In this document: piece by piece, positions 1 through 64,000 of the stretch
Layout of the letters: the number at the start of each line of letters is the position of its first letter
Position numbering within the stretch: position 1 is the stretch's first letter
Assembly: GCA_010672585.1 (NCBI GenBank)
Contig: JAAHGF010000021.1
Span: forward strand, 1-64,000
DNA: 64,000 nt
Source: Okeania sp. SIO1I7
GTDB taxonomy: Bacteria > Cyanobacteriota > Cyanobacteriia > Cyanobacteriales > Microcoleaceae
Direction of reading: 5' to 3'
Translations under genes and position numbers: made by a program
The notes under the pieces: generated by a model
What the model saw: only the letters and a program-made list of their open reading frames with translations
What the model was told of the DNA's origin: nothing
The model's database searches: none

Positions 1-802
1 ATCATAAGTTATAAACCGTAAATTGTCAATATCTAAACACGCATCCTTAAAACTTTGACGAGGGCACGATCGCGTAATTTGTGAAAAATGCAGGCCATAC
101 ACCTACCCCAATACTACATTAATATTTAATCTATAGTATGTGACTTTGATGAGGACGCGATCGCGTAATTTATGAAAAATGCAGGCCATACACCTACCCC
201 CCCCATACTACATTAGTACTCAATCTGTAATATGTAACTATGCCAGCGCACATTGCTATAAATAACGACGGAGTCCTCAGGAGTCAACCCACCCGCGGGC
301 CCCTCCCAACCCACCCCTAACCCCCAGGGCTAATTCATTGCCTGGGGAGAATATTAATATGAAGTACATTTAATTGTGCAAATATACAAATATCTCCATC
401 TCCCATCTCCCCATCCCCCCATCTCCCCACATTCCTCTCCTGGGAGGGGCTAGGAGTGGGTTCCCATCCCCCCATCAATTTTTCGCTCGCGTGACAATAA
501 ATAGACCATGCCCCTAACCCCTCCCCTCCTGGGAGGGGAAAGACCGAGTCAGGAGGTAAGAAAGAAGAAGGAAGAAGGAAGAAGGAAGAAGAAGAACTGG
601 AGTTGAAGGAGAAAGTTTTTTGGTCGCGTAAGCGGAACGGAGTTCTATCACGCTATTATCCGGACATGATATAATGCCAATAATTCTTTTTGTTTGGTTT
701 GGATGATTATAAATATATTCAAAAATCGGATTCATTTTGGCGATCGCATACATACATAAATGGCTTTAATAATTTTACCTGATTTTCTATTTTGGAGAGG
801 TC
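1..802. other. Non-coding spacer with a direct repeat
   Basis: No convincing gene. A ~90-bp unit occurs twice in direct orientation (about 55-143 and 146-238); both copies contain a CGATCGCG core followed by a shared block starting AATGCAGGCCATACACCTAC. From about 280 to 600 there are C-rich and GAAGGA-type low-complexity runs. A block around 605-670 containing GCGTAAGCGGAACGGAG recurs in reverse orientation near 52,588-52,625. Confidence 0.6.
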
Positions 803-863
803 TATTAATTATTAATTATTAATTATTAATTATTAATTATTAATTATTAATTATTAATTATTA
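803..863. repeat. Heptamer repeat array (TTAATTA)n
   Basis: About eight and a half tandem copies of the heptamer ATTATTA/TTAATTA. The array overlaps the last codons of mfd and supplies its stop. Similar arrays lie at about 13,960-13,992, 16,582-16,617 and 56,794-56,829. They match the short tandemly repeated heptamers known from filamentous cyanobacteria. Confidence 0.9.
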
Positions 864-3800
864 ACGCACCCTCCATTTTACTCAACCATTCGATTAAATT
901 TTCTAACTGTTTATCTGCACTTAAAACACCTAAACCACGAACTGTTACTTTAGCCTTACTAAACACAAAACGAGATTTTAAATGACCTGGTAATTTCTCT
1001 TTTAATAAATTCCAAGCTGGTTCCTCCATTGGTGTTTCTAAAACAACGTGTTGTTTCCCTTCTACTTTAATGCGAGAAAAGCCTATTTTTTTGGCAATTT
1101 GTTTTAATTCCATCATTCTTAATAACTGTAAAGCAGCTTTCGGAATAGTACCGTAGCGATCGCTCCAATCAATTTCTATTTGAGTCAATTCTTCCCGACT
1201 ATTAGCAGCAGCAACTAACCGATATGCACTCATTTTTTGGTCTAAGTCTGGAATATAGTCTGCGGGAATGAATGCGGTCAAACTCAAGTCAATTTGTGTA
1301 TCATCCACCTGGGGAATTTCTTGACCTTTAACTTCACTAATTGCCTCTTGCAGCATTTCCGTATACAGATCGAACCCAATGGTATTCACCTGACCAGACT
1401 GCTCTGCGCCTAAAATATCCCCCGCACCCCGAATCTCCAAATCTCGCATTGCTAACTGATATCCAGACCCCAACTGGGTAAATTCCTGAATAGCTCGCAA
1501 CCGTTTTTGAGCATCATCTGTCAGCGCTATCCCACCGGAAGCAGTAGTTGGATAAAACAACCACGCATGAGCTTGCACTCCCGCACGACCAACCCTCCCC
1601 CGCAACTGATACAACTGCGACAAACCAAATTTTTGAGCATCTTCTATTAAAATAGTGTTGACGCGGGGAATATCCAAACCAGACTCAATAATTGTGGTAC
1701 AAACCAAAATATCAGCTTCACCAGCACTAAACGTGAGCATTATTGACTCCAATTCGTTAGCATCCATCTGACCGTGACCGATATTAATTCTAGCTCCGGG
1801 AATCATTTCTCGTAACTTTCCTGCCAATTCCTCAATGCCATCAATGCGTGGCACAACATAAAACACTTGTCCTCCTCTATTCAATTCTTGGCGAATTGCA
1901 GTGCGAGCAGTTTCCAGATCGTAGGGTGCAAGATGAGTTTTGATCGGACGACGTAATGGAGGTGGAGTCGCAATTAAACTCATTTCGCGAATACCTGAAA
2001 GCGCCATATATAAAGTCCGGGGAATTGGGGTTGCAGTCAATGTCAGCACATCTACCTGAGCTTTGAGTGCCTTAATTTTTTCCTTCTGGTTAACACCAAA
2101 CCGTTGTTCCTCATCCACCACCAACAACCCCAACTCCCGAAAGTTAATCGTTTTGCTTAAAATAGAATGGGTGCCAACAATAATATCCAACTCCCCAGTC
2201 GCCAACCTCCGCTGAATTTCTTTCTTTTCATTAGTAGTACGGAAGCGGTTGAGTAAACCTATTTCTATGGGATAAGGTGCAAAACGCTCCTTGAGAGTAT
2301 GATAATGTTGCTGAGTTAAAACTGTAGTCGGGGCGAGAAATGCTACTTGTTTGTTAGCAGTGACTGCTTTGAAAATTGCCCGAATAGCAACTTCTGTTTT
2401 ACCAAAACCCACATCACCACAAACAAGGCGATCCATTGCTCGCTCACTTTCCATATCCCGTTTCACATCTTGAGTTGCTTTCAACTGGTCGGGAGTAGGT
2501 TGATAGGGGAACGAATCTTCCATTTCTTCTTGCCATGGGGAGTCAGCAGGAAAACTATACCCTGTTTGTTTGGCGCGTTGAGCATAAAGTTTCAGCAGGT
2601 CAACGGCTAATTTTTTGATTGACTTGCGGACTTTATTTTTGGTGCTTTCCCAAGTTTTACCCGTAAGTTTGTTGAGCTGCGGTTTTTTCTTATCCGTACT
2701 TCTCAGTCGCGACAGAGAACTGAGTTGGTCTGCGGCAACTCTCAACAAACCGTCCGCATATTGAATTGCAAGATAGTCGCGGGTTTCATTATTCAGAGTC
2801 AGACTTTCTAATTTGACAAACTTACCGATACCATGTTGACGGTGAACTACATAATCTCCGGGACGCAGTTTGTTCGGATCTACTTGTTTAGAAGCTGCTT
2901 GACGACGTTTGCGAATATAGGTGGGAGTGGCGAGAGTGTGTTGTCCGTAAAATTCTCGGTCGGTGATGACAACTAACCGGAATGTGGGCAAAATAAATCC
3001 TTCTAATTCTGCTAAACCACTATATTTAAGAGCAACGGGGGTGTGTTGAGTTTGCAGTCTTTCAATGGCGGGGTAGTCGCGGGGGTTGGGGATAAACTGA
3101 GCGGGACAGTCGTGTTCCTGGAGTAGGGAAACGGAGCGCGATGGTTGAGCAGAAATGAGGAATACAGAAAATTTCCTTTCCCTTTCTTGACGCAAGTTTT
3201 CTGCCAGTTTTGCATATTGGTGCGGCATAACTGGTAAGGGACGACTGGCGAGGTTGAGGGTGTATTCCACTGAGCTGGTAATACTGCTATTACTTTCTTT
3301 GACGAGTTCGGATAAATATAGTCTGGGAAATAATTCTACTTCTGCGAGGGAGTCGGCAAAAGTGCGATGAATTTTTGGTAATGGTTGGGATGTTTGGTCA
3401 GCGTTGAGTTGTTGCCAGTTTTCTTCTACCAGTTCAAACCAGCGATCGCCATGAGCAGCACATTGGTCAGCTTCGTCTATGGCGACTAGGGTATTTTCTG
3501 GCAAATAGTCTAGAAGGGAGACAAATTTTGAGTCGGTTATTGACTCTAAGTTTCCCCACCCCCACTGACTAAAATTTGTGGGAGTCACTACTATTTTGGC
3601 AATTTTATCGAGGGAGCGTTGAGTCGAGGGGTCAAATTCCCGAATTTTTTCGAGTTCGTCGCCAAACCATTCTAGACGCACTGGTAATTCTGAGGCTACG
3701 GGAAATATATCTATAATATCCCCTCGACGACTCCACTGACCCTCGTTTTCTACTAGGGGTACTCTTTCATATCCCATCTGGGCGAGTTTTTCATCTAAAG

Positions 3801-4353
3801 ATATACACTCTAAATCATCAGACTGAGAATGATTTATCTGTGTATCTGTGGCCGATATCCCTGTCGTGCTGAAGGTTTTAGAATTGCTAGTAATGCCTGG
3901 GTTGAGGGTAAGACAATAGGGTTGAAATTTTTTCATTGTGGGTAGGTGGGGTTGGAGCGATCGCTCTGTTGCCACTACGGCCATTTTTGCTTTATTAGTT
4001 GCATTTTCTGGCGCATTCTCACTCAACAAGTCTGCCAATACCTGCATTTGTCCCCAAATCATTTCTTCTGAGTGGGAGGTTTCATAAGGTGATGCTTCTG
4101 AGGTGGGATAAAAGTGAACTGTTGGCCATCCTATTGCTTCTAACTGTGCTGCCCACCGTCCCGCCTCTTCTAAAGTGGCAGTGATAATGAACAAATTTTG
4201 CTGTTGTTGTTGGGCAAGGGTAGATGCAACTAAGCCTTTGGGTAAACGGGGAGCGCCATTGAGTTGTAGGCATTGGTGTTGTTGGAGTTTGTTTAGGAGT
4301 TCTGTTGTTAAGGGCGATCGCCCGAGCAGTTTAATAATAGAAGATAGTGTCAT
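847..4353 (-). CDS. mfd: Transcription-repair coupling factor Mfd
   Basis: A DNA translocase that removes RNA polymerase stalled at lesions and recruits UvrA for nucleotide excision repair. At 1168 residues it is the usual length. Visible in order: a UvrB-like N-terminal part, the RNA-polymerase-interacting (CarD-like) motif [14 protein letters not shown] near residue 500, Walker [10 protein letters not shown] near 645, DEEQRFG near 745, [13 protein letters not shown], the helicase motif [10 protein letters not shown], and a C-terminal TRCF domain. The start [11 protein letters not shown] fits the family. The last residues (IINN) are encoded by the heptamer repeat that ends the gene, so the extreme C-terminus is repeat-derived. 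It stands alone as a minus-strand gene with no operon partner visible. Confidence 0.97.
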
Positions 4354-5248
4354 TTCAGTTATCAGTTATCAGTTATCAGTACCTCCGACTAAAGCCAAAG
4401 GCTTGAAATACTTAAGTTTACTTTTTCTTGGTCGATTGGATATGGCTCCGAAACCTGCTCTTGACAGAGTCGCTCCGAATGGCGTCATCCCTCGTCCGCT
4501 TTTTACGGCTATTGACCCTATTTTGTGGTCATAAGATTTTTAAGTTGATTTTCAAAACCGGGAGTCAAGAGTCAATGAGACTAGAGTCAAGAGTCGGGAT
4601 AGCAAAATTTAACAATTTATTATCTTAATCTATTTAGATATAGCACTACTCAAATAGGTTAGGACATTGATAAATGCTCAAACGAGCGTCAGGGATTACT
4701 TCTAACTTCTAACTTCTGACTTCTGACTTCTGACTTGCGCGTAGCCCTATGTATGGTGCTACGAGACAATGGAGAGATGGGGAGTGGGGGAGTAGAGGAA
4801 CGGAAAAAACTGTCAGTAGGAAATCAACCGAAATACATCCTCTTTCTCTTAGCAATAATTACGCAAAGGCACTATATATAGTATATATAGTAGATAAAAA
4901 CTATAGCACTATGGCACATATAGTGTTTTTGTCGGAAAATTCCTTAAGTCCTGTTTTAATTGGAGCCGAAATACATCCTATTTTTTTGACAATAATTAGG
5001 CAAAGGCACTATATATAGTAGATAAAAACTATAGCACTATGGTACATATAGTGTTTTTGTCGGAAAATTCCTTAAGTCCTGTTTTAATTGGAGCTGAAAT
5101 ACATCCTATTTTTTTGACAATAATTAGGCAAAGGCACTATATATAGTAGATAAAAACTATAGCACTATGGTACATATAGTGTTTTTGTCGGAAAATTCCT
5201 TTTCTTCCTTCTTCCTTCTTCCTTCTTACTTCTTCCTTATTTTCTATT
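4354..5248. repeat. Spacer with ~128-bp tandem repeat
   Basis: No gene seen. Low-complexity runs of GACTTCTGACTT lie near 4,700-4,735. From about 4,827 to 5,201 a unit of ~128 bp is repeated about 2.7 times; equivalent points are CCTTAAGTCCTG at 4,942 and 5,070. Each unit contains an AT-rich imperfect palindrome (CTATATATAGTAGATAAAAA followed by CTATAGCACTATGG) that also occurs in the AGGACTTACGCA elements elsewhere in the window. The array ends about 50 bp before the next gene, so it lies where that gene's promoter would be expected. Confidence 0.75.
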
Positions 5249-6451
5249 ATGTTATCAAAATTTCTCAAATTGATTAACTGGAAAAATTTTAATACATTTA
5301 TATTATTAACATTTACCTGGATAGTTATACCTCTATTTTTGGTAGAAATTGTGATGATTGTTTTGGAGCCATATCTATTTAAAGGTCTCTATCAATACGA
5401 TTCAGATTTAGGATTTAGAGTACGACCTTATATTAATGGAAATAATCAATTTGGTTTTAACGATAGAGATTATCCTTTACAAAAAGACCAGAATAAATTT
5501 CGATTATTAGTAGTTAGTGATTCGTTTAATTGGGCTGGTGGAAAAGAGGGAAATTATACGGCTTTGTTGGAGAAAAAATTTGAGAATTATTATGGCAAAC
5601 AGCAAGTTGATGTGATTAATGTTGGCTATCCAGGAACTCATACTGGCGAACAATTAGCTATGTTGAAAAAGTACGGGTTGCAATATAATCCAGATTTGGT
5701 AGTATTGGGTTTTTTTGTTGGTAATGATTTTCGAGATGCTGACCCAGAAAGAAAACGAATTATTGTCAATGGCATCTATATAGATATAGATAAGGAAGAT
5801 GAATTAATTATTTTTGGTTATCCGATTATTGGTAGGTCTAGATTGTTGATGTTTTTACAGCAAAAATATCAAGTTTACCAAGAATTACAAAGGGCTAAAC
5901 AGGATTCTGCTCAGTTATCTAGTAGTTCTCTAGTCGCTAGTTTAAATTTAGCATCAGCTCCAATTATTGAACGGGAAAAGTCACCGGGAATTTTATCTGA
6001 AAAAGCTTTTCTGCGGGTAGAAAAAAGTAGGCTCAAGTTTTGTAAGATTAGAGATTTATTTGAGGGTAAGCGAGACGATAATATTAACTATATTTTTCAG
6101 AGTATTTCAGAAATGCAAAAATTACTACAATCTCGGAACATTGACTTTATTGTGGCAATTTATCCCGATGAATATCAAGTTAATGATGAATTATTGAATG
6201 ATATTTTTGCGGAATATGATGATTTGAAGCGAGAGTCTTATAATGTGACTTGTCAGCAAGAGATTTTAATCAAGTTTTTAGAGGCTAATGGTATTCCTTA
6301 TATAGAGATGTTAGATAAATTTAGAATAGAACAAAAAAATCGTCCTTTATACTTACTGAGGGAACCTCATTGGAATAGTGCTGGAAATTTATTAGCTGCG
6401 GATATTTTATTCGATTATTTGAAGAAGGAAGAAGTAAGAAGGAAAAAGTAA
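5249..6451 (+). CDS. Membrane-anchored SGNH-fold protein, subfamily A
   Basis: 400 residues, function not assigned. One N-terminal membrane segment (about residues 17-38) is followed by an SGNH/GDSL-type domain. Block I is VVSDSFNWAGG with the nucleophile Ser92 (SDS instead of the usual GDS), the Gly block is NVGYPG (124-129), the Asn block is VGND (157-160), and the C-terminal block is EPHW (372-375) followed by NSAGN. A xHW block with Asp or Glu two residues before His resembles AlgX/AlgJ-type O-acetyltransferases. The likely role is esterase or acyltransferase action on an envelope glycan; this is inference. Its best relative here is the protein at 12,516-13,580. The last nine residues (KKEEVRRKK) are encoded by a GAAGGA-type minisatellite that also provides the stop. 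Confidence 0.8.
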   Translation: MLSKFLKLINWKNFNTFILLTFTWIVIPLFLVEIVMIVLEPYLFKGLYQYDSDLGFRVRPYINGNNQFGFNDRDYPLQKDQNKFRLLVVSDSFNWAGGKEGNYTALLEKKFENYYGKQQVDVINVGYPGTHTGEQLAMLKKYGLQYNPDLVVLGFFVGNDFRDADPERKRIIVNGIYIDIDKEDELIIFGYPIIGRSRLLMFLQQKYQVYQELQRAKQDSAQLSSSSLVASLNLASAPIIEREKSPGILSEKAFLRVEKSRLKFCKIRDLFEGKRDDNINYIFQSISEMQKLLQSRNIDFIVAIYPDEYQVNDELLNDIFAEYDDLKRESYNVTCQQEILIKFLEANGIPYIEMLDKFRIEQKNRPLYLLREPHWNSAGNLLAADILFDYLKKEEVRRKK

Positions 6452-6588
6452 GAAGGAAAAAGTAAGAAGGAAAGTAAATGAGTCTATATAATGTGTAATT
6501 AATTTTGTTTTCTGGCTTAGTTATTAATATCAAATTCCCTTAATTCGGTCTCAAACATTTTTTGATCTTCAGCTATTGCCAAATATTT

Positions 6589-7569
6589 CTAAATTTTCTG
6601 CTTTCCTAACTCCTGTACGGGCGAATTGCCATTCGCCCCTACTTCTGAATTATTGTCTAATACTTTATCTGATTTAGCCAAATAAATTCCCGATAATACT
6701 AATACAAATGTCAACCCATTTAAGAAACTCAATTCTTACTCAAAAATTCCCCAGGCTAAGAATGCCGCAATAATCGGTTCCAACAACAGAATTAGAGAAA
6801 TAAACCCAGATGAAAATTGTTTTAAACTATAAAATAATATACCCCATCCAATTAAGCCACACAAAATCCCTAGACCAATAACAGCTAACCATCCAGAAAG
6901 GGAAACTGGTAATAATCTATCTTCAAATAGCAATGCAAATGGTAACAATAATAGGCAGCTTAAACAGCTATCCCATATTAAAATTGTAGTTGTTTTAAAT
7001 TTAACTCGGAGATGCTCTACTACCAAAATTGACCCAGGGTAGAAAATGGCATAAACTAATGCCATAGTGTCTCCTATCAATGTATCTTTAGATAGGTGAA
7101 AGTCTTGAAAGGCAATTATTCAACTTCCTCCTAGAGCTAGAATTGTACTAATTAAAAAGCGACTACCAAAAGATTGACTTAACAGTAACCACCCACTCAA
7201 AACAGCAAATATAGGAGTTGTATTGTGGAGGAGATTAGAGTTAGCAACGGTTGTTTTTGTCAGAGACCATGCCCAACTTACTAGACAAATTATATCTAGA
7301 ATAGCAACAATAAATAAGTAGAAAAAATCCTTGATAGTATAAGTTTATTGAGTATTAATGAATGAGCGATCGCTCTGTTTATCCCAAAGTATTTTAATAC
7401 TATTTCCTAGAATTAAAGCTAGACTGGTAATCCAAAAGCGATTAAATATTGTTGCATAAGCACCTAACTCATTTTCACTAATACGAGTTAGAATTGGGGA
7501 AATTGATAGAGTAATAACAGCAATTCCTAAGAAGGTAATTGACAAAATTGGGGATTCTTTAGTTAACAC
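6589..7569 (-). pseudogene. EamA/DMT-family permease pseudogene
   Basis: The minus-strand translation gives a ten-helix drug/metabolite-transporter-like protein of about 326 codons, within the family's usual length. The reading frame is continuous from the ATG at 7,569 to a terminal TAG at 6,589, but it contains three in-frame stops: TAA at 7,345-7,347, TGA at 7,120-7,122 and TAA at 6,736-6,738. The segments after each stop are still recognisable (LDIICLVSWAW, GILCGLIGWGILFYSL, LTFVLVLSGIYLAKS). There is no frameshift, so decay looks recent and by point mutation only. Whether any product is made by readthrough cannot be told from sequence. Confidence 0.85.
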
Positions 7570-7785
7570 TATAAACTTCCTTAATAACTATATCTAATTC
7601 TGTTACTCGACTCTCATTTGAACAGACCATAAACAAAATTGATAGTCATAATTTTCTTGGGAAAACCCCTCTCCATATCCATATAAGGAGAGAGGTAGAA
7701 TTAACTCAGACTAATAAGTTTATTTTAAAATATAAGGTAAGGTAAATCACTACTTTCCCTTTGAAAAATTATTAATTTCTTAAAA

Positions 7786-8214
7786 ATGGATATATCAATA
7801 AGAATGTCTGTCGATGTAAAATTCAAAACACTTAGAGAACTATGGAGGAAAGAAATAGATAGTATATATTTAGACAAAAAAACTTCTTGCATTAAAGAAT
7901 TTTATGATATTTTTTCCGCTGAAATACAAGAAGCTATATCTGATAAATTATTTATCACAATAGAAACCGACCCTAAAGACAAAAACATTTTTTGTAGAAT
8001 CTACGGACATATTGACTTTGATTTCTCTTTTGATGACGAATTTATAGATAAAGAATTTAAAGATGAAGAAGATGAATTAAATTTCTATATTGAAGAGTGT
8101 TTTTGTCAGCAAGTTCTAGAAAACAATTACCACACCTACCAAAACGAAAATCTTAGATATGAAATTAAGAATAGGGAGGGTAAAGTCTTAGCACGTTTTA
8201 GCTACGCTGTTTAA
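7786..8214 (+). CDS. Hypothetical acidic protein
   Basis: 142 residues, not recognised. The protein is soluble, very acidic in its middle (FDDEFIDKEFKDEEDE) and ends VLARFSYAV. No signal peptide, membrane segment or known motif is visible. It starts with ATG about 215 bp downstream of the divergent EamA pseudogene and has no co-directional neighbour close by. Codon use and base composition are like the surrounding genes, so it is probably a real gene, but no function is offered. Confidence 0.55.
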   Translation: MDISIRMSVDVKFKTLRELWRKEIDSIYLDKKTSCIKEFYDIFSAEIQEAISDKLFITIETDPKDKNIFCRIYGHIDFDFSFDDEFIDKEFKDEEDELNFYIEECFCQQVLENNYHTYQNENLRYEIKNREGKVLARFSYAV

Positions 8215-8378
8215 GATTAGGAGTCTATTAATTAGGCTCATTTTGCAGAATTAGGAAAAATCAAGTGTATATGAAAAAGAAATTGAAGACATTCCAGCAG
8301 CAACATGGGCAATGGAGTACAACCAAGACCCAAATCCACCTTCCGCTTTCCACCTTCTTCCCTCTTCCTTCTTTAATT

Positions 8379-8535
8379 AGGACTTGCTGATTAATTCTAA
8401 AAGTATTGACATATAAAGGTTTTAGCGTTTTAGAGTTGAAAAAAGTACCAGCTTTTCGGTAGCAAGAGCTGCATAAAGCTAGTATCTTAGGATGATTATG
8501 GCAGAAAAATTGAGAGACAATTCTTACTCCTACCT
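8379..8535 (+). repeat. Dispersed repeat family R1 (copy 1)
   Basis: A ~150-bp element beginning AGGACTTGCTGATTAA, followed by a segment containing GACATATAAAG. Other copies: 13,644-13,795 (+), 18,692-18,828 (-), 24,187-24,317 (-) and 26,319-26,478 (+). All five copies lie beside SGNH genes or the neighbouring membrane-protein gene. No long open frame is conserved, so it behaves like a small non-autonomous element. Confidence 0.7.
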
Positions 8536-8539
8536 CTTC

Positions 8540-8655
8540 ACTCATTCCCCGTTCTCCCCTCCACCGGAGGGGTTAGGGGTGGGTTGTCTCCTGTCTCCTG
8601 TCTTCCCCTCCACCGGAGGGGTTGGGGGTGGGTTGTCTCCTGTCTCCTACAAAGA
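8540..8655. repeat. C/G-rich duplicated block
   Basis: A ~55-bp block is present twice in tandem: CCCCTCCACCGGAGGGGTT followed by a run ending in TCTCCTGTCTCCT. Each copy contains a CCTCCACCGGAGG palindrome. Fragments of the same low-complexity motif occur at several other places in the window. Confidence 0.7.
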
Positions 8656-8681
8656 GCAAAAAGACTTTCCATACGCAAACC

Positions 8682-10490
8682 CTAATTACCTGATAAAACA
8701 CTAAGATTTTGACCATTCTTATTAACTATATGAACACCAGGAATTTGATAAAATTTAGCAGTATCTGTATCTAATGCCCAAGCTTTAACATTAAGATTTC
8801 CTTGGGGAAATTTATGGGTAGATAATACCTTTTGCCATCCTGACTTAAAGTATTTTTGACTCTTAAATTCTTTCACCAGATAAGGTCTTGATATTGTCAT
8901 ATCTGCCACAGCAGAAACAATAGATTCACCTTGAGAATTGTCATAACTCAAAACAATGGCATCTACAGGTAAACCCGTATCAGTAAATATTGCCCAACCA
9001 GTCGCTAGTAAATTATTACCACCAATGAATTCTAACTTCTCAAAAATACCTTTTACTTCTCTCTCATTATTAGTATCTACAAGGTCTTGAATACGATTAG
9101 TTTGAATTAAACCAGGATGTAAAAAACCCATTTCTGTTAAGTAACGCGCCCGCTGTCTGTGAGATTCAAAATAGTAAGAATCAATCAAATTTTGGCAGTT
9201 ATCGTGAGTAAAATTAATGAGTAATAAACATCCTTTATATTTCAAATAATTTTGTCGCCATGATTGCATCTTTTCTATACTGTAGGTAAAATTGTGTATT
9301 TGCAGAACAGTTATTATCCCAAGAAACCAGCAAATTATTTTTGAGAATAGGCTTCTATTAATTAACAAGTATTCTTTTTTTCTCCAATCCTCCCCCACAA
9401 TTATCATTAAATGAATTATGGAGATAATTAGATAAGTGGAAAAGGTTGTATATCTTGAGGAAAGTGCTTGTTCTATACCAAATGAAACTCTACCAAAGGA
9501 TGTAACTAAGGCACTAATAATTGTATATGAACCAAGCATAATCCAACCAATGGTTTGAGACCGAATTTGATGGTCTTTAATCTGCCATAATACATAAGAA
9601 CATAAACAAATAAATAGAGTAATAGTTATTGAGCCAAGAATAATTGAATTATTGAGAGGTTGTATACTACTACCTATACCAAGAGCAGTACCTATAAATG
9701 CTAGAAAATATTGAAATATTTGATCTGGATATTGAATAGATTCTACTGGATTAGGGTGAGATAATGGCTTTTGATAATCATAAAAATATAAGGCTATATT
9801 TGCGATCAATCCAATTATCCAGAGGATATATAATTTGATATTTTTTAGTATATCTGACCAAGATTTGAGTTTGGCTAAAGCTAAAACTGGTAAAACAATT
9901 ACCCAGGCTAATAAACCATTAGCATAAGAGAAAGTGCTGATGGTTGCCAATAACATACAAATTAAAAATTTCGCTGTATTATTCAGTCGAGAATAAGCAA
10001 TTAATATACAGGTAGTAATACAAGCGATGGGAATAAAAACAACTATTTGGATACCCCATAACCAATTTTCATATTGCACGGCAGAAAATATAAAAATATT
10101 AGATACTAATGCTATAGTCAGACTTTTGATAGAGGAGGTATTAATTGTTAATCGATTTAAAAGATAAATATTTACAGCAACTATACAGGCAAGTAAAAAT
10201 ATGACTAACATTTCATATCTAATATTCCATTTTGTCAGAAATGCTAGGGCAATAAAAATTAGTCTGGGGAAAAATTTTCTGCTTTCATTATGCTGTGCCA
10301 TTAAATCGCTGAAAGACAAAGTTCTGGTATTAACTTTTTCAAAAATAGCAGAAATTTGCCATTGGTCTTGAATCGGTACATTCAAACTATACTTAAGAAT
10401 AAGAATTCCCAGAACTATAGCTGGAATTATCGCTAAACATAGGTTTATTCCTAAAACTAATTTAGAATGAATACGTTGCATATTTATCAA
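8682..10490 (-). CDS. Polytopic membrane protein of unknown function
   Basis: 602 residues. The N-terminal ~400 residues hold about ten hydrophobic helices; the first is near residues 12-32 and is followed by a loop with DQWQISAIFEK and QHNESRKFFPR. The C-terminal ~190 residues are soluble, with a beta-rich tail (WAIFTDTGLPVDAIVLSYDN) ending in VNKNGQNLSVLSGN. The layout resembles large polytopic glycan or lipid-carrier membrane proteins (GT-C-like), but no catalytic motif is recognised, so this is only a resemblance. An in-frame ATG three codons downstream (MQRIHSK) is an equally good start. The gene lies between SGNH genes and may belong to the same envelope-related set. Confidence 0.7.
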   Translation of the reverse strand: MINMQRIHSKLVLGINLCLAIIPAIVLGILILKYSLNVPIQDQWQISAIFEKVNTRTLSFSDLMAQHNESRKFFPRLIFIALAFLTKWNIRYEMLVIFLLACIVAVNIYLLNRLTINTSSIKSLTIALVSNIFIFSAVQYENWLWGIQIVVFIPIACITTCILIAYSRLNNTAKFLICMLLATISTFSYANGLLAWVIVLPVLALAKLKSWSDILKNIKLYILWIIGLIANIALYFYDYQKPLSHPNPVESIQYPDQIFQYFLAFIGTALGIGSSIQPLNNSIILGSITITLFICLCSYVLWQIKDHQIRSQTIGWIMLGSYTIISALVTSFGRVSFGIEQALSSRYTTFSTYLIISIIHLMIIVGEDWRKKEYLLINRSLFSKIICWFLGIITVLQIHNFTYSIEKMQSWRQNYLKYKGCLLLINFTHDNCQNLIDSYYFESHRQRARYLTEMGFLHPGLIQTNRIQDLVDTNNEREVKGIFEKLEFIGGNNLLATGWAIFTDTGLPVDAIVLSYDNSQGESIVSAVADMTISRPYLVKEFKSQKYFKSGWQKVLSTHKFPQGNLNVKAWALDTDTAKFYQIPGVHIVNKNGQNLSVLSGN

Positions 10491-10975
10491 AAAAGGGAAT
10501 AGGGAATAGAGAACAGGGAATAGGGAATGGGGAATAGGGAAAAATTATACTCAAATTTAATTTTCCAGATTGCCAAATCTAAACCTCCCCTATAGCGCTT
10601 ATCTGCTTATCTATATAGATATAAAAAGTTAATTTAGAGTTTTTTTGAAACTGGTGTTATATTAACTTCTTAGCGATCGCTAATCTAGATTAACTGTACT
10701 TAATCCAGTCAAAACATCTCATATTTATCAAAAAAGCGAATAGCTAACGGGGAATAGCTAATGCGGAATGGGCAATGGGGAATGGGGAAATTTTATACTC
10801 AAATTTAATTTTCCAGATTGTTAAACCCAAACCTCCCTTATGGCGATTTTTTATCTAGAAAAAGTTAATTTAGAGATATTTTTTTGAAATGGTGTTATCT
10901 TAACATTTTAGCCTCCACTAATCTAGATTAACTGTACTTAATTCAGTCGAAACATTCATCCTTTAACATTTAATA

Positions 10976-11092
10976 ATGAAAAGATTTTTTTCGTTCCTCC
11001 GTCAAACAGCAATTATATCTTTAATAACTTTTGGTTTAACAGAACTCACATTCAGAATTTATCATAAAATTCACCCAGAGAACAGGGAATAA
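10976..11092 (+). pseudogene. 5' fragment copy of SGNH gene (copy 1)
   Basis: A 38-codon open frame, MKRFFSFLRQTAIISLITFG and onward to HKIHPENRE. It matches the first 34 codons of the gene at 12,516 and then stops in the GGGAATAA repeat. It contains the whole membrane anchor but no SGNH domain. The leader CCTTTAACATTTAATA is also conserved. Confidence 0.75.
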
Positions 11093-11300
11093 TTAATGGA
11101 GAATAGAGAAAAATTATACTCAAATTTAATTTTCCAGATTGCCAAATCTAAACCTCCCCTATAGCACCTCTCTATATAGATATAAAAAGTTAATTTAGAG
11201 GTATTTTTTGAAACTGGTGTTATCTTAACATTTTAGCCTTCACTAATCTAGATTAACTGTACTTAATTCAGTCGAAACATTCATCCTTTAACATTTAATA

Positions 11301-11369
11301 ATGAAAAGATTTTTTTCGTTCCTCCGTCAAACAAAAATTATATCTTTAATAACTTTTTACTTAACATAA
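11301..11369 (+). pseudogene. 5' fragment copy of SGNH gene (copy 2)
   Basis: A 22-codon open frame, MKRFFSFLRQTKIISLITFY followed by LT and a stop where the full gene has GAA. A short palindromic insertion (GCATTTCCTCCGGAATGC) follows, after which the remaining homologous bases resume. Confidence 0.7.
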
Positions 11370-11904
11370 GTCTCATTCATAATTTGTAAGCATTTCCTCC
11401 GGAATGCTTACCAGAATTTATCATAAAATTCACTCAGATAACAGGAAATAGTTAATGAGGAATAGGGAAAATTCATACTCAAATTTAATTTTCCAGATTG
11501 CCAAATCTAAACCTCCCCTATAGCACCTCTCTACATAGATATAAAAAGTTAAAAAACAAGGAATAGGGAATAGTGAATGGGGAATAGAGAAAAATTATAC
11601 TCAAATTTAATTTTCCGGATTGCCAAATCTAAACCTCCCCTATAGCACCTCTCTATATAGATATAAAAAGTTAATTTAGAGGTATTTTTTGAAACTGGTG
11701 TTATATTAACACCTTAGCGATCGCTAATCTAGATTAGCTGTACTTCATCCAGTCAAAACATTTCATATTTATAAAAAAAGGGAATAAGGAATAGGGAATG
11801 AGGAAAATTTATACTCAGATTTAATTTTCCAGATTGTTAAATATACACCTCCCATATCGCGCTTCTCCATCTAGAAAAAGTTAACTTATAGGTATTTTTT
11901 TTAC

Positions 11905-12117
11905 TGATTTTATACCATACATGAAAAAAGAATGTGTTTGAATAATAAGTATGGTCGAAAGACTTTGCAGGAGATATCCCTTTGATAAAAAAGAGAATTT
12001 CCTATCTAAAAGCTGGTATTCAAGCCATTCATTCTGAGGACTGAGGACTGAGGACTGACTCCTCATAAAAAGTCTAGTCATTTGTAGCAAACATTTATCA
12101 CGCTTGGTGTTATATTA
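11905..12117. repeat. Dispersed repeat family R4 inside the array
   Basis: Starts TATACCATACATGAAAAAAG and ends TTTATCACGCTTGGTGTTAT, and contains AAGCCATTCATTCTGA. Related copies: 16,438-16,790 (interrupted), 21,060-21,188 and a partial one at 25,926-26,040. The ends show a weak inverted repeat (ATACCA...TGGTAT), consistent with a miniature element. Confidence 0.65.
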
Positions 12118-12190
12118 AAATCTTAGCGATCGCTAATCTAGATTAACTGTACTTAATTCAGTAAAAACATTCATCCTTTAACATTTAATA

Positions 12191-12307
12191 ATGAAAAGAT
12201 TTTTTTCTCTCCTCCGTCAAACAACAATTATATCTTTAATAACTTTTGACTTAACAGAAGTCACATTCAGAATTTATCATAAAATTAATCCAGAGAACAG
12301 GGAATAG
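12191..12307 (+). pseudogene. 5' fragment copy of SGNH gene (copy 3)
   Basis: A 38-codon open frame, MKRFFSLLRQTTIISLITFD onward to HKINPENRE and TAG. It matches the first 34 codons of the gene 325 bp downstream. It is the copy closest to the intact gene and keeps the same leader and ATG context. Confidence 0.75.
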
Positions 12308-12515
12308 TTAATGGGGAATAGGGAAAAATTATACTCAAATTTAATTTTCCAGATTACCAAATCTAAACCTCCCCTATAGCACCTCTCTATATAGATATAA
12401 AAAGTTAATTTAGAGGTATTTTTTGAAACTGGTGTTATATTAACATTTTAGCGACCGCTAATCTAGGTTAACTGTACTTAATCCAATCAAAAAATTCATC
12501 CTTTAACATTTAATA

Positions 12516-13580
12516 ATGAAAAGATTTTTTTCGATCCTCCGTCAAACAGCAATTATTTCTTTAATAACTTTTGGCTTAACAGAAGTCACATTCAGAATTT
12601 ATCACAAAATTAATCCATCTTTTATGTTTTACGACCCCTCATCTTATAATCGTTGGCGTGGGAAACCATTATCTACAGATTATGATTTCCAATTAAATTC
12701 TCGAGGATTTAAAGATGTAGAATTTAGCAAACAAAAAGCAGAAGGTACATATAGAATTCTGGGTATAGGTGATTCTTTTGCTTATGGAGGTATTCCCTAC
12801 AAACATAATTTTCTAACTCTATTGGAGTCAAAACTTAATCAAGATAGTCGGCAACCAATAGAATTAATAAATATGGGTATAATTGCTATTGGGCCGAAAG
12901 ATTATTTATCCCTATTAGTGAATGAAGGATTAGAATTAAATCCTGATATGGTGTTGTTATCTTTTTACGTCGGAAATGATTTTTCTGATAACTATAAGTC
13001 ACAACAAGACCGGAGATTACTTAAAGTTCAAGATTCTTACGTTTTCTCATTTTTTTATTTCCTAATTAAGGTGAATAGTAAGTTTGAAGGTAATCTTTAT
13101 CATCATAATATTGAGTATCGAGAAGATTTACCTACTGTACCTGATGACTTTCATCTGGAAGAGGCAAAAAAGAGGAGTTATATTTTTTTCAAAAATCCTG
13201 AAGAAACTGAATTTAAAGAACATTTTAATGATGCTTTGGGCGACTTATTAAAAATCAAAGAAATCTGCGATCGCAGAAATATTACTTTAGTCGTAGTTTT
13301 AATGCCTGATGAAGTACAAGTTATCAAAGAATTAAGAGATAAAGTAGTTGCTAGTTACAATTTTACTCCTGATAAATTTGATTTTCGACAACCTAACAAA
13401 TTATTATCTCAAGCACTTATCAGAAATAATATATATTATCTTGATATTGTTGAAGAGTTTGTGACTGCGGGTACTCAAACTCCTCTCTACAAACCTAATG
13501 ATATTCATTGGAATATTGCTGGTAATAGATTAGCTGCTGAAGTAATAGATAAGTATCTCTCTGAAGAATTTTTTCAGTAG
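12516..13580 (+). CDS. Membrane-anchored SGNH-fold protein, subfamily A
   Basis: 354 residues. The N-terminal membrane anchor is about residues 9-28. SGNH blocks: GIGDSFAYGG with Ser87, the Gly block INMG (118-121), YVGND (151-155), and C-terminal NDIHWNIAGN with Asp329 and His331. The D-x-H-W arrangement is that of AlgX/AlgJ-type acetyltransferases and their relatives. The catalytic set looks complete, so this is probably an active esterase or O-acyltransferase acting outside the cytoplasmic membrane; the substrate is unknown. Relative: the protein at 5,249-6,451. Its promoter and first 34 codons are copied several times upstream, so it may have several alternative promoters. Confidence 0.85.
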   Translation: MKRFFSILRQTAIISLITFGLTEVTFRIYHKINPSFMFYDPSSYNRWRGKPLSTDYDFQLNSRGFKDVEFSKQKAEGTYRILGIGDSFAYGGIPYKHNFLTLLESKLNQDSRQPIELINMGIIAIGPKDYLSLLVNEGLELNPDMVLLSFYVGNDFSDNYKSQQDRRLLKVQDSYVFSFFYFLIKVNSKFEGNLYHHNIEYREDLPTVPDDFHLEEAKKRSYIFFKNPEETEFKEHFNDALGDLLKIKEICDRRNITLVVVLMPDEVQVIKELRDKVVASYNFTPDKFDFRQPNKLLSQALIRNNIYYLDIVEEFVTAGTQTPLYKPNDIHWNIAGNRLAAEVIDKYLSEEFFQ

Positions 13581-13971
13581 ATATAGCAACAATTAATAAT
13601 TAATAATTAATGATTAATTATTAATCATTAATCATTAATCATTAGGACTTGCTGATTAAATATAAAAGAATTTGCCTTGACATATAAAGACAAGTTAGGA
13701 GCCTTTAAAAAGTGCAAATTTTTCAGCTATTTATGCTCAAAAAGGAGCGTATTTTAGGCGCATAGTTGGGCATAACAATCTTGGGACAATTCTTACCGAG
13801 AAATTGTGGGTATGCGCCTTCCCTTTTAAGGGGAAAAAAGCGGTCGTTAGCGCAGCTTCCCGTAGGGTGGGATGGCGAGGTCTCCTCGCCATATCCAATC
13901 GACCAAGAGAAGAAAAAATTTTTCATGATTAGTCAATCCTCTTCTTTTCAAGGAGAGGTAATTATTAATTA
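13581..13971. repeat. Spacer made of repeats (R1 and R3 copies)
   Basis: Contains a run of TTAATCA/TTAATAA, an R1 copy (13,644-13,795) and an R3 copy (about 13,818-13,992). R3 is recognised by a CCTTCCCTTTTAAGGGGA-type palindrome, a TTAGTCAATCCTCTTCTTTT block and a terminal heptamer run. R3 copies also lie at 16,508-16,617, 46,384-46,558, 49,780-49,875 and 59,050-59,155. No gene is seen. Confidence 0.7.
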
Positions 13972-15462
13972 TTAATTATTAATTATTAATTGTTGAATCC
14001 TACCTTTTCGCTCATTCCCCGTTTCTCCTGTCTCCTGTCTCCTGTCTCCTAACTCTACTGATTGATTTTGATTTGGAGCAAGTATATTAAAGATTGAATT
14101 AGCTATATATTCAGACAAAATATTTTCTCCAGCTTTCGTGTAATGACAGCAACTATCAATATAAACTATCTCTTTGGCATTATCTAAAATATTCACACCA
14201 TTGAAAATATTCACACCATTCTGTTTTAAATCATCTATCTTACTAAAAAGCACTGGATACCCCAATTCTGTTGCTTCTTTAAAAGGAGTATCAGAGTCAA
14301 AAGCAATTTTCTTTTCTGCTTCACTGTAAATTCTATTAGTGGGATAATATTGATTTGGCTGTAGAACATGAAAATATAAAATATTATTATTAGCAGTAAT
14401 TTGCTTCATCATTATAGATGCTTTTTTCCAATGTTCTGCCATAGTCTCATATAATTCTGATTTTTCTAGTTGAGGAGATTGTGCATAGAAATAAACGATA
14501 CTAGCTTCAGTTTCTCCCGCAGCTTGTTGAGCTGCTTTTTTCCTTTCTTTATCAAATATTTTGACATTTTTGCGATAGGTCGTTGCTAGGTTTTGTACAT
14601 AAATTGATGTCAAGGCATAACAGTAAGCTACTTGACACTTATCTAAAGTTTCTAAAGCATCTTTCAATTTACCTTTACTGTCGTTAATTTTTAACATTGC
14701 TCTAATAGATTTTGTCGAGAGACTATTATTCGCTATGTTGGTTAATGGCACAACATGATTGGTACTTGGCATCATAATATCAATATTATTTTTATTGTTT
14801 GCTTTTGCCAAAATCACCTCATTAAACCCATCTATATTGATGAGCATATCAAATTCTTGACCGATGGAGAGAAAGTAGTTTAATAGTATTAATTGTTGCG
14901 GTTGTTTATAGCCTCCTGTGGCAAAAGACAAGATAATAAATTCCTTATCTTTAAGTTCTGGAACTTGCTTTAATTTATCGACCAAAATTTGATTCTGAAT
15001 TTCATATATTGAATAATTAGAAGCAACCGAACCACCAAAAACTCCGATTATATATTGATTGTCACTCTTTTTTTGATAGGGATAATCATAAGGAGAAATA
15101 AAACCAGCAGCATTGTATTTAAACCCTTCTCTAAAATCTGGTCCTGGTTTTTGAACATAGCCAAAGTAAGGATGCAGTCTTTCTATTACAGAGTCTTCTA
15201 ACCTAATTCCTGCTAAATTTATTCCCATCATATTGGTATTGACATTAGCATTATTATTTTCATTTTCTATTTGATTTTCCTGTTCCTCTTCTTGATTGGT
15301 TTCTGCTACCTTTTCTCTTGTGTAGAAAAATTGCTTATACCTGATAAAATACCAAGCCAAAGAACCTAATTCCAAAAAGATAAATAGCAAAATTATGTTA
15401 ATCAAAATAATTTTCCATAGTTCTTTGGAATCTTTGAACATACCCAATTTTTTCATAGTCAT
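13972..15462 (-). CDS. Membrane-anchored SGNH-like protein, subfamily C
   Basis: 496 residues. One membrane segment (about residues 17-40) is followed by an Asn/Glu-rich linker (about 54-78) and an SGNH-like domain. Block I reads GVFGGSVASNY with Ser145, so the usual GDS is GGS. The other conserved blocks are NIDGFNE in the middle and DSCCHYTKAGE near the C-terminus, where His follows Asp by four residues. Its paralogue is at 19,543-20,895, with the same FYTRE, FGGSVA and CCHY signatures. The last ~25 residues (after NQNQSVELG) have no counterpart in the paralogue and are encoded by low-complexity repeats and a heptamer run. Function is unknown; it is an envelope-located hydrolase or acyltransferase-like protein by fold inference. 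A second ATG two codons in is an equally likely start. Confidence 0.75.
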   Translation of the reverse strand: MTMKKLGMFKDSKELWKIILINIILLFIFLELGSLAWYFIRYKQFFYTREKVAETNQEEEQENQIENENNNANVNTNMMGINLAGIRLEDSVIERLHPYFGYVQKPGPDFREGFKYNAAGFISPYDYPYQKKSDNQYIIGVFGGSVASNYSIYEIQNQILVDKLKQVPELKDKEFIILSFATGGYKQPQQLILLNYFLSIGQEFDMLINIDGFNEVILAKANNKNNIDIMMPSTNHVVPLTNIANNSLSTKSIRAMLKINDSKGKLKDALETLDKCQVAYCYALTSIYVQNLATTYRKNVKIFDKERKKAAQQAAGETEASIVYFYAQSPQLEKSELYETMAEHWKKASIMMKQITANNNILYFHVLQPNQYYPTNRIYSEAEKKIAFDSDTPFKEATELGYPVLFSKIDDLKQNGVNIFNGVNILDNAKEIVYIDSCCHYTKAGENILSEYIANSIFNILAPNQNQSVELGDRRQETGETGNERKGRIQQLIINN

Positions 15463-17121
15463 TTTATAGAATATATATTTATAGATTAATACAGTTCAGT
15501 TAAGGACTTTTTGAAGAAGGAAGAAGGAAAAGGGAAAAGGGAAAAAGGAAGAAAGAAAGTAGATAAGTAGTAAGCATTCAGCAGTCAGCTATCAGCTTTA
15601 TTACCTTTATATCAAATTGAAATGAGGCTGCATAGAATAATATTTCAAGCATCATTGACTACAGAAAGGAGTAGATATAAATAGATCGATTTAATGAATT
15701 TCATAATTATATGCAACCTCATATAAAACTGGTATTAGTGGACAATTTAAGATCGTTGTTTTTGTGCTTCAATTCTTTGTTTAAAAATGTAGTAGAAGTT
15801 AAGCAAATGCTTGCTTCATTCATTAAAAAGCTGTTTGCGTAGCATTCCGTAGGAATAGCTGAATGCTAATAGCTAAATGCTTACGATAAGTCTATAGATA
15901 GATACAGTTCAGTTAAAGATTTTTTTTGGCAATTCTGTAATCTCAAAAGCTTATCTAATGGTTCCATACTTTATGAGTTTTAGTCTTATAGAATTTATCA
16001 AAAACTTTTCTACATTTTCTTGAGTAGGAGACCCACCCCTCGCCCCTCTCCCTCCCAGGAGAGGAATTAAACACAAGAATAATTAACATTAACTTGGCTA
16101 AAATTAACAAAAAAGTGATTCAGATATTTTTAATTACTTAATAACTGAAATTTTACCTAAGTATAGCATTACTTTATCGTCTTGATTTATAGATGTATTT
16201 TTTTCGGTATCAGGTATCATTTGAATTGTCAGCATTCAGCTAGCTGATGGCTGACGGCTGAATGCTTACTTTGAATTTAACACCAGTCATTCCCTCGACC
16301 ACTTTTTATCACCTTAAAAGGGGAGGCTATTGACCAAAATTTTTCGGTCAAAATATCAAGTCTCATTATTGAGAAAATAATAATTTGACTAATGTTTCAG
16401 TTACCCAATAAATTCTCTGATGGTTAATTTTAATTATTATACCATTTTGAAAAAAGAATGTTACGAATAATAAGTGTGATTAAAAGGCTTTACCGAAAAT
16501 TGTGGTTTAAAGCCTCCCCTTTTAAGGGGATAATAAATAAAAATTTTTATAATTAGTCAATCCTCTTCTTGAAAAGAAGAGGTAATTATTAATTATTAAT
16601 TATTAATTATTAATTTTTGAAAGGAGATGTCCCTTTGACAGAAAAGAGAATTTATGAGCTAAAAACTGGTATTGAAACCATTCATTCTGACTCCTGACTT
16701 CCCCTCCAGGGAGTGGTTAGAGGTAGGTTTACTTCTAATAAAGACCCTAGCTATTTGTAGCAAATATTTATCAATTTGGTATTATACATTTTAATTTTGG
16801 TGTTGCTTATTTGATGTATGAAATTCAACTATAGCAATTTCCAAGAAGCGTGAGGTACGCGAATTCGTTGGTTTTACGGAACAGAAAACAGAAAACAAAT
16901 AAAGATAGGTATATCTCATTAAGCTAAGAAACGCTATAAGTAGGTAGATAAAATTATTTGTATATAAATTTATTTGGCATCCTTTAATGACTCTACGACA
17001 TAGTAATCAAAAATGTACAATTAATTCTGTCTAGGTATTTAGTGGTAAATTTTCACCCAAAACAATAGTGGCGAATTATACCTATTTTTAACTCTAAAGT
17101 CACTGAAAAACTCCTTTCTAC
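15463..17121. other. 1.66-kb spacer rich in mobile repeats
   Basis: No gene supported. A GAAGGAAAAGG run lies near 15,515-15,555. A segment at 15,734-15,822 is repeated in reverse orientation at 19,384-19,470. An R4 copy (16,438-16,790) is itself interrupted by an R3 copy (16,508-16,617), which shows that R3 inserted after R4. Several AGCATTCAGC-type palindromes are present. Confidence 0.6.
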
Positions 17122-18351
17122 CTACTGACTCCTGACTCCTGTGAAATCATACATTTTGCACAAATAATTTGACATTATTTCCCCCACAAATTTATGACCT
17201 TCTATATTCCAATGACCTCCACAAGGTTCTGCATTATCAAATCCATATAAACACTTACCTGTTTTTTGCGCTTCATCTACTAATGGTCCAGATAAAATAT
17301 AAACCGGAATATTTTCTTGTTTGCCAAACGCTTCTATTCTCCGGTCTGGATAATATAAATCTGACAAATTATGAGAATTTTTAAATTTTTCACGGTGTTC
17401 CAAACTGGGATGCACCTGATGAGAATCACTAACTGCAATTAACATAAAATCTCCATTCTTTTCATAGACTTCATCCCTCATTAACCGAATTAAATCTTCC
17501 GTTACTTTCCAAGCTTGATCCCAGTCAGAATTTGATTCAGGTTTTCGATAAAAAGAAACAATAGTTTTGCCATAATCATTTAAAAATTGACGTGGTTTAG
17601 CATCCATATCAACTTTTCTAATTAGCTGTAAAATCCGAAAATTTCTCACTAACCAAATTGGTAATATATCAACCATTGAAAAAACATAACGACCTCTTGA
17701 CCAAGGTTTCATTGTCCGGAATGACATATCTAATTCTAACTGACCATTTTTATAGAAAAAATAAGGTCTAAGATGATCGTGGTCTAGAGGACGATAATTA
17801 TTACGGAGGTCATTACCAGCATAAAAAGCTAATATTACTAAATCTGGTGCATAATCCCAAACATGATGTCTTAAAGTCATCAATTCTTGAGCTGTTCCAT
17901 AACCCTGTACGCCAAAATTCATTACCTCAACTTTTCGGTCTTTCAAGACAGGACATTGTTGTAATTTTTGCTCCATAATTGCACCATAAGTATCCTCCAA
18001 TTTGACATGAAATGCTTCTGTAAAAGAATCTCCTAATAAAGCAATTCTTAATCCATTTTCAGGTTTAGTTTTACTACGTTGATAATCACGAAACCCTCCA
18101 CTATTCATTTTTAATTCTGAAGGTATACCTTCTCCTTTCCAAAATGCTGTAGCATTAGGATTTCCTGCCCAACCTCGATTTGGATCTTTAGTAGTATATA
18201 GAGATTTATTTTCTGATTTTTCATCTGTTCTGGGTGGTGGGGGATATGCAATTCCTAATATTCTTAATCCTACTTCTCCCACTATCACAGCAAATATAAA
18301 TGTAACTATTGTTATTCCTATATTTACTGCTAAATTTTGTCTGTTTTTCAT
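17122..18351 (-). CDS. Membrane-anchored SGNH-fold protein, subfamily B
   Basis: 409 residues. The N-terminal membrane segment is about residues 8-30, followed by a PPPP linker. Block I is ALLGDSFTEAF with Ser109, the Gly block is NFGVQGYG (145-152), and the Asn block is AGND (178-181). The C-terminal block is GGHWNIEGHKF with His380. The residue two before this His is Gly, so the usual catalytic Asp is not in its normal place; a distant Asp may serve, or the protein may work as a Ser-His dyad. Its closest relative is at 21,631-22,851, and about 320 bp of the two genes are nearly identical. The predicted location is anchored and periplasmic or extracellular. Confidence 0.82.
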   Translation of the reverse strand: MKNRQNLAVNIGITIVTFIFAVIVGEVGLRILGIAYPPPPRTDEKSENKSLYTTKDPNRGWAGNPNATAFWKGEGIPSELKMNSGGFRDYQRSKTKPENGLRIALLGDSFTEAFHVKLEDTYGAIMEQKLQQCPVLKDRKVEVMNFGVQGYGTAQELMTLRHHVWDYAPDLVILAFYAGNDLRNNYRPLDHDHLRPYFFYKNGQLELDMSFRTMKPWSRGRYVFSMVDILPIWLVRNFRILQLIRKVDMDAKPRQFLNDYGKTIVSFYRKPESNSDWDQAWKVTEDLIRLMRDEVYEKNGDFMLIAVSDSHQVHPSLEHREKFKNSHNLSDLYYPDRRIEAFGKQENIPVYILSGPLVDEAQKTGKCLYGFDNAEPCGGHWNIEGHKFVGEIMSNYLCKMYDFTGVRSQ

Positions 18352-19542
18352 TTTCTCTACTTATATGAAACACTAAAATTTTTACTACAAATACTTAGGG
18401 TTTGCTTATGGAAAGTCTTTTTGCTGGGGTAGGAGACAGGAGACAGAAGAAATGGGAATGAGCGAGGAGGTAGGAGTAAGAATTGTAATACCAAATTCAA
18501 AAAAGGCAGTTACATCTTAATTTGTGATTTATTCATAAAAGAAAAAATTATAAATTCCATAAATTATAAAATTTCCACCTTTTTTCCTCTTTAATATTTA
18601 TGTTTTTCTTTCCCTGTTCCCTGTTCCCTGTTCCCTGTTCCCTGTTCCCTGTGTCGTCACGCTTTGCAATATTTTATGAAATTGGTATAAGAGTGATTTT
18701 TCTGCCCAACTATGCACCTAAAATACTAACTTTTTGAGAGTTTTAGACGTGATACCATGCACTTTTTAAAGACCCCAAAAAGGCACTTTTCTTTATATGT
18801 CAATGCTTTTAGATTTAATCAGCAGAGCAATAATTAGACTGTTTCCAGGAGGACTGAGTCATACCATTTCTCCATGAAGTTGCACTTAATATAAAGATGA
18901 GAATAGTCAGCTTAATCAGGTCTGAGCAACAATTATTAAGTCCATTGTTACAGAGAAATGGTATCAGTAGACATCTCCTCCAGAAGAGGGAGTAGGAAGC
19001 AGTGAGCAGGGAGAAAGAATTGATGAATAAGAGTGGGATAATTGATTTGATTTTTTATTATTGGAAATGTTTAATAGGAATATTCTATATATCATTTAGT
19101 GTAAGCATTTTAGTTAGAGTCAAATCCTGTTTTTATTCAAATCGACATTTCTCGGTAAAGTCTTTTAAGCAGGGAAATTATTCATAGCATTCTTTTTGAT
19201 ATTTCATATTAACTAACTTTTAATTTTAAGCTAGATAATGTAGCAGAAGGAAAAAGGAATAAGAAAGAAAGACTGAAGTAGGAAAAATCTGACGTTGTCT
19301 GAGCTTTAATCTTTTGGTATCTCAGTTTCCTTTCCTTCAAAGTAAGCATTCACCTATTAGCAGTTAGCTCTGATATCTTTAATCAATGAAGCAAGCATTC
19401 GCTTAAGCTCTACTACATTTTCAACCCATAAATTGAAGCACAAGAACAACTAGCTTAAATTCCCACTAAAGGTAATAAAGCTAATAGCTGACCGCTGACC
19501 ACTGTTTGCGCAGCATGACAAACGGAAATGCTTACTATTATT
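18352..19542. other. Spacer with R1 copy, MITE R2 and minisatellite
   Basis: No gene supported. Contents: a CTGTTCCCTGTTCCCTG run near 18,608-18,650; an R1 copy in reverse orientation (18,692-18,828); a 104-bp R2 element (18,861-18,964); and a segment (19,384-19,470) that is the inverted partner of 15,734-15,822. Short palindromes of the CATTCAGC family occur at the end. Confidence 0.6.
18861..18964 (+). mobile_element. 104-bp MITE-like element R2 (copy 1)
   Basis: The ends are inverted repeats: ATACCATTTCT at the left and AGAAATGGTAT at the right. A second copy of exactly 104 bp lies at 24,020-24,123 in the opposite orientation. Both share GCAACTTCATGGAG or its complement and a central ATAAAGATGAGAATAGT-type block. 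There is no coding capacity, so it would need a transposase supplied in trans. Confidence 0.75.
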
Positions 19543-20895
19543 CTAATTTTTCTCTTGATTCTCCATTACATTTTTGATGGAATTAGCAACAAAATTTTCT
19601 AATATTGTATCTCCAAGAAAATTATAGTGGCAGCAAGCATCTCGATAAACTACTTCTTTTTCTTCATCAAAAATATTCACACCATTAAATATATTGACCT
19701 TCGCTTCTCGTAACCCACTAATCTTAGAAAATAACATGGGATAACCTTTTTTTACTCCTGTTGAATAAGGATGTCCTTCAATAATTAGAACCTTTTCTTC
19801 CGGGCTAAAAACTCTTTCAGTAGGATAATATTGATTGGGTTGAATAAAGTGAAAATACCATTTATTTCTCTCGGCTAAAATATGACTCATTGTTAGTGAT
19901 GATTCATACCAATTTTCTGCTATCTTCTCAAAAGCTACCTCATCTTCTAATACTTCAGGCATCTTATTCAAATATACTAGACTGTCACTATCAATATTTT
20001 GAGAATTTCGAGCTATCTGTTGATCGTATTTAATAATCTCTTTTTGATAGCTTTCTAATAATCCTTTTACTTGCAAACTTCTCAAACTATGACACGAAGC
20101 TAGTTGACAACTTTCTAACTTATTAATAGCAGTTGATAAATTATGTTTCAGTTCGCTAATTTGAACAATTGCCTTCATTACAGACAAATCATCACTAGCT
20201 AACCTTGTTAAAGGTAAAATATGCTGTATGCTTGGCAGAGTTAATTTTATTTTTGCTTGATTATTTTGATGAGATAGAGCTACTTCATTAAAACCATCTA
20301 TATTGATAACCATATCAAATTCTTGGCCGATAGAAAGAAAATAATTTAAAATCAATAATTGCTGTGGTTGTTTATAACCTCCCCCCGAAAAACATAGGAT
20401 GATTATTTCTTTATCTGCTAACTCAGGTATAGTTTTTAAGTTATTGATAAATTCTTCATTACCTCTGGATTGATTAATGTTCAGACCGACGGCAAAATTA
20501 TTCGCAACTGAACCCCCAAATATACCAATAATAAATTGATTCTTATTGTTTTTAATAAAAGGATAATTGTACTGAGAGACAAAACCATAATTATTAATTC
20601 TTATTCCCGATTCTTCATGGGTAAAACTTCCTGCTTTTAGTACATAGCCAAAAAACGGATGTATTCGCTCTAGTATTGATTCATTATTTAAATCTGCACC
20701 CAGTCTGGTTCCAGTTTTTTCCAAGTCTTCTCTTACTTTGGAAATAGTATTTTCTCTCGTATAAAATAGTCTATTTTCCTGAGAATAATAAAAACCTAAT
20801 GATACAATCTCTAACCCTATAAATCCTAAAACTAAGTTAATAGTAACTAGACTGAATCCTGTTTTGATTCCTTGTATCCATTTAAAATTTTTCAT
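19543..20895 (-). CDS. Membrane-anchored SGNH-like protein, subfamily C
   Basis: 450 residues. The membrane segment is about residues 15-37, followed by FYTREN. The SGNH-like domain has GIFGGSVANNF (Ser129), NIDGFNE, QPNQYYPTERVF and the C-terminal DACCHYNFLGD. All these signatures are shared with 13,972-15,462, so the two are paralogues separated by one subfamily B gene. The GGS variant of the nucleophile motif and the CCHY block are features of this subfamily. No enzymatic activity is assigned; the anchored topology and the fold suggest work on an extracytoplasmic substrate. Confidence 0.78.
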   Translation of the reverse strand: MKNFKWIQGIKTGFSLVTINLVLGFIGLEIVSLGFYYSQENRLFYTRENTISKVREDLEKTGTRLGADLNNESILERIHPFFGYVLKAGSFTHEESGIRINNYGFVSQYNYPFIKNNKNQFIIGIFGGSVANNFAVGLNINQSRGNEEFINNLKTIPELADKEIIILCFSGGGYKQPQQLLILNYFLSIGQEFDMVINIDGFNEVALSHQNNQAKIKLTLPSIQHILPLTRLASDDLSVMKAIVQISELKHNLSTAINKLESCQLASCHSLRSLQVKGLLESYQKEIIKYDQQIARNSQNIDSDSLVYLNKMPEVLEDEVAFEKIAENWYESSLTMSHILAERNKWYFHFIQPNQYYPTERVFSPEEKVLIIEGHPYSTGVKKGYPMLFSKISGLREAKVNIFNGVNIFDEEKEVVYRDACCHYNFLGDTILENFVANSIKNVMENQEKN

Positions 20896-21630
20896 GGCAT
20901 TGCTAAGTTTTTATTTACCGAATAATTAAGGTTTATATCAGAAGGAAGAAGGAAGAAGGAAAGATATTGCCTTGTCTGAATTTTACAGTAGTTTTCATTT
21001 AGGTAGACCACAATAGGGGCGTTTTGCTACTGCATAACTCCGTTAACGTCTCTACTTTATAGGAGATATCTCTTAGACTAAAAAGATAAATTCAGACCTA
21101 AAAACTCCTATTAAAGCCATTCATTCTAACTCCTGACTCCTAAGAAATATCCTAGCTATTCGTAACAAACATTTATCAATTTAGTATAAATTTTTGATAT
21201 GTCTTCAGCTTTCCTTCCACTACTATAAATCTTCTTACTTTAAAGAAGAAATAAAGACAAAAAAATCTATTCCCTAATCCCATGCATTTTCAAGAGAGAT
21301 AAAAAGATAATTTTTAATTATTAATTACAGCATATTCCGCGGTCTATGTGGTATGGCCAACGGGGTAAATATTTTTTGTTTGTTTCCTATTCTGCCTCCC
21401 CATCTTTCCTACTACCTATTCCCTAAAACCATAAACATAAGTACTTCATGTCTGTAGAAAAATGCTGTATTAATTTTTCAACCTACTGAAACTTTTTTCG
21501 ATTACCAATAAAAAAAGTGTTTCCAGCAAGTATTTTAATTTATGAAAAGCAAAAAAAAGAATTATTTTGAGAAACAAAGTGATTTGGTATAAAGCATCCT
21601 TAACAAATTCCATAAATAAATTTAGTGGGT
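20896..21630. other. Spacer with partial R4 copy
   Basis: No gene supported. A GAAGGAAGAAGG run lies near 20,940-20,960. An R4 fragment (about 21,060-21,188) contains AAGCCATTCATTCTAA and ends ATTTATCAATTTAGTATAAA. The remainder is AT-rich with no recognised signal. Confidence 0.55.
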
Positions 21631-22851
21631 TTACCTTTTGCTTAATTGAGTAGTATATCGTTCACACAAATAATTTGTCATTATTTCTCCTACAAATTTA
21701 TGACCTTCTATATTCCAATGACCTCCACAAGGAACCGCATTATCAAAACCATGCAAACATTTACCCGTTTTTTTTGCTTCATCCCAAATAGGTCCTGCTA
21801 AAGTATAAACTGGTATATTTTCCTGTTTACCAAACTTTTTTAATCGGATATCTGGATAGAATAAATTTGGTACATTCAAAGATTTTCTAAATCCATCACG
21901 CTTTTGAATATCCGGTAAAACTTGATAAGAATCACTGGTTGTTATTACCATAAAATCTGCCCCTTGATCATATACTTCATCCCTCATTAGTTTGATTAAA
22001 CCTTCAGTGACTTTCCAGGTTTCTTCCCAATCTGAATTTGGTTGTGGTTCTTTGTAAAAAGCTAGATTAATTTCACTATAATCTTTTTCAAACTGACGGC
22101 GTTTAGCATCAATATCTACCTTTCTAATTAGTTGTAAAATCCGAGAATTTTGCACAGACCAAAATGGTAAGAAATCTACTAGAGAAAAATTATAACGGTC
22201 TCTATCCCAAAATTTTAAATCGCGGAATGACATATCTTCAACAAGTTGACCATCTTGGTAAACAAAATAAGGTCTGAGATGATCGTGTTCTAAAGCGCGA
22301 TAATTATTACGGAGGTCATTACCAGCATAAAAAGCTAATATTACTAAATCTGGTGCATAATCCCAAACATGATGCCTTAAAGTCATCAATTCTTGAGCTG
22401 TTCCATAACCCTGTACGCCAAAATTAATTACCTCAACTTTTCGGTCTTTCAAGACAGGACATTGTTGTAATTTTTGCTCCATAATTGCACCATAAGTATC
22501 CTCCAATTTGACATGAAATGCTTCTGTAAAAGAATCTCCTAATAAAGCAATTCTTAATCCATTTTTAGGTTTAGTTTTACTACGTTCATAATCACGAAAT
22601 CCTCCACTATTCATTTTCAGATCAGAAGGTATGCCTTCTCCTGTCCAAAATGATGTTTGATTCGGATTTCCTGCCCAACCTCTATTCGGATCTTTTGCTG
22701 TATATAAAAGTTCTTGATTAGATTCTTCTCTTGGTGGTGGAGGTGTTTCTATTTTTGCTATTCTTAAACCTATTTCTGCCACTGTTACAGCAAATATTAA
22801 TGTGCTGACTGTTAATCCTAAATTGATGGCTAAATTCTTAAATTTTTTCAT
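21631..22851 (-). CDS. Membrane-anchored SGNH-fold protein, subfamily B
   Basis: 406 residues from the ATG at 22,851. An upstream in-frame start at 22,902 would add 17 residues not found in the paralogues, so MKKFKNLAINLG is preferred because it aligns with MKNRQNLAVNIG of the gene at 17,122. Membrane segment about residues 8-30, block I ALLGDSFTEAF with Ser107, AGND block, and C-terminal GGHWNIEGHKF. As in its paralogue, Gly replaces the usual Asp two residues before His. Positions 22,298-22,616 match 17,792-18,110 with only about five differences, while the flanks differ far more, which indicates gene conversion. Confidence 0.82.
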   Translation of the reverse strand: MKKFKNLAINLGLTVSTLIFAVTVAEIGLRIAKIETPPPPREESNQELLYTAKDPNRGWAGNPNQTSFWTGEGIPSDLKMNSGGFRDYERSKTKPKNGLRIALLGDSFTEAFHVKLEDTYGAIMEQKLQQCPVLKDRKVEVINFGVQGYGTAQELMTLRHHVWDYAPDLVILAFYAGNDLRNNYRALEHDHLRPYFVYQDGQLVEDMSFRDLKFWDRDRYNFSLVDFLPFWSVQNSRILQLIRKVDIDAKRRQFEKDYSEINLAFYKEPQPNSDWEETWKVTEGLIKLMRDEVYDQGADFMVITTSDSYQVLPDIQKRDGFRKSLNVPNLFYPDIRLKKFGKQENIPVYTLAGPIWDEAKKTGKCLHGFDNAVPCGGHWNIEGHKFVGEIMTNYLCERYTTQLSKR

Positions 22852-23025
22852 TATATAAAGGTTAGTTGAGCAAGAAATTATTCTTAGTTTGAGTATTGAC
22901 AATAAGTTAAGTTAAAAACTAAGTTACATATAGTACCTGAAAGTATCAACAATTGGGGTAATTTTCTAATTTCTGGAGATACAGTAGAGAAACTTTTTTC
23001 AGTCATATCAAATTCTAATAATTAC

Positions 23026-23117
23026 AGGACTTACGCATAAGGTACGAAAAACTAGGATTTGAGATTGCGACCCATAGGGAAGCAATGACGAAAATACGTT
23101 GTAGGTGCGTAAGTCCT
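23026..23117. mobile_element. MITE-like element R5 with AGGACTTACGCA ends
   Basis: A 92-bp element with perfect 12-bp terminal inverted repeats, AGGACTTACGCA and TGCGTAAGTCCT. Related elements with the same ends but different interiors lie at 23,327-23,416 and 35,123-35,211. A diverged one lies at about 60,892-60,992 upstream of urtA. There is no coding capacity. Confidence 0.75.
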
Positions 23118-23463
23118 AAATTAGTTATTGTAGGTCATTGCGACTAGAACGGAGTGGAACGAAGCAATCTTGAAAATCCCTGAGATTGCCTCCTATCCTC
23201 GCAATGACCACTTTTTAGCCGGATTATATCTACATATATATAGAAGCCATTTGGTATCTTCGCCCGCGTAAAAATTTTTGAGTTACAAGTTGGGAGTGGA
23301 ATAGAGGCAATACAGGAAAAAGATTTAGGACTTACGCAAAGGCGCTACATATAGTAGATGAAAACTATAGTACTATGGTATATATAGTGTTTTTGTTGGG
23401 AAAATGCGTAAGTTCTGAGATAGAAAAATGCTCCCTTACTCCCCTACTTTTAAGATTAGAATC

Positions 23464-23922
23464 AGATTTTTCCCATCATTAAATCTTTCCTAGGTTGGAA
23501 AACCACATTTTTTTTTCATTTTATTAAGCTCCTAAAAAAATCGGCGACTCAAAGGATTTTCGGTTCCACCCTCACAATTTTTGTGATATGATAAATGTTA
23601 TTGGGTTTTGCTCGCCCCTACGCATGACTTTTTATTCAACTAAATTTCCTGACTGAAACACAATTAAATATTCAGGCATTTTTCCCAGGATAAATACTAG
23701 AAATATCGTCATTTTGTGAAGCTTGAAGACATATCTGTTTTTCCCATCATCAAATCTTTCCATCTATCTCTCCTAGGGTGGAAAACCACATTTTTTTTTC
23801 ATTTTATTAAGCTCCTAAAAAAATCGGCGGCTCAAAGGATTTTCGGTTCCACCCTCACAATTTTTGTGATATGATAAATGTTGTTGGGGGTTGCTCGCCC
23901 CTACGCATGACTTTTTATTCAA
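23464..23922 (+). repeat. Direct duplication of ~180 bp
   Basis: The two copies (23,464-23,641 and 23,734-23,922) share the start CCCATCAT(T/C)AAATCTTTCC, the middle TTTCGGTTCCACCCTCACAA and the end GCATGACTTTTTATTCAACT. About 90 bp of unrelated sequence separates them. Confidence 0.75.
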
Positions 23923-24019
23923 CTAAAAATAGTATATTTGTCTGAGCGATCGCGAATTTTGTACAAAAGTCGTCATTGCGACAATAGGAAGCAATCTCGC
24001 ACAACCCCTGAGATTACTT

Positions 24020-24123
24020 ATACCATTTCTTTGTAACAATGCGCTTAATAATTGTTGCTCAGACCTTATTACACTAACTATTCTCATCTTTATATTAAGT
24101 GCAACTTCATGGAGAAATGGTAT
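24020..24123 (-). mobile_element. 104-bp MITE-like element R2 (copy 2)
   Basis: Inverted relative to the copy at 18,861-18,964 and identical in length, with the same ATACCATTTCT / AGAAATGGTAT ends. It sits between a duplicated block and an R1 copy. Confidence 0.75.
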
Positions 24124-24347
24124 TACTTCCACTCCGTTCCAGTTGCAATGACCTAAAATAACTAATCATCCGTAGAAGATGTCTCTTGATTTTTCTGTCC
24201 AACTCTTGCCCAAAATACTAACTTTTTTGTAGCTCTAGAGACCGAAAACCTTGCACTATTTTCCACATAAAAAGGCTAAAGTCTTTATAGGTCAATACTT
24301 TGAGAGTTAATTAGCTGTTTACTACTTCCCACACTCCCCATACTCCC

Positions 24348-25550
24348 CTATAACCCCTGACATAACTTTTCAGCAATAATTTCACCTGCCAACTTATGTC
24401 CTGTAGCATTCCAATGTCCCGTACACATTGTCGTATTTTTAAACCCATGAAAACAAACAGGATTTTCCCGAACATAATTATCAAAAGGTTCCACTAAATC
24501 AATCACAGAAAAATTATGAGTTTCTCCTAAACTTTTCAGTCTTTTTATTGGATATGACCAGTCTTTAATATTCATAATTTTCATATATCCTTCTCGCCAT
24601 TCTTGATTTGGATGAACTTGCATCGGAGTCATCACTGTAGCTATTCTAAATTCTGCACCTTTTTCTTGTACTTCTTTTGCCATAGTTCCGATTAGTTCAT
24701 CAGTAATTTTCCAAGCTTCTTGCCAAGCAGAATTTGGCGGTTCTCTAAAATTATTTGCTTGTAAATTTTCAAAATGTCTAGCAGCATTTCTTTTCCTTTG
24801 GTCTGCTTCTACTTTTTTGATAATTTGTAAAATTCTGACATTATTTACTAGCCAAGTTGGTAATTTATCAACTGTAGTAATCATGTAGCGGTTTGCTTGA
24901 CTAATAGTTAGCTGTCTAAAAGATAAATCTAATTCTAACTTCCCATTTTCATAAACAAAAAAAGGTCGATAATGATTATTTTCTAACTGTCGAGAATTAT
25001 CCGTAACATCATTGCCCATAAAAAAAGCTAAAAGCACAATATCCGGCTGAAAATCCCAGACTTTTTCTCGGAGAGTTAATAATTGTTGGGCTGTACCATA
25101 ACCATCCACTCCAAAATTAATTACTTCTACTTTTTGACTTTTTAAATCGGCACATTTTCCCAATTCCTTCTCCATTACTGCCGCAAAAGTTTGCTGATAA
25201 GAAACCTGCACTGCTGAAGTAAAAGAATCTCCAAGTACAGCAATTCTTAGAGTATTTTCTGGTTTTGCCTTAGTAATTTCCGGTCCTCTAAGACCATGAC
25301 TATTAAACTCTAAATAAGCCTTCCCTTCACTCGTCCACCAACCAGAAACATTTCCTCCATATTCCCAACCTCTAACCGGATGAGGAATAGTATGAAACGT
25401 AGGATAAAATTCTGCGTGGGTACTTTCAGGCATTTTTTTTAAACCCTCCAAACCAGCAATTCTTACCCCTACTTCAGCGACCGCTATTCCTACGAATAAA
25501 CTGGCAAAAGTCATGGCTATATTTACTGCCCAAGTTTTTAACTTTATCAT
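24348..25550 (-). CDS. Membrane-anchored SGNH-fold protein, subfamily B
   Basis: 400 residues. Membrane segment about residues 8-30, then a linker with HTIPHPVRGWEY. SGNH blocks: AVLGDSFTSAV with Ser109, NFGVDGYG, MGND and the C-terminal TGHWNATGHKL. It is clearly homologous to the genes at 17,122 and 21,631 but more diverged, and it shows no trace of the recent conversion tract. The residue two before the His is Thr, again not Asp. Predicted extracytoplasmic esterase or acyltransferase-like protein with unknown substrate. Confidence 0.82.
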   Translation of the reverse strand: MIKLKTWAVNIAMTFASLFVGIAVAEVGVRIAGLEGLKKMPESTHAEFYPTFHTIPHPVRGWEYGGNVSGWWTSEGKAYLEFNSHGLRGPEITKAKPENTLRIAVLGDSFTSAVQVSYQQTFAAVMEKELGKCADLKSQKVEVINFGVDGYGTAQQLLTLREKVWDFQPDIVLLAFFMGNDVTDNSRQLENNHYRPFFVYENGKLELDLSFRQLTISQANRYMITTVDKLPTWLVNNVRILQIIKKVEADQRKRNAARHFENLQANNFREPPNSAWQEAWKITDELIGTMAKEVQEKGAEFRIATVMTPMQVHPNQEWREGYMKIMNIKDWSYPIKRLKSLGETHNFSVIDLVEPFDNYVRENPVCFHGFKNTTMCTGHWNATGHKLAGEIIAEKLCQGL

Positions 25551-26665
25551 CCTCTCAGCTATTATTTTTTGTATTTTAATTGTGTAGCGAATGTCTTGAT
25601 TGTCAAGCGATCGCTCAAAAAGCTACTGTATCTCAAAATTATATTAGTCTTTAAATTTTACTTATAAATATTAGTCTTTTATTGTCGAGAATAGGGAGCA
25701 GTGAGAAAAAAATTTCTCTACCTAAGATTCATCATCAATCTATGTCCTAATATCAAGTCCGGTACATAGGTATTATCAAGGCAGGTAAGTTAAAAGTCAG
25801 AAGTAAAATAGGGGAACTGTTGAGTTTGCAAAGTACAGAAGTTAGAAGGTTAGAAAAAAGGAAAAAAAGTTAAATTTAGGTAGGTATTTCCAAAGCTTTT
25901 ACACAAACTTTACTAACGGAAATGATATAACACCAATTTGGAAAAAGAATGTTACGAATAATCAGGGCAGTAGGGACGAATGGCTTTACAGAAGATCTCC
26001 TTTGGACTAACTTTTGTCAAAAAAGTATAATTCAGCTAACAAGATTGCAATATTTTTCGCACTTTGACTTGGTTTTGTGTTATTTCAAACAGTAGAAAAA
26101 TCCAAAGGATTAATATGGCTTAAGAGAACGAGACAAATACTTTTAAATTTCTCCGCAATGAATGATTAATTTTTCCCTCCTAAATTTTTCTTTTCGGCAG
26201 ATTTCTAGATTTAAGTTTTTGTTGTAAGAGAGTATGAATAAGGAAAACAAATATGATTGATTATTATTTATTCTCTTATCTTTCTCCACCAGTAAATTTA
26301 TTTTGCACAACTACCTGAGAGGTTGCTGATTAACTCTAAAAGCCTTTATATGTCAAAATGTTTTAGCCTTTTTGCTGCCAAAGAAGTCCTCGCTTTTCCC
26401 TCGCTCAAACTCAAAGTAACATTATCGATCGGACAAGGGCTGAAAAATCGAGAGACAGCTCTTCCTCCTACCTCCTTTGTTACTCCCATCCCTCCCGACT
26501 TCTACCCTTAAAAAATATTTTTCAGCAAACTTTATTTAGATACAACATAAGAAATTAATCCTGACTCAAAAGAGCGTAAAGCTCCAGAGGTTAAGGAAGA
26601 TAAGTGCCACAGAATAAAACTAAAAAACATCTTCTTTCTTCCTTCCTCCGAACACCATAGTCAGA
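25551..26665. other. Spacer with R4 fragment and R1 copy
   Basis: No gene supported. An R4 fragment (25,926-26,040) starts ATATAACACCAATTTGGAAA. An R1 copy (26,319-26,478) contains TATATGTCAAAATGTTTTAG. A HIP1 site lies near 25,605. Confidence 0.5.
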
Positions 26666-26830
26666 TTAAAACAAAGTATAAATAAACGGAGCAATTACAG
26701 AAGATTGACTCAGAACAATCAAAGCTCCTAACAAAACTAAAGTAATAATCAAAGGCAATAACCAATATTTTTTCCGCTCTCCCATAAAACCCCAAAGGTC
26801 TTTGAGAACGTCTAATATTCCTTCAAACAT
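26666..26830 (-). CDS. DUF5989/SxtK-like small membrane protein
   Basis: 54 residues: MFEGILDVLKDLWGFMGERK, then KYWLLPLI and a single hydrophobic helix (about residues 25-41) ending in APFIYTLF. Length and the pattern LxDLWxFMxxRKKxWLxP match the DUF5989 family, which includes SxtK of saxitoxin clusters. The ATG immediately follows the TAA stop of the SxtJ-like gene (TAAATG), so the two are almost certainly co-transcribed and translationally coupled. Members of this family commonly sit beside O-carbamoyltransferases. The molecular function is unknown; it is probably a membrane partner of the carbamoyltransferase. Confidence 0.88.
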   Translation of the reverse strand: MFEGILDVLKDLWGFMGERKKYWLLPLIITLVLLGALIVLSQSSVIAPFIYTLF

Positions 26831-27244
26831 TTAAAAAGGTCGCTCCATACTTTCTCTTGTTTTTAATTGACTCATCACCCGATAAGTTGAGGATTCAGTA
26901 TTCAATTGTCGCTCCATTGGGTCTTTTTTAAACATTCGCATAATCAAACCCATTGGCATAACTACAAGATAAAATACTAACCCCATCCATAGGGGAGTCA
27001 TTATTGTACTCAGAAAAATTCCCACCCGCATCCAAAACTTATAAACAGGTTCCAAAGTAGGGGGTGAAACAATTGCCAATAACAATAGAGGGGTAGCAAT
27101 TACCCAAGGCCATGGAGGAGGAGGCCAATGTCTGTGGAGTAATGGTAGTAACAGGCCAAATAAACCACCAAAAACACCACCTACTATTAGACCAAATTCC
27201 CTGAGACCCTTCTTATCAATTTTCGGTATCTCGCGATCGCTCAT
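26831..27244 (-). CDS. SxtJ-like membrane protein
   Basis: 137 residues. A short charged N-terminus (MSDREIPKIDKKGLREFGLI) leads into a Gly-rich first helix, a WPPPPWPW turn, a second helix and a third helix (about residues 76-98). It ends with a basic cytoplasmic tail (MRMFKKDPMERQL, then TRESMERPF). The size, the helix arrangement and the fixed partnership with a DUF5989 protein identify the SxtJ family. Family knowledge places SxtJ and SxtK homologues next to carbamoyltransferases; here the carbamoyltransferase is 5.5 kb away, on the same strand, at 32,710-34,641. Function unproven. Confidence 0.85.
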   Translation of the reverse strand: MSDREIPKIDKKGLREFGLIVGGVFGGLFGLLLPLLHRHWPPPPWPWVIATPLLLLAIVSPPTLEPVYKFWMRVGIFLSTIMTPLWMGLVFYLVVMPMGLIMRMFKKDPMERQLNTESSTYRVMSQLKTRESMERPF

Positions 27245-27428
27245 TAGTTATCCATCATTAATATTTGGTTAACTTTTAACTCGTAGCAGAAAAGTTATGA
27301 AAAGTCAATGTAGGTTGGGTAAAACGGTAGTGATGCCCAAAAGCTTTCAAAACTTGTCACCTCGTAAGCTTTTTGAGCGTTCTAGACTGAAACAGGGGCA
27401 CTTTTTTTCACCCTAAGATGGAAATAAA

Positions 27429-27902
27429 CTATGCGTAGATTTGTTTACTAGATTGTCTTGCCGTAGCTGGATTCGATTTAGTATCTATAAATTGCACAGA
27501 ATCAAAAGTATTAATCCACAAGTGAGCGCCACAACTTGCTGGTTTGTAGGGTCGATAGACGATTTGGCAAGGACCTGAAATATATAACTCATAACCATAA
27601 TGGTTATCACTGCCATGCTTGACTGACACTACAGCTTCCAATTCTGTTGGAGGCTTCTTTTTATTACTTTGAATTTTGTTTTGATTGACATGAATCATTT
27701 TTGGTGTAGTAGATTCTCTCTTGCGCCACATACCTTTCGGACCGCGCCGAGCCGGAATTATTACAGGCATTCCACTGTCTGATACTGGTATTTCCCAGAA
27801 TCTACCTTTTTTCTCCGCTCCTTTGACTCTTCCTTGAGCGAGTAAAACTAATAAACGTTGACGAGATATACCTAATAAAAAAGATGCTTCTCTAGTACCC
27901 AT
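27429..27902 (-). CDS. HTH (excisionase-like) DNA-binding protein
   Basis: 157 residues. The N-terminal ~45 residues read like a winged HTH of the MerR/excisionase type (GTREASFLLGISRQRLLVLL, then a wing KGRFWEIP). A basic linker (RRGPKGMWRKRES) and a C-terminal domain containing IVYRPYKPASCGAHLWINTF and VQFIDTKSNPATARQ follow. A paralogue with the same architecture is at 51,792-52,286. It is probably a sequence-specific DNA-binding protein; the C-terminal domain is not recognised. A truncated copy of its 5' part and leader lies directly upstream (27,998-28,187), so this locus has undergone tandem duplication. Confidence 0.7.
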   Translation of the reverse strand: MGTREASFLLGISRQRLLVLLAQGRVKGAEKKGRFWEIPVSDSGMPVIIPARRGPKGMWRKRESTTPKMIHVNQNKIQSNKKKPPTELEAVVSVKHGSDNHYGYELYISGPCQIVYRPYKPASCGAHLWINTFDSVQFIDTKSNPATARQSSKQIYA

Positions 27903-27997
27903 AATTTTTCCCTTAACTGTTGGACAATAGTTAGTTTTTAATAAAAAGGCAATTTTGATAATTAATTTTACTTAAGAACAATACTAAATGAAATTCA

Positions 27998-28187
27998 AGA
28001 ATCTACCATTTTTTTCAACTCCTTTAACTCTTCCTTGAGCTAATAAAACTAATAAACGTTGATGGGAGATACCTAATAAAAAGATGCTTCTCTAGTACTT
28101 ATGATTTTTTTCCTTAACTGTTGGACAATAGTTAGTTTTTAATAAAAAGGTAATTTTGATAATTAATTTTACTTAAGAACATTCAAT
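27998..28187 (-). pseudogene. 5'-end duplicate of the HTH gene
   Basis: Copies the first ~35 codons and ~85 bp of leader of the gene at 27,429-27,902. Shared landmarks: CTAATAAACGTTGA, GATGCTTCTCTAGTAC and CTTAACTGTTGGACAATAG. A one-base deletion in the codons for FLLG and a changed start context (ATGAT instead of ATTAT) show that it is non-functional. The intact gene's leader is thus duplicated about 204 bp upstream. Confidence 0.75.
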
Positions 28188-28640
28188 TATTATACATGAA
28201 ACATAAGAATGTGAAGTCTCTCCCGTTAAATCTCGCGATTATAACGGGAGCTTCTAAAACAGAGATAATTCAATCCAAGTTTCAGAAGTTTCTTGCTTTG
28301 CTGGCGCAACGCTATTAAGTTGGGGTAGAGCGATCGCTAATCTGCTATATTTTCCCTTAATAACTACCATAAAATTGTCAATCTGTCAAACTTGTTACTG
28401 GGATTTACGCTTAAGGGAGAAGTTTTTATGCTTGTAGTAGGGCTTCAGCCCTGTCTATAGTTCGGGCTAGAGCAATACTACGAAATCCTTTGCAAGTTTT
28501 TGTAGCGATCGCTTTAATAGACTAAAAAATATGAGAGTAAGCGATCGCTCATCCCTCTGCTGCGCTGAATTATTAGACTAGATAAAGACAAATCAAATGG
28601 GGGACAAACGCTTGACTTCAATATCAACGTTAATATTTGA
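28188..28640. other. Spacer with isolated hairpin
   Basis: No gene seen. A long hairpin at 28,219-28,250 has stem CTCCCGTTATAATC pairing with GATTTAACGGGA. Its core recurs at 45,629-45,657, beside a decayed TnpB gene. Several HIP1 GCGATCGC sites occur from 28,330 to 28,550. Confidence 0.55.
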
Positions 28641-30044
28641 TCATGTATTAGCAATCTGAGTTAAGGGAATTTTATTAAGTTCGGAGAGATTGTTTGTACA
28701 CTGATCAATAATTTGTTCCTCATCTGCTGATAACCAATCAAAATTAGTAGCGCTACATACTTCTTGCACAATCTCATAACGTCGAGCCATTAATGATTCA
28801 TCAACTTCTTTCCCAACACCAAATCCGTGCTGTGAAAGCGCCCAAATGACCATCACACAAGTACACTGAATTTTACCAAGTTCTTCTCTAGATAGCTGTG
28901 CACTGATATCTGTCTGCGCATTCTCTACAACTCCCCAAACTCCTCCTAGACAAGTCCCAATTACTGAGCCAACTTGTGCACCTAGTAAAATGCCAACTCC
29001 ACCTCCAGTTAAAATGGCAGAAGCGAAAGCTCCAATAGCTACGCCTAATGTTGTTCCCAGAGCAGCAAGGCCACCTGTAGTAGAACCTGTATATATCAAA
29101 AGTTCTCGAATATTAGTTTTTCTTCTTGTATTAGGTTGAGGATTTTTGATAACTGCATTATCTACATTTGAAGGTACAGCTACTTCGTAATAGAGTTCAG
29201 AAGCATTGTTGATAAAGTCCGTTATTGCATCATTAAGCAACTGAGACATTTGTAATACAACTTCCTCTCTTGATTTTTCTTGATTGTAATCAAATTCTGA
29301 AGTTTGAACAGTTATTGTCTGCCGACATTTATCTAAACACTGGAATATTAGATGACAAGCTGTTTTAACTTTATTTTGTTGGTGCTGTTGAAAAGCTAAC
29401 AGACTTTTCCCAAATAAGGAACTTTTATCATTAGGGAGACATTCTTTTATAGCACTATATATCTCTTCCACTCGATCTGGATCGTACCAATGAGCATCAA
29501 ATTCAAATATAAAGTTTTTGGATAAACCAGCATTGCAAAGTACTTCTTTCCATTGTTCAATTCGCGTTGTCCGTTCAGCAACTACATCTGACTCTGTGGT
29601 TACTTGAAACTTGGAGATACCTTTATTGAAGAGAGCTACAACTCCTTTTTTAGCAGATACAACTAGCTCTATCTCTGCTTGATGAGATCCATCTGGTACT
29701 GTCTCTAAAGAGACTACATATAATATAACATCGCTTGATTTAATTGCCTCCCAAGCTTTCATTTCATACTCTAACTTTTTCTCTAATACTGAATTTAATT
29801 TCATTAAACCTTGTTGCATATAAAAGAGAGTATTTGCTTCTTGGAAACCAGGAGTATCAATAAAAAGGGCCTGTAGTCCTTCATACTCATATGTAGCGCG
29901 TTTAACATCTTTTGTCACATTCGCTCGATCGTCTATTTCTCCTATTTCTTGCTTCATTAAAGTCTGGATCATAGTAGTTTTTCCAGTATTAGTATGCCCA
30001 GCAACTGCAATTTTAATCAATTCAGGCTTTGGGATTTTATTCAT
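28641..30044 (-). CDS. GTPase with Gly-rich membrane-insertion segment
   Basis: 467 residues. G1 is GHTNTGKTT (16-24), a switch I Thr lies near residue 44, G3 is DTPG (63-66), and the G4 position reads FNKG (139-142) rather than NKxD. The GHTNxGKT start resembles DUF3482-type and other Era-like GTPases. Residues ~320-372 form a Gly/Ala-rich hydrophobic region (GGLAALGTTLGVAIG, then GGGVGILLGAQVGSVIG) typical of glycine-zipper membrane insertion. The loss of Asp in G4 may weaken guanine specificity. It is the last gene of a probable operon with the WD40 and substrate-binding-protein genes (gap 63 bp). It probably acts as a signalling or membrane-remodelling switch; this is inference. Confidence 0.8.
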   Translation of the reverse strand: MNKIPKPELIKIAVAGHTNTGKTTMIQTLMKQEIGEIDDRANVTKDVKRATYEYEGLQALFIDTPGFQEANTLFYMQQGLMKLNSVLEKKLEYEMKAWEAIKSSDVILYVVSLETVPDGSHQAEIELVVSAKKGVVALFNKGISKFQVTTESDVVAERTTRIEQWKEVLCNAGLSKNFIFEFDAHWYDPDRVEEIYSAIKECLPNDKSSLFGKSLLAFQQHQQNKVKTACHLIFQCLDKCRQTITVQTSEFDYNQEKSREEVVLQMSQLLNDAITDFINNASELYYEVAVPSNVDNAVIKNPQPNTRRKTNIRELLIYTGSTTGGLAALGTTLGVAIGAFASAILTGGGVGILLGAQVGSVIGTCLGGVWGVVENAQTDISAQLSREELGKIQCTCVMVIWALSQHGFGVGKEVDESLMARRYEIVQEVCSATNFDWLSADEEQIIDQCTNNLSELNKIPLTQIANT

Positions 30045-30107
30045 ATTCTATAAATTTCTTGAGAATAGTTGAATCTAATAATAATTACTACATTAGTTTA
30101 GAGAACA

Positions 30108-31232
30108 TTATCGGAATGGAGGAGAATAAATTAACCCTGGCTCCTCTGTGTTGTTCCACAGGTTATTTAGCCCTCGTTCAATCGGGGTTGAAGAGTTTGG
30201 ACCTAAATTTCTCTCATATATTTCACCGTAATTTCCAACATGACGAATAATTCTTTGGGCATAATCTGGCTCAAGTCCTAAACGTGAACCTATACTATCC
30301 GCTGTTCCTTTTAGACCTAAAAAACGAATTATTTTGGGATTTGTACTAGCTTTCTTCTGCTCAAGATTATTTTGATTAATTCCTAATTCTTCAGCTTCTA
30401 TCAGAGCAAATACAATCCATCGAACAATTTCAACCCACTGTAGGTCACTGTCAATTACAGCCGGAGCTAAAGGTTCTTTAGATAAGATTTCCCGTAAAAT
30501 AATATGCTCATCTGGATTTTCAAGTAATTTCAAATTTGTAGCAAGTTGCGATATATCAGAAGTTACTGCTTGACATTCACCTGCTTCATATAGTCGATAG
30601 ACATCCCTTTTATCTTGAAGCTGTCTAATTTGAAATGTTAAGTTACGCTCCTTCTTTTCATCTTCCAAATTTCTTTGGCTAGTAGTTTCTGTTTCGACAC
30701 AAATTACCTTACCATTTAGATCTCTAAGTGACCTTACTTTACTATTCTCTCGAACCAAAATACCTTGTCCATCATAAAAAACTATTGGAGCAAATTCAAT
30801 TTTAATTGATACATCCCTCTCTACAGTCCACGTTGTAGTATTTGAAAGAACATCAATTTTTCCTGAAGAAATTTCTTCAAAGCGTTCTTTAGTATCGATA
30901 AACCGATATTTTACTGCATTGGGATCATCGAAAATAGCTGAAGCAATAGCTCTACATATATCTACATCAAAGCCAACAACAGACCTTTGTATTTGCTGAT
31001 AAATATTATTTGGAATGTTTGGATCGTTGTCTAATTTTGTAATTTCAATATCCTCCAAGTTCACATAACTGAAGCCTGGCAAATCACCACTTACGCCACA
31101 ATTTAGCCATCCTCTTTCTTTAATCTGTTCCAAAATACTCTTATCTGTTAAAGTTTGAGTGGAAGAACAAGCATTCAACAGCAACAATATCAAGGCAAGT
31201 AACCAAACATTACTGATATTTTCAAATTTCAT
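30108..31232 (-). CDS. Amino-acid-binding lipoprotein (AapJ-like SBP)
   Basis: 374 residues. The lipoprotein signal ends LLLLNAC with Cys22. A solute-binding protein family 3 fold follows: LNCGVSGDLPGFSYVN, VGFDVDICRAIASAIF, an inserted loop near residues 53-68, FAPIVFYDGQGILV and the C-terminal LGLEPDYAQRIIRHVGNYGE, which resembles the general L-amino-acid receptors AapJ/BztA. No permease or ATPase gene is nearby, so it may serve as a ligand sensor rather than a transporter part. It lies between the WD40 gene (gap 70 bp upstream) and the GTPase gene (63 bp downstream), all on the minus strand. Confidence 0.85.
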   Translation of the reverse strand: MKFENISNVWLLALILLLLNACSSTQTLTDKSILEQIKERGWLNCGVSGDLPGFSYVNLEDIEITKLDNDPNIPNNIYQQIQRSVVGFDVDICRAIASAIFDDPNAVKYRFIDTKERFEEISSGKIDVLSNTTTWTVERDVSIKIEFAPIVFYDGQGILVRENSKVRSLRDLNGKVICVETETTSQRNLEDEKKERNLTFQIRQLQDKRDVYRLYEAGECQAVTSDISQLATNLKLLENPDEHIILREILSKEPLAPAVIDSDLQWVEIVRWIVFALIEAEELGINQNNLEQKKASTNPKIIRFLGLKGTADSIGSRLGLEPDYAQRIIRHVGNYGEIYERNLGPNSSTPIERGLNNLWNNTEEPGLIYSPPFR

Positions 31233-31302
31233 AGCATTACTCCTTGCAACAGCAATACCTTAATTAATCAACAAAATATTTCATTTTGTATCAACAGAAT
31301 TA

Positions 31303-32385
31303 CTATTCCTTTTCTCTTTTCCAAATTATAATTTTGTTATCTAAGCTCCCACTTACAATATAAATTTGATTTGAGCTAATATCAACTGAACGAACCCAGT
31401 TTTTGTGTTCTGATAAAGTTTTAAAACTTTCTTTGGTACACAAGTTCCATAGCTTGATTGTATTATCATTACTTCCACTCACAAGTAGTTTTCCTTCTTC
31501 CGAAATTGCCAAAGTATTTACTGGTTGAGAATTATGTTTCCCAATGAATTCTTCAGCTCTTTCTGGTTTCTCTTTTACATTCCAAACTGTTATTTTACCA
31601 TTATTTGTACCCAAAACAAGTTCATTATGATCTGCCCTAAAAACCAGAGAATTTATTGGCAAAGAATTGTTATTTAAATCTTTTTGGTCACCATTCTTCA
31701 TAGTATCTTGAGTATCTAACTTCCAAATTTTAGTATGATTGTCATTTCCAACTGTAAATAAAGTTTTATCATCATTACCAAAAACTAGATCAAAAACCTG
31801 CCTCCCGGAATGCCCTGAAAAAATTCTGTAACGAAGTTCCCATTTATTTCCGTTTTCACTATTTTCCCAAATAAAAATAGTGTCGTCGCTACTTGCACCA
31901 ATGAGCTTCCCACTTCTGCTAATAGCAATAGACGATATATATTTTCTTTGCCTTTCAGGAAAAATTATGTAATCCTTGCTCCAGCCATTCTTTGATGATT
32001 TATCTGATTGCCATAAGACTACAGAGCCATCTAAAGTGCCAGCAACGAGATGACCTACTTCTTCATTTAGAGCTAAAGACCTAAATCCGTTAAATTCTGT
32101 TTGGAGAGTAGGATAATCTTTTTTACCATCCAAATCTAAAATATAAATTTCAGAAGAATTACCAGCGCCTACTACTGTTTTATTTGAATTGTTAATGACT
32201 ACAGATGATACGTCAAATCCAAGGTCAAAATCTTTAAAAGAGACATACTTAGGAAGGGTATAGTTTTTATTATTACAATTTCCTTGATTGTGGTTCAAAA
32301 AAATCCCTATTGGGACAATAAAAGAAACTAAGCCAATTAAGATTAAAATAATAAATTTAGCAGAAATTCGGCCCTTTGAAGTCAT
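31303..32385 (-). CDS. Membrane-anchored WD40-repeat protein
   Basis: 360 residues from the ATG at 32,385; a TTG start 30 bp further upstream is possible but less likely. One N-terminal membrane segment (about residues 10-30) is followed by a beta-propeller of roughly seven WD40 blades with the usual endings: GSVVLWQSD, DTIFIWENS, NHTKIWKLD, GKITVWNVK, NTIKLWNLC and NKIIIWKRE. WD40 propellers are interaction platforms and are often fused to nSTAND NTPases in cyanobacteria; here the propeller is a separate, apparently extracytoplasmic protein. It is the first gene of a probable operon with the amino-acid-binding lipoprotein and the GTPase. Confidence 0.85.
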   Translation of the reverse strand: MTSKGRISAKFIILILIGLVSFIVPIGIFLNHNQGNCNNKNYTLPKYVSFKDFDLGFDVSSVVINNSNKTVVGAGNSSEIYILDLDGKKDYPTLQTEFNGFRSLALNEEVGHLVAGTLDGSVVLWQSDKSSKNGWSKDYIIFPERQRKYISSIAISRSGKLIGASSDDTIFIWENSENGNKWELRYRIFSGHSGRQVFDLVFGNDDKTLFTVGNDNHTKIWKLDTQDTMKNGDQKDLNNNSLPINSLVFRADHNELVLGTNNGKITVWNVKEKPERAEEFIGKHNSQPVNTLAISEEGKLLVSGSNDNTIKLWNLCTKESFKTLSEHKNWVRSVDISSNQIYIVSGSLDNKIIIWKREKE

Positions 32386-32709
32386 AGGAAATAATACTTT
32401 AAATACCAAAATCAAAATTATTTATTAATTTTAACCTGATTTAGATAACTCACGGGATGACAAGTAAGCTACAAAATTGATTTAGTAATAGTTTCAGAGA
32501 TTAGATTGAATTATTTTTAACTCAGAAAGATAGCTTATTCAGAATTAGAATCAGTTAGCGATATAATCATCAAATTATGGCCTTGCTGAGACATAATGAC
32601 CAGTAGTTAAAGGTATAATCAAAAAACAAAAAATCTAATTTTTTCCTTGATATCTAATTCTAAAAATCATTACCATTCAGCAAAACCAAAATTACTTTTG
32701 ACCGCTACT

Positions 32710-34641
32710 TTAATCCAACTCAAACTCGTCTTTCCAAGAATCATCCTTTTGCCAAGGAATCTGCTGAGTCTTCGCCATCAAAAAATTTTCCACCACCAAA
32801 TAATCCATCTCTGTACGCATAAAACACCGATAAGCATCTTCGGGCGTACAAACAATAGGCTCACCTCTTACATTAAAAGATGTATTCACTATTACCCCAC
32901 ATCCAGTCAACTTTTCAAAATGTCGAATCAAGTCATAATACCGAGGGTTAGTTTCTTGATGAATAGTTTGAATTCTTGCCGAATAATCAACATGAGTAAT
33001 TGCCGGAATTTCCGATCGCGGCACGTTCAACTTCTCAATTCCAAACAACTGCTTTTGCTCCTCAGTCATCGGAATTAACAAATTCTCCTGCACCGGAGCT
33101 ACCAACAACATATAAGGACTAGAATGTTCAATGTCAAAATAATCCGAAACTCGTTCTGCCAAAACTGAAGGAGCAAAAGGTCGGAAAGACTCCCGATACT
33201 TAATCTTCAAATTCATCACCGACTGCATCTTCTGATTCCGAGGGTCGCCAATAATAGACCTCCCTCCCAAAGCACGGGGTCCGAACTCCATCCGACCTTG
33301 AAACCATCCCACCACATTGCCGTTATCTAAAATTTCTGCCAACTGTGGCATTAATTCTGTATCTGGCAAATATTCATATTTCGCCTGAATAGCATCCAGA
33401 TATTCCCGAATTTCCTCATCTGCAAATTTCGGTCCGAGATAAGCACCCTGCATCATGTCATTAGGAGCAGGACAAACGGGAGGTTTTGCTAAAGAAACAG
33501 CAGAATTTCCAGACTCCACAGAAATTAATTCCTTTTCTGGAATATTCTCAACCACTTTTTCTATTACCCGTGGTTGGTTGTGATATTCGTACCAAATAGC
33601 CAAAGCAGCACCCAACGCACCACCAGCATCTCCCGCAGCAGGTTGAATCCAAATATCTTTAAAAATACCTTCCCGTAAAATCTTGCCATTCGCCACACAA
33701 TTAAGAGCAACTCCCCCTGCCAAACAAAGGTAGTCAGTATTTAGTTCTTTTTGCACTGTGCGACTCAGACGTAAAACTACTTCCTCAGTTACTCTCTGAA
33801 TAGAAGCAGCAATATCCATTTCTCGTTGACTAATTTTAGTTTCAGCTTTGCGAGGTGCTCCGCCAAAAAGTTTGTCAAATTTCTCATTAGTCATCGTCAA
33901 CCCAGTCGTATAGTTGAAATATTCCATATTCAACCGGAAAGTACCATCAGCTTTTAAATCTATGAGGTTATTTAAAATCAAGTCTACATAATTAGGTTCT
34001 CCGTAGGGAGCTAAACCCATAAGTTTATATTCCCCAGAGTTGACTTTGAAACCTGTGTAATAGGTAAAAGCTGAGTAGAGTAAACCCAATGAATGAGGAA
34101 AGTCTATTTCCCACTGGGGAGTAAGTTTATTTCCTTCTCCCAACCAAACCGAAGTAGTTGCCCACTCACCCACTCCATCCAGACACATTACCGCAGCACG
34201 GTCGAAAGGACTGGGGAAAAATGCCGAAGCTGCATGAGCTTGATGATGTTCTGTAAACATCAGTTGCGGAATTTGGGATGACTTACATTTACCTAATGTG
34301 GCTAATTCTCTTCTTAAAAGTGTTTTTAAATATAATTTTTCTTTTAACCAAATTGGCATTGCCATGAGAAAAGACCGAAAACCTTTAGGAGCATAACTAA
34401 GGTAGGTTTCCAGAAGTCGCTCGAATTTGATTAAGGGTTTGTCGTAGAAAACTACTTGGTCTAGGTCAAGTAATTCTATATTGGCTTCTTTCAGGCAATA
34501 GGAAATAGCATTTTGAGGAAATCTAGCATCGTGTTTTTTACGAGAAAATCTTTCTTCTTGGGCGGCGGCAATAATTTTTCCTTCACATACTAGGGCGGCG
34601 GCGCTGTCGTGGTAATAAGCTGAGATTCCCAGGATTTTCAT
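32710..34641 (-). CDS. Carbamoyltransferase, NodU/CmcH/SxtI family
   Basis: 643 residues from the ATG at 34,641, which has an AAGGAG ribosome-binding site about 12 bp upstream and begins MKILGISAYYHDSAAALV, the family's usual start; a longer frame to 34,752 adds 37 atypical residues. N-terminal Kae1-like domain with HHQAHAASAFF and CLDGVGEWATTSVW, then LAGGVALNCVANGKI, and a C-terminal YrdC-like domain containing FGPRALGGRSIIGDPR, RESFRPFAPSV and NTSFNVRGEPIV. It transfers a carbamoyl group from carbamoyl phosphate, through carbamoyl-AMP, to a hydroxyl. Relatives act on antibiotics, Nod factors and saxitoxin. With the SxtJ/SxtK-like pair and many SGNH genes nearby, a glycan or lipid acceptor is suggested but unproven. 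Confidence 0.93.
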   Translation of the reverse strand: MKILGISAYYHDSAAALVCEGKIIAAAQEERFSRKKHDARFPQNAISYCLKEANIELLDLDQVVFYDKPLIKFERLLETYLSYAPKGFRSFLMAMPIWLKEKLYLKTLLRRELATLGKCKSSQIPQLMFTEHHQAHAASAFFPSPFDRAAVMCLDGVGEWATTSVWLGEGNKLTPQWEIDFPHSLGLLYSAFTYYTGFKVNSGEYKLMGLAPYGEPNYVDLILNNLIDLKADGTFRLNMEYFNYTTGLTMTNEKFDKLFGGAPRKAETKISQREMDIAASIQRVTEEVVLRLSRTVQKELNTDYLCLAGGVALNCVANGKILREGIFKDIWIQPAAGDAGGALGAALAIWYEYHNQPRVIEKVVENIPEKELISVESGNSAVSLAKPPVCPAPNDMMQGAYLGPKFADEEIREYLDAIQAKYEYLPDTELMPQLAEILDNGNVVGWFQGRMEFGPRALGGRSIIGDPRNQKMQSVMNLKIKYRESFRPFAPSVLAERVSDYFDIEHSSPYMLLVAPVQENLLIPMTEEQKQLFGIEKLNVPRSEIPAITHVDYSARIQTIHQETNPRYYDLIRHFEKLTGCGVIVNTSFNVRGEPIVCTPEDAYRCFMRTEMDYLVVENFLMAKTQQIPWQKDDSWKDEFELD

Positions 34642-35379
34642 ATTTATCTTCTTAGTCTCCTTACAGATGGCTTTATATATTTTTTTGCCTATTTTTGAGC
34701 AAAATATCCTCAAATTATAGTTCATCAAGGCACTGTCTAAGTTTTGCCTCAACAGGGGGAGTGTGGGGAGGGTGGGAAGTGTGGGGAGTGTGGGAAGTGT
34801 GTGGAGTGTGGGAAGTGTAGGGAGTGTGTGGAGTGTGGGGAGGATGGGGAGATCAAGACACCTAGAGACAAAAATCTATTAGACATCTGGTAAAAATCAA
34901 AAATAAAATCAATTCTTATCCATAAATTATCAATTATTCCCCTCCTGGGAAGAGTTAGGAGTGGGTTCCCTGTTCCCTCTTTTGGTGGAGATGTCTATTG
35001 CACAGTTTTAGCTGTGTCAGTCTACTAGGAGAAATTACGATTTAAAATATATTTTTGAAAATAAAAACTAATTACTGACATGAAATCTGCTTATATAGCG
35101 ATCGCGAAACTGTATTATCAACAGGACTTACGCAAAGGCACTATTTATAGAGTGCAAGTACTATTGGACAATAGTTTTGAGCGCTATATATAGCGTATCT
35201 ACGTAAGTCCTAATCAAAATATTCTCTCTCTTCAGACTATTGACTTTTCATTCAAAGACATTTGGTTTTGCAGATAAGCTCTGCCTATAAATGATAAATA
35301 TTTTTTATATAAAAAATGTATTGCTATCTGCTTTGATTATGTTTATATTAAAACTATGAAGTAAAGCAGAGCAAAAGAT
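34642..35379. other. Spacer with G-rich minisatellite and R5 element
   Basis: A GGGAGTGTGGGAAGTGTG-type run (34,750-34,850) is strongly G-rich on the plus strand and could form unusual DNA structures. An R5 element with AGGACTTACGCA-type ends lies at 35,123-35,211, preceded by a GCGATCGCG site. No gene is seen. Confidence 0.6.
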
Positions 35380-35601
35380 ATGTTGAGTAGCAGTTCAGAA
35401 AGGTCAATTATCACAACATTTACAAATACATATTCAGCCACGAATGTAGAAGATATTGACAGTGCTAAATCTCCTATTGCTTGGCAAATATATGAAGAGT
35501 TTTTAGGTAATATAGCTAATCGACAGAAGCAGCAAATAGCTTCGATGTTTGATGATTACTGTAGACAAAATCCTCATGCTATTGAGTGCAGTATTTACTA
35601 A
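35380..35601 (+). CDS. Small hypothetical protein upstream of Mo-nitro_C gene
   Basis: 73 residues. Not recognised. A Ser/Thr-rich N-terminus leads into a probable helix pair (SPIAWQIYEEFLGNIANRQK, then QQIASMFDDYCRQNPHAIE). It lies 67 bp upstream of, and on the same strand as, the Mo-nitrogenase C-terminal-like gene, so the two may form a small operon. ATG with a purine-rich stretch upstream (GCAGAGCAAAAGAT). Confidence 0.6.
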   Translation: MLSSSSERSIITTFTNTYSATNVEDIDSAKSPIAWQIYEEFLGNIANRQKQQIASMFDDYCRQNPHAIECSIY

Positions 35602-35668
35602 TAGTAATTCTCTTTTTTTAAAATATCTATCATCATTGCAATTAATTCAAAATAATAGGAGTAAAAAG

Positions 35669-35965
35669 ATGCAAACTACTACCAATAATTATCCCCAAAA
35701 CCCCATTGATGTTTTGCTACAACCAGGCCGTAACTTTATAGATAATATAGATATTAATAATCCTGAATTTGCCAGAAAATTATGTCAATTAATTCCTGCT
35801 CAATGCCCCTTTGCCAGAGATATTAAATTCTTTGGTCGTACAGTTTTAAATATTCCACCTCTATGTAAACTAAATCCTTTTTACTATGAATTAATTAGTT
35901 TACGTTTTCGTGCCCTAACTTTCTTAGCTGATGTTTGTTTAGAAGATGTTACTCGTTATTGTTAA
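35669..35965 (+). CDS. Mo-dependent nitrogenase C-terminal-like small protein
   Basis: 98 residues from the ATG at 35,669, which has a good ribosome-binding site (AGGAG 7 bp upstream); a longer frame upstream overlaps the previous gene and is rejected. The family signature is clear: LCQLIPAQCPFARDI, FGRTVLNIPPLCKLNPFYYE and LRFRALTFLADVCLEDVTRY. This is the family named for the C-terminus of some Mo-nitrogenase proteins; free-standing members are common in cyanobacteria and have no proven role. Three conserved Cys in the signature are retained. No nif gene is in the window. Confidence 0.85.
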   Translation: MQTTTNNYPQNPIDVLLQPGRNFIDNIDINNPEFARKLCQLIPAQCPFARDIKFFGRTVLNIPPLCKLNPFYYELISLRFRALTFLADVCLEDVTRYC

Positions 35966-37060
35966 GCAGAAGGAAGAAGGAAGAAGGAAGAGGGAAGAAG
36001 GAAGAAGGAAGAAGGAAAAGGGAAAATATTGCTTTGTCTGAATTTTCAGTTTTTGATCTGTCCTAACCTTTTCTTGGACTGCTATAACTACTCTATAACA
36101 GACAAAATAGCTCAAAGCTAATTACTAATAACTATTAGCACTATAAATCATTTCAAAACTCACAGCTAAATATCTGACTTTCTCCAGATACAATCTTCTA
36201 CTACCGAAGCGATCGCTTTATTGTTGAGTAGAAGGAAGAGAAAAGAAGGAATAAGGAAAAATATTGCTTTGTCTGAGTTTTAATAATCATTCCTTCCACT
36301 GCTATAACTACTCTATAACAGACAAAATAGCTAAAAGTTAATTACTAATAACTATTAGCACCATAAATCATTTCAAAACTCAGAGCTAAATATTTAACTT
36401 TCTCCAGATACAATCTTCTACTACCGAAGTTATCACTTTATTGTGGAGTAGAAGGAAGAGAAAAGAAGGAATAAGGAAAAATATTGCTTTGTCTGAGTTT
36501 TAATAATCATTCCTTCCACTGCTATAACTACTCTATAACAGACAAAATAGCTAAAAGTTAATTACTAATAACTATTAGCACCATAAATCATTTCAAAACT
36601 CAGAGCTAAATATTTAACTTTCTCCAGATACAATCTTCTACTACCGAAGTTATCACTTTATTGTGGAGTAGAAGGAAGAGAAAAGAAGGAATAAGGAAAA
36701 ATATTGCTTTGTCTGAGTTTTAATAATCATTCCTTCCACTGCTATAACTACTCTATAACAGACAAAATAGCTAAAAGTTAATTACTAATAACTATTAGCA
36801 CCATAAATCATTTCAAAACTCACAGCTAAATATCTGACTTTCTCCAGATACAATCTTCTACTACGGAAGTTATAACTTTATTGTTGAGTAGGAGGAAGAG
36901 AAAAGAAGGAAGAGGGAAAAATTTTGCTTTGTCTGAGTTTTAATAATCATTCCTTCCACTGCTATAACTATTCCAGAAGAGACAAAATAGCTAAAACTTA
37001 ATTACTAATAACTATTAGCACCATAAATCATTTCAAAACTCAGAGCTAATATCTGACTTT
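35966..37060. repeat. 220-bp tandem array copying the 3' end of the nSTAND gene
   Basis: Four complete units and the original. Equivalent points (TCTCCAGATACAATCTTCTA) fall at 36,181, 36,401, 36,621, 36,841 and about 37,060, a period of 219-220 bp. Read on the minus strand, each unit contains about 17 codons matching the end of the nSTAND protein (ITSVVEDCIW), then stops, then an AT-rich 3' tail and a GAAGGAAGAG run. The 36.4-36.8 kb units are nearly identical, so expansion is recent. The first unit, next to the Mo-nitro_C gene, is the most diverged. Confidence 0.9.
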
Positions 37061-40000
37061 TTCCAGATACAATCTTCTACTACGGAAGTTATAACTTTTA
37101 TGTTTTCTTTTTCAGAAGTATGGTAATTTTCAGGTATATCAGTATTATATGTTTCCACAGGTTGAATATTTAGAGTAAATTTACCCTTGATAATTCCCCT
37201 ATATCTGCTAATAAATTCACCTAACCAAACCTCTCCTTCAGTCTGAAAATTTCCTTGAATTTGATTGCCAACTTTCTTTAAAGTTCCTTGAGTGATAAAG
37301 TTAGTTTCAATAATTGCATTAAAAGGAAGACCAGAAACAGAAAATGTATCATTTCCTCGATTACGATTGCTTATAATTTTTTTAACGACAAAATCCACAG
37401 TTTTATTTTCACCAAGGGGTTCAAACAAATATATTTCCACTAATCTGCCACTAATTTCCAGTCTCATATGACGATTAGATGGATTGTACCTTCCAATTAC
37501 GCCATATTCCTTCTTATGCTCCTCAACACCAACTAACAGGGGATAATCACTGTAGGTTATTTGGCCACTACCATCAATTATTTGGAAATAATTACTAATA
37601 GTTTTAGTAGGTTTTTTATTGATGTTTTCCAAAGATTGTTGTAAATCTAAAATAGTATTGATATTTTCCAAAGATTGTTGTAAATCTAAAATAGTTTTAT
37701 TTTCACATTTGCTACTTTCTGGATTAGGAAATGTAGAATCTTTCATAACCTCTTCAAGACGTTGCTGTGCATCAATAGGTCCATAAAAAATTAAACGGCT
37801 CAAACTATATTTATTTAATAGTTCACACTCATCAGCTTCGCGATTATCTTCTTTGCCAAACCATCCACATTTTTGATCCGTATATTGACGCCATAATTTT
37901 TCAATTTTCAGTAAAATTTTTTTTGGCATTCTCCTAGCTTCTTCCTCATTAGCTATAAAACCACTTTTATTAATATCTGCTCCTAAATCAACTATGAGAA
38001 TTTTATATGTTTCTCGTAACGCTCCTTCAGTGAACTGGTCTTCAAAATCGCTAGGTCTCTTGTTACCTATTTTCTCTCCATATTTATTCTCTTTGAGATA
38101 TCCTTCCAGTTTTGGTATGCGATATTTCCAAATTATGTCAGTTAATGAATTACTAGCTTTTTCTTTGATTTTTATAATTTTAATTAAAAGCTTTTCCTCT
38201 CTAGAGTATGTAAAAATATTTATCAATTTACACTGTATAAAATATTTAGTTAAATCAGTCACCAGATCATCAGAAAACTTCCTGATATCAAGATTATCAG
38301 AAAATTCCCTGATATCTTGATATTGATTTTCACATTGGCGAATATGTTTATATTTACTAGGATTCTCTGCTAGAGAATCTTTAATTTGTTTTTGAGCTAA
38401 ATTGATGAAGTTTAGTACATTTTTGTAATCAGACATAGCACTCTCTATATTTTTGTTTATTTGATTTTTATCTTTTGCTGCTTCTCTCAGCTTTTTATCA
38501 CCTTTTTCTATCATCTTAGGTAATAATTTAATTGTTTCAGATTCAAACTCACCTCTATTAATATTTATAATTGATTGAAGCAGTATTCCTTGTTGTTTTC
38601 CTTGCCAAAATAACCATCCTAATACTCCTGCTAATAAACTTAGAATAGTAGCTATCACTAATGTGAGCAAAAATTTATTTTTTGTTCTCTCTTTCTCTAG
38701 GGATTCTTTAGCCAATTCTTTCTCTGTTATTTCAAGTTTTAATTCTTTTTGTCTCTTTTCCTCTTCTTCATTCTCTAATTGTTTTTTTCGCTCATCACTT
38801 GCTTGAATAAACTTCTTAGTTTCTTCATCGAAACTACTAAATTCCTCTTCATTAATCAATCTATGAAATTTTTCCAGATTGTATCCCACCCATAATTCCT
38901 TTTCAGCGTTATGGTTATTTTCCTCTTTTAATCTTTGCCACTGTTGAACATCACTAAACAATCTATTTCTAAGAATAATAATTTCTTCTTTGTCGTTAAT
39001 TAACTTTTGAAGAACTTGCCAAGAGCGGAGCAACTGTTCATGGGCAACTTCAACAGTTGACCTCCTATATCTTCCACTCACTAATAGCCGATTATCAATT
39101 AGTTTTTCTAAAACTTTATTGATAGTTTCATTATTTCTAAATTGAGACCGATCTACCCTTCTACTAATTGGCTCTTTAACCTTCAAATCTATTAATTCAA
39201 TAAAAATTTTTTCGGCAGTTTTTCTTTCTTCATCATTGAATAATTCTGAATTGTATATTTTATCGGCTTGCTTTTGTAAAGCACCAGAAACTCCACCAAT
39301 ATTTTCATAAGTTGCAATATTTAAAACTCGATTATTTTCAGATGGTTTGTCTTCTCTCCAAAGCAAATCTAAAGTGTATTGTAATAAAGGAAGAGAACCT
39401 GCTTGGTGATAAAAATCATGAATAATTGTCTCAACCAGACCCTTTTCAAAAGTTACTCCATTTCTAGCAGCAGGTTCAGCGATCGCTAATCTTAATTCTA
39501 TTTCGGTCATTTCTCTAGTTAACCGAATCTGTTTTTCTACTTCATTAGTTAAATCAGCATATTCTTGAAGCTCGTCTAAAAAATCAGAGCGCATAGCAAG
39601 AATTAGCTTAATAGATTCATCCTGTTGCTGAATTAAGGGAATCAGACTAGCAATAAATTTATCTCTTTCTAACTTAGGTGTTCTGGCAAATAATTCTTCA
39701 AACTGATCGATAAAAATAATCCATTTGAATGACTCTTCCTGACAACTTTTAATAACATCAATTAGAGTCAAATTATTTGGCGAATTAAAAAAATTAGACG
39801 CTTTATTCTGATATTTTTTGGGAAAATTTTCAGAGAAAGATGTAAAAGGATTATTATCAGGGACAAAAATTATTGTTACTAACTGAGATGCTCCCCATTG
39901 ATCTGACAAATAAGGAATTAACCCAGCTTGAACTAAGGAAGATTTACCACTACCCGAAGCTCCTAGTAATAAGAGTAAATTATTTTTTTCTAAATCATTA

Positions 40001-40233
40001 CTTAATTCAATAATCCACTTTTCTCTACCAAAAAACTTGTCTTTATCTCCAGGTTCAAATTTATTTAGCCCCAAATAAGGAGAACCTGGTTTCAAATTTC
40101 GACTATGAATTTCAGCTTCAGAATGTTGGGCGATGATGTATTGATTAACAACTGCTGTAAAATACCTACACAATTCCGGCAAAACTAGGACAAACCTGGT
40201 AATGCCAGAATTGAAGCTTATTTCCTGCTTCAA
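37033..40233 (-). CDS. nSTAND NTPase with C-terminal membrane/beta region, 5' truncated
   Basis: 1066 codons. nSTAND1-type NTPase: YLGLNKFEPGDKDKFFGRE (about 53-71), Walker A GASGSGKSS (91-99), Walker B WIIFIDQFEELF (171-182), the R-rich helical region, and VEVAHEQLLRSW (394-405). Then a charged coiled coil (480-520), one membrane helix (521-543), an alpha-helical region and a beta-rich C-terminus. A 13-residue tandem duplication (ILDLQQSLENINT) lies near residue 845. Family members usually start with an effector or adaptor domain. Here the only available start is a TTG inside the right-end hairpin of the neighbouring IS, and no ATG precedes the NTPase domain, so the gene appears to have lost its 5' end. 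It may be non-functional. nSTAND proteins work in signalling, cell death or defence. Confidence 0.8.
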   Translation of the reverse strand: MKQEISFNSGITRFVLVLPELCRYFTAVVNQYIIAQHSEAEIHSRNLKPGSPYLGLNKFEPGDKDKFFGREKWIIELSNDLEKNNLLLLLGASGSGKSSLVQAGLIPYLSDQWGASQLVTIIFVPDNNPFTSFSENFPKKYQNKASNFFNSPNNLTLIDVIKSCQEESFKWIIFIDQFEELFARTPKLERDKFIASLIPLIQQQDESIKLILAMRSDFLDELQEYADLTNEVEKQIRLTREMTEIELRLAIAEPAARNGVTFEKGLVETIIHDFYHQAGSLPLLQYTLDLLWREDKPSENNRVLNIATYENIGGVSGALQKQADKIYNSELFNDEERKTAEKIFIELIDLKVKEPISRRVDRSQFRNNETINKVLEKLIDNRLLVSGRYRRSTVEVAHEQLLRSWQVLQKLINDKEEIIILRNRLFSDVQQWQRLKEENNHNAEKELWVGYNLEKFHRLINEEEFSSFDEETKKFIQASDERKKQLENEEEEKRQKELKLEITEKELAKESLEKERTKNKFLLTLVIATILSLLAGVLGWLFWQGKQQGILLQSIININRGEFESETIKLLPKMIEKGDKKLREAAKDKNQINKNIESAMSDYKNVLNFINLAQKQIKDSLAENPSKYKHIRQCENQYQDIREFSDNLDIRKFSDDLVTDLTKYFIQCKLINIFTYSREEKLLIKIIKIKEKASNSLTDIIWKYRIPKLEGYLKENKYGEKIGNKRPSDFEDQFTEGALRETYKILIVDLGADINKSGFIANEEEARRMPKKILLKIEKLWRQYTDQKCGWFGKEDNREADECELLNKYSLSRLIFYGPIDAQQRLEEVMKDSTFPNPESSKCENKTILDLQQSLENINTILDLQQSLENINKKPTKTISNYFQIIDGSGQITYSDYPLLVGVEEHKKEYGVIGRYNPSNRHMRLEISGRLVEIYLFEPLGENKTVDFVVKKIISNRNRGNDTFSVSGLPFNAIIETNFITQGTLKKVGNQIQGNFQTEGEVWLGEFISRYRGIIKGKFTLNIQPVETYNTDIPENYHTSEKENIKVITSVVEDCIWKKSDISSEF

Positions 40234-41459
40234 CCTGGGGAGTCGGTTCCTTCCAGTCCACAGGCGTAAATTCGGGTGCAGCCCACCCTAGCCTTTTGAT
40301 TCACTTCCCCATATTGAGATAACACAATCGCCGCATTTAAGTCGCGGTCTATAACTGTTCCGCAGTTGGGACAGTTATAGATGCGGTCACTTAGCTTGAG
40401 ATCTCTTGTAATGTGACCGCAATTATGACAAGTTTTAGATGAGGGAAACCACTGGTCAGCTAGCACTACACTTCCACCACTAGCGACGATTTTGGTTGTC
40501 AATCGTTGCCTAAATTGATAAAATCCAAGCCTTGCTATAGATGCTGCTAACTTACCATTTTGCATCATCCCTTTGACGTTTAGGTTTTCTAAACAGATGT
40601 GCTTATAATAACTCGCTAATTCAGTAGTAATTTTCTCAATAAAATCTTTACGCTGACTAGCAATACGAGCATGATATTTTGCCAATTTTTTGTAGTATTT
40701 TACCGCATTTTTTGAAGCAGGTTTACCCTTACCACCTAGTTGCTTCTGGCGATTATGCCACTGAAACTTAGCCAACTTGAACTGCTCTTTTTTTATTGAT
40801 TCAGGAAAAGAAATAATCTGGTTTTCTTTTGATGAAGCTATTGTACCAAACTGTTTCACACCAAGGTCAATGCCAAAAGCCTCTTGATAACGTTCATCTA
40901 ATAATGGATGAACTGGTAATTTTTCTGCTTCAACACCAAAGCTAACAAACCATTTTTCCCCTGTTCTACTAATAGCAAAAGTCTGACTTGCTGTGGTGTA
41001 AGGAATTGATTCCCATAATCGAAAAGTTCCTAATGTTGGTATTTTAATTTTTTTACCAGGGTTAATTGTAACTTTTCCATTACCGTCATAAACCGTGAAA
41101 GATTGTCGGTCTTTTTTTCTTTTTAACTGAGGATACTTACTTGTTCCTTCTTTATAGCGTTTAAATGCTTCACCTAGATGTTGAAAAGCACTTTGATAAA
41201 TGCGAGATGAATAATTATTTATCCAAGCATATTCTGGTTGCTTTTTGACATAGTTAGTAAAGACTTTTTTAGCTTCTAAAATGCGTAATGTGTAACTCAA
41301 GCTAACTTTCTGGCCGCGTTTGTTAACTTTGGTCATGCCAGAAGTTCCATTAACCATGTTGAGGCCATAGTTGTAAACGAAACGAGCATAACCAGCCCAT
41401 TGAGCCATTTTTGAGCGCTCCTGGTTATTAAGCTTTAATTCAAGTTTTTTGGCGTACAA
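40230..41459 (-). CDS. tnpB: TnpB RNA-guided nuclease of IS1341-type element
   Basis: 409 residues. Starts at TTG (41,459), preceded by an excellent ribosome-binding site (GGAGGTGA, 8 bp away). The RuvC catalytic residues are intact: Asp198 in FGIDLGVKQF, Glu291 in ICLENLNV and Asp373 in IDRDLNAA. The zinc-finger cysteines are Cys344, Cys347, Cys363 and Cys366. Family knowledge: TnpB cuts DNA guided by an omega RNA made from the 3' end of tnpB and the right end, with the guide taken from flanking DNA. On this model the guide would be read on the minus strand below about 40,210, which is nSTAND-adjacent sequence. Probably active. Confidence 0.93.
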   Translation of the reverse strand: MYAKKLELKLNNQERSKMAQWAGYARFVYNYGLNMVNGTSGMTKVNKRGQKVSLSYTLRILEAKKVFTNYVKKQPEYAWINNYSSRIYQSAFQHLGEAFKRYKEGTSKYPQLKRKKDRQSFTVYDGNGKVTINPGKKIKIPTLGTFRLWESIPYTTASQTFAISRTGEKWFVSFGVEAEKLPVHPLLDERYQEAFGIDLGVKQFGTIASSKENQIISFPESIKKEQFKLAKFQWHNRQKQLGGKGKPASKNAVKYYKKLAKYHARIASQRKDFIEKITTELASYYKHICLENLNVKGMMQNGKLAASIARLGFYQFRQRLTTKIVASGGSVVLADQWFPSSKTCHNCGHITRDLKLSDRIYNCPNCGTVIDRDLNAAIVLSQYGEVNQKARVGCTRIYACGLEGTDSPG

Positions 41460-41484
41460 TCAAATCACCTCCAACCAGTAAGTA

Positions 41485-41506
41485 TTGATTTTGAAAGCAA
41501 AATCAA
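41485..41506 (-). other. IS left-end hairpin
   Basis: Perfect inverted repeat TTGATTTTG/CAAAATCAA with a 4-base loop, upstream of tnpB. It is the expected foldback recognised by the TnpA of IS200/IS605 elements supplied in trans. Confidence 0.75.
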
Positions 41507-41512
41507 CATTTT

Positions 41513-42595
41513 CTACTGCTGTAAAATAACTGCAACTTCAGGCATAGATAATAACTTTTCATACAAAATATTAGCAAAAAATTCATTGCCAAATACAGAA
41601 TAATGCCCATCACCTTCTAAGAATACTGTTTCTACTTTTTCATTAGGTATTATCTTTCTAAATTCAGCAATTAAATCAAGATAAATTATGTTGCGTTTCT
41701 CTAACTCAACCTGTAGATATTGTCGCCAAAAATCAGATTCATTTCCATAATAGTCAGAACGAATAGGTAAATAAATCACCACCAAAGTACTATTTTTATC
41801 TCTATTTATTTCTGCCAATTCCTCAAATATTTTCATGGTTATAGTAGGAGTTTGAGCAACATATTGATTATCAGTTTCTAACTTTCTCGGAAACAATGTT
41901 TGCCATAGACCTAAAAATCTTAACTCTTCAATATATCTGCTGCCTTCTCTAATTTTTGGAAATAAAAAAGCACCTCTAGGCACAGGAAAATTATGATTAA
42001 CTAACTCCCCATTTTCTAAAAACAATAATGGTTTCCCATAACCAAAAAACTTTGCACTTTGCATCCGCACAAAATCATCAGTAATAAAAGTAAATATCTG
42101 AATATTATGGTCAAACTTAGTACCATCACGTTTGTACCATAAATAAACTTGGTCAACACCATATCCTCCTTGACCCATATTAATAGTTTGCAAACGCTGA
42201 TTTATAGATGTTAATAATTGACACCATGTTTGATCGTTGCTAACTCCCAATCCCATTGTAAAAGAATCCCCAGAACAAATTATCCTAACTTTATTATGGG
42301 GAATATTAATAGAAAAGTCTTGATTATTTCTGAATGATTGAGAATTTGTCCGAAAATATATCCCTTCACCATACATATTTGGAATATCAACATTAGGAAT
42401 ATTAACCCATCCTAATAATTCATCATATTGAGCGTAAAGATGTGCGGGATTTGGTTGAATTTTACTGATTCTATAAAACATCAATAAGATACTAGATAGA
42501 CCTTCAACTAAATTCAATATCGCTACAATTAAAATCAGATTAATCGAAACAATTTTGAGGATTTTTTTTGTCTGACATAAACTATGATTTATCAT
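41513..42595 (-). CDS. Membrane-anchored SGNH-fold protein, subfamily D
   Basis: 360 residues. Membrane segment about residues 15-40. Conserved DELLGWVNIPN motif, then block I IICSGDSFTMG with Ser111, the Gly block NMGQGGYG, DDFVRM in the Asn-block position, and the C-terminal GDGHYSVFGNEF with Asp two residues before His. A tandem paralogue lies at 42,988-44,079 and is very similar throughout. The gene ends IL-QQ-stop, while the paralogue continues QQYN; the shortened end coincides with the left edge of the TnpB element, so the IS insertion probably replaced the original stop. The gene is otherwise complete. Confidence 0.84.
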   Translation of the reverse strand: MINHSLCQTKKILKIVSINLILIVAILNLVEGLSSILLMFYRISKIQPNPAHLYAQYDELLGWVNIPNVDIPNMYGEGIYFRTNSQSFRNNQDFSINIPHNKVRIICSGDSFTMGLGVSNDQTWCQLLTSINQRLQTINMGQGGYGVDQVYLWYKRDGTKFDHNIQIFTFITDDFVRMQSAKFFGYGKPLLFLENGELVNHNFPVPRGAFLFPKIREGSRYIEELRFLGLWQTLFPRKLETDNQYVAQTPTITMKIFEELAEINRDKNSTLVVIYLPIRSDYYGNESDFWRQYLQVELEKRNIIYLDLIAEFRKIIPNEKVETVFLEGDGHYSVFGNEFFANILYEKLLSMPEVAVILQQ

Positions 42596-42987
42596 AAATA
42601 TTAAATTTTTGGATATGAGTAAATATGGTTAAATTGAAGCTCAATGGGATAAAAAAATATGGATTATTAATATTTTTTCAACTTGTAAAAACCATTATAT
42701 TTGCTCTTTAGTATGAAGATTAGTGTTTTATCGATGCCATAGTTAAATCAGTTGAATTTCAGTGAGCGATCGCCCTGATCTTAAGTAATATCAAGTCTAA
42801 TTGATAGCCATAATAAAAACGTTCTTCTCTCAAGTGCGAGAATATTTTTTAAAATTTCCCCTGTTCCCTACTCCCTACTCCCTAAATTTTTCCTGGTTAT
42901 TAAAAGAGACATGATATAAGCTATCAGCACTCAGGTATCAAGTTTATTTATACGCTATTATTGCCTACTAAAAAGAAACCTATAAAC
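42596..42987. other. Spacer between subfamily D paralogues
   Basis: AT-rich, with one HIP1 site near 42,766 and a CCCTGTTCCCTACTCCCTAC-type run near 42,860. No gene or structured signal is recognised. Confidence 0.5.
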
Positions 42988-44079
42988 TTAATTATACTGC
43001 TGCAAAATAACTGCAACTTCTGGCATAGACAATAACTTTTCATACAATACATTAGCAATAAATTCATTACCAGATACAGAATAATGGCCATTACCGCCCA
43101 AGAAAGCAGTTTCTACTTGTTCATTAGGCATTCTCTTTCTAAATTCAGCAATTAAATCAATATAAATTATGTTTCGTTTTTCTAATTCAGCCTGTAGATA
43201 TTGTCGCCAAAAACTAGATTCATTCAGATAATAGTCAGAATATATTGGTAAATAAACAACCACTAATTTACTATTTTTCCCTTGATTGATCTTCGCCAAC
43301 TCTTCAAATATTTTGACAGCTATGGCAGGAGTTTGAACAACATATTTATTGCCAGTTTCCATTTTTCTAGGAAACAATGTTTGCCATAGATTTAAAAATC
43401 TTAACTCCTGGATATATCTACTACCTTCTGTAATTTTTGGAGCTAAAAAAGAACCTCTAGGCACAGGAAAATTATGATTAACTAACTCTCCATTTTCTAA
43501 AGACAATAATGGTTTCCCATAACCCAGAGACTTTGCCCGCTGCATCCGCACAAAATCATCAGTAATAAAAGCAAATATCTGAATGTTATGCTCAAACTTA
43601 GTACCATCACGTTTGTACCATAAATAAACTTGGTCAACACCATATCCCCCTTGACCCATATTCATAGTTTGTAAACGTTGATTGATAGATGTTAATAGTT
43701 GACACCATGTTTGGTCATTACTAACACCCCATCCCATTGTAAAAGAATCCCCAGAACAAATTATCCTAACTTTATTAGGGGGAATATTAATACTAAAGTC
43801 TTCGCTATTTCTGAAAGATTGAGAATTTGTCCGAAAATATATCCCCTGACCATACATATTTGGAATATTAACATTAGGAAGATTCACCCACCCTAATAAT
43901 TCATCATATTCAGTGTGACGTATTTCACTCATTGGTTGAATTTTACTGATTTTATAAAACAGCAAAAGAATGCTAGATAGACCTTCAACCAAACTTAATA
44001 TAGACAAACATAAAATTAGATTAATTGAGACAACTTTGAGGATTTTTTTTGTCTGACGTAAAGCATTTTTGAGCATCAA
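42988..44079 (-). CDS. Membrane-anchored SGNH-fold protein, subfamily D
   Basis: 363 residues. Same architecture as its tandem neighbour: membrane segment about residues 16-41, DELLGWVNLPN, IICSGDSFTMG with Ser112, NMGQGGYGVDQVYLWYKRDG, and C-terminal GNGHYSVSGNEF. Here the residue two before His is Asn (GNGHY) where the neighbour has Asp (GDGHY), so one copy differs at a potential catalytic position. Substitutions are spread along the whole length, consistent with an older duplication. Predicted extracytoplasmic; the substrate is unknown. Confidence 0.84.
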   Translation of the reverse strand: MMLKNALRQTKKILKVVSINLILCLSILSLVEGLSSILLLFYKISKIQPMSEIRHTEYDELLGWVNLPNVNIPNMYGQGIYFRTNSQSFRNSEDFSINIPPNKVRIICSGDSFTMGWGVSNDQTWCQLLTSINQRLQTMNMGQGGYGVDQVYLWYKRDGTKFEHNIQIFAFITDDFVRMQRAKSLGYGKPLLSLENGELVNHNFPVPRGSFLAPKITEGSRYIQELRFLNLWQTLFPRKMETGNKYVVQTPAIAVKIFEELAKINQGKNSKLVVVYLPIYSDYYLNESSFWRQYLQAELEKRNIIYIDLIAEFRKRMPNEQVETAFLGGNGHYSVSGNEFIANVLYEKLLSMPEVAVILQQYN

Positions 44080-44674
44080 TGTTAGAGTTTTGAAAATCGC
44101 GAGATATGAGGAGCCTAGTAAACAAAATGAGCAAAATTTTATTCAGTAAAAAAAATTATTCTTGACCGAAAAATTATCGTCAATAACCTCCCCTTTTAAA
44201 CTATGCTTTACAAACATCCTTTTTAACATACAACTTGACAAAATAGATAAGTTATATGTGAGTATTTGAGAGGCTTTTTCTTCAAAAATCATGTATTGAA
44301 AAGTACATTTTTTTGAGAACTTAAGTAGTTTTGCCAAGCTTTATTGACTCTTTCTCCCTTCTCCCCTACTCCCTACTCCCCTGCTCCCCACAAGGTTTTT
44401 AGCGTAGCTCCTCCGGAGGAGGCTAACTGTTAACGCAGTTCGGGCTTTATGAGGCTAACTGTTGCTTGCTAGAGCTTAAAAACATAGACTATCCTAGACA
44501 AACTTGCTGCCAACCACTGTTTCCAGATTCGATGGAGATTTTTTCTGGGTAAACTCTGATACGCAGAGATTTGAGATGAATACTTTTCCTTTCCTTCGGA
44601 ATGCTGCACAAAAGGAGTTCATACAATCTAGGTGATAAATTGCCAGGGCCTCTAAAATCTAGTCAATGCACCAT
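44080..44674. other. Spacer upstream of subfamily D genes
   Basis: Contains a CCTCCCCTTTTAAA fragment of an R3-like repeat (about 44,187-44,203), a CTCCCCTACTCCC run (44,355-44,388) and CCTCCGGAGGAGG palindromes (44,406-44,425). No gene is supported; a 64-codon open frame here is AT-rich and has no recognisable features. Confidence 0.5.
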
Positions 44675-45598
44675 TTAACTACTACGGTGCTCATTATTGT
44701 ACTTAATTCTGGCACCAGCCCATTGTAGTTTTTCTCTAAGAGTCTGGAAAAATGAATAATTTTCCCGCAAAATAATAAACTTAGCCTGACAATCTGCTAT
44801 TCGTACATCCACCCGTTGTCCAGGCCAAATAGCAGTAGACAGAACTCCATCTGCCCAAAGTTTAGTAGTTAGATCGTGCTCCTGTAAAGGCCAAACACTA
44901 ACTATACAACCAGGAGGAAGTACAATAGGACGACTAGAAAGACTTAAAGGACAAATTGGAGTCACAGAAATAGAAGCCATACCAGCGTGCATAATTGGTC
45001 CATTAGCAGAAGCAGTATAGCAAGTAGAACCTGTAGGACTAGCAACAATAAGTCCATCTCCTTGGTATTGATCTACTACCTCACCATCAACTTCTACTTC
45101 CAAAATAGAAGTAGGCATCCGGTCAGCAGAAGCAGGTTTAATACAAAATTCATTCAAAGCTAAAAAGCGATCGCTTGCTGGTTGGAGGTTAGTGCGATCG
45201 CCATTAAACACTGCTGACTGTAACATCATCCGTAGTTGTACAGCATAGCGGTCTTCAAATAACCTATCCCATACCTTCTCTGTATCTTTAAAATCTTCAA
45301 AACTTTCTGTCAAAAATCCCAAATGTCCTCCCACATTAACTGCCAACATTGGAATACCTAGAGCTGCTAAATGTCTTGCAGCAGCTAAAGCGCTACCATC
45401 CCCTCCTAAAACTACTGCTAAGTCAATTTTATGAGTGCTAGAAGCCAGAAAAACTGGATATGGATTATCTTGCGGTCCACTAGGCCCCATTAACACTTGA
45501 CAGCCTCTATCTTCCAACTGTCTAGCACATTGTTCTGCATAATGCTGACTCACATCATCTTTGGCTTTATGAGCAATAATTACTCGTTTAATGTCCAT
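44675..45598 (-). CDS. nadK: NAD kinase
   Basis: 307 residues, the usual length for the longer of the two cyanobacterial NAD kinases. It phosphorylates NAD(+) to NADP(+). Motifs: VVLGGDGSALAAARHLA (GGDGS at 65-69), VNVGGHLGFLTE, ALNEFCIKPA in the NE/D position, GDGLIVASPTGSTCYTASANG, and SVTPICPLSLSSRPIVLP. All fit the family. It starts with ATG (MDIKRVIIAHK). It stands alone on the minus strand between mobile-element remnants and SGNH genes. Confidence 0.96.
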   Translation of the reverse strand: MDIKRVIIAHKAKDDVSQHYAEQCARQLEDRGCQVLMGPSGPQDNPYPVFLASSTHKIDLAVVLGGDGSALAAARHLAALGIPMLAVNVGGHLGFLTESFEDFKDTEKVWDRLFEDRYAVQLRMMLQSAVFNGDRTNLQPASDRFLALNEFCIKPASADRMPTSILEVEVDGEVVDQYQGDGLIVASPTGSTCYTASANGPIMHAGMASISVTPICPLSLSSRPIVLPPGCIVSVWPLQEHDLTTKLWADGVLSTAIWPGQRVDVRIADCQAKFIILRENYSFFQTLREKLQWAGARIKYNNEHRSS

Positions 45599-45628
45599 AG
45601 TTAATATTCTAGATTTTAGTTAACACTC

Positions 45629-45657
45629 ACCCGTTAAATCAAAGATTATAACGGGAG
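45629..45657. repeat. Hairpin repeat CCCGTTAAATC/GATTATAACGGG
   Basis: Same core as the isolated hairpin at 28,219-28,250. It lies about 200 bp downstream of the 3' side of the decayed minus-strand TnpB gene, the position expected for a right-end structure of that element. The isolated 28.2-kb copy could be a solo remnant. Confidence 0.5.
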
Positions 45658-45829
45658 ATTCTTGTTTCAGACTCTTAACTAGGTAACAAATCAAACAAGT
45701 TGAGTTGCACCCGCTATAGACAATCGACCCAAGCATTTTGGTTAACGGTATGTCCTACCGCTATTAGTCCTCACCCACCCCTCTTGCTCCCCTCCCGGGA
45801 GGGGATGGGGGTGGGTGCAGCAGCTACAT

Positions 45830-46960
45830 CACGATTTATTTGATAACCGCAGTTGCTACAATTATGCTTTCTATCAGACAATTTCTTTTTCTGTCTCTGA
45901 CCACATCTAGGACATTCTTGAGAAGTATGATTTTTATCAACCTTTGCATAATATTTACCTCATTTCCAACCAACAAAAGGTAAGATTTCGTGAATAAACT
46001 GACCTATCCCACTATCTAAAGATTGCTTCCTGACAATGCCTCTAGACCAAGAATTAAAGTTAATATCTTCTACAAAAATATTATCAGCTAAATTGCAAAG
46101 TTGATGAGCTAATTTGAAATACCAATTACGTCTAGTATTAGCTATTTTTTCATGTAGTTTAGCTATTTTATTTTGAAATTTGAACCAATTATTTGACCTA
46201 ACTTTTTTCTTTTTCAGTCTTCGTTGCAGCAAGCTCGCGTAGTTTACTTAACAAAAACTTAGGAGATTTAATTAATTGTCCTGTTGAAGTAGCTACAAAA
46301 CTTTCTATACCTGCATCTACGCCTAATGAGACTTTACCGAAATAATTAATAATTAAACAATTAAATAATTAGATAATTCGCGCCTTGAAGCCTCCCCTTT
46401 CAAGGGGAAAAAAGCGGTCGATTGGATATGGCGAGGAATCCTGCGCCATATCCAATCGACCAAGAGAATAAATCTTTTCCTTTTAGTCAATCCTTTCCCT
46501 TTTAGGGAGAGGTAATTATCCATTATCCATTATCCATTATCCATTAATGAACTACTGGATTATCTGGCACTGATTCTGATGAAGTAAAAGTAATCATCAA
46601 ATAATAACCACTAGCTTTTTTAACTATCCTAGCTTGCGATTGCTGTCATACCTTCGGGATAAGGTCTGCTTTGTCTAATTTTAATCCAACCAAGTTGAGG
46701 TAGTTTAACTTTAGTACGACCTAAACAATTTTTAAGCATTGCAGGAAAAGCAAAGCTTCTTAACTTTTTTTTAAATCTAGGAAAGCCTTTACCTAAACTT
46801 TTCATCTGGTGAAAATGATCTATCTAAAGTCTTTAAAATTTGTTGTAATACTTGAGCATTAACTGACTTTAATTTAGGATTAGTTTTCTTCGCTATGGTT
46901 AGACTTTTTGCTTGATTATTATAACCAGGATAAGGAGTATCAGCAGGTATAATATATTCC
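45830..46960 (-). pseudogene. Decayed TnpB (IS891/IS1341-type), interrupted by repeat R3
   Basis: Read on the minus strand: N-terminal part (PADTPYPGYNNQAKSLTIAK, LGWIKIRQSRPYPEG, with frame changes), then an inserted R3 element (46,384-46,558), then the RuvC-I region GVDAGIESFVATSTGQLIKS, a middle region with NIFVEDINFNSWSRG, an in-frame TGA at 45,960-45,962, and the zinc finger CPRCGQRQ ... CSNCGYQINRD. It belongs to a different TnpB group from the intact copy at 40,230. Clearly inactive. Confidence 0.85.
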
Positions 46961-46967
46961 GAAATAA

Positions 46968-47688
46968 TTGAACAACTATTGGATCAAAGATTCAAGAGGA
47001 GACTATACTCACAAGCTAACAACTCAACTAATTCGTGAAAATAAAACGATAGTGGTTGAGGATTTGGCAGTTAAGAACATGATCAAGAACCACAACCCAC
47101 CCCCATCCCCTCCCGGGAGGGGAGCAAGAGGGGTGGGTTGTGATGCCAACTGGTCCGAGTTAGTGAGGCAATTAGAGTACAAAGCAGAATGGTATGGTCG
47201 TCGATTAATCAAGATTGACAGATATTTTCCCAGTTCGCGCGCGTTGTTCTAATTGTGGTCATGTAGTGGAAAAATTACCTTTAAATATTAGAGAGTGGGA
47301 TTGCCCAGAATGTGCAGCTCACCATGACCGCGATATCAATGCAAGTATAAATATTTTGCGGATGGGAACCCGCGGGGTGCGACAGACGCAAGCGGTCAGA
47401 CCCCGCGTCGCCGTCAGGCGCAAGCGGTGCGACCCCGCGACGACGACAGTCGCATCTGGTAGCGCACCAAGAGAGGGAATGCTGACCAAGAGAGGGAACT
47501 CCCACCAAGAAGGCTGCGGGAGGAGCAGTGTCAGCGCCAGTCGCTCATGGGGGAGACCCCCTTTTGCGGCGCTGGCTTGTCTGTGGAGCGCGCTTTTAGA
47601 CCTTCTGGGAGTAAATCCCGGCAGGTGCTTTAGAAGCAGAAAGCCCCTAATAGTAATTCTAGGGAATCCCGCGCTGTCTCGCGTATAG
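46968..47688 (+). pseudogene. Second TnpB fragment, C-terminal part
   Basis: Plus-strand remnant: LIRENKTIVVEDLAVKNMIK (RuvC-II), a C/G-rich insertion of the CCTCCCGGGAGG type (about 47,095-47,140), KAEWYGRRLIKIDRYFP, a frameshift near 47,230, then ARCSNCGHVVEKLPLNIREW, CPECAAHHDRDINASINI (zinc finger and RuvC-III). Downstream, a GC-rich block (47,360-47,690) is built of GCGACAGACGCAAGCGG-type repeats. It lies head to head with the minus-strand TnpB pseudogene and comes from a different element. Confidence 0.82.
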
Positions 47689-47690
47689 CA
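47360..47690. repeat. GC-rich repeat block
   Basis: Markedly more GC-rich than its surroundings. It contains GCGACAGACGCAAGCGGTC and CAAGCGGTGCGACCCCGCG. Related units are found inside the coding sequence at about 48,345-48,485. Confidence 0.7.
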
Positions 47691-47759
47691 GCGTCGGGAG
47701 GATGTCAAAGTAGGGACATTCCATATAATATCCCTAAAATCTACCACCTACGACCTTCT

Positions 47760-49508
47760 TCAACGTGGCCAAGAAATCCCAGAACTAGCAGCAATATAAC
47801 GAGCTACAGCAGCAGCACCGTAACGATTTAGATGACTGGGGTCAAAGAAATATTCATTTTTGGCGAGTTGAGGCTGATATAAATTGAAATTTAGGAATCT
47901 AAAGCCATTTTCTCTTGCCCGACTTAGCATCCATCTATGAAAGTCTTCTTCCGCAGACCAACGCACAGAATCTAAATAACTATCAGATAGAGGTAAATTA
48001 ACAAAGACTAAAGGAATATTGCGAGATTTAGTAAAATTAACAACAGAAGTTAAAGCTGTAGCCTGAGTACCCCCAAGATAAAAACCAGCATAGTCGCCAT
48101 CATAAAGCCCTGCTACATAAGGTCGTCGCTGATAATAATAGGAAGGATTAAATCGCCCATCCATTGGCAGAAACCCATTAGCATCAATAGCATTAGCAAC
48201 ATCGGCGATCGCTACTGTTTGTAAAGGTTGAGTAGAATATCGAGGATGAGATGTTAAGTTTGAGGAGTTTTGCGACAGAGGTTGATAAGAATATTGGGTA
48301 GTCTTAAAATAGTCAGGATAAAGATTATTAGAACTATTCCCTACCCCGGTATTCCCTATGTTGCTGCGCGTTCCCTCTGTTGCTGCACGTTCCCATAGCA
48401 AAGTTTCCTCACCTGGTTCCGACCGCTTGGGTCTGTCGCTGACGCGGGGTCGTACCGCTGTTGTCTGTTCCCTATAATTAATTTCCATTGCTTCCCCTCG
48501 CGATATCTCAAAAGGAGAATAGGGAGGTGCAAATACGTTATAAGGTTTGGGAAACTGATAACAGGTAGAAGCAAAGTTAGACTGACCTTTAGGTAACTGG
48601 GGACGAACACCAGAAAGTAATTTTCTTTTTCCCTCAGAAGCAACAATTGAATTATAAGTTCGATCTACCCGTCCACTATTAAAAGCTCGTACTCCATCCG
48701 CCCAAATAATTAATTTTGGCAGTTGATTATTACTCAAAAGTTGTCGCAGTTGAAAGTCTACTACTTTAGCAGTGGCCCCATTGATGCTAAAGTTAAATAT
48801 GTTTAACGGACGATAGCCTTTAGCTACTAGATATTGTTGTAGTTGTTGCGGATCGACCCCGTATAAAGCGCGGGAACTACCCACAATTAAAACATCTGGC
48901 GGACCAACAGTAGCAACGAAAGACATATAAAGCTCTAACTGGGTGTCGAGAACATCACTATTGAAGGAAACAGGATTATACTGAGAACGTGCAGAAGCTG
49001 CTTGTTGTTGGGAATAAGCTAAATTTCTCATATACTCAGCAACTTTTTTTTCAGCAAAAGCACGTCTGGGGTTTCCTGGCGGTACAGCTTGCATCCAAGC
49101 GACTGCCTGTACCCATTCTTGGGCGACTTTATCCCACTGTTGTTTAGTTCTCGCGGTCTGAGCTAACTGTGAGGCTTTTGTGGCAAACCTAACTGCTTGA
49201 CTAAACGGGTCTACAGAAGCACATTGAGTAGCATTGGAATTTTGGGAGACTAGAGAAATTTGTGAGTTATTTTCTTTGACGGAAATGAAATCACAGTTAT
49301 TAACTGATATAAGATTTTTCTCTGAGGTAGAAGATATTTTGCTTTGAAACTTTTGAGTGGGAATACATCCAACAGTTAGGGTTAGCAAAATAGTTGCCGT
49401 CAAAGATTTAAGTAAGCTAGATAAAAGTCTAGTACTATGGAATTGATTTTCTATATTCTGTTGCTCACTGCGTTCAACAGTGGCATCGGATGAATGGATT
49501 CTAGTCAC
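47760..49508 (-). CDS. DUF1574-like SGNH lipoprotein with in-frame repeat insert
   Basis: 582 residues. A signal segment ending LTLTVGC suggests lipid attachment at a Cys near residue 48. A helical region follows (KQQWDKVAQEWVQAVAWMQA), then the SGNH domain: VLIVGSSRALYGVDPQQL (nucleophile in GSSR), FNFSINGATAKVVDFQLRQL, KLIIWADGVRAFN and the C-terminal FFDPSHLNRYGAAAVARYI with the classical D-x-x-H. This matches cyanobacterial DUF1574 proteins. Residues about 342-388 (TTAVRPRVSDRPKRSEPGEE and onward) are encoded by a GC-rich repeat also found at 47,360-47,690, inserted in frame between structured segments. Probable outer-membrane or periplasmic esterase; the insert may be tolerated as a loop. 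Confidence 0.8.
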   Translation of the reverse strand: MTRIHSSDATVERSEQQNIENQFHSTRLLSSLLKSLTATILLTLTVGCIPTQKFQSKISSTSEKNLISVNNCDFISVKENNSQISLVSQNSNATQCASVDPFSQAVRFATKASQLAQTARTKQQWDKVAQEWVQAVAWMQAVPPGNPRRAFAEKKVAEYMRNLAYSQQQAASARSQYNPVSFNSDVLDTQLELYMSFVATVGPPDVLIVGSSRALYGVDPQQLQQYLVAKGYRPLNIFNFSINGATAKVVDFQLRQLLSNNQLPKLIIWADGVRAFNSGRVDRTYNSIVASEGKRKLLSGVRPQLPKGQSNFASTCYQFPKPYNVFAPPYSPFEISRGEAMEINYREQTTAVRPRVSDRPKRSEPGEETLLWERAATEGTRSNIGNTGVGNSSNNLYPDYFKTTQYSYQPLSQNSSNLTSHPRYSTQPLQTVAIADVANAIDANGFLPMDGRFNPSYYYQRRPYVAGLYDGDYAGFYLGGTQATALTSVVNFTKSRNIPLVFVNLPLSDSYLDSVRWSAEEDFHRWMLSRARENGFRFLNFNLYQPQLAKNEYFFDPSHLNRYGAAAVARYIAASSGISWPR

Positions 49509-50976
49509 CTAGATTCCCCTCCATATCTACATATAATATTTGTGATAGATTATAGTACTTTTTTCGGCGAGTTTATTTGTCAAAAGGAAGCTGGAAACAG
49601 GCAAGAGGCTAAAGCTTAACTAGGGAAAGGGTTTTTAGCTTCTTTTTAGGAGAGAATAATTTTTTTATATATAAGATTTAGGATTACTATATGTCTTTTG
49701 AGAATGGAAGGTTGAATAGCTTTAGCAGTTATATAAAAATGCTGTTTCTTTTACTTTTACCGAAAAAAATTGGTTGAAAGCCTCCCCTTTTAAGGGGATA
49801 ATAAAGAAAATTTTTCCTTTTAATCAATCTTCTTCTTTTCAAGGATAAGTAATAATTAATAATTAATAATTATTGAAACTTACTGTTTTATTTAAGTTAA
49901 ATCGATATAATTTTTTGCATAACTTTTATGTTCCTAATAGTGCCTAACCAGCTAAATATATCTCTTGTGCTAAAGTATTGTACAAACTTTTTTATTATTC
50001 AGTAATTAAAGGGAAATATTTTAATATAATCATTTCTATTTGTTTCGCTTTTTATAGCAGTATCAGGAAAGATAGCGGACAAATCAAAAGCTTAAAAATT
50101 ACACAAGGCAAGATTTTTATTTCCTACTTATTTATTCTTCCTTCTACTATATTCCTTTAAAATTCGGTACTTATGAATAAAATCAAAACTATTTTTTATC
50201 AAAATTTTGATAATTATTAAAGTTTTAATCAGTAGGTATAGATAAATAAACGTTTCCGTTTGTCATGCTGTGCAAAAAAAAATGAAGAATATTAAAATGA
50301 AGCCATAAGATAGTTTTCAGCCTTATCTTTAAGGTTTTGAATTTCCATCGCTATTGTAAGCATTCAGCCGTCAGCCATCAGCTATCAGCTATTGCTTTTA
50401 GTTTAGGATAAAAGTTTTATTAATTGTCTTACGAAAAAAGTTGCCTCCCTTGCCCTTAAAGTCTATTTTAATTTAAACACTGTCCTATATGAGAGAGTCT
50501 TGTTACTGATAGCTGAAAGCTAATAGCTGAATGCTTACTCGCTATTTTATAGCAGTCTCAGGAAGGGGCGCGGAAATATCAAAATCTTAAAAATCACACA
50601 AGGCAAGATTTTTTAGTTCTAAAGTCTTTCCAACTTCAGTCTTTCCTTCTCCTATACGGATAATTAAATCCACCTACTTAATTGCTATTGGGAATAATAG
50701 GAGGGTTTATACTATAAAAAAATAATGCAATGAATAAAAGAGATAGTATAAAACTATAGAGTAAAAAAAATGGAAAAACTTTTCCATAGTTGATGTTTTC
50801 CACCCTCAAACCTATGAATTTTTCAGCATATCCTATTTAAGCCCTCTCAAATCCGGTATCTTGGCATAATTTAGTATTGAAATTTAAGAATAATACTCAA
50901 TACTGTAGGGATAAACTGCTATTTACTCCTACTGACAATAGAAATTATATTACTCACCAAGTAAACAAATTTGATA
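49509..50976. other. 1.47-kb spacer with repeats
   Basis: No gene is supported; a 60-codon AT-rich open frame near 49,978 shows no protein features, and part of it (TTTTATAGCAGTATCAGGAA) is duplicated at 50,551-50,620. An R3 copy lies at 49,780-49,875. A ~120-bp element at 50,382-50,505 recurs in reverse orientation at 59,431-59,552. CATTCAGC palindromes occur near 50,360 and 50,520. Confidence 0.55.
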
Positions 50977-51729
50977 TTAAACTGCTAAAAATCTTTGGAT
51001 TACTTCTTGACTTAAATCTGTAGTATTTCCTGATGCCACAATTCCTCCTTTTTGCATTGCATAATATCGGTCTGCTTTACGCACAAAATGGAGATGTTGT
51101 TCTACCAATAAAACAGAAATACCTCTACTTTTAATAATATTTCTCACTGCAGTTTCTATCTCTAAAATAATAGAAGGTTGAATACCTTCAGTCGGTTCAT
51201 CTAACAACAGTAAATTTGGCTTACCCATCAATGCACGAGCGATCGCTAATTGTTGTTGTTGACCACCGCTCAAATTTCCTCCCATCCTAGATAACATTGT
51301 TTTCAGGACAGGAAATAATTCAAATATTTCTTCCAGAATTTCATTTTTCCCTTTTCTATTTTCTTTTCTTGCTTCTAAACCAAGCAATAAATTTTCTTTG
51401 ACTGTTAATCTAGGTATAATTTCTCTACCTTGGGGTACATAACCAATACCTAGACGAGCGCGTTGGTCTGGTCGGAGAGTGGCGATCGCTTTACCCCATA
51501 AATTAATTTTTCCTGTCCGTGGCCTGAGTAGTCCCATTACTGTTTTTAATAATGTTGTTTTGCCCACTCCATTTCTACCGATTAAACATACCATTTCTCC
51601 AGGTTTCACCCTTAAATCAACATCGCGCAAAATATGACTTTCTCCATAAAATACATTTACATTAGATACTTGTAAGGTGGTATAATTAGTTTGATTTTGT
51701 CCAGCTTGATTCTGTAGATTAAAATTCAT
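50977..51729 (-). CDS. urtE: Urea ABC transporter ATP-binding protein UrtE
   Basis: 250 residues. LivF-type ABC ATPase: Walker A GRNGVGKTT, Q-loop region GYVPQGREIIPRLTVKENLL, signature LSGGQQQQLAIARAL, Walker B LLLLDEPTEGIQPS and the switch His in LLVEQHLHFV. The GYVPQGREIIPRLT and EGIQPSI strings are typical of UrtE. It pairs with UrtD to drive urea uptake through UrtB/UrtC. It lies 1.4 kb downstream of urtD instead of directly adjacent, with a plus-strand HTH gene between them. Confidence 0.93.
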   Translation of the reverse strand: MNFNLQNQAGQNQTNYTTLQVSNVNVFYGESHILRDVDLRVKPGEMVCLIGRNGVGKTTLLKTVMGLLRPRTGKINLWGKAIATLRPDQRARLGIGYVPQGREIIPRLTVKENLLLGLEARKENRKGKNEILEEIFELFPVLKTMLSRMGGNLSGGQQQQLAIARALMGKPNLLLLDEPTEGIQPSIILEIETAVRNIIKSRGISVLLVEQHLHFVRKADRYYAMQKGGIVASGNTTDLSQEVIQRFLAV

Positions 51730-51791
51730 AATTTTTTGGTGTTTTTGATTTTTTATTTTAATTGAGTAAAAACTATAGTGCTAGAGTAAAA

Positions 51792-52286
51792 ATGACTATC
51801 ATTGGAACCAGAGAAGCAGCTTTTTTGTTAGGTATTTGTTGTCAACGAGTTAGAGTCCTTCTTGCTCAAGGTAGAATCAAAGGGGCTTATAAGCATAAAG
51901 GATTCTGGCGAATTCCTCTATATCAGAATATGCCTGATGTTATACCAGGTAAAAGAGGTCCTCGAGGAGTTTGGTGTAAAGGACTACGGCAAGCACCAAC
52001 AAGGATTCATGTCAATCAAAGGAAAATTAAGGCTAATAGTAAGAGAATCAAAAATGATCCTCTAATGACTCCCGAACAACTGGTACCAGTGATTACCATG
52101 AAACAGAGTGAGCGTAATGATTTGGGTTATCAAATGGAAATTCATGGTGAATGCCGTATAGTATATCAGCCTTATCATCCATTACCCTGCGGGGCACGTT
52201 TGTGGATAGAAACTTATTCTCCAGTGCAATTTGTTGATACTAAGTTTAATCCTTCAACAGCAAGACGGCCTTATAGACATACTTGA
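51792..52286 (+). CDS. HTH (excisionase-like) DNA-binding protein, paralogue
   Basis: 164 residues from the ATG at 51,792; a TTG 30 bp upstream would add ten unlikely residues. N-terminal HTH GTREAAFLLGICCQRVRVLL with wing HKGFWRIP, a basic linker KRGPRGVWCKGLRQ, and the C-terminal signature CRIVYQPYHPLPCGARLWIE ... VQFVDTKFNPSTARR. Same family as the protein at 27,429-27,902. It lies between urtE and urtD but on the opposite strand, divergent from urtE with 62 bp between starts, so it could regulate urtE or be an insertion. No mobile-element ends are visible around it. Confidence 0.75.
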   Translation: MTIIGTREAAFLLGICCQRVRVLLAQGRIKGAYKHKGFWRIPLYQNMPDVIPGKRGPRGVWCKGLRQAPTRIHVNQRKIKANSKRIKNDPLMTPEQLVPVITMKQSERNDLGYQMEIHGECRIVYQPYHPLPCGARLWIETYSPVQFVDTKFNPSTARRPYRHT

Positions 52287-53154
52287 TATTTAAACTTTAA
52301 GCAATTCAAGTTTTCGGTAAAACCAAGCGCGATAAAATGTTTGGTAAAAATTTCTGTTTTTCGGTAAAACCAAGCGCGATAAAATGTTTGGTAAAAATTT
52401 CTGTTGCTTTTTGCCTGTAAGCATAGTTTTGTAACATTATTTGTTCGGGCATGGTATTAGCGATTGGTTTTTATACTATCAAAATAATGTAATTGATGAA
52501 AGATAAATAAAATAGTCAAACAATAGGGTTGAACAACGGAAAAATAGCTTTTTGTTAGCATCTTATATCATACCCGGATAATTAGCGATAGAACTCCGTT
52601 CCGCTTACGCGACCAAAAAACTTTCTCTTTCTTCTTCTTTCTTGACTCCTGACTCCTTGGTCATTTATTTATAAGTAGTCGTGCAAAATTAATTTCCTAG
52701 TTGAGAGAGGGAACAGGGAACAGGGAACAGGAAGAAAGAATTGATAATTTATCGATAAGATTGGAGATTTATAGTAAAATGTTCAATTAATTTTGCTTAT
52801 AAATTTATACAATTAATTTTCCATAACGGGACTTACACAAAATAGCAGCAGAAAATAGGCTCAAATATATACAGGAAGGGAATTTCACGTCGAAAAGGTA
52901 TAAACCCTTGATAATAAAGGATTTTAGCCATTTTTAGGGCGTTGACGTAACTCCTTTGTCTAGACTGACTTTCAAGCATTTTTTCTGCCAAAAAATGTCT
53001 AAGTACCAATAAGTACTTAAGTGTTGAACCGGACATGATATTATCAAAAGAATTGGGTCGCGCCATCCCAGCTTTTAAGGCGAAATATTTTTGGAGAGAA
53101 GCTCAAATCCCCCTTACAAAAATGACTTCTGACTTCTGACTTCATTAACGCACC
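52287..53154. repeat. Spacer with 47-bp duplication and inverted element
   Basis: A 47-bp unit, TTTCGGTAAAACCAAGCGCG followed by ATAAAATGTTTGGTAAAAAT, is present twice (from 52,311 and 52,358). A block with ACTCCGTTCCGCTTACGCG (52,588-52,625) matches 605-670 in reverse. A 184-bp element fills 52,828-53,011 and is the inverted partner of 53,982-54,165. No gene is supported; an open frame at 52,833-53,066 lies mostly within the 184-bp element. Confidence 0.7.
52828..53011 (-). mobile_element. 184-bp repeat R7, copy on urtE side of urtD
   Basis: Starts GGGACTTACACAAAATA and ends ATGTCTAAGTACCAATA. The inverted copy on the other side of urtD (53,982-54,165) has exactly the same length. Shared interior landmarks are TAGCCATTTTTA and CTTGTCTAGACTGA. 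One reading frame of both copies encodes similar peptides (LVLRHF, QSRQ, ALKMA, PIF, YFV-stop), interrupted by a stop in one copy, so R7 may be a remnant of a coding element. Confidence 0.75.
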
Positions 53155-53904
53155 TCAGACTTTTTCAACAGCTCCTAAATAAACTTCGATAACTCTTGCA
53201 TCATTCTGCACTTCATCCATAGTTCCTTCACAAAGTACAGAACCTTGATGTAAAACAGTGACTATTTTAGCTATTTGACGCACAAATTCCATATCATGTT
53301 CAATTACAATAATTGAATGACTGGCAGCCAAGTTTAACAAAAGAGAACCTATATTTTCTGTTTCCTCATCAGTCAAACCAGCTACGGGTTCATCTACTAA
53401 TAATAGGTCGGGAGATTGAGCAACTAACATACCTATTTCTAAACGTTGTTTTTCACCATGAGATAAAAAAGCAGCTTTAATATTTGCTTTTCCTACTAAA
53501 TTTATAGTTTCTAATAAACCAGCAACACTTCTAGTTTCTGCGGAAGGAACTTTACGAAATAAAGTAGCAATTACTCCTTTCTGGCGATTAATAACTAAAT
53601 CTAAGTTTTCTCTAACAGTTAAATTTAGATATACTCTAGGTGTTTGAAATTTACGCCCAATTCCCATACAAGCTATCTTATGTTCGGGAATTTTCATTAA
53701 ATTATCACCTCTAAATAAGACTTTTCCTGTTGTTGGTTGAACTTTGCCAGTAATTACATCTAAAAAAGTAGTCTTTCCAGCTCCATTCGGACCGATAATA
53801 ACTCGCAATTCACCAACATTCATCGTGAAATTGAGGTTATTTAGAGCCTTAAAGCCATCAAAACTAACAGTTAAATTTTGAATTTCTAAAATTTTTTCTA
53901 CCAT
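53155..53904 (-). CDS. urtD: Urea ABC transporter ATP-binding protein UrtD
   Basis: 249 residues. LivG-type ABC ATPase: LTVSFDGFKALNNLNF, Walker A GPNGAGKTT, the Q-loop region GIGRKFQTPRVYLNLTVREN, signature LSHGEKQRLEIGML, Walker B LLLVDEPVAGLTDEE and HDMEF. FQTPRVY and LSHGxKQxLEIGM are typical of UrtD. All functional motifs are intact. The gene is bracketed by two inverted 184-bp repeat copies, 143 bp from its stop and 77 bp from its start. Confidence 0.94.
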   Translation of the reverse strand: MVEKILEIQNLTVSFDGFKALNNLNFTMNVGELRVIIGPNGAGKTTFLDVITGKVQPTTGKVLFRGDNLMKIPEHKIACMGIGRKFQTPRVYLNLTVRENLDLVINRQKGVIATLFRKVPSAETRSVAGLLETINLVGKANIKAAFLSHGEKQRLEIGMLVAQSPDLLLVDEPVAGLTDEETENIGSLLLNLAASHSIIVIEHDMEFVRQIAKIVTVLHQGSVLCEGTMDEVQNDARVIEVYLGAVEKV

Positions 53905-54598
53905 TTTTTTACTTCATCTAAACCTAATTATTAGTAAGCATTTCCTGCGGAATGCTGCACAAAAAGCGGTCAATTATCAGCTATTGGTACTTAGACATTT
54001 TATCGCAGGAAAAATGCGTCAAATTCAGTCTAGACAAGGGAATTACGTTGATGCCTTAAAAATGGCTAGAACCCCTGCTTATTCAGGATTTATGCCTTTT
54101 TGACGTAAAAGCCTCTGCCCATCCATATTTGATCCTATTTTCTGGCTTTATTTTGTGTAAGTCCCACTATCAGCTATGAGTTATACCAATTTCTAAAATA
54201 TTGCTACAGTGTTTTTATCTGCTGGTGGGAATTTAGAGATTAATACTGTAACGACCTTTTTTGAATTTGGTATTATTAACTCATTATCACACCGAAGGAG
54301 GAATTAGTCTCCAAGGAGAATTAAAAGTTATGTTTGCTTCCGTATTCTGCACCGAAAGAAAAAGGCGATCGGTTAACCTTAGTAGTTATACCAAATCTCA
54401 AAAAGTTTGCTATATATCTTTAGTAATGGGGAGATAGGGAGATGGTAATCAAGCATAGCATTACTATTCAGAAATGGTATTACTTGAATATGTTCAAAAG
54501 CTGTTTCGTAGCATGACAAACGGAAATGCTGTTTGCGCAGCATTCCCTAGGAAATTCTAATAGCTGTTTGCGCAGCATTCCGTAGGAAATGCTGAGAA
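53905..54598. other. Spacer between urtC and urtD with inverted R7 copy
   Basis: The second 184-bp R7 copy lies at 53,982-54,165. Further on are an ATACCAAAT...AGAAATGGTAT segment (54,390-54,482) reminiscent of R2 ends and three AGCATTCCGTAGGAAATGCT-type palindromes (54,485-54,595). No gene is seen. The spacer breaks what is usually a compact urtC-urtD junction. Confidence 0.6.
53982..54165 (+). mobile_element. 184-bp repeat R7, copy on urtC side of urtD
   Basis: The inverted partner of 52,828-53,011, with ends TATTGGTACTTAGACAT and TTATTTTGTGTAAGTCCC. Its reading frame has a stop (TTTTGACG context) where the other copy has an Arg codon. Confidence 0.75.
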
Positions 54599-55738
54599 TT
54601 ATTCTTTTTCTATTTTTTCCTTTTCTAGCTGAACTTCTGGATTTTCATCTACATTAGGATAAGTCATAAGTACCTGAGATAAACCCAGGAGCGATCGCAA
54701 CTTTAGCCAAGCATATTCTTGCCACCAACCGACTATTCCATTAGGTAATATTGTCACGACTAATAAAAATAACGCACCTTGGAAAAATAACCAGATTTGG
54801 GGAAATTGTTCGCTTAAAAAAGTACGTCCGAAATTAACTAATAATGTACCAATAATTGCACCGACTAAGGTTCCTCTACCTCCTACCGCTACCCAAATAA
54901 CCATTTCAATTGAAAAAGCTACTTCCATATAACTAGGGGTAACAATACCACTTTGAACTGTATATAATGCTCCAGAAATTCCGGCAATAGTCCCAGAAAT
55001 AGCAAATACTAAAACTTTAAATTCTGTAGGATTATATCCAGAAAATCTTACTCTAGTTTCATCATCTCTAATGGCAATTAATAGACGACCAAATCTGCCA
55101 CTGGTTAGCCAACGACAAATTAAATAAGTGGCGATAAGACTAATAATTGTTACTTCATAAAATATTAATTGTGCTTGGTCAGAACCTGCTAAAATACCGA
55201 AAATTTTTTCTGTGTCTGTTTTTAAACCGTTTGTACCGTTGATTAGTTTTTGTTGACCGTTGAAAAAGTTAAAAAATACCAGTAAAGCTGCTTGAGTAAG
55301 GATGGAAAAGTAGACTCCTTTAATTCTATTTTTAAATACTAGATAACCGAGAATTGCTGCCACAATAGCAGGCAAAATTATAATTGCTAAAATTGTGAGA
55401 GTAAAGGAGTGAAAAGGTTGCCAAAATAGGGGGAGTTTTTCTACGCCATAAAGAGTGAAAAATTCTGGTAATTCTCCTTCTGGCAATTGTAGTTTGAGGT
55501 GCATTGCTAAAGCATAACCTCCTAATGCAAAAAATATGCCATGACCTAAACTTAATAATCCAGTATAACCCCAGATTAAGTCTATGCCTAAAGCCACAAT
55601 TGCTAGGGAGAGAAAACGCCCTAATAATTTCAGTCTAAATCCTGGTAAAGTTAATGGCATTATAATGGCAAATATTAAAGTTATTGGTGCTATTATGCCG
55701 ATTTTAATTAATAATTTATTATGTTTATTTTTAATCAT
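54599..55738 (-). CDS. urtC: Urea ABC transporter permease UrtC
   Basis: 379 residues. LivM-type permease with about ten membrane helices. Recognisable strings: DLIWGYTGLLSLGHGIFFALGG (first part), FSILTQAALLVFFNFFNGQ, LINGTNGLKTDT, DDETRVRFSGYNPTEFK (EAA-like coupling loop) and MVIWVAVGGRGTLVGAIIG. The central cytoplasmic loop and the LxxGTNG pattern are typical of UrtC. It is minus strand, immediately downstream of an inserted nucleotidyltransferase gene (46-bp gap) rather than urtB. Confidence 0.94.
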   Translation of the reverse strand: MIKNKHNKLLIKIGIIAPITLIFAIIMPLTLPGFRLKLLGRFLSLAIVALGIDLIWGYTGLLSLGHGIFFALGGYALAMHLKLQLPEGELPEFFTLYGVEKLPLFWQPFHSFTLTILAIIILPAIVAAILGYLVFKNRIKGVYFSILTQAALLVFFNFFNGQQKLINGTNGLKTDTEKIFGILAGSDQAQLIFYEVTIISLIATYLICRWLTSGRFGRLLIAIRDDETRVRFSGYNPTEFKVLVFAISGTIAGISGALYTVQSGIVTPSYMEVAFSIEMVIWVAVGGRGTLVGAIIGTLLVNFGRTFLSEQFPQIWLFFQGALFLLVVTILPNGIVGWWQEYAWLKLRSLLGLSQVLMTYPNVDENPEVQLEKEKIEKE

Positions 55739-55784
55739 AAAATTAATGCACTATTTTTTTAGGTGAAACAGTCCACTACAAATT

Positions 55785-56483
55785 TTACTTCTCCAATTTA
55801 ACTCTTTCTAAAACACGCTCTCGTATCGTAGAAAATAAGTTTTTACTTTCCATTAAACGCAAGATTATTGGCTCAAAAGCATCACTCGTATCCAACTGAT
55901 TGCATATATCATTTCGTATCTTGTTGGCGCTATAATGCTGACCTTTTTTATCTCTTAATGCTTCAATAAACTTTACAGATATACCTATTTGTCTGAGTTC
56001 TTCTTCTTTTCCAAGCTCAAATTGATCTTTGTCTGAAATATACTCAATACTATTTATTTGAACATCTAAGTAATTATACATCAAAGTTTGTGAGTGTATT
56101 GTCGGAACAAAATAAGGAGTGATCACAATAGACGAGACAATTTTTGGATCGTATGCAACAAACAAACTGGTTAAATAATGCCTCAATAAATATGTTCTTT
56201 CATAGTATGAAAGAGGGTTCCTTGATGGATAAAAATTTTCTGGCTTCCTATTTCTTGATAAATCTAAAGTATCTAAAGGGTATGGATTTACTATCCCTAT
56301 AACAATATCATCTCCTTGTCTGTACTCATCAAGCATACTTCTTATTAAGTAACAATGTCCCTTATGAATAGGTTGACCTTTTAATGAAACAAATCTTGTA
56401 ACCATAAATATGTAATTGTATTGAGGTGTACATTTTTCATCTAGCATCCTGAGCAGGAACTGAGACATAATTTTCTCATTCAA
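55785..56483 (-). CDS. Nucleotidyltransferase (NMN adenylyltransferase-like)
   Basis: 232 residues. HxGH-superfamily signature IHKGH (39-43) near the N-terminus, a nucleotide-binding middle with GIVNPYPLDTLDLSRN and NPLSYYERTYLLRHYL, and SANKIRNDI in the position of the ISxxxxR motif. This resembles NadM-type NMN adenylyltransferases and related cytidylyltransferases; the substrate is not certain. An internal ATG (MVTRFVSLKG, residue 28) may be the true start because family members begin just before the HxGH strand. It sits between urtB and urtC on the same strand, which is unusual for a urt operon. Confidence 0.75.
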   Translation of the reverse strand: MNEKIMSQFLLRMLDEKCTPQYNYIFMVTRFVSLKGQPIHKGHCYLIRSMLDEYRQGDDIVIGIVNPYPLDTLDLSRNRKPENFYPSRNPLSYYERTYLLRHYLTSLFVAYDPKIVSSIVITPYFVPTIHSQTLMYNYLDVQINSIEYISDKDQFELGKEEELRQIGISVKFIEALRDKKGQHYSANKIRNDICNQLDTSDAFEPIILRLMESKNLFSTIRERVLERVKLEK

Positions 56484-56821
56484 ATAATGTCATGTCCGGA
56501 TAACCAGTGATAAAAAAGTTTTTGTTTATAGTAGGGCTGAAGCCCTATCTACAACTTAGGGCTAAAGCCCTGCTACAAACTCTAATTAACTATTTAACCA
56601 GACATGACTTAACACGCTTCTATGCCTTGGGAACATAAATTATGTTAATTTTTATTTATTTGCGTAAAAGCTTCTCTCTAGATAGAGTATTGTTACCTTG
56701 CGCTGTCACTTAACCAAACTTAGTGCATTGTTTCATCTAAAAATGTGCATTACATAAAATTAGAGTAGGTAAATAATTTTGTTTAGGTGCTTAATAATTA
56801 TTAATTATTAATTATTAATTA
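56484..56821. other. Spacer with palindromes and heptamer array
   Basis: A palindromic repeat GTAGGGCTGAAGCCCT...AGGGCTAAAGCCCT lies at 56,528-56,577 and a CATGTCCGGATAA motif occurs at 56,490 and, in part, near 56,600. A TTAATTA heptamer array at 56,794-56,829 overlaps the 3' end of urtB. No gene is seen. Confidence 0.6.
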
Positions 56822-57979
56822 TTAATTATTAGTTCGTCCTTTTTGCGGAAATAGACCTGCTGGTTTAACTTGTAAAAAAACAATAATTAAAGCAAATACT
56901 GTTACTTTTGCCATGCTAGTAGTTGCCAAGAAATTGAATAAGTCAGTCAAAAATTTTAGACTTTCTGTATTTCCCAAAATTAAAGCAATAGTTCCTGAAC
57001 CAATCAAATAATTTGTAATGCCAATTCCCATAGCAGCAATAACAGTACCAAATAAATTACCTACCCCACCAACTACCACCACCATAAAAGCATCTACTAT
57101 ATAATTTTGTCCTGTATTCGGACCGACTGAACCTAATAATGTAATTGCACAACCAGCAATTCCAGCTAACCCCGAACCTAAAGAGAATGTAATAGCATCA
57201 ACCCGGTCTGTTGGAATACCCAAACAAGCACTCATACTTCTATTTTGAGTAACAGCTTTAATTCTTAAACCCCAGTTTGATTTATTCAAAAATAAGTAAA
57301 TTCCTAGCAAACTTATGGCAGTTAATATAATGATAAAAATACGAGAGTAAGGTAATTGAAACTCACCAACAGGCAATCCACCTTGTAACCAAACAGGAGC
57401 AGTAACATCAACATTTCTAGAACTAAACCAAGGTTTTGTTAATCCAGGAGTTGTCAATAAAAATCCCAAAGTAGTAGCGATCGCTAAAGACAGGAAACAA
57501 ATAATTGCTATTGCTAAATTTTTAATTTTTTCCCAATCAGAGCGACGTTTTTTGAGGAAATAAAGACTGCCAAAATAAAACAGACAAAAAACTGTTATGC
57601 CGATAATTAATACTCCATTTACACTGCGGACAAATTGACGCAAAATCAGACTAACTCCCCAAGTTGCTAATAGAGTTTCTAAAGGTCTGCCATAGAGAAA
57701 ACGTATCACCCCTTTTTCTAAAATTAAACCAGCGATCGCTACGACTATAAAGGCAATAGGAATGGCGAAAAAAATATAAATATTAGAAATAGGTTCGCCC
57801 ATACTATTACAAATATTTTGAACTACGAAAGTAGTATAAGCACCTAACATCATTAATTCACCATGAGCTAAGTTAATTACTCCCATTAATCCAAAAATAA
57901 TAGCTAATCCTAGAGCGACAATTAATAAAACTGAACCAATACTTATACCGTTAAATATAGCGATTAATAATTCTTGCAT
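56822..57979 (-). CDS. urtB: Urea ABC transporter permease UrtB
   Basis: 385 residues. LivH-type permease: NGISIGSVLLIVALGLAIIF, GLMGVINLAHGELMMLGAYT, LETLLATWGVSLILRQFVR, VTQNRSMSACLGIPTDRVDA (EAA-like loop), LGSGLAGIAGCAITLLGSVG and GTVIAAMGIGITN. All are typical of UrtB. The last codons (TNN-stop) come from the heptamer array. It lies 1.6 kb downstream of urtA, separated by a tandem-repeat array. Confidence 0.95.
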   Translation of the reverse strand: MQELLIAIFNGISIGSVLLIVALGLAIIFGLMGVINLAHGELMMLGAYTTFVVQNICNSMGEPISNIYIFFAIPIAFIVVAIAGLILEKGVIRFLYGRPLETLLATWGVSLILRQFVRSVNGVLIIGITVFCLFYFGSLYFLKKRRSDWEKIKNLAIAIICFLSLAIATTLGFLLTTPGLTKPWFSSRNVDVTAPVWLQGGLPVGEFQLPYSRIFIIILTAISLLGIYLFLNKSNWGLRIKAVTQNRSMSACLGIPTDRVDAITFSLGSGLAGIAGCAITLLGSVGPNTGQNYIVDAFMVVVVGGVGNLFGTVIAAMGIGITNYLIGSGTIALILGNTESLKFLTDLFNFLATTSMAKVTVFALIIVFLQVKPAGLFPQKGRTNN

Positions 57980-57999
57980 TTTAATTAAGGTAAGGAAGA

Positions 58000-58960
58000 A
58001 GGAAGAAGGAAGAAGGAAGAGGAAAGAGGGAAGAAGGGAAAAGAAAATCAGGGAAATAATGACAAGAGATTAGTCAGTTCTCAGATGAAACAGAGCTACC
58101 TCTAAACATAAATTTCCAGCTTTCCTTTTTTTCCGTTCTTTTTGATAATTACTCCAGAATTAGGAAGAGGAAAATTCGGGAAATAATGATAGAGATAGGT
58201 CAGTTCTCCCATGAGACACAGCTACCTCTAAACATAAATTTTCAGCTTTCCTTTTTTTCCGTTCTTTTTGATAATTACTCTAGAATTAGGAAGAAAAAAA
58301 TTCGGGAAATCAATGATAGAGATAGGTTGATTATTAGATAAAACAGAGCTACTTCTAAACAAAAATTTCTAGTTTTCCTTTTTTTCCATTCTTTTTGATA
58401 ATTACTCCACAATTAGGAAGAGGAAAAAATAAATCAAGGGAAATAATGATAGAGATAGGTCAGTTCTCCCATGAGACACAGCTACCTCTAAACATAAATT
58501 TTCAGCTTTCCTTTTTTTCCGTTCTTTTTGATAATTACTCTAGAATTAGGAAGAAAAAAATTCGGGAAATCAATGATAGAGATAGGTTGATTATTAGATA
58601 AAACGGAGCTACTTCTAAACAAAAATTTCTAGTTTTCCTTTTTTTCCGTTCTTTTTGATAATTACTCCAGAATTAGGAAGAGGAAAATTCGGGAAATCAA
58701 TGATAGAGATAGGTTGATTATTAGATAAAACGGATCTACTTCTAAACAAAAATTTCTAGTTTTATTTTTTTTTCCATTCTTTTTGATAATTACTCCAGAA
58801 TTAGGAAGAGGAAAAAGCCACAATAAATCAAGGGAAATAATGATAGAGATAAGTCAGTTCTCCCATGAAACACAGCTACCTCTAAACATAAATTTCCAGC
58901 TTTTATTTTCTTCCGTTCTGATAATTACTCCAGAATCAGAAAGAAAGAAGAAGGAAGAAG
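58000..58960. repeat. ~127-bp tandem array between urtA and urtB
   Basis: Seven copies; equivalent points (GATAATTACT) at 58,144, 58,270, 58,397, 58,530, 58,657, 58,785 and 58,920, periods 126-135 bp. Two unit types alternate irregularly: one contains CAGTTCTCCCATGA, the other GATTATTAGATAAAAC. Every unit includes a TCCGTTCTTTTTGATAATTA core. The array starts about 100 bp upstream of the urtB ATG, on the promoter side, so it could affect urtB expression. Confidence 0.88.
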
Positions 58961-59565
58961 AAATTGAATAGCCATAAATTAGAATTAAAGGAGTTTTCAA
59001 GTTGAGAAAGTAGAACGTTTTAGGACTTTTAGCTAATAATTAAAGTTTAAAACCTCTCTTTGACTCCTCTACAAGCTGTCGCTTTGCAAAAAGAAAAAAT
59101 CTTTTTAGTCAATCATATCCCTTTTCAGGAAAGGTAATAGTTAATTATTAATTGTTGAACTAACACTTAACAAAAAGCAGGGAATAAAGTAAATAATTAA
59201 TATTCAACTTGACTTAAAAATCCGAAAAATCGCTGTAATTAGTGAGCTATTTAGACCAACTAATTACAGCACACAAAATCAGATATTTTATAGAAACATT
59301 AAACCTAAATATTTATCTACCACTCGTACAAAATTCTACTCTAATTTATGACGTAAGCATTTCCTGCGGAATGCTGCGCAAACAGCTGTTAGCTGTCAGC
59401 TAGCCTCCTTCGGAGGAACTGCGTTAACAGCAACAAGAGTCTCTCTTATGGGACAGTGTTTAAATTAACAACTAACTTTAAAGACAAGGGAGCTAACTTT
59501 TTTAGTAAGACAATTAATAAAGCTTTTATCCTAAATTAAAAGTAATAGCTGATAACTGATAACTG
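58961..59565. other. Spacer downstream of urtA with repeats
   Basis: An R3 copy (about 59,050-59,155), an AGCATTTCCTGCGGAATGCT palindrome (59,354-59,376), a CCTCCTTCGGAGGA palindrome (59,404-59,417) and the inverted partner (59,431-59,552) of the element at 50,382-50,505. No gene is seen. Confidence 0.6.
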
Positions 59566-60846
59566 TTAACTGACTTTATATTTACCACCTTTATTAGGGT
59601 CACTCCAGTCACAAGCAAACCCCTTAGTTGCTGGAACAAATTGATTCCAAGGTATAGGTTTAATAGCTCCTTCAGTAGACCAAACTATATTAAATAAACC
59701 ATCATCACGAACTTGACCTATTCTTACAGTCTTAGAAATATGATGATTAGCATTCATAGTAACCAAACCTTCAGGAGCATCAAAAGTTTGTCCGATAGCT
59801 GCCATTCTTACCGCATCTAAATCATCAGCAGAACCAGCTTTTTCCACTGCTTGTTTCCAAAGATAAACCATAATATAAGCAGCTTCCATCGGGTCATTTG
59901 TTACTCGGTCTGCACCATATTTTGCCTTAAAATCTGCCACCCATTTTTTATTAGCTTCTGTCTCAACAGTTTGGAAATAATTCCAAGCAGCATAATGACC
60001 TACAAGAAACTCTTTGCCAATTTGTCTAACTTCTTCCTCAGCAATACTCACCGACATAACTGGATATTGTTCCGGAGTAATACCAGCACCTTTCAACTGT
60101 TTAAAAAAGGCAACATTACTATCACCATTAAGACTATTAAAAATCACTCCACCATTAGGTAAAGCCTGTTTAATCTTAGTAATAATCGGAGTAACTTCTG
60201 TATTTCCTAAAGGTAAATAATCTTCACCAACAGTAGTACCACCCTTAGCCTTTAACTGCTCCTTAATAATCGTATTTGCAGTACGAGGAAAAACATAATC
60301 AGAACCAACTAAGAAAAATTCCTTTCCCTTATTTTCTAACAACCAATCTACAGCAGGTTCAATTTGTTGATTAGGAGCAGCACCCGTATAAAAAATATTT
60401 TTCGAGCATTCTTGACCCTCATATTGCACCGGATACCAAAGCATATGATTCTTAGATTCAAAAACAGGCAAAACAGACTTCCGAGAAGCAGAAGTCCAAC
60501 AACCAAAAACAGTAACTACCTGGTCTTGGTCAATAAGTTTATTTGCCTTTTCCGCAAAAGTAGGCCAGTCAGAAGCACCATCCTCTACAATTGCTTCTAT
60601 TTGCTTACCCAATACACCACCAGCAGCATTTATTTCCTCAATAGCTAACTTTTCTGCTTCAACTACCGTAGTTTCACTAATTGCCATTGTGCCACTGAGG
60701 GAATGGAGAATACCCACTTTAATTGTGTCAGTCCCAGATGTAGTGTTAGTGTTATTAGCACCACCACAAGCTTTGAGAAAAATACTCGTACCTAGAGCAG
60801 CCGAACTATAAATTAAAAATTTCCTGCGTTCTAATCCTTTAGCCAT
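59566..60846 (-). CDS. urtA: Urea ABC transporter substrate-binding protein UrtA
   Basis: 426 residues. The N-terminus has twin Arg ([10 protein letters not shown]) and a lipobox ending FLKAC (Cys27), so a lipid-anchored periplasmic binding protein. LivK-type fold with [91 protein letters not shown] and [20 protein letters not shown], all typical of UrtA. Its expected partners urtB-E follow on the same strand but spread over 10 kb. In cyanobacteria urt is usually controlled by NtcA; no clear GTA-N8-TAC site is seen. Confidence 0.96.
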
Positions 60847-60891
60847 AACAAAAATACTTGATTATAATTAATTTCAAACTTAACTTTACCA

Positions 60892-60992
60892 GGACTTAGG
60901 CACTTTTTAAGTTCCAAACACTATATATCTATAACGTTATAGTTTTTTCTCACTAGACTAGATATTATAGATAGTGTTTTTTAGTAAAGCCC
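60892..60992. repeat. R5-like element in the urtA upstream region
   Basis: Ends AGGACTTAGG and AGTAAAGCCCT, with an internal AT-rich palindrome (CTATAACGTTATAG). It resembles the R5 elements at 23 and 35 kb. It lies 46 bp upstream of the urtA start and probably inside its promoter or leader; a TATAAT hexamer on the minus strand lies within it. Confidence 0.5.
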
Positions 60993-61086
60993 TCAGTATA
61001 GCCATCATTACTCAATAGTTGTCATTTTTGCCTTCTACTACTTCTTGCTAAGATTAGTTTAACTTTGATTTTAGCGTTTCTGAATT

Positions 61087-61839
61087 ATGAACAAAAACAA
61101 ACTGATAATTATCTGTTTATCAATAATTATATTAGTTTCAGTAGGGTTGAATTTCCTATTTTTTAACAGGGGCAGGAATTATTATTTACAATTAAATTCC
61201 CTACAATTAAATCCACTTGCTATCAAATTTTATCCTGTTGATGCTAATCCCAAAGAGACTAAAAATCCCAATCAAAAAAATATAGTTTTTTTTGGAGACT
61301 CTCGTGCCCGTGGTTGGAATTCACCTAAAGGTTTTGATGATTTTAATTTTATTAATCGAGGTATTTCTGGGCAAACTACAGCGCAAGTTTTAGGAAGATT
61401 GAATCAACATCTAATACCTTTATCTGCGGATATTGTGATAGTTCAAGTTGGTGTAAATGATTTATATAGAATTCCAATATTTCCTGAGAATAAAGAGACA
61501 ATTATTTCTGAGTGTAAATCAAATATCAAAGAAATTGTTAGGCAATCTCGTCAGCTTGGTGCTATTGTGATTTTGACAACTATTTTTCCTATTGCTGAAG
61601 TGCCACTTGAGAGAAAACTTTTTTGGTCGCCAGATATAGTAGTTACAGGAATTGAGGAAGTAAATGATTTTATTTATTCATTGGAAAACGAAGATGTAAT
61701 AATTTTTGATACAGGAGATATTTTAGTAAATCAACAAGGAAAAGTTAGGGAAGAATATAGTAGAGATTTTCTTCATCTTAATAGGGCAGGGTATAAAGCG
61801 TTGAATGAAAAATTAATACCTATTTTAAAAAGGTTATAG
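61087..61839 (+). CDS. GDSL/SGNH hydrolase family protein
   Basis: 250 residues. Short N-terminal membrane anchor (about residues 6-26). Compact SGNH domain: FFGDSRARGW with Ser72, GISGQTTAQVLGRL, VQVGVNDLYR and C-terminal SRDFLHLNRAGYKAL with the classical Asp-x-x-His. All four catalytic blocks are present, so this is the most conventional GDSL esterase of the window. It diverges from urtA with a 240-bp shared upstream region. Substrate unknown; probably lysophospholipase- or acetylesterase-like acting at the envelope. Confidence 0.88.
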   Translation: MNKNKLIIICLSIIILVSVGLNFLFFNRGRNYYLQLNSLQLNPLAIKFYPVDANPKETKNPNQKNIVFFGDSRARGWNSPKGFDDFNFINRGISGQTTAQVLGRLNQHLIPLSADIVIVQVGVNDLYRIPIFPENKETIISECKSNIKEIVRQSRQLGAIVILTTIFPIAEVPLERKLFWSPDIVVTGIEEVNDFIYSLENEDVIIFDTGDILVNQQGKVREEYSRDFLHLNRAGYKALNEKLIPILKRL

Positions 61840-61907
61840 ATTTGGTTGATTATAGAGTTTTCTTTTATGTAGATGGGGAGAAAAGATTATTCCTAATAGA
61901 CTCAATT

Positions 61908-62012
61908 GTCATTGCGAGGGGGTCGGAAAAACTAGAAGTCTATGTTTTGAATTTTAGCTCCCCGAAGCAATCTCCAAAACTATAGATATTTCTTCCCTTC
62001 GGTTGCAATGAC
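61908..62012. repeat. R8 repeat copy 1 (GTCATTGCGAGGGGG element)
   Basis: About 105 bp: begins GTCATTGCGAGGGGGT, contains AAAAACTAGA and AAGTCTATG, continues CCCCGAAGCAATC and ends GGTTGCAATGAC. The ends form an imperfect inverted repeat (GTCATTGC / GCAATGAC). Copies 2 and 3 lie at 62,448-62,576 and 62,607-62,707, and a 3' half copy at about 62,391-62,436. The GIY-YIG gene lies between copies. Confidence 0.75.
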
Positions 62013-62041
62013 TGAATCAGACTTTACTTTATAATCATATT

Positions 62042-62332
62042 TCAAACTATTTCTAGGTACAAATCTTTCCATTCCAAATTTATACTATTAATTAAATTAA
62101 TTTTTTTCTGTCGAGAACCTGCTTTAATCTGTTTCTCAGTAGCGATCCCTTCGGAAGGATTTTCATAAATTTCATAATAAACTAATTTATTAATATTGTA
62201 CTTTTTGGTAAATCCTCCTACTAATTTTGATTTGTGTTCATAAACTCTCTTGATTAAATCGTTGGTTATACCTGTATAAAGGACTGTATTACGCTTATTA
62301 GTCATTATGTAAATATAATATTCTTTTGTCAT
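62042..62332 (-). CDS. GIY-YIG nuclease superfamily protein
   Basis: 96 residues from the ATG at 62,332; upstream in-frame codons are repeat-derived and rejected. Single-domain UPF0213/URI-type protein: YYIYIMTNKRNTVLYTGITN holds the GIY-YIG core (YIY and YTG), followed by DLIKRVYEHKSK (Arg and His) and ATEKQIKAGSRQKKINLIN with the catalytic Glu region. Likely a structure-specific DNA nuclease; biological roles of these small proteins are mostly unknown. The gene is surrounded by three full copies and a half copy of a ~105-130-bp repeat. Confidence 0.88.
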   Translation of the reverse strand: MTKEYYIYIMTNKRNTVLYTGITNDLIKRVYEHKSKLVGGFTKKYNINKLVYYEIYENPSEGIATEKQIKAGSRQKKINLINSINLEWKDLYLEIV

Positions 62333-62390
62333 AAGGAATTGCTGAAAAAATGCGAGTTTAATAATTATAAAATATAAAACAATCCCTTGT

Positions 62391-62707
62391 GATTTCTCAA
62401 AACTACAAGAGATTGCTTTCCTTCGGTCGCTATGACGAGGTGAAAATGTCATTGCGAGGGGGTGGGAAAAACTAGAGGTCTATGCTTTGAATTTCATTAC
62501 CCCCGAAGCAATCCCCAAAACTACGAGAGATTGCTTTCCTGACGGAATGCTCCGCAAACGCTCCACTCGCAATGACAAAGTTGAGTCTTAATAACGAAGT
62601 GGAAATGTCATTCGAGGGGGTGGACAAAACTAGAAGTCTATACTTTATCAACCCCCCGAAGCAATCCCCAAAGCGACTAGAGATTGCTTCCCTTCGGTCG
62701 CAATGAC
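62391..62707. repeat. R8 repeat cluster (half copy, copies 2 and 3)
   Basis: The half copy (62,391-62,436) keeps GAGATTGCTTTCCTTCGGTC. Copy 2 (62,448-62,576) has an extra GGAATGCTCCGCAAACGCTC segment before the right end. Copy 3 (62,607-62,707) has lost two bases at the left end (CATTCGAGG). Direct orientation throughout. Shorter relatives with GTCATTGCGAC and GCAATGACC occur near 23,130-23,215. Confidence 0.75.
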
Positions 62708-62753
62708 AAAGTGGAAATGTTATTTTGCTTCACTTCCAGTGACTATTTACATA

Positions 62754-64000
62754 TTAAGTATTAGCTTCAATTATTCCTTCTGCTGCTAGAGCGATCGCCT
62801 GCAATTTATCTAAGATTTTTTGATTAGCTGACTGCCATAAACCTCGTTGATTTGCTTCTAATAATCTTTCTGCTATATCTCGCAATGCCCAAGGATTTTT
62901 TGCTTGAATAAATGACTGTACATTTTCATCAAAAAGATAAGTTTCTGCTACTCTTTGATACATAAAATCTTCTACACATTTTGCTGTAGCATCATAGGCA
63001 AATAAATAATCTATTGTTGCTGCCATTTCAAAGGCTCCTTTATAACCATGACGCATGACTCCAGCTATCCATTTAGGATTAACAACTCTGGAACGATAAA
63101 CCCTAGCAATTTGTTCTTTCAATTGTCGAACTTTGGGATTTTCTGGCAGAGAATTATCGCCAAAATAAGTATCAGGATTTTTGCCTGTTAAAGCACGAAT
63201 TGCTACAGTCATTCCACCTTGGAATTGATAATAATCATCTGAGTCTAATAAGTCATGTTCTCTATTGTCTTGATTATGCAAAACTATTTGCATTTGTTGG
63301 AGACGTTGGGAAAATGCTTCGGGAGAATTTATCGCTCTAGCTTCCTGATTATAACTATTATTAATTCCTGTATAAGCATAACTACTCCAATTAATATAAG
63401 CTCTGGCTAAATCTCGATCATCTTGCCAATTTTGAGATTCGATTAAACCCTGTAAACCTGCACCATAAGCTCCTGGTTTAGAGCCGAATATTCTATATTG
63501 AGAACGTGCTTTTGCCTGAACTTCAGTTAATCCTAATTCTTGCCAATATTTGATTTCTTTTTTAACTTGAGCAGCTAAAGGATTTTCTGTTGGAGACTCA
63601 TCTAAATTAGCCACAGCAATAACAGCTTGGTCGAATAAATCGATAATATTAGGAAAAGCATCTCTAAAGAAACCAGAAATTCTTAAAGTTACATCCACAC
63701 GCGGTCTTCCTAATATTGAAATTGGCAAAATTTCAAAGTCGATAACTCTTCGAGAAGGTCTATCCCAGACTGGTTTTACTCCTAATAAAGCAAGTGCTTC
63801 AGCAATATCATCTCCACCAGTTCGCATAGTAGAAGTTCCCCATACTGATAACCCTAAAGTTTGAGGATATTCGCCATTTTCTTGAGTGTATCTTTCAATT
63901 AAATTTTCTGCTGCTAATTGTCCTACTCTCCAAGCAGTTTCTGTAGGAATAGCGCGAATATCTACAGAGTAAAAATTCCGACCTGTAGGTAAAACGTCTG
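62754..64000 (-). CDS. cobN: Cobaltochelatase subunit CobN, 3' part (runs off window)
   Basis: 415 codons visible; the frame stays open to the window edge, so the 5' part of this large gene (family ~1250 residues or more) lies beyond 64,000. CobN, or a CobN-like magnesium/cobalt chelatase subunit, inserts cobalt into the corrin ring in cobalamin synthesis. Signatures: LPTGRNFYSVDIRAIPTETA, LGLSVWGTSTMRTGGDDIAE, VTLRISGFFRDAFPNIIDLF, KARSQYRIFGSKPGAYGAGL, WIAGVMRHGYKGAFEMAATI and NPWALRDIAERLLEANQRG. The string IDLFDQAVIAVANLDES and the MRTGGDD block fit CobN better than ChlH. The internal ATG at MRTGG is not the start. Confidence 0.93.
   Translation of the reverse strand, partial: DVLPTGRNFYSVDIRAIPTETAWRVGQLAAENLIERYTQENGEYPQTLGLSVWGTSTMRTGGDDIAEALALLGVKPVWDRPSRRVIDFEILPISILGRPRVDVTLRISGFFRDAFPNIIDLFDQAVIAVANLDESPTENPLAAQVKKEIKYWQELGLTEVQAKARSQYRIFGSKPGAYGAGLQGLIESQNWQDDRDLARAYINWSSYAYTGINNSYNQEARAINSPEAFSQRLQQMQIVLHNQDNREHDLLDSDDYYQFQGGMTVAIRALTGKNPDTYFGDNSLPENPKVRQLKEQIARVYRSRVVNPKWIAGVMRHGYKGAFEMAATIDYLFAYDATAKCVEDFMYQRVAETYLFDENVQSFIQAKNPWALRDIAERLLEANQRGLWQSANQKILDKLQAIALAAEGIIEANT

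What the first reader, a model, noticed from the sequence alone, without database searches (positions are those of the whole stretch)
5249..61839. Eleven SGNH-fold proteins of six types in one 64-kb window
Genes at 5,249; 12,516; 13,972; 17,122; 19,543; 21,631; 24,348; 41,513; 42,988; 47,760 and 61,087 all show an N-terminal membrane or lipid anchor followed by SGNH blocks. They form subfamilies A (SDS/GDS + xHW), B (GDSFTEAF + GHWN), C (FGGSVA + CCHY), D (SGDSFTMG + GHYS), a DUF1574 type and a conventional GDSL type. Such density suggests one large, diversifying envelope-glycan modification set (O-acyl transfer or removal) and not housekeeping lipases.
Basis: partly seen in the sequence, partly recalled or inferred. 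Interest (0 to 1): 0.75.

Follow-up and report, generated by a model that had tools for sequence, protein, structure and literature searches.

The report
Carbamoyl-transfer cluster with anchored SGNH enzymes
Most of the crowd of membrane-anchored SGNH enzymes in this cyanobacterial window belongs to one widespread gene cluster built around a carbamoyl-transferring enzyme, and a tiny protein in it ends in the same kind of six-residue tail that some other bacterial systems use to carry chemical groups across the membrane, which suggests a new, testable way to decorate the cell surface.

Summary
In detail: all eleven ORFs exist and look SGNH-type. Nine (A, B, C, D) are one homologous group; seven of eight genome-wide hits to a B profile lie here. 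They are neither scattered lipases nor an MBOAT set: they surround the genome's only detected NodU/TobZ-type carbamoyltransferase (CT), SxtJ (PF19588) and a 54-aa DUF5989 microprotein. CT-SxtJ-DUF5989-SGNH order recurs in most Microcoleaceae examined, has counterparts in several proteobacterial groups, Desulfobulbales and Prochlorococcus, and matches published sxtI-J-K-L order. The 47,760 and 61,087 genes are neighbours, not members.

New point: DUF5989 ends in FxYxxF (here FIYTLF), the acyl-shuttle hexapeptide by which DltX and PatA serve SGNH partners. The genome's five MBOATs, all elsewhere, end in [FY]xYxxF. In 59 distinct DUF5989 tails sampled through SxtJ, Tyr(-4) and Phe(-1) never vary. 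I propose a transmembrane carbamoyl relay: CT makes the carbamoyl, SxtJ/DUF5989 pass it across on tyrosine, SGNH enzymes place it on an envelope polymer. Against: 42 of 80 DUF5989 loci and all 40 Bacteroidota SxtJ loci showed no recognised SGNH neighbour; some lack DUF5989. No step is shown biochemically.

The parts
32710..34752 (-). O-carbamoyltransferase (CT; NodU/TobZ type; likely start near 34638)
   Evidence: Pfam Carbam_trans_N 5.7e-125 and Carbam_trans_C 2.5e-76; PDB relatives novobiocin CT 9s2t, GdmN, TobZ; only Carbam_trans_N match in the genome
26831..27244 (-). SxtJ-family membrane protein (J), 137 aa, 3-4 hydrophobic segments
   Evidence: PF19588 2.8e-13; hydropathy
26666..26830 (-). 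DUF5989 / SxtK-like microprotein (K), 54 aa, one hydrophobic segment, C-terminus FIYTLF = FxYxxF
   Evidence: PF19451 1.3e-25; tail conservation; hydropathy
24348..25550 (-). SGNH subfamily B, copy 1
   Evidence: PF00657 5.9e-7, over cut-off
21631..22902 (-). SGNH subfamily B, copy 2
   Evidence: 97-98% nucleotide identity to copy 3 over codons 83-162
17122..18351 (-). SGNH subfamily B, copy 3
19543..20895 (-). SGNH subfamily C, copy 1 (GGS...CCHY)
   Evidence: AF2 model and structure comparison
13972..15462 (-). SGNH subfamily C, copy 2
12516..13580 (+). SGNH subfamily A, copy 1
   Evidence: ALGX 27.5 bits; A-B homology
5249..6451 (+). SGNH subfamily A, copy 2
   Evidence: ALGX 32.3 bits; A-B homology
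41513..42595 (-). SGNH subfamily D, copy 1
   Evidence: B-D homology; D lies just upstream of CT in three relatives
42988..44079 (-). SGNH subfamily D, copy 2 (82% identical to copy 1)
8682..10490 (-). polytopic membrane protein (602 aa, no Pfam hit at E<=0.01), neighbour of A and C in several same-genus and g7 relatives; membership uncertain
47760..49508 (-). DUF1574 SGNH-like protein: syntenic neighbour near NAD kinase, not assigned to the module
   Evidence: PF07611 2.1e-10; synteny
61087..61839 (+). conventional GDSL esterase beside ABC transporter genes: not part of the module
   Evidence: PF13472 8.4e-19; neighbours

Best explanation
The core is one envelope-modification cluster: carbamoyltransferase (CT) - SxtJ - DUF5989 - anchored SGNH enzymes, in which the SGNH part has multiplied (three B, two C, two A, two D). 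Proposed mechanism: (1) CT makes an activated carbamoyl group in the cytosol, as NodU/TobZ-type enzymes do (inferred from homology). (2) SxtJ, a small polytopic membrane protein, works with DUF5989 to pass the carbamoyl to the tyrosine of the extracytoplasmic C-terminal FxYxxF of DUF5989, as DltB/DltX and PatA do for D-alanine and acetate (inferred; this is the weakest step). (3) The carbamoyl-tyrosine is offloaded onto the catalytic serine of an SGNH enzyme held in the membrane by its N-terminal helix (inferred). (4) Each SGNH subfamily places it on its own hydroxyl of an exported polymer or glycolipid (guess). Shown by sequence: gene linkage, family identities, the FxYxxF tail, kept catalytic Ser and His. 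My own split: one functional module about 0.85; DUF5989 as a tyrosine shuttle about 0.5; carbamoyl as the group carried about 0.5; a glycan acceptor about 0.4.
For: Linkage: SxtJ and B within 3 kb in 53 of the 60 genomes (own included) that have both; order CT-J-K-B-C-C with short gaps in Microcoleus-type genomes; CT within 6 kb and J within 1.2 kb of K in 75 of 80 K loci. Other SGNH types sit at the same place elsewhere (D after K in Spirulina; A divergent from CT; C upstream of CT in two Desulfobulbales contigs; GGST and GDS types in Prochloraceae, Prochlorococcus, Thiotrichaceae, Zooshikella, Pelagibacteraceae), and Ser and His are invariant in 26 of 26 such proteins examined. In the gammaproteobacterial SxtJ loci (38 fetched, 37 with SxtJ found again), SGNH hits are 8 of 57 ORFs within 1.5 kb of the trio and 0 of 76 beyond 3 kb, Fisher p 8e-4. 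Tail: 56 of 61 K proteins from the SxtJ-centred sample end in FxYxxF (4 of the other 5 end [VL]xYTxF, 1 is cut by a contig end); in 59 distinct tails P-7, Y-4 and F-1 are invariant, F-6 and I-5 are 55 of 59 each, and -3 and -2 vary. Of 4,645 distinct six-frame ORFs of 100 aa or more in the loci (many not real genes), 14 end FxYxxF and all 14 are K read from an early start. The five MBOATs of this genome end FLYFQF, FLYFQF, YIYFDF, FIYFQF, FIYFEF. PMC12148441 (passages) states that this hexapeptide is the acyl shuttle of DltX and MBOATs, that its Tyr is acetylated in PatA, and that acetylated FIYANF donates to PatB. Only one CT match in the genome.
Against: Of 40 Bacteroidota SxtJ loci none had an SGNH neighbour that my profiles recognised (0 of 66 near ORFs), 16 lacked a recognised K and 6 lacked CT. 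Of the 80 K loci 42 have no SGNH that I recognised, among them Reyranella-type loci with J-K-CT followed by an oxidoreductase-like gene, so SGNH is not an obligate neighbour. In five relatives (G066, G092, G094, G114, G116) B is not near SxtJ. SxtJ has no invariant His like that of MBOATs (45-row alignment A8). K and MBOAT tails align in register but not convincingly (hhalign probability 29%), and K finds no PDB relative: the resemblance may be convergent. How cytosolic CT would load a tyrosine on the outer face is unexplained. In the published saxitoxin clusters the same gene order serves a small molecule, with SxtL proposed as a decarbamoylase. The SGNH seeds used came from K neighbours, which favours near hits.
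Confidence: 0.5

Rival explanations
1. The SGNH proteins are hydrolases, for example carbamoyl esterases, that remove or proof-read what CT adds; SxtJ and DUF5989 only anchor or assist CT. This is the reading published for SxtL.
For: SxtL was proposed, without assay in the passages I read, to cleave the carbamoyl group; SxtI is said to act with SxtJ and SxtK. Catalytic Ser and His are kept. C's nearest solved folds are mainly esterases and hydrolases.
Against: Does not explain the FxYxxF tail of DUF5989, nor why nine anchored copies of four types would be needed for removal. B lacks the usual block V Asp, though Ser-His dyads are known in SGNH esterases (review passages).
Confidence: 0.25
2. 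The A-D proteins are O-acyl (acetyl) transferases served by MBOAT proteins encoded elsewhere, and the CT cluster is only a neighbour.
For: A matches the ALGX model; five MBOATs exist; SGNH transferases of known kind work with MBOATs.
Against: At least one MBOAT gene (L310) has an SGNH-like neighbour of its own by eye (not tested with profiles); linkage of A-D is to CT-J-K in many genomes; ALGX matches only part of its model (positions 24-133 of 268).
Confidence: 0.1
3. CT carbamoylates a lipid-linked sugar or lipid at the inner face; SxtJ/DUF5989 recruit CT to the membrane; SGNH enzymes then move or trim larger units outside.
For: CT's PDB relatives are natural-product carbamoyltransferases, which act directly on hydroxyls of soluble substrates (recalled); WapO is a putative LPS-core carbamoyltransferase (PMC8005017 passages).
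Against: Leaves the conserved FxYxxF unexplained.
Confidence: 0.1
4. A tandem-duplicated region of decaying or redundant genes without a joint role.
For: Large spacers; gene conversion between B copies; several broken copies in relatives (stops inside).
Against: All nine window copies are open reading frames that keep the Ser and His (translations); order conserved across genera.
Confidence: 0.05

Closest known systems
sxtI-J-K-L cassette of the saxitoxin clusters
   Same: Gene order and sizes as published: CT, 405-bp sxtJ, 165-bp sxtK (window K is 165 bp), 1,278-1,281-bp GDSL sxtL. PMC2684587 lists sxtI, J, K, L among seven sxt genes shared with Oscillatoriales, Lyngbya and/or Trichodesmium.
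   Different: No sulfotransferase or other sxt-type tailoring gene turned up among the 33 window ORFs scanned with Pfam; several SGNH copies and types; SxtL function only proposed. No sxt sequence was fetched or compared here.
Dlt system (DltB-DltX-DltD) and PatA/PatB
   Same: Anchored SGNH enzyme plus a C-terminal FxYxxF on a membrane microprotein (DltX) or on the MBOAT (PatA).
   Different: CT and SxtJ stand where the MBOAT and acyl-carrier or acyl-CoA stand; expected group is carbamoyl; no MBOAT in the cluster; no convincing homology of DUF5989 to MBOAT tails.
Crocagin hydrolase CgnD (8a2n)
   Different: CgnD releases a peptide core, slowly; [quoted passage not shown]
AlgX/AlgJ alginate acetylation
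   Same: Anchored SGNH; A scores over the ALGX cut-off.
   Different: Only profile positions 24-133 of 268 match; in A-D the Ser block precedes the His block, while in AlgX it is the other way round (recalled).

Membership tests
SGNH/GDSL superfamily | Block I nucleophile Ser and block V His | tested here: met
   G-x-S and H invariant in all 26 proteins aligned, window B, C and D included; window A not in that alignment
SGNH/GDSL superfamily | Block III Asn and block V Asp (DxxH) | tested here: inconclusive
   Asn kept in B and C, replaced by Asp in window D and Spirulina D; C has D-x3-H; B has no Asp in the usual place
SGNH/GDSL superfamily | Fold | tested here: met
O-carbamoyltransferase (NodU/TobZ) | Carbam_trans_N and _C domains | tested here: met
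SxtJ and DUF5989 families | Pfam match over cut-off | tested here: met
   PF19588 50.9 bits, PF19451 89.6 bits
MBOAT-SGNH acyltransferase system | MBOAT protein in the system | tested here: not met
   Five MBOAT matches in the genome, none on the window's contig
MBOAT-SGNH acyltransferase system | C-terminal FxYxxF shuttle | tested here: met
   DUF5989 tail; mechanism itself untested
AlgX/AlgJ | Full ALGX domain with its order of catalytic blocks | tested here: not met
   Partial profile match only; Ser before His, AlgX order recalled
Saxitoxin cluster | The remaining sxt genes | not tested
   No sxt search of the genome was made; in the window only the I-J-K-L type genes were seen
Transmembrane carbamoyl relay | Carbamoyl-Tyr on DUF5989 | not testable with these tools
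   Needs mass spectrometry

The most novel reading that the evidence does not exclude
CT-SxtJ-DUF5989-SGNH is a third class of transmembrane group-transfer machine beside MBOAT-SGNH and AT3-SGNH: a carbamoyltransferase feeds a DltX-like tyrosine-shuttle microprotein, and anchored SGNH enzymes install carbamoyl groups on envelope polymers, in Cyanobacteria, Proteobacteria, Desulfobulbales and perhaps (with other terminal enzymes) Bacteroidota. SxtK and SxtL would then be relics of this machine recruited into a toxin pathway.
Probability: 0.4. Interest if true: 0.9.

Novelty: new variant of a known kind. Interest (0 to 1): 0.68.

Why it matters
It gives a testable role to two families without a known function, SxtJ and DUF5989. 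The idea links carbamoylation to the acyl-tyrosine shuttle principle and would explain why SGNH genes pile up beside a carbamoyltransferase. It can be checked with one mass-spectrometry experiment.

Tried and rejected
AlgX/AlgJ membership: partial ALGX match only. MBOAT-dependent acylation: no MBOAT on this contig. Invariant His in SxtJ as a stand-in for the MBOAT His: not conserved in the 45-row alignment. Homology of DUF5989 to MBOAT tails: hhalign probability 29%, treated as suggestive only. PDB sequence searches with K (none at E<=10), B (best E 0.081), C (none at E<=1) and SxtJ (best E 0.53) gave no clear relative. The motif count in the 80 K-selected loci (80 of 80) is partly circular because one search pattern contained the tail, so the SxtJ-selected sample is used instead. 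Literature: no held paper contains DUF5989 or 'SxtJ family'; 'carbamoyltransferase' with 'SGNH hydrolase' gives one paper, not opened, judged unrelated from title and abstract start; at least two of 'acyl shuttle', 'carbamoyl' and 'SGNH' gives ten, of which only PMC12148441 holds 'acyl shuttle' and it has no 'carbamoyl'; the SGNH review PMC9487903 has no 'carbamo'. The original Dlt mechanism paper (reference 25 of PMC12148441) was not among the 15 of 92 papers listed and was not read.

Rows dropped before counts: ORFs outside 240-620 aa, ORFs 1.5-3 kb from the trio, and locus L255 (no SxtJ by my profile); nothing dropped, L252 is cut by its contig end, L252 and duplicate tails. Gammaproteobacteria: 38 of the 39 SxtJ genomes taken (the 39th, G125, was already held as L186). 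Bacteroidota: 40 of 93, picked by hand down the score list, not at random. One search used coordinates that I copied by hand, with one to a few B and C positions per genome, so its B-C figure (50 of 57) is an undercount: searches show B and C side by side on other contigs in G004, G011 and G016.


Full report

Density. In the 9.48-Mb genome a B profile matches 8 places at E<=1e-3, 7 in this window. The C profile matches its two genes here, the two B genes 17,122 and 21,631 weakly, and a 28-aa tail on another contig. The standard GDSL model finds seven places genome-wide, one of them in the window (61,327-61,812).

Surroundings. Between mfd (847-4,353) and NAD kinase (44,675-45,598) lie the genome's only detected O-carbamoyltransferase (32,710-34,752), SxtJ (26,831-27,244) and, directly behind it, a 54-aa DUF5989 protein (26,666-26,830). 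Then come, on the same strand, B, B, C, B, C, and on the other strand A and A. D lies upstream of CT. In Microcoleus-type relatives the same order is compact: CT-SxtJ-DUF5989-B-C-C, with DUF1574 and NAD kinase before it and mfd after it (G045 = L115). In the window the locus has grown, with a second B-C unit and a third B, and with GTPase, solute-binding, WD40, nSTAND and TnpB genes between the parts. The lineage is Microcoleaceae-like: same-family relative G010 has the contig length of Trichodesmium erythraeum GBRTRLIN201 and G034 that of Hydrocoleum CS-953; the window's own genus is not named.

Conservation in relatives. Of 118 genomes (own included), matches to the B profile at E<=1e-8 are in 69 (this includes A-type genes), C in 60, SxtJ in 71. 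Taking only strong B matches (E below 1e-85), 60 genomes have SxtJ and B, 55 on one contig, 53 within 3 kb. Of the seven misses two have SxtJ near a contig end (G001, G028), and in five (G066, G092, G094, G114, G116) B is far away or on another contig. B and C are within 10 kb in 50 of 57, an undercount. D occurs in 9 of 59 genomes (own included), three genera, and lies just upstream of CT in G001, G003 and G034.

Beyond the family. CT and SxtJ lie beside DUF5989 in 75 of 80. By my reading an SGNH gene lies within about 5 kb in 38 of 80: 19 with B, 19 with other types, among them Spirulina (D), two Desulfobulbales contigs (C-like), Prochloraceae, Prochlorococcus, Thiotrichaceae, Granulosicoccaceae, Zooshikella and Pelagibacteraceae; this includes genes on the other strand and one fragment (L177). 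In the other 42, mainly Crocosphaera-type and Reyranella-type contigs, I recognised none. In 26 such proteins (22 from other loci, seven of these from the SxtJ-centred sample, and four from the window) Gly-x-Ser and His are invariant, and Pfam Lipase_GDSL_2 matches 20 of 26 at E<=0.05.

Sample chosen through SxtJ, not through DUF5989 or SGNH. SxtJ is in 39 of 274 Gammaproteobacteria and 93 of 296 genomes of the phylum of a Bacteroidia contig. In 38 gammaproteobacterial loci: CT 38, DUF5989 37. In 40 Bacteroidota loci: CT 34, DUF5989 24. SGNH hits among ORFs of 240-620 aa: gamma 8 of 57 near versus 0 of 76 far (p 8e-4); Bacteroidota 0 of 66 versus 0 of 105. So CT-SxtJ-DUF5989 is the core, and SGNH is a lineage-dependent neighbour.

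The tail. All 61 DUF5989 proteins of that sample were read: 56 end FxYxxF, four end [VL]xYTxF, one is cut by a contig end. Over 59 distinct tails W(-32), P(-29), P(-7), Y(-4) and F(-1) never vary; F(-6) and I(-5) are 55 of 59 each; -3 and -2 vary more. Of 4,645 distinct six-frame ORFs of 100 aa or more in the loci, none but DUF5989 itself, read from an early start, ends FxYxxF (14 of 14). The five MBOAT proteins of this genome end FLYFQF, FLYFQF, YIYFDF, FIYFQF and FIYFEF. The literature states that this hexapeptide carries the acyl group on its tyrosine in DltX and PatA and hands it to the SGNH partner; the Neisseria PatA tail is FIYANF (PMC12148441, passages). DUF5989 has one hydrophobic segment (23-41) with Arg-Lys-Lys before it, which by the positive-inside rule puts its tail outside the cytoplasm, where the anchored SGNH domains would be.

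Mechanism. From these facts I infer that the cluster is a relay: CT activates carbamoyl, SxtJ and DUF5989 bring it across on the tyrosine, SGNH enzymes place it. The loading step across the membrane is the weakest link: SxtJ has no invariant His and its fold is unknown here. The published gene order sxtI-J-K-L and sizes match (PMC2679770, PMC2684587, passages); there SxtI is said to act with SxtJ and SxtK, and SxtL is only proposed as a decarbamoylase. The crocagin cluster, home of the nearest solved fold, also has a carbamoyltransferase, but the related clusters do not.

Evolution. B copies 2 and 3 are 97-98% identical in DNA over codons 83-162 (Ser and Gly blocks), 92% over 163-202 (Asn block), 85% over 363-402 (His block) and 68-78% over the other 40-codon stretches, as gene conversion would leave. 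Several relatives hold more B copies, some broken.

Limits. Only C was folded. I saw no biochemistry for SxtJ, DUF5989 or the B/C/D proteins in what I read. Papers were read as passages found by term, not whole. What I say about absence from print rests on ten searches of one open-licence library.

Noticed in passing
window 17122-18351 and 21631-22902: The two B genes are nearly identical only over the Ser-Gly core (97-98% DNA identity, codons 83-162) and mostly 68-78% elsewhere: likely gene conversion.
   Followed up: partly
window 8682-10490: A 602-aa polytopic membrane protein without Pfam hit recurs beside the A and C genes in several same-genus and g7 relatives; possibly a glycosyltransferase that makes the acceptor.
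   Followed up: partly
window 28641-32415 and 37033-41459: GTPase, solute-binding, WD40, nSTAND1 and TnpB genes stand between CT and its partners; L134 carries the GTPase/solute-binding/WD40 set at this place and L129 the GTPase and solute-binding genes.
   Followed up: partly
window 35549-35965: A stand-alone Mo-nitrogenase C-terminal domain protein (PF06967, 1.4e-37) beside the carbamoyltransferase, also present in G002 (L110).
   Followed up: no
window 55785-56483: An ORF without Pfam hit, whose start resembles a nucleotidyltransferase by eye, lies inside the ABC transporter gene run.
   Followed up: no
window 41513-44079 and L149 10203-11345: Subfamily D has Asp where SGNH enzymes have the block III Asn.
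   Followed up: partly
L307 to L311 (own genome, other contigs): Five MBOAT genes all end in [FY]xYxxF; at least one (L310) has an SGNH-like neighbour by eye.
   Followed up: partly
window 41513-42595 and 24348-25550, NCBIfam NF047474 and NF047475: The best NCBIfam matches of D and of B copy 1 are SGNH families named after the locus tags LA_2490 and LA_2486 (Leptospira, recalled), below cut-off; whether those genes also sit beside a CT-SxtJ-DUF5989 set was not checked.
   Followed up: no
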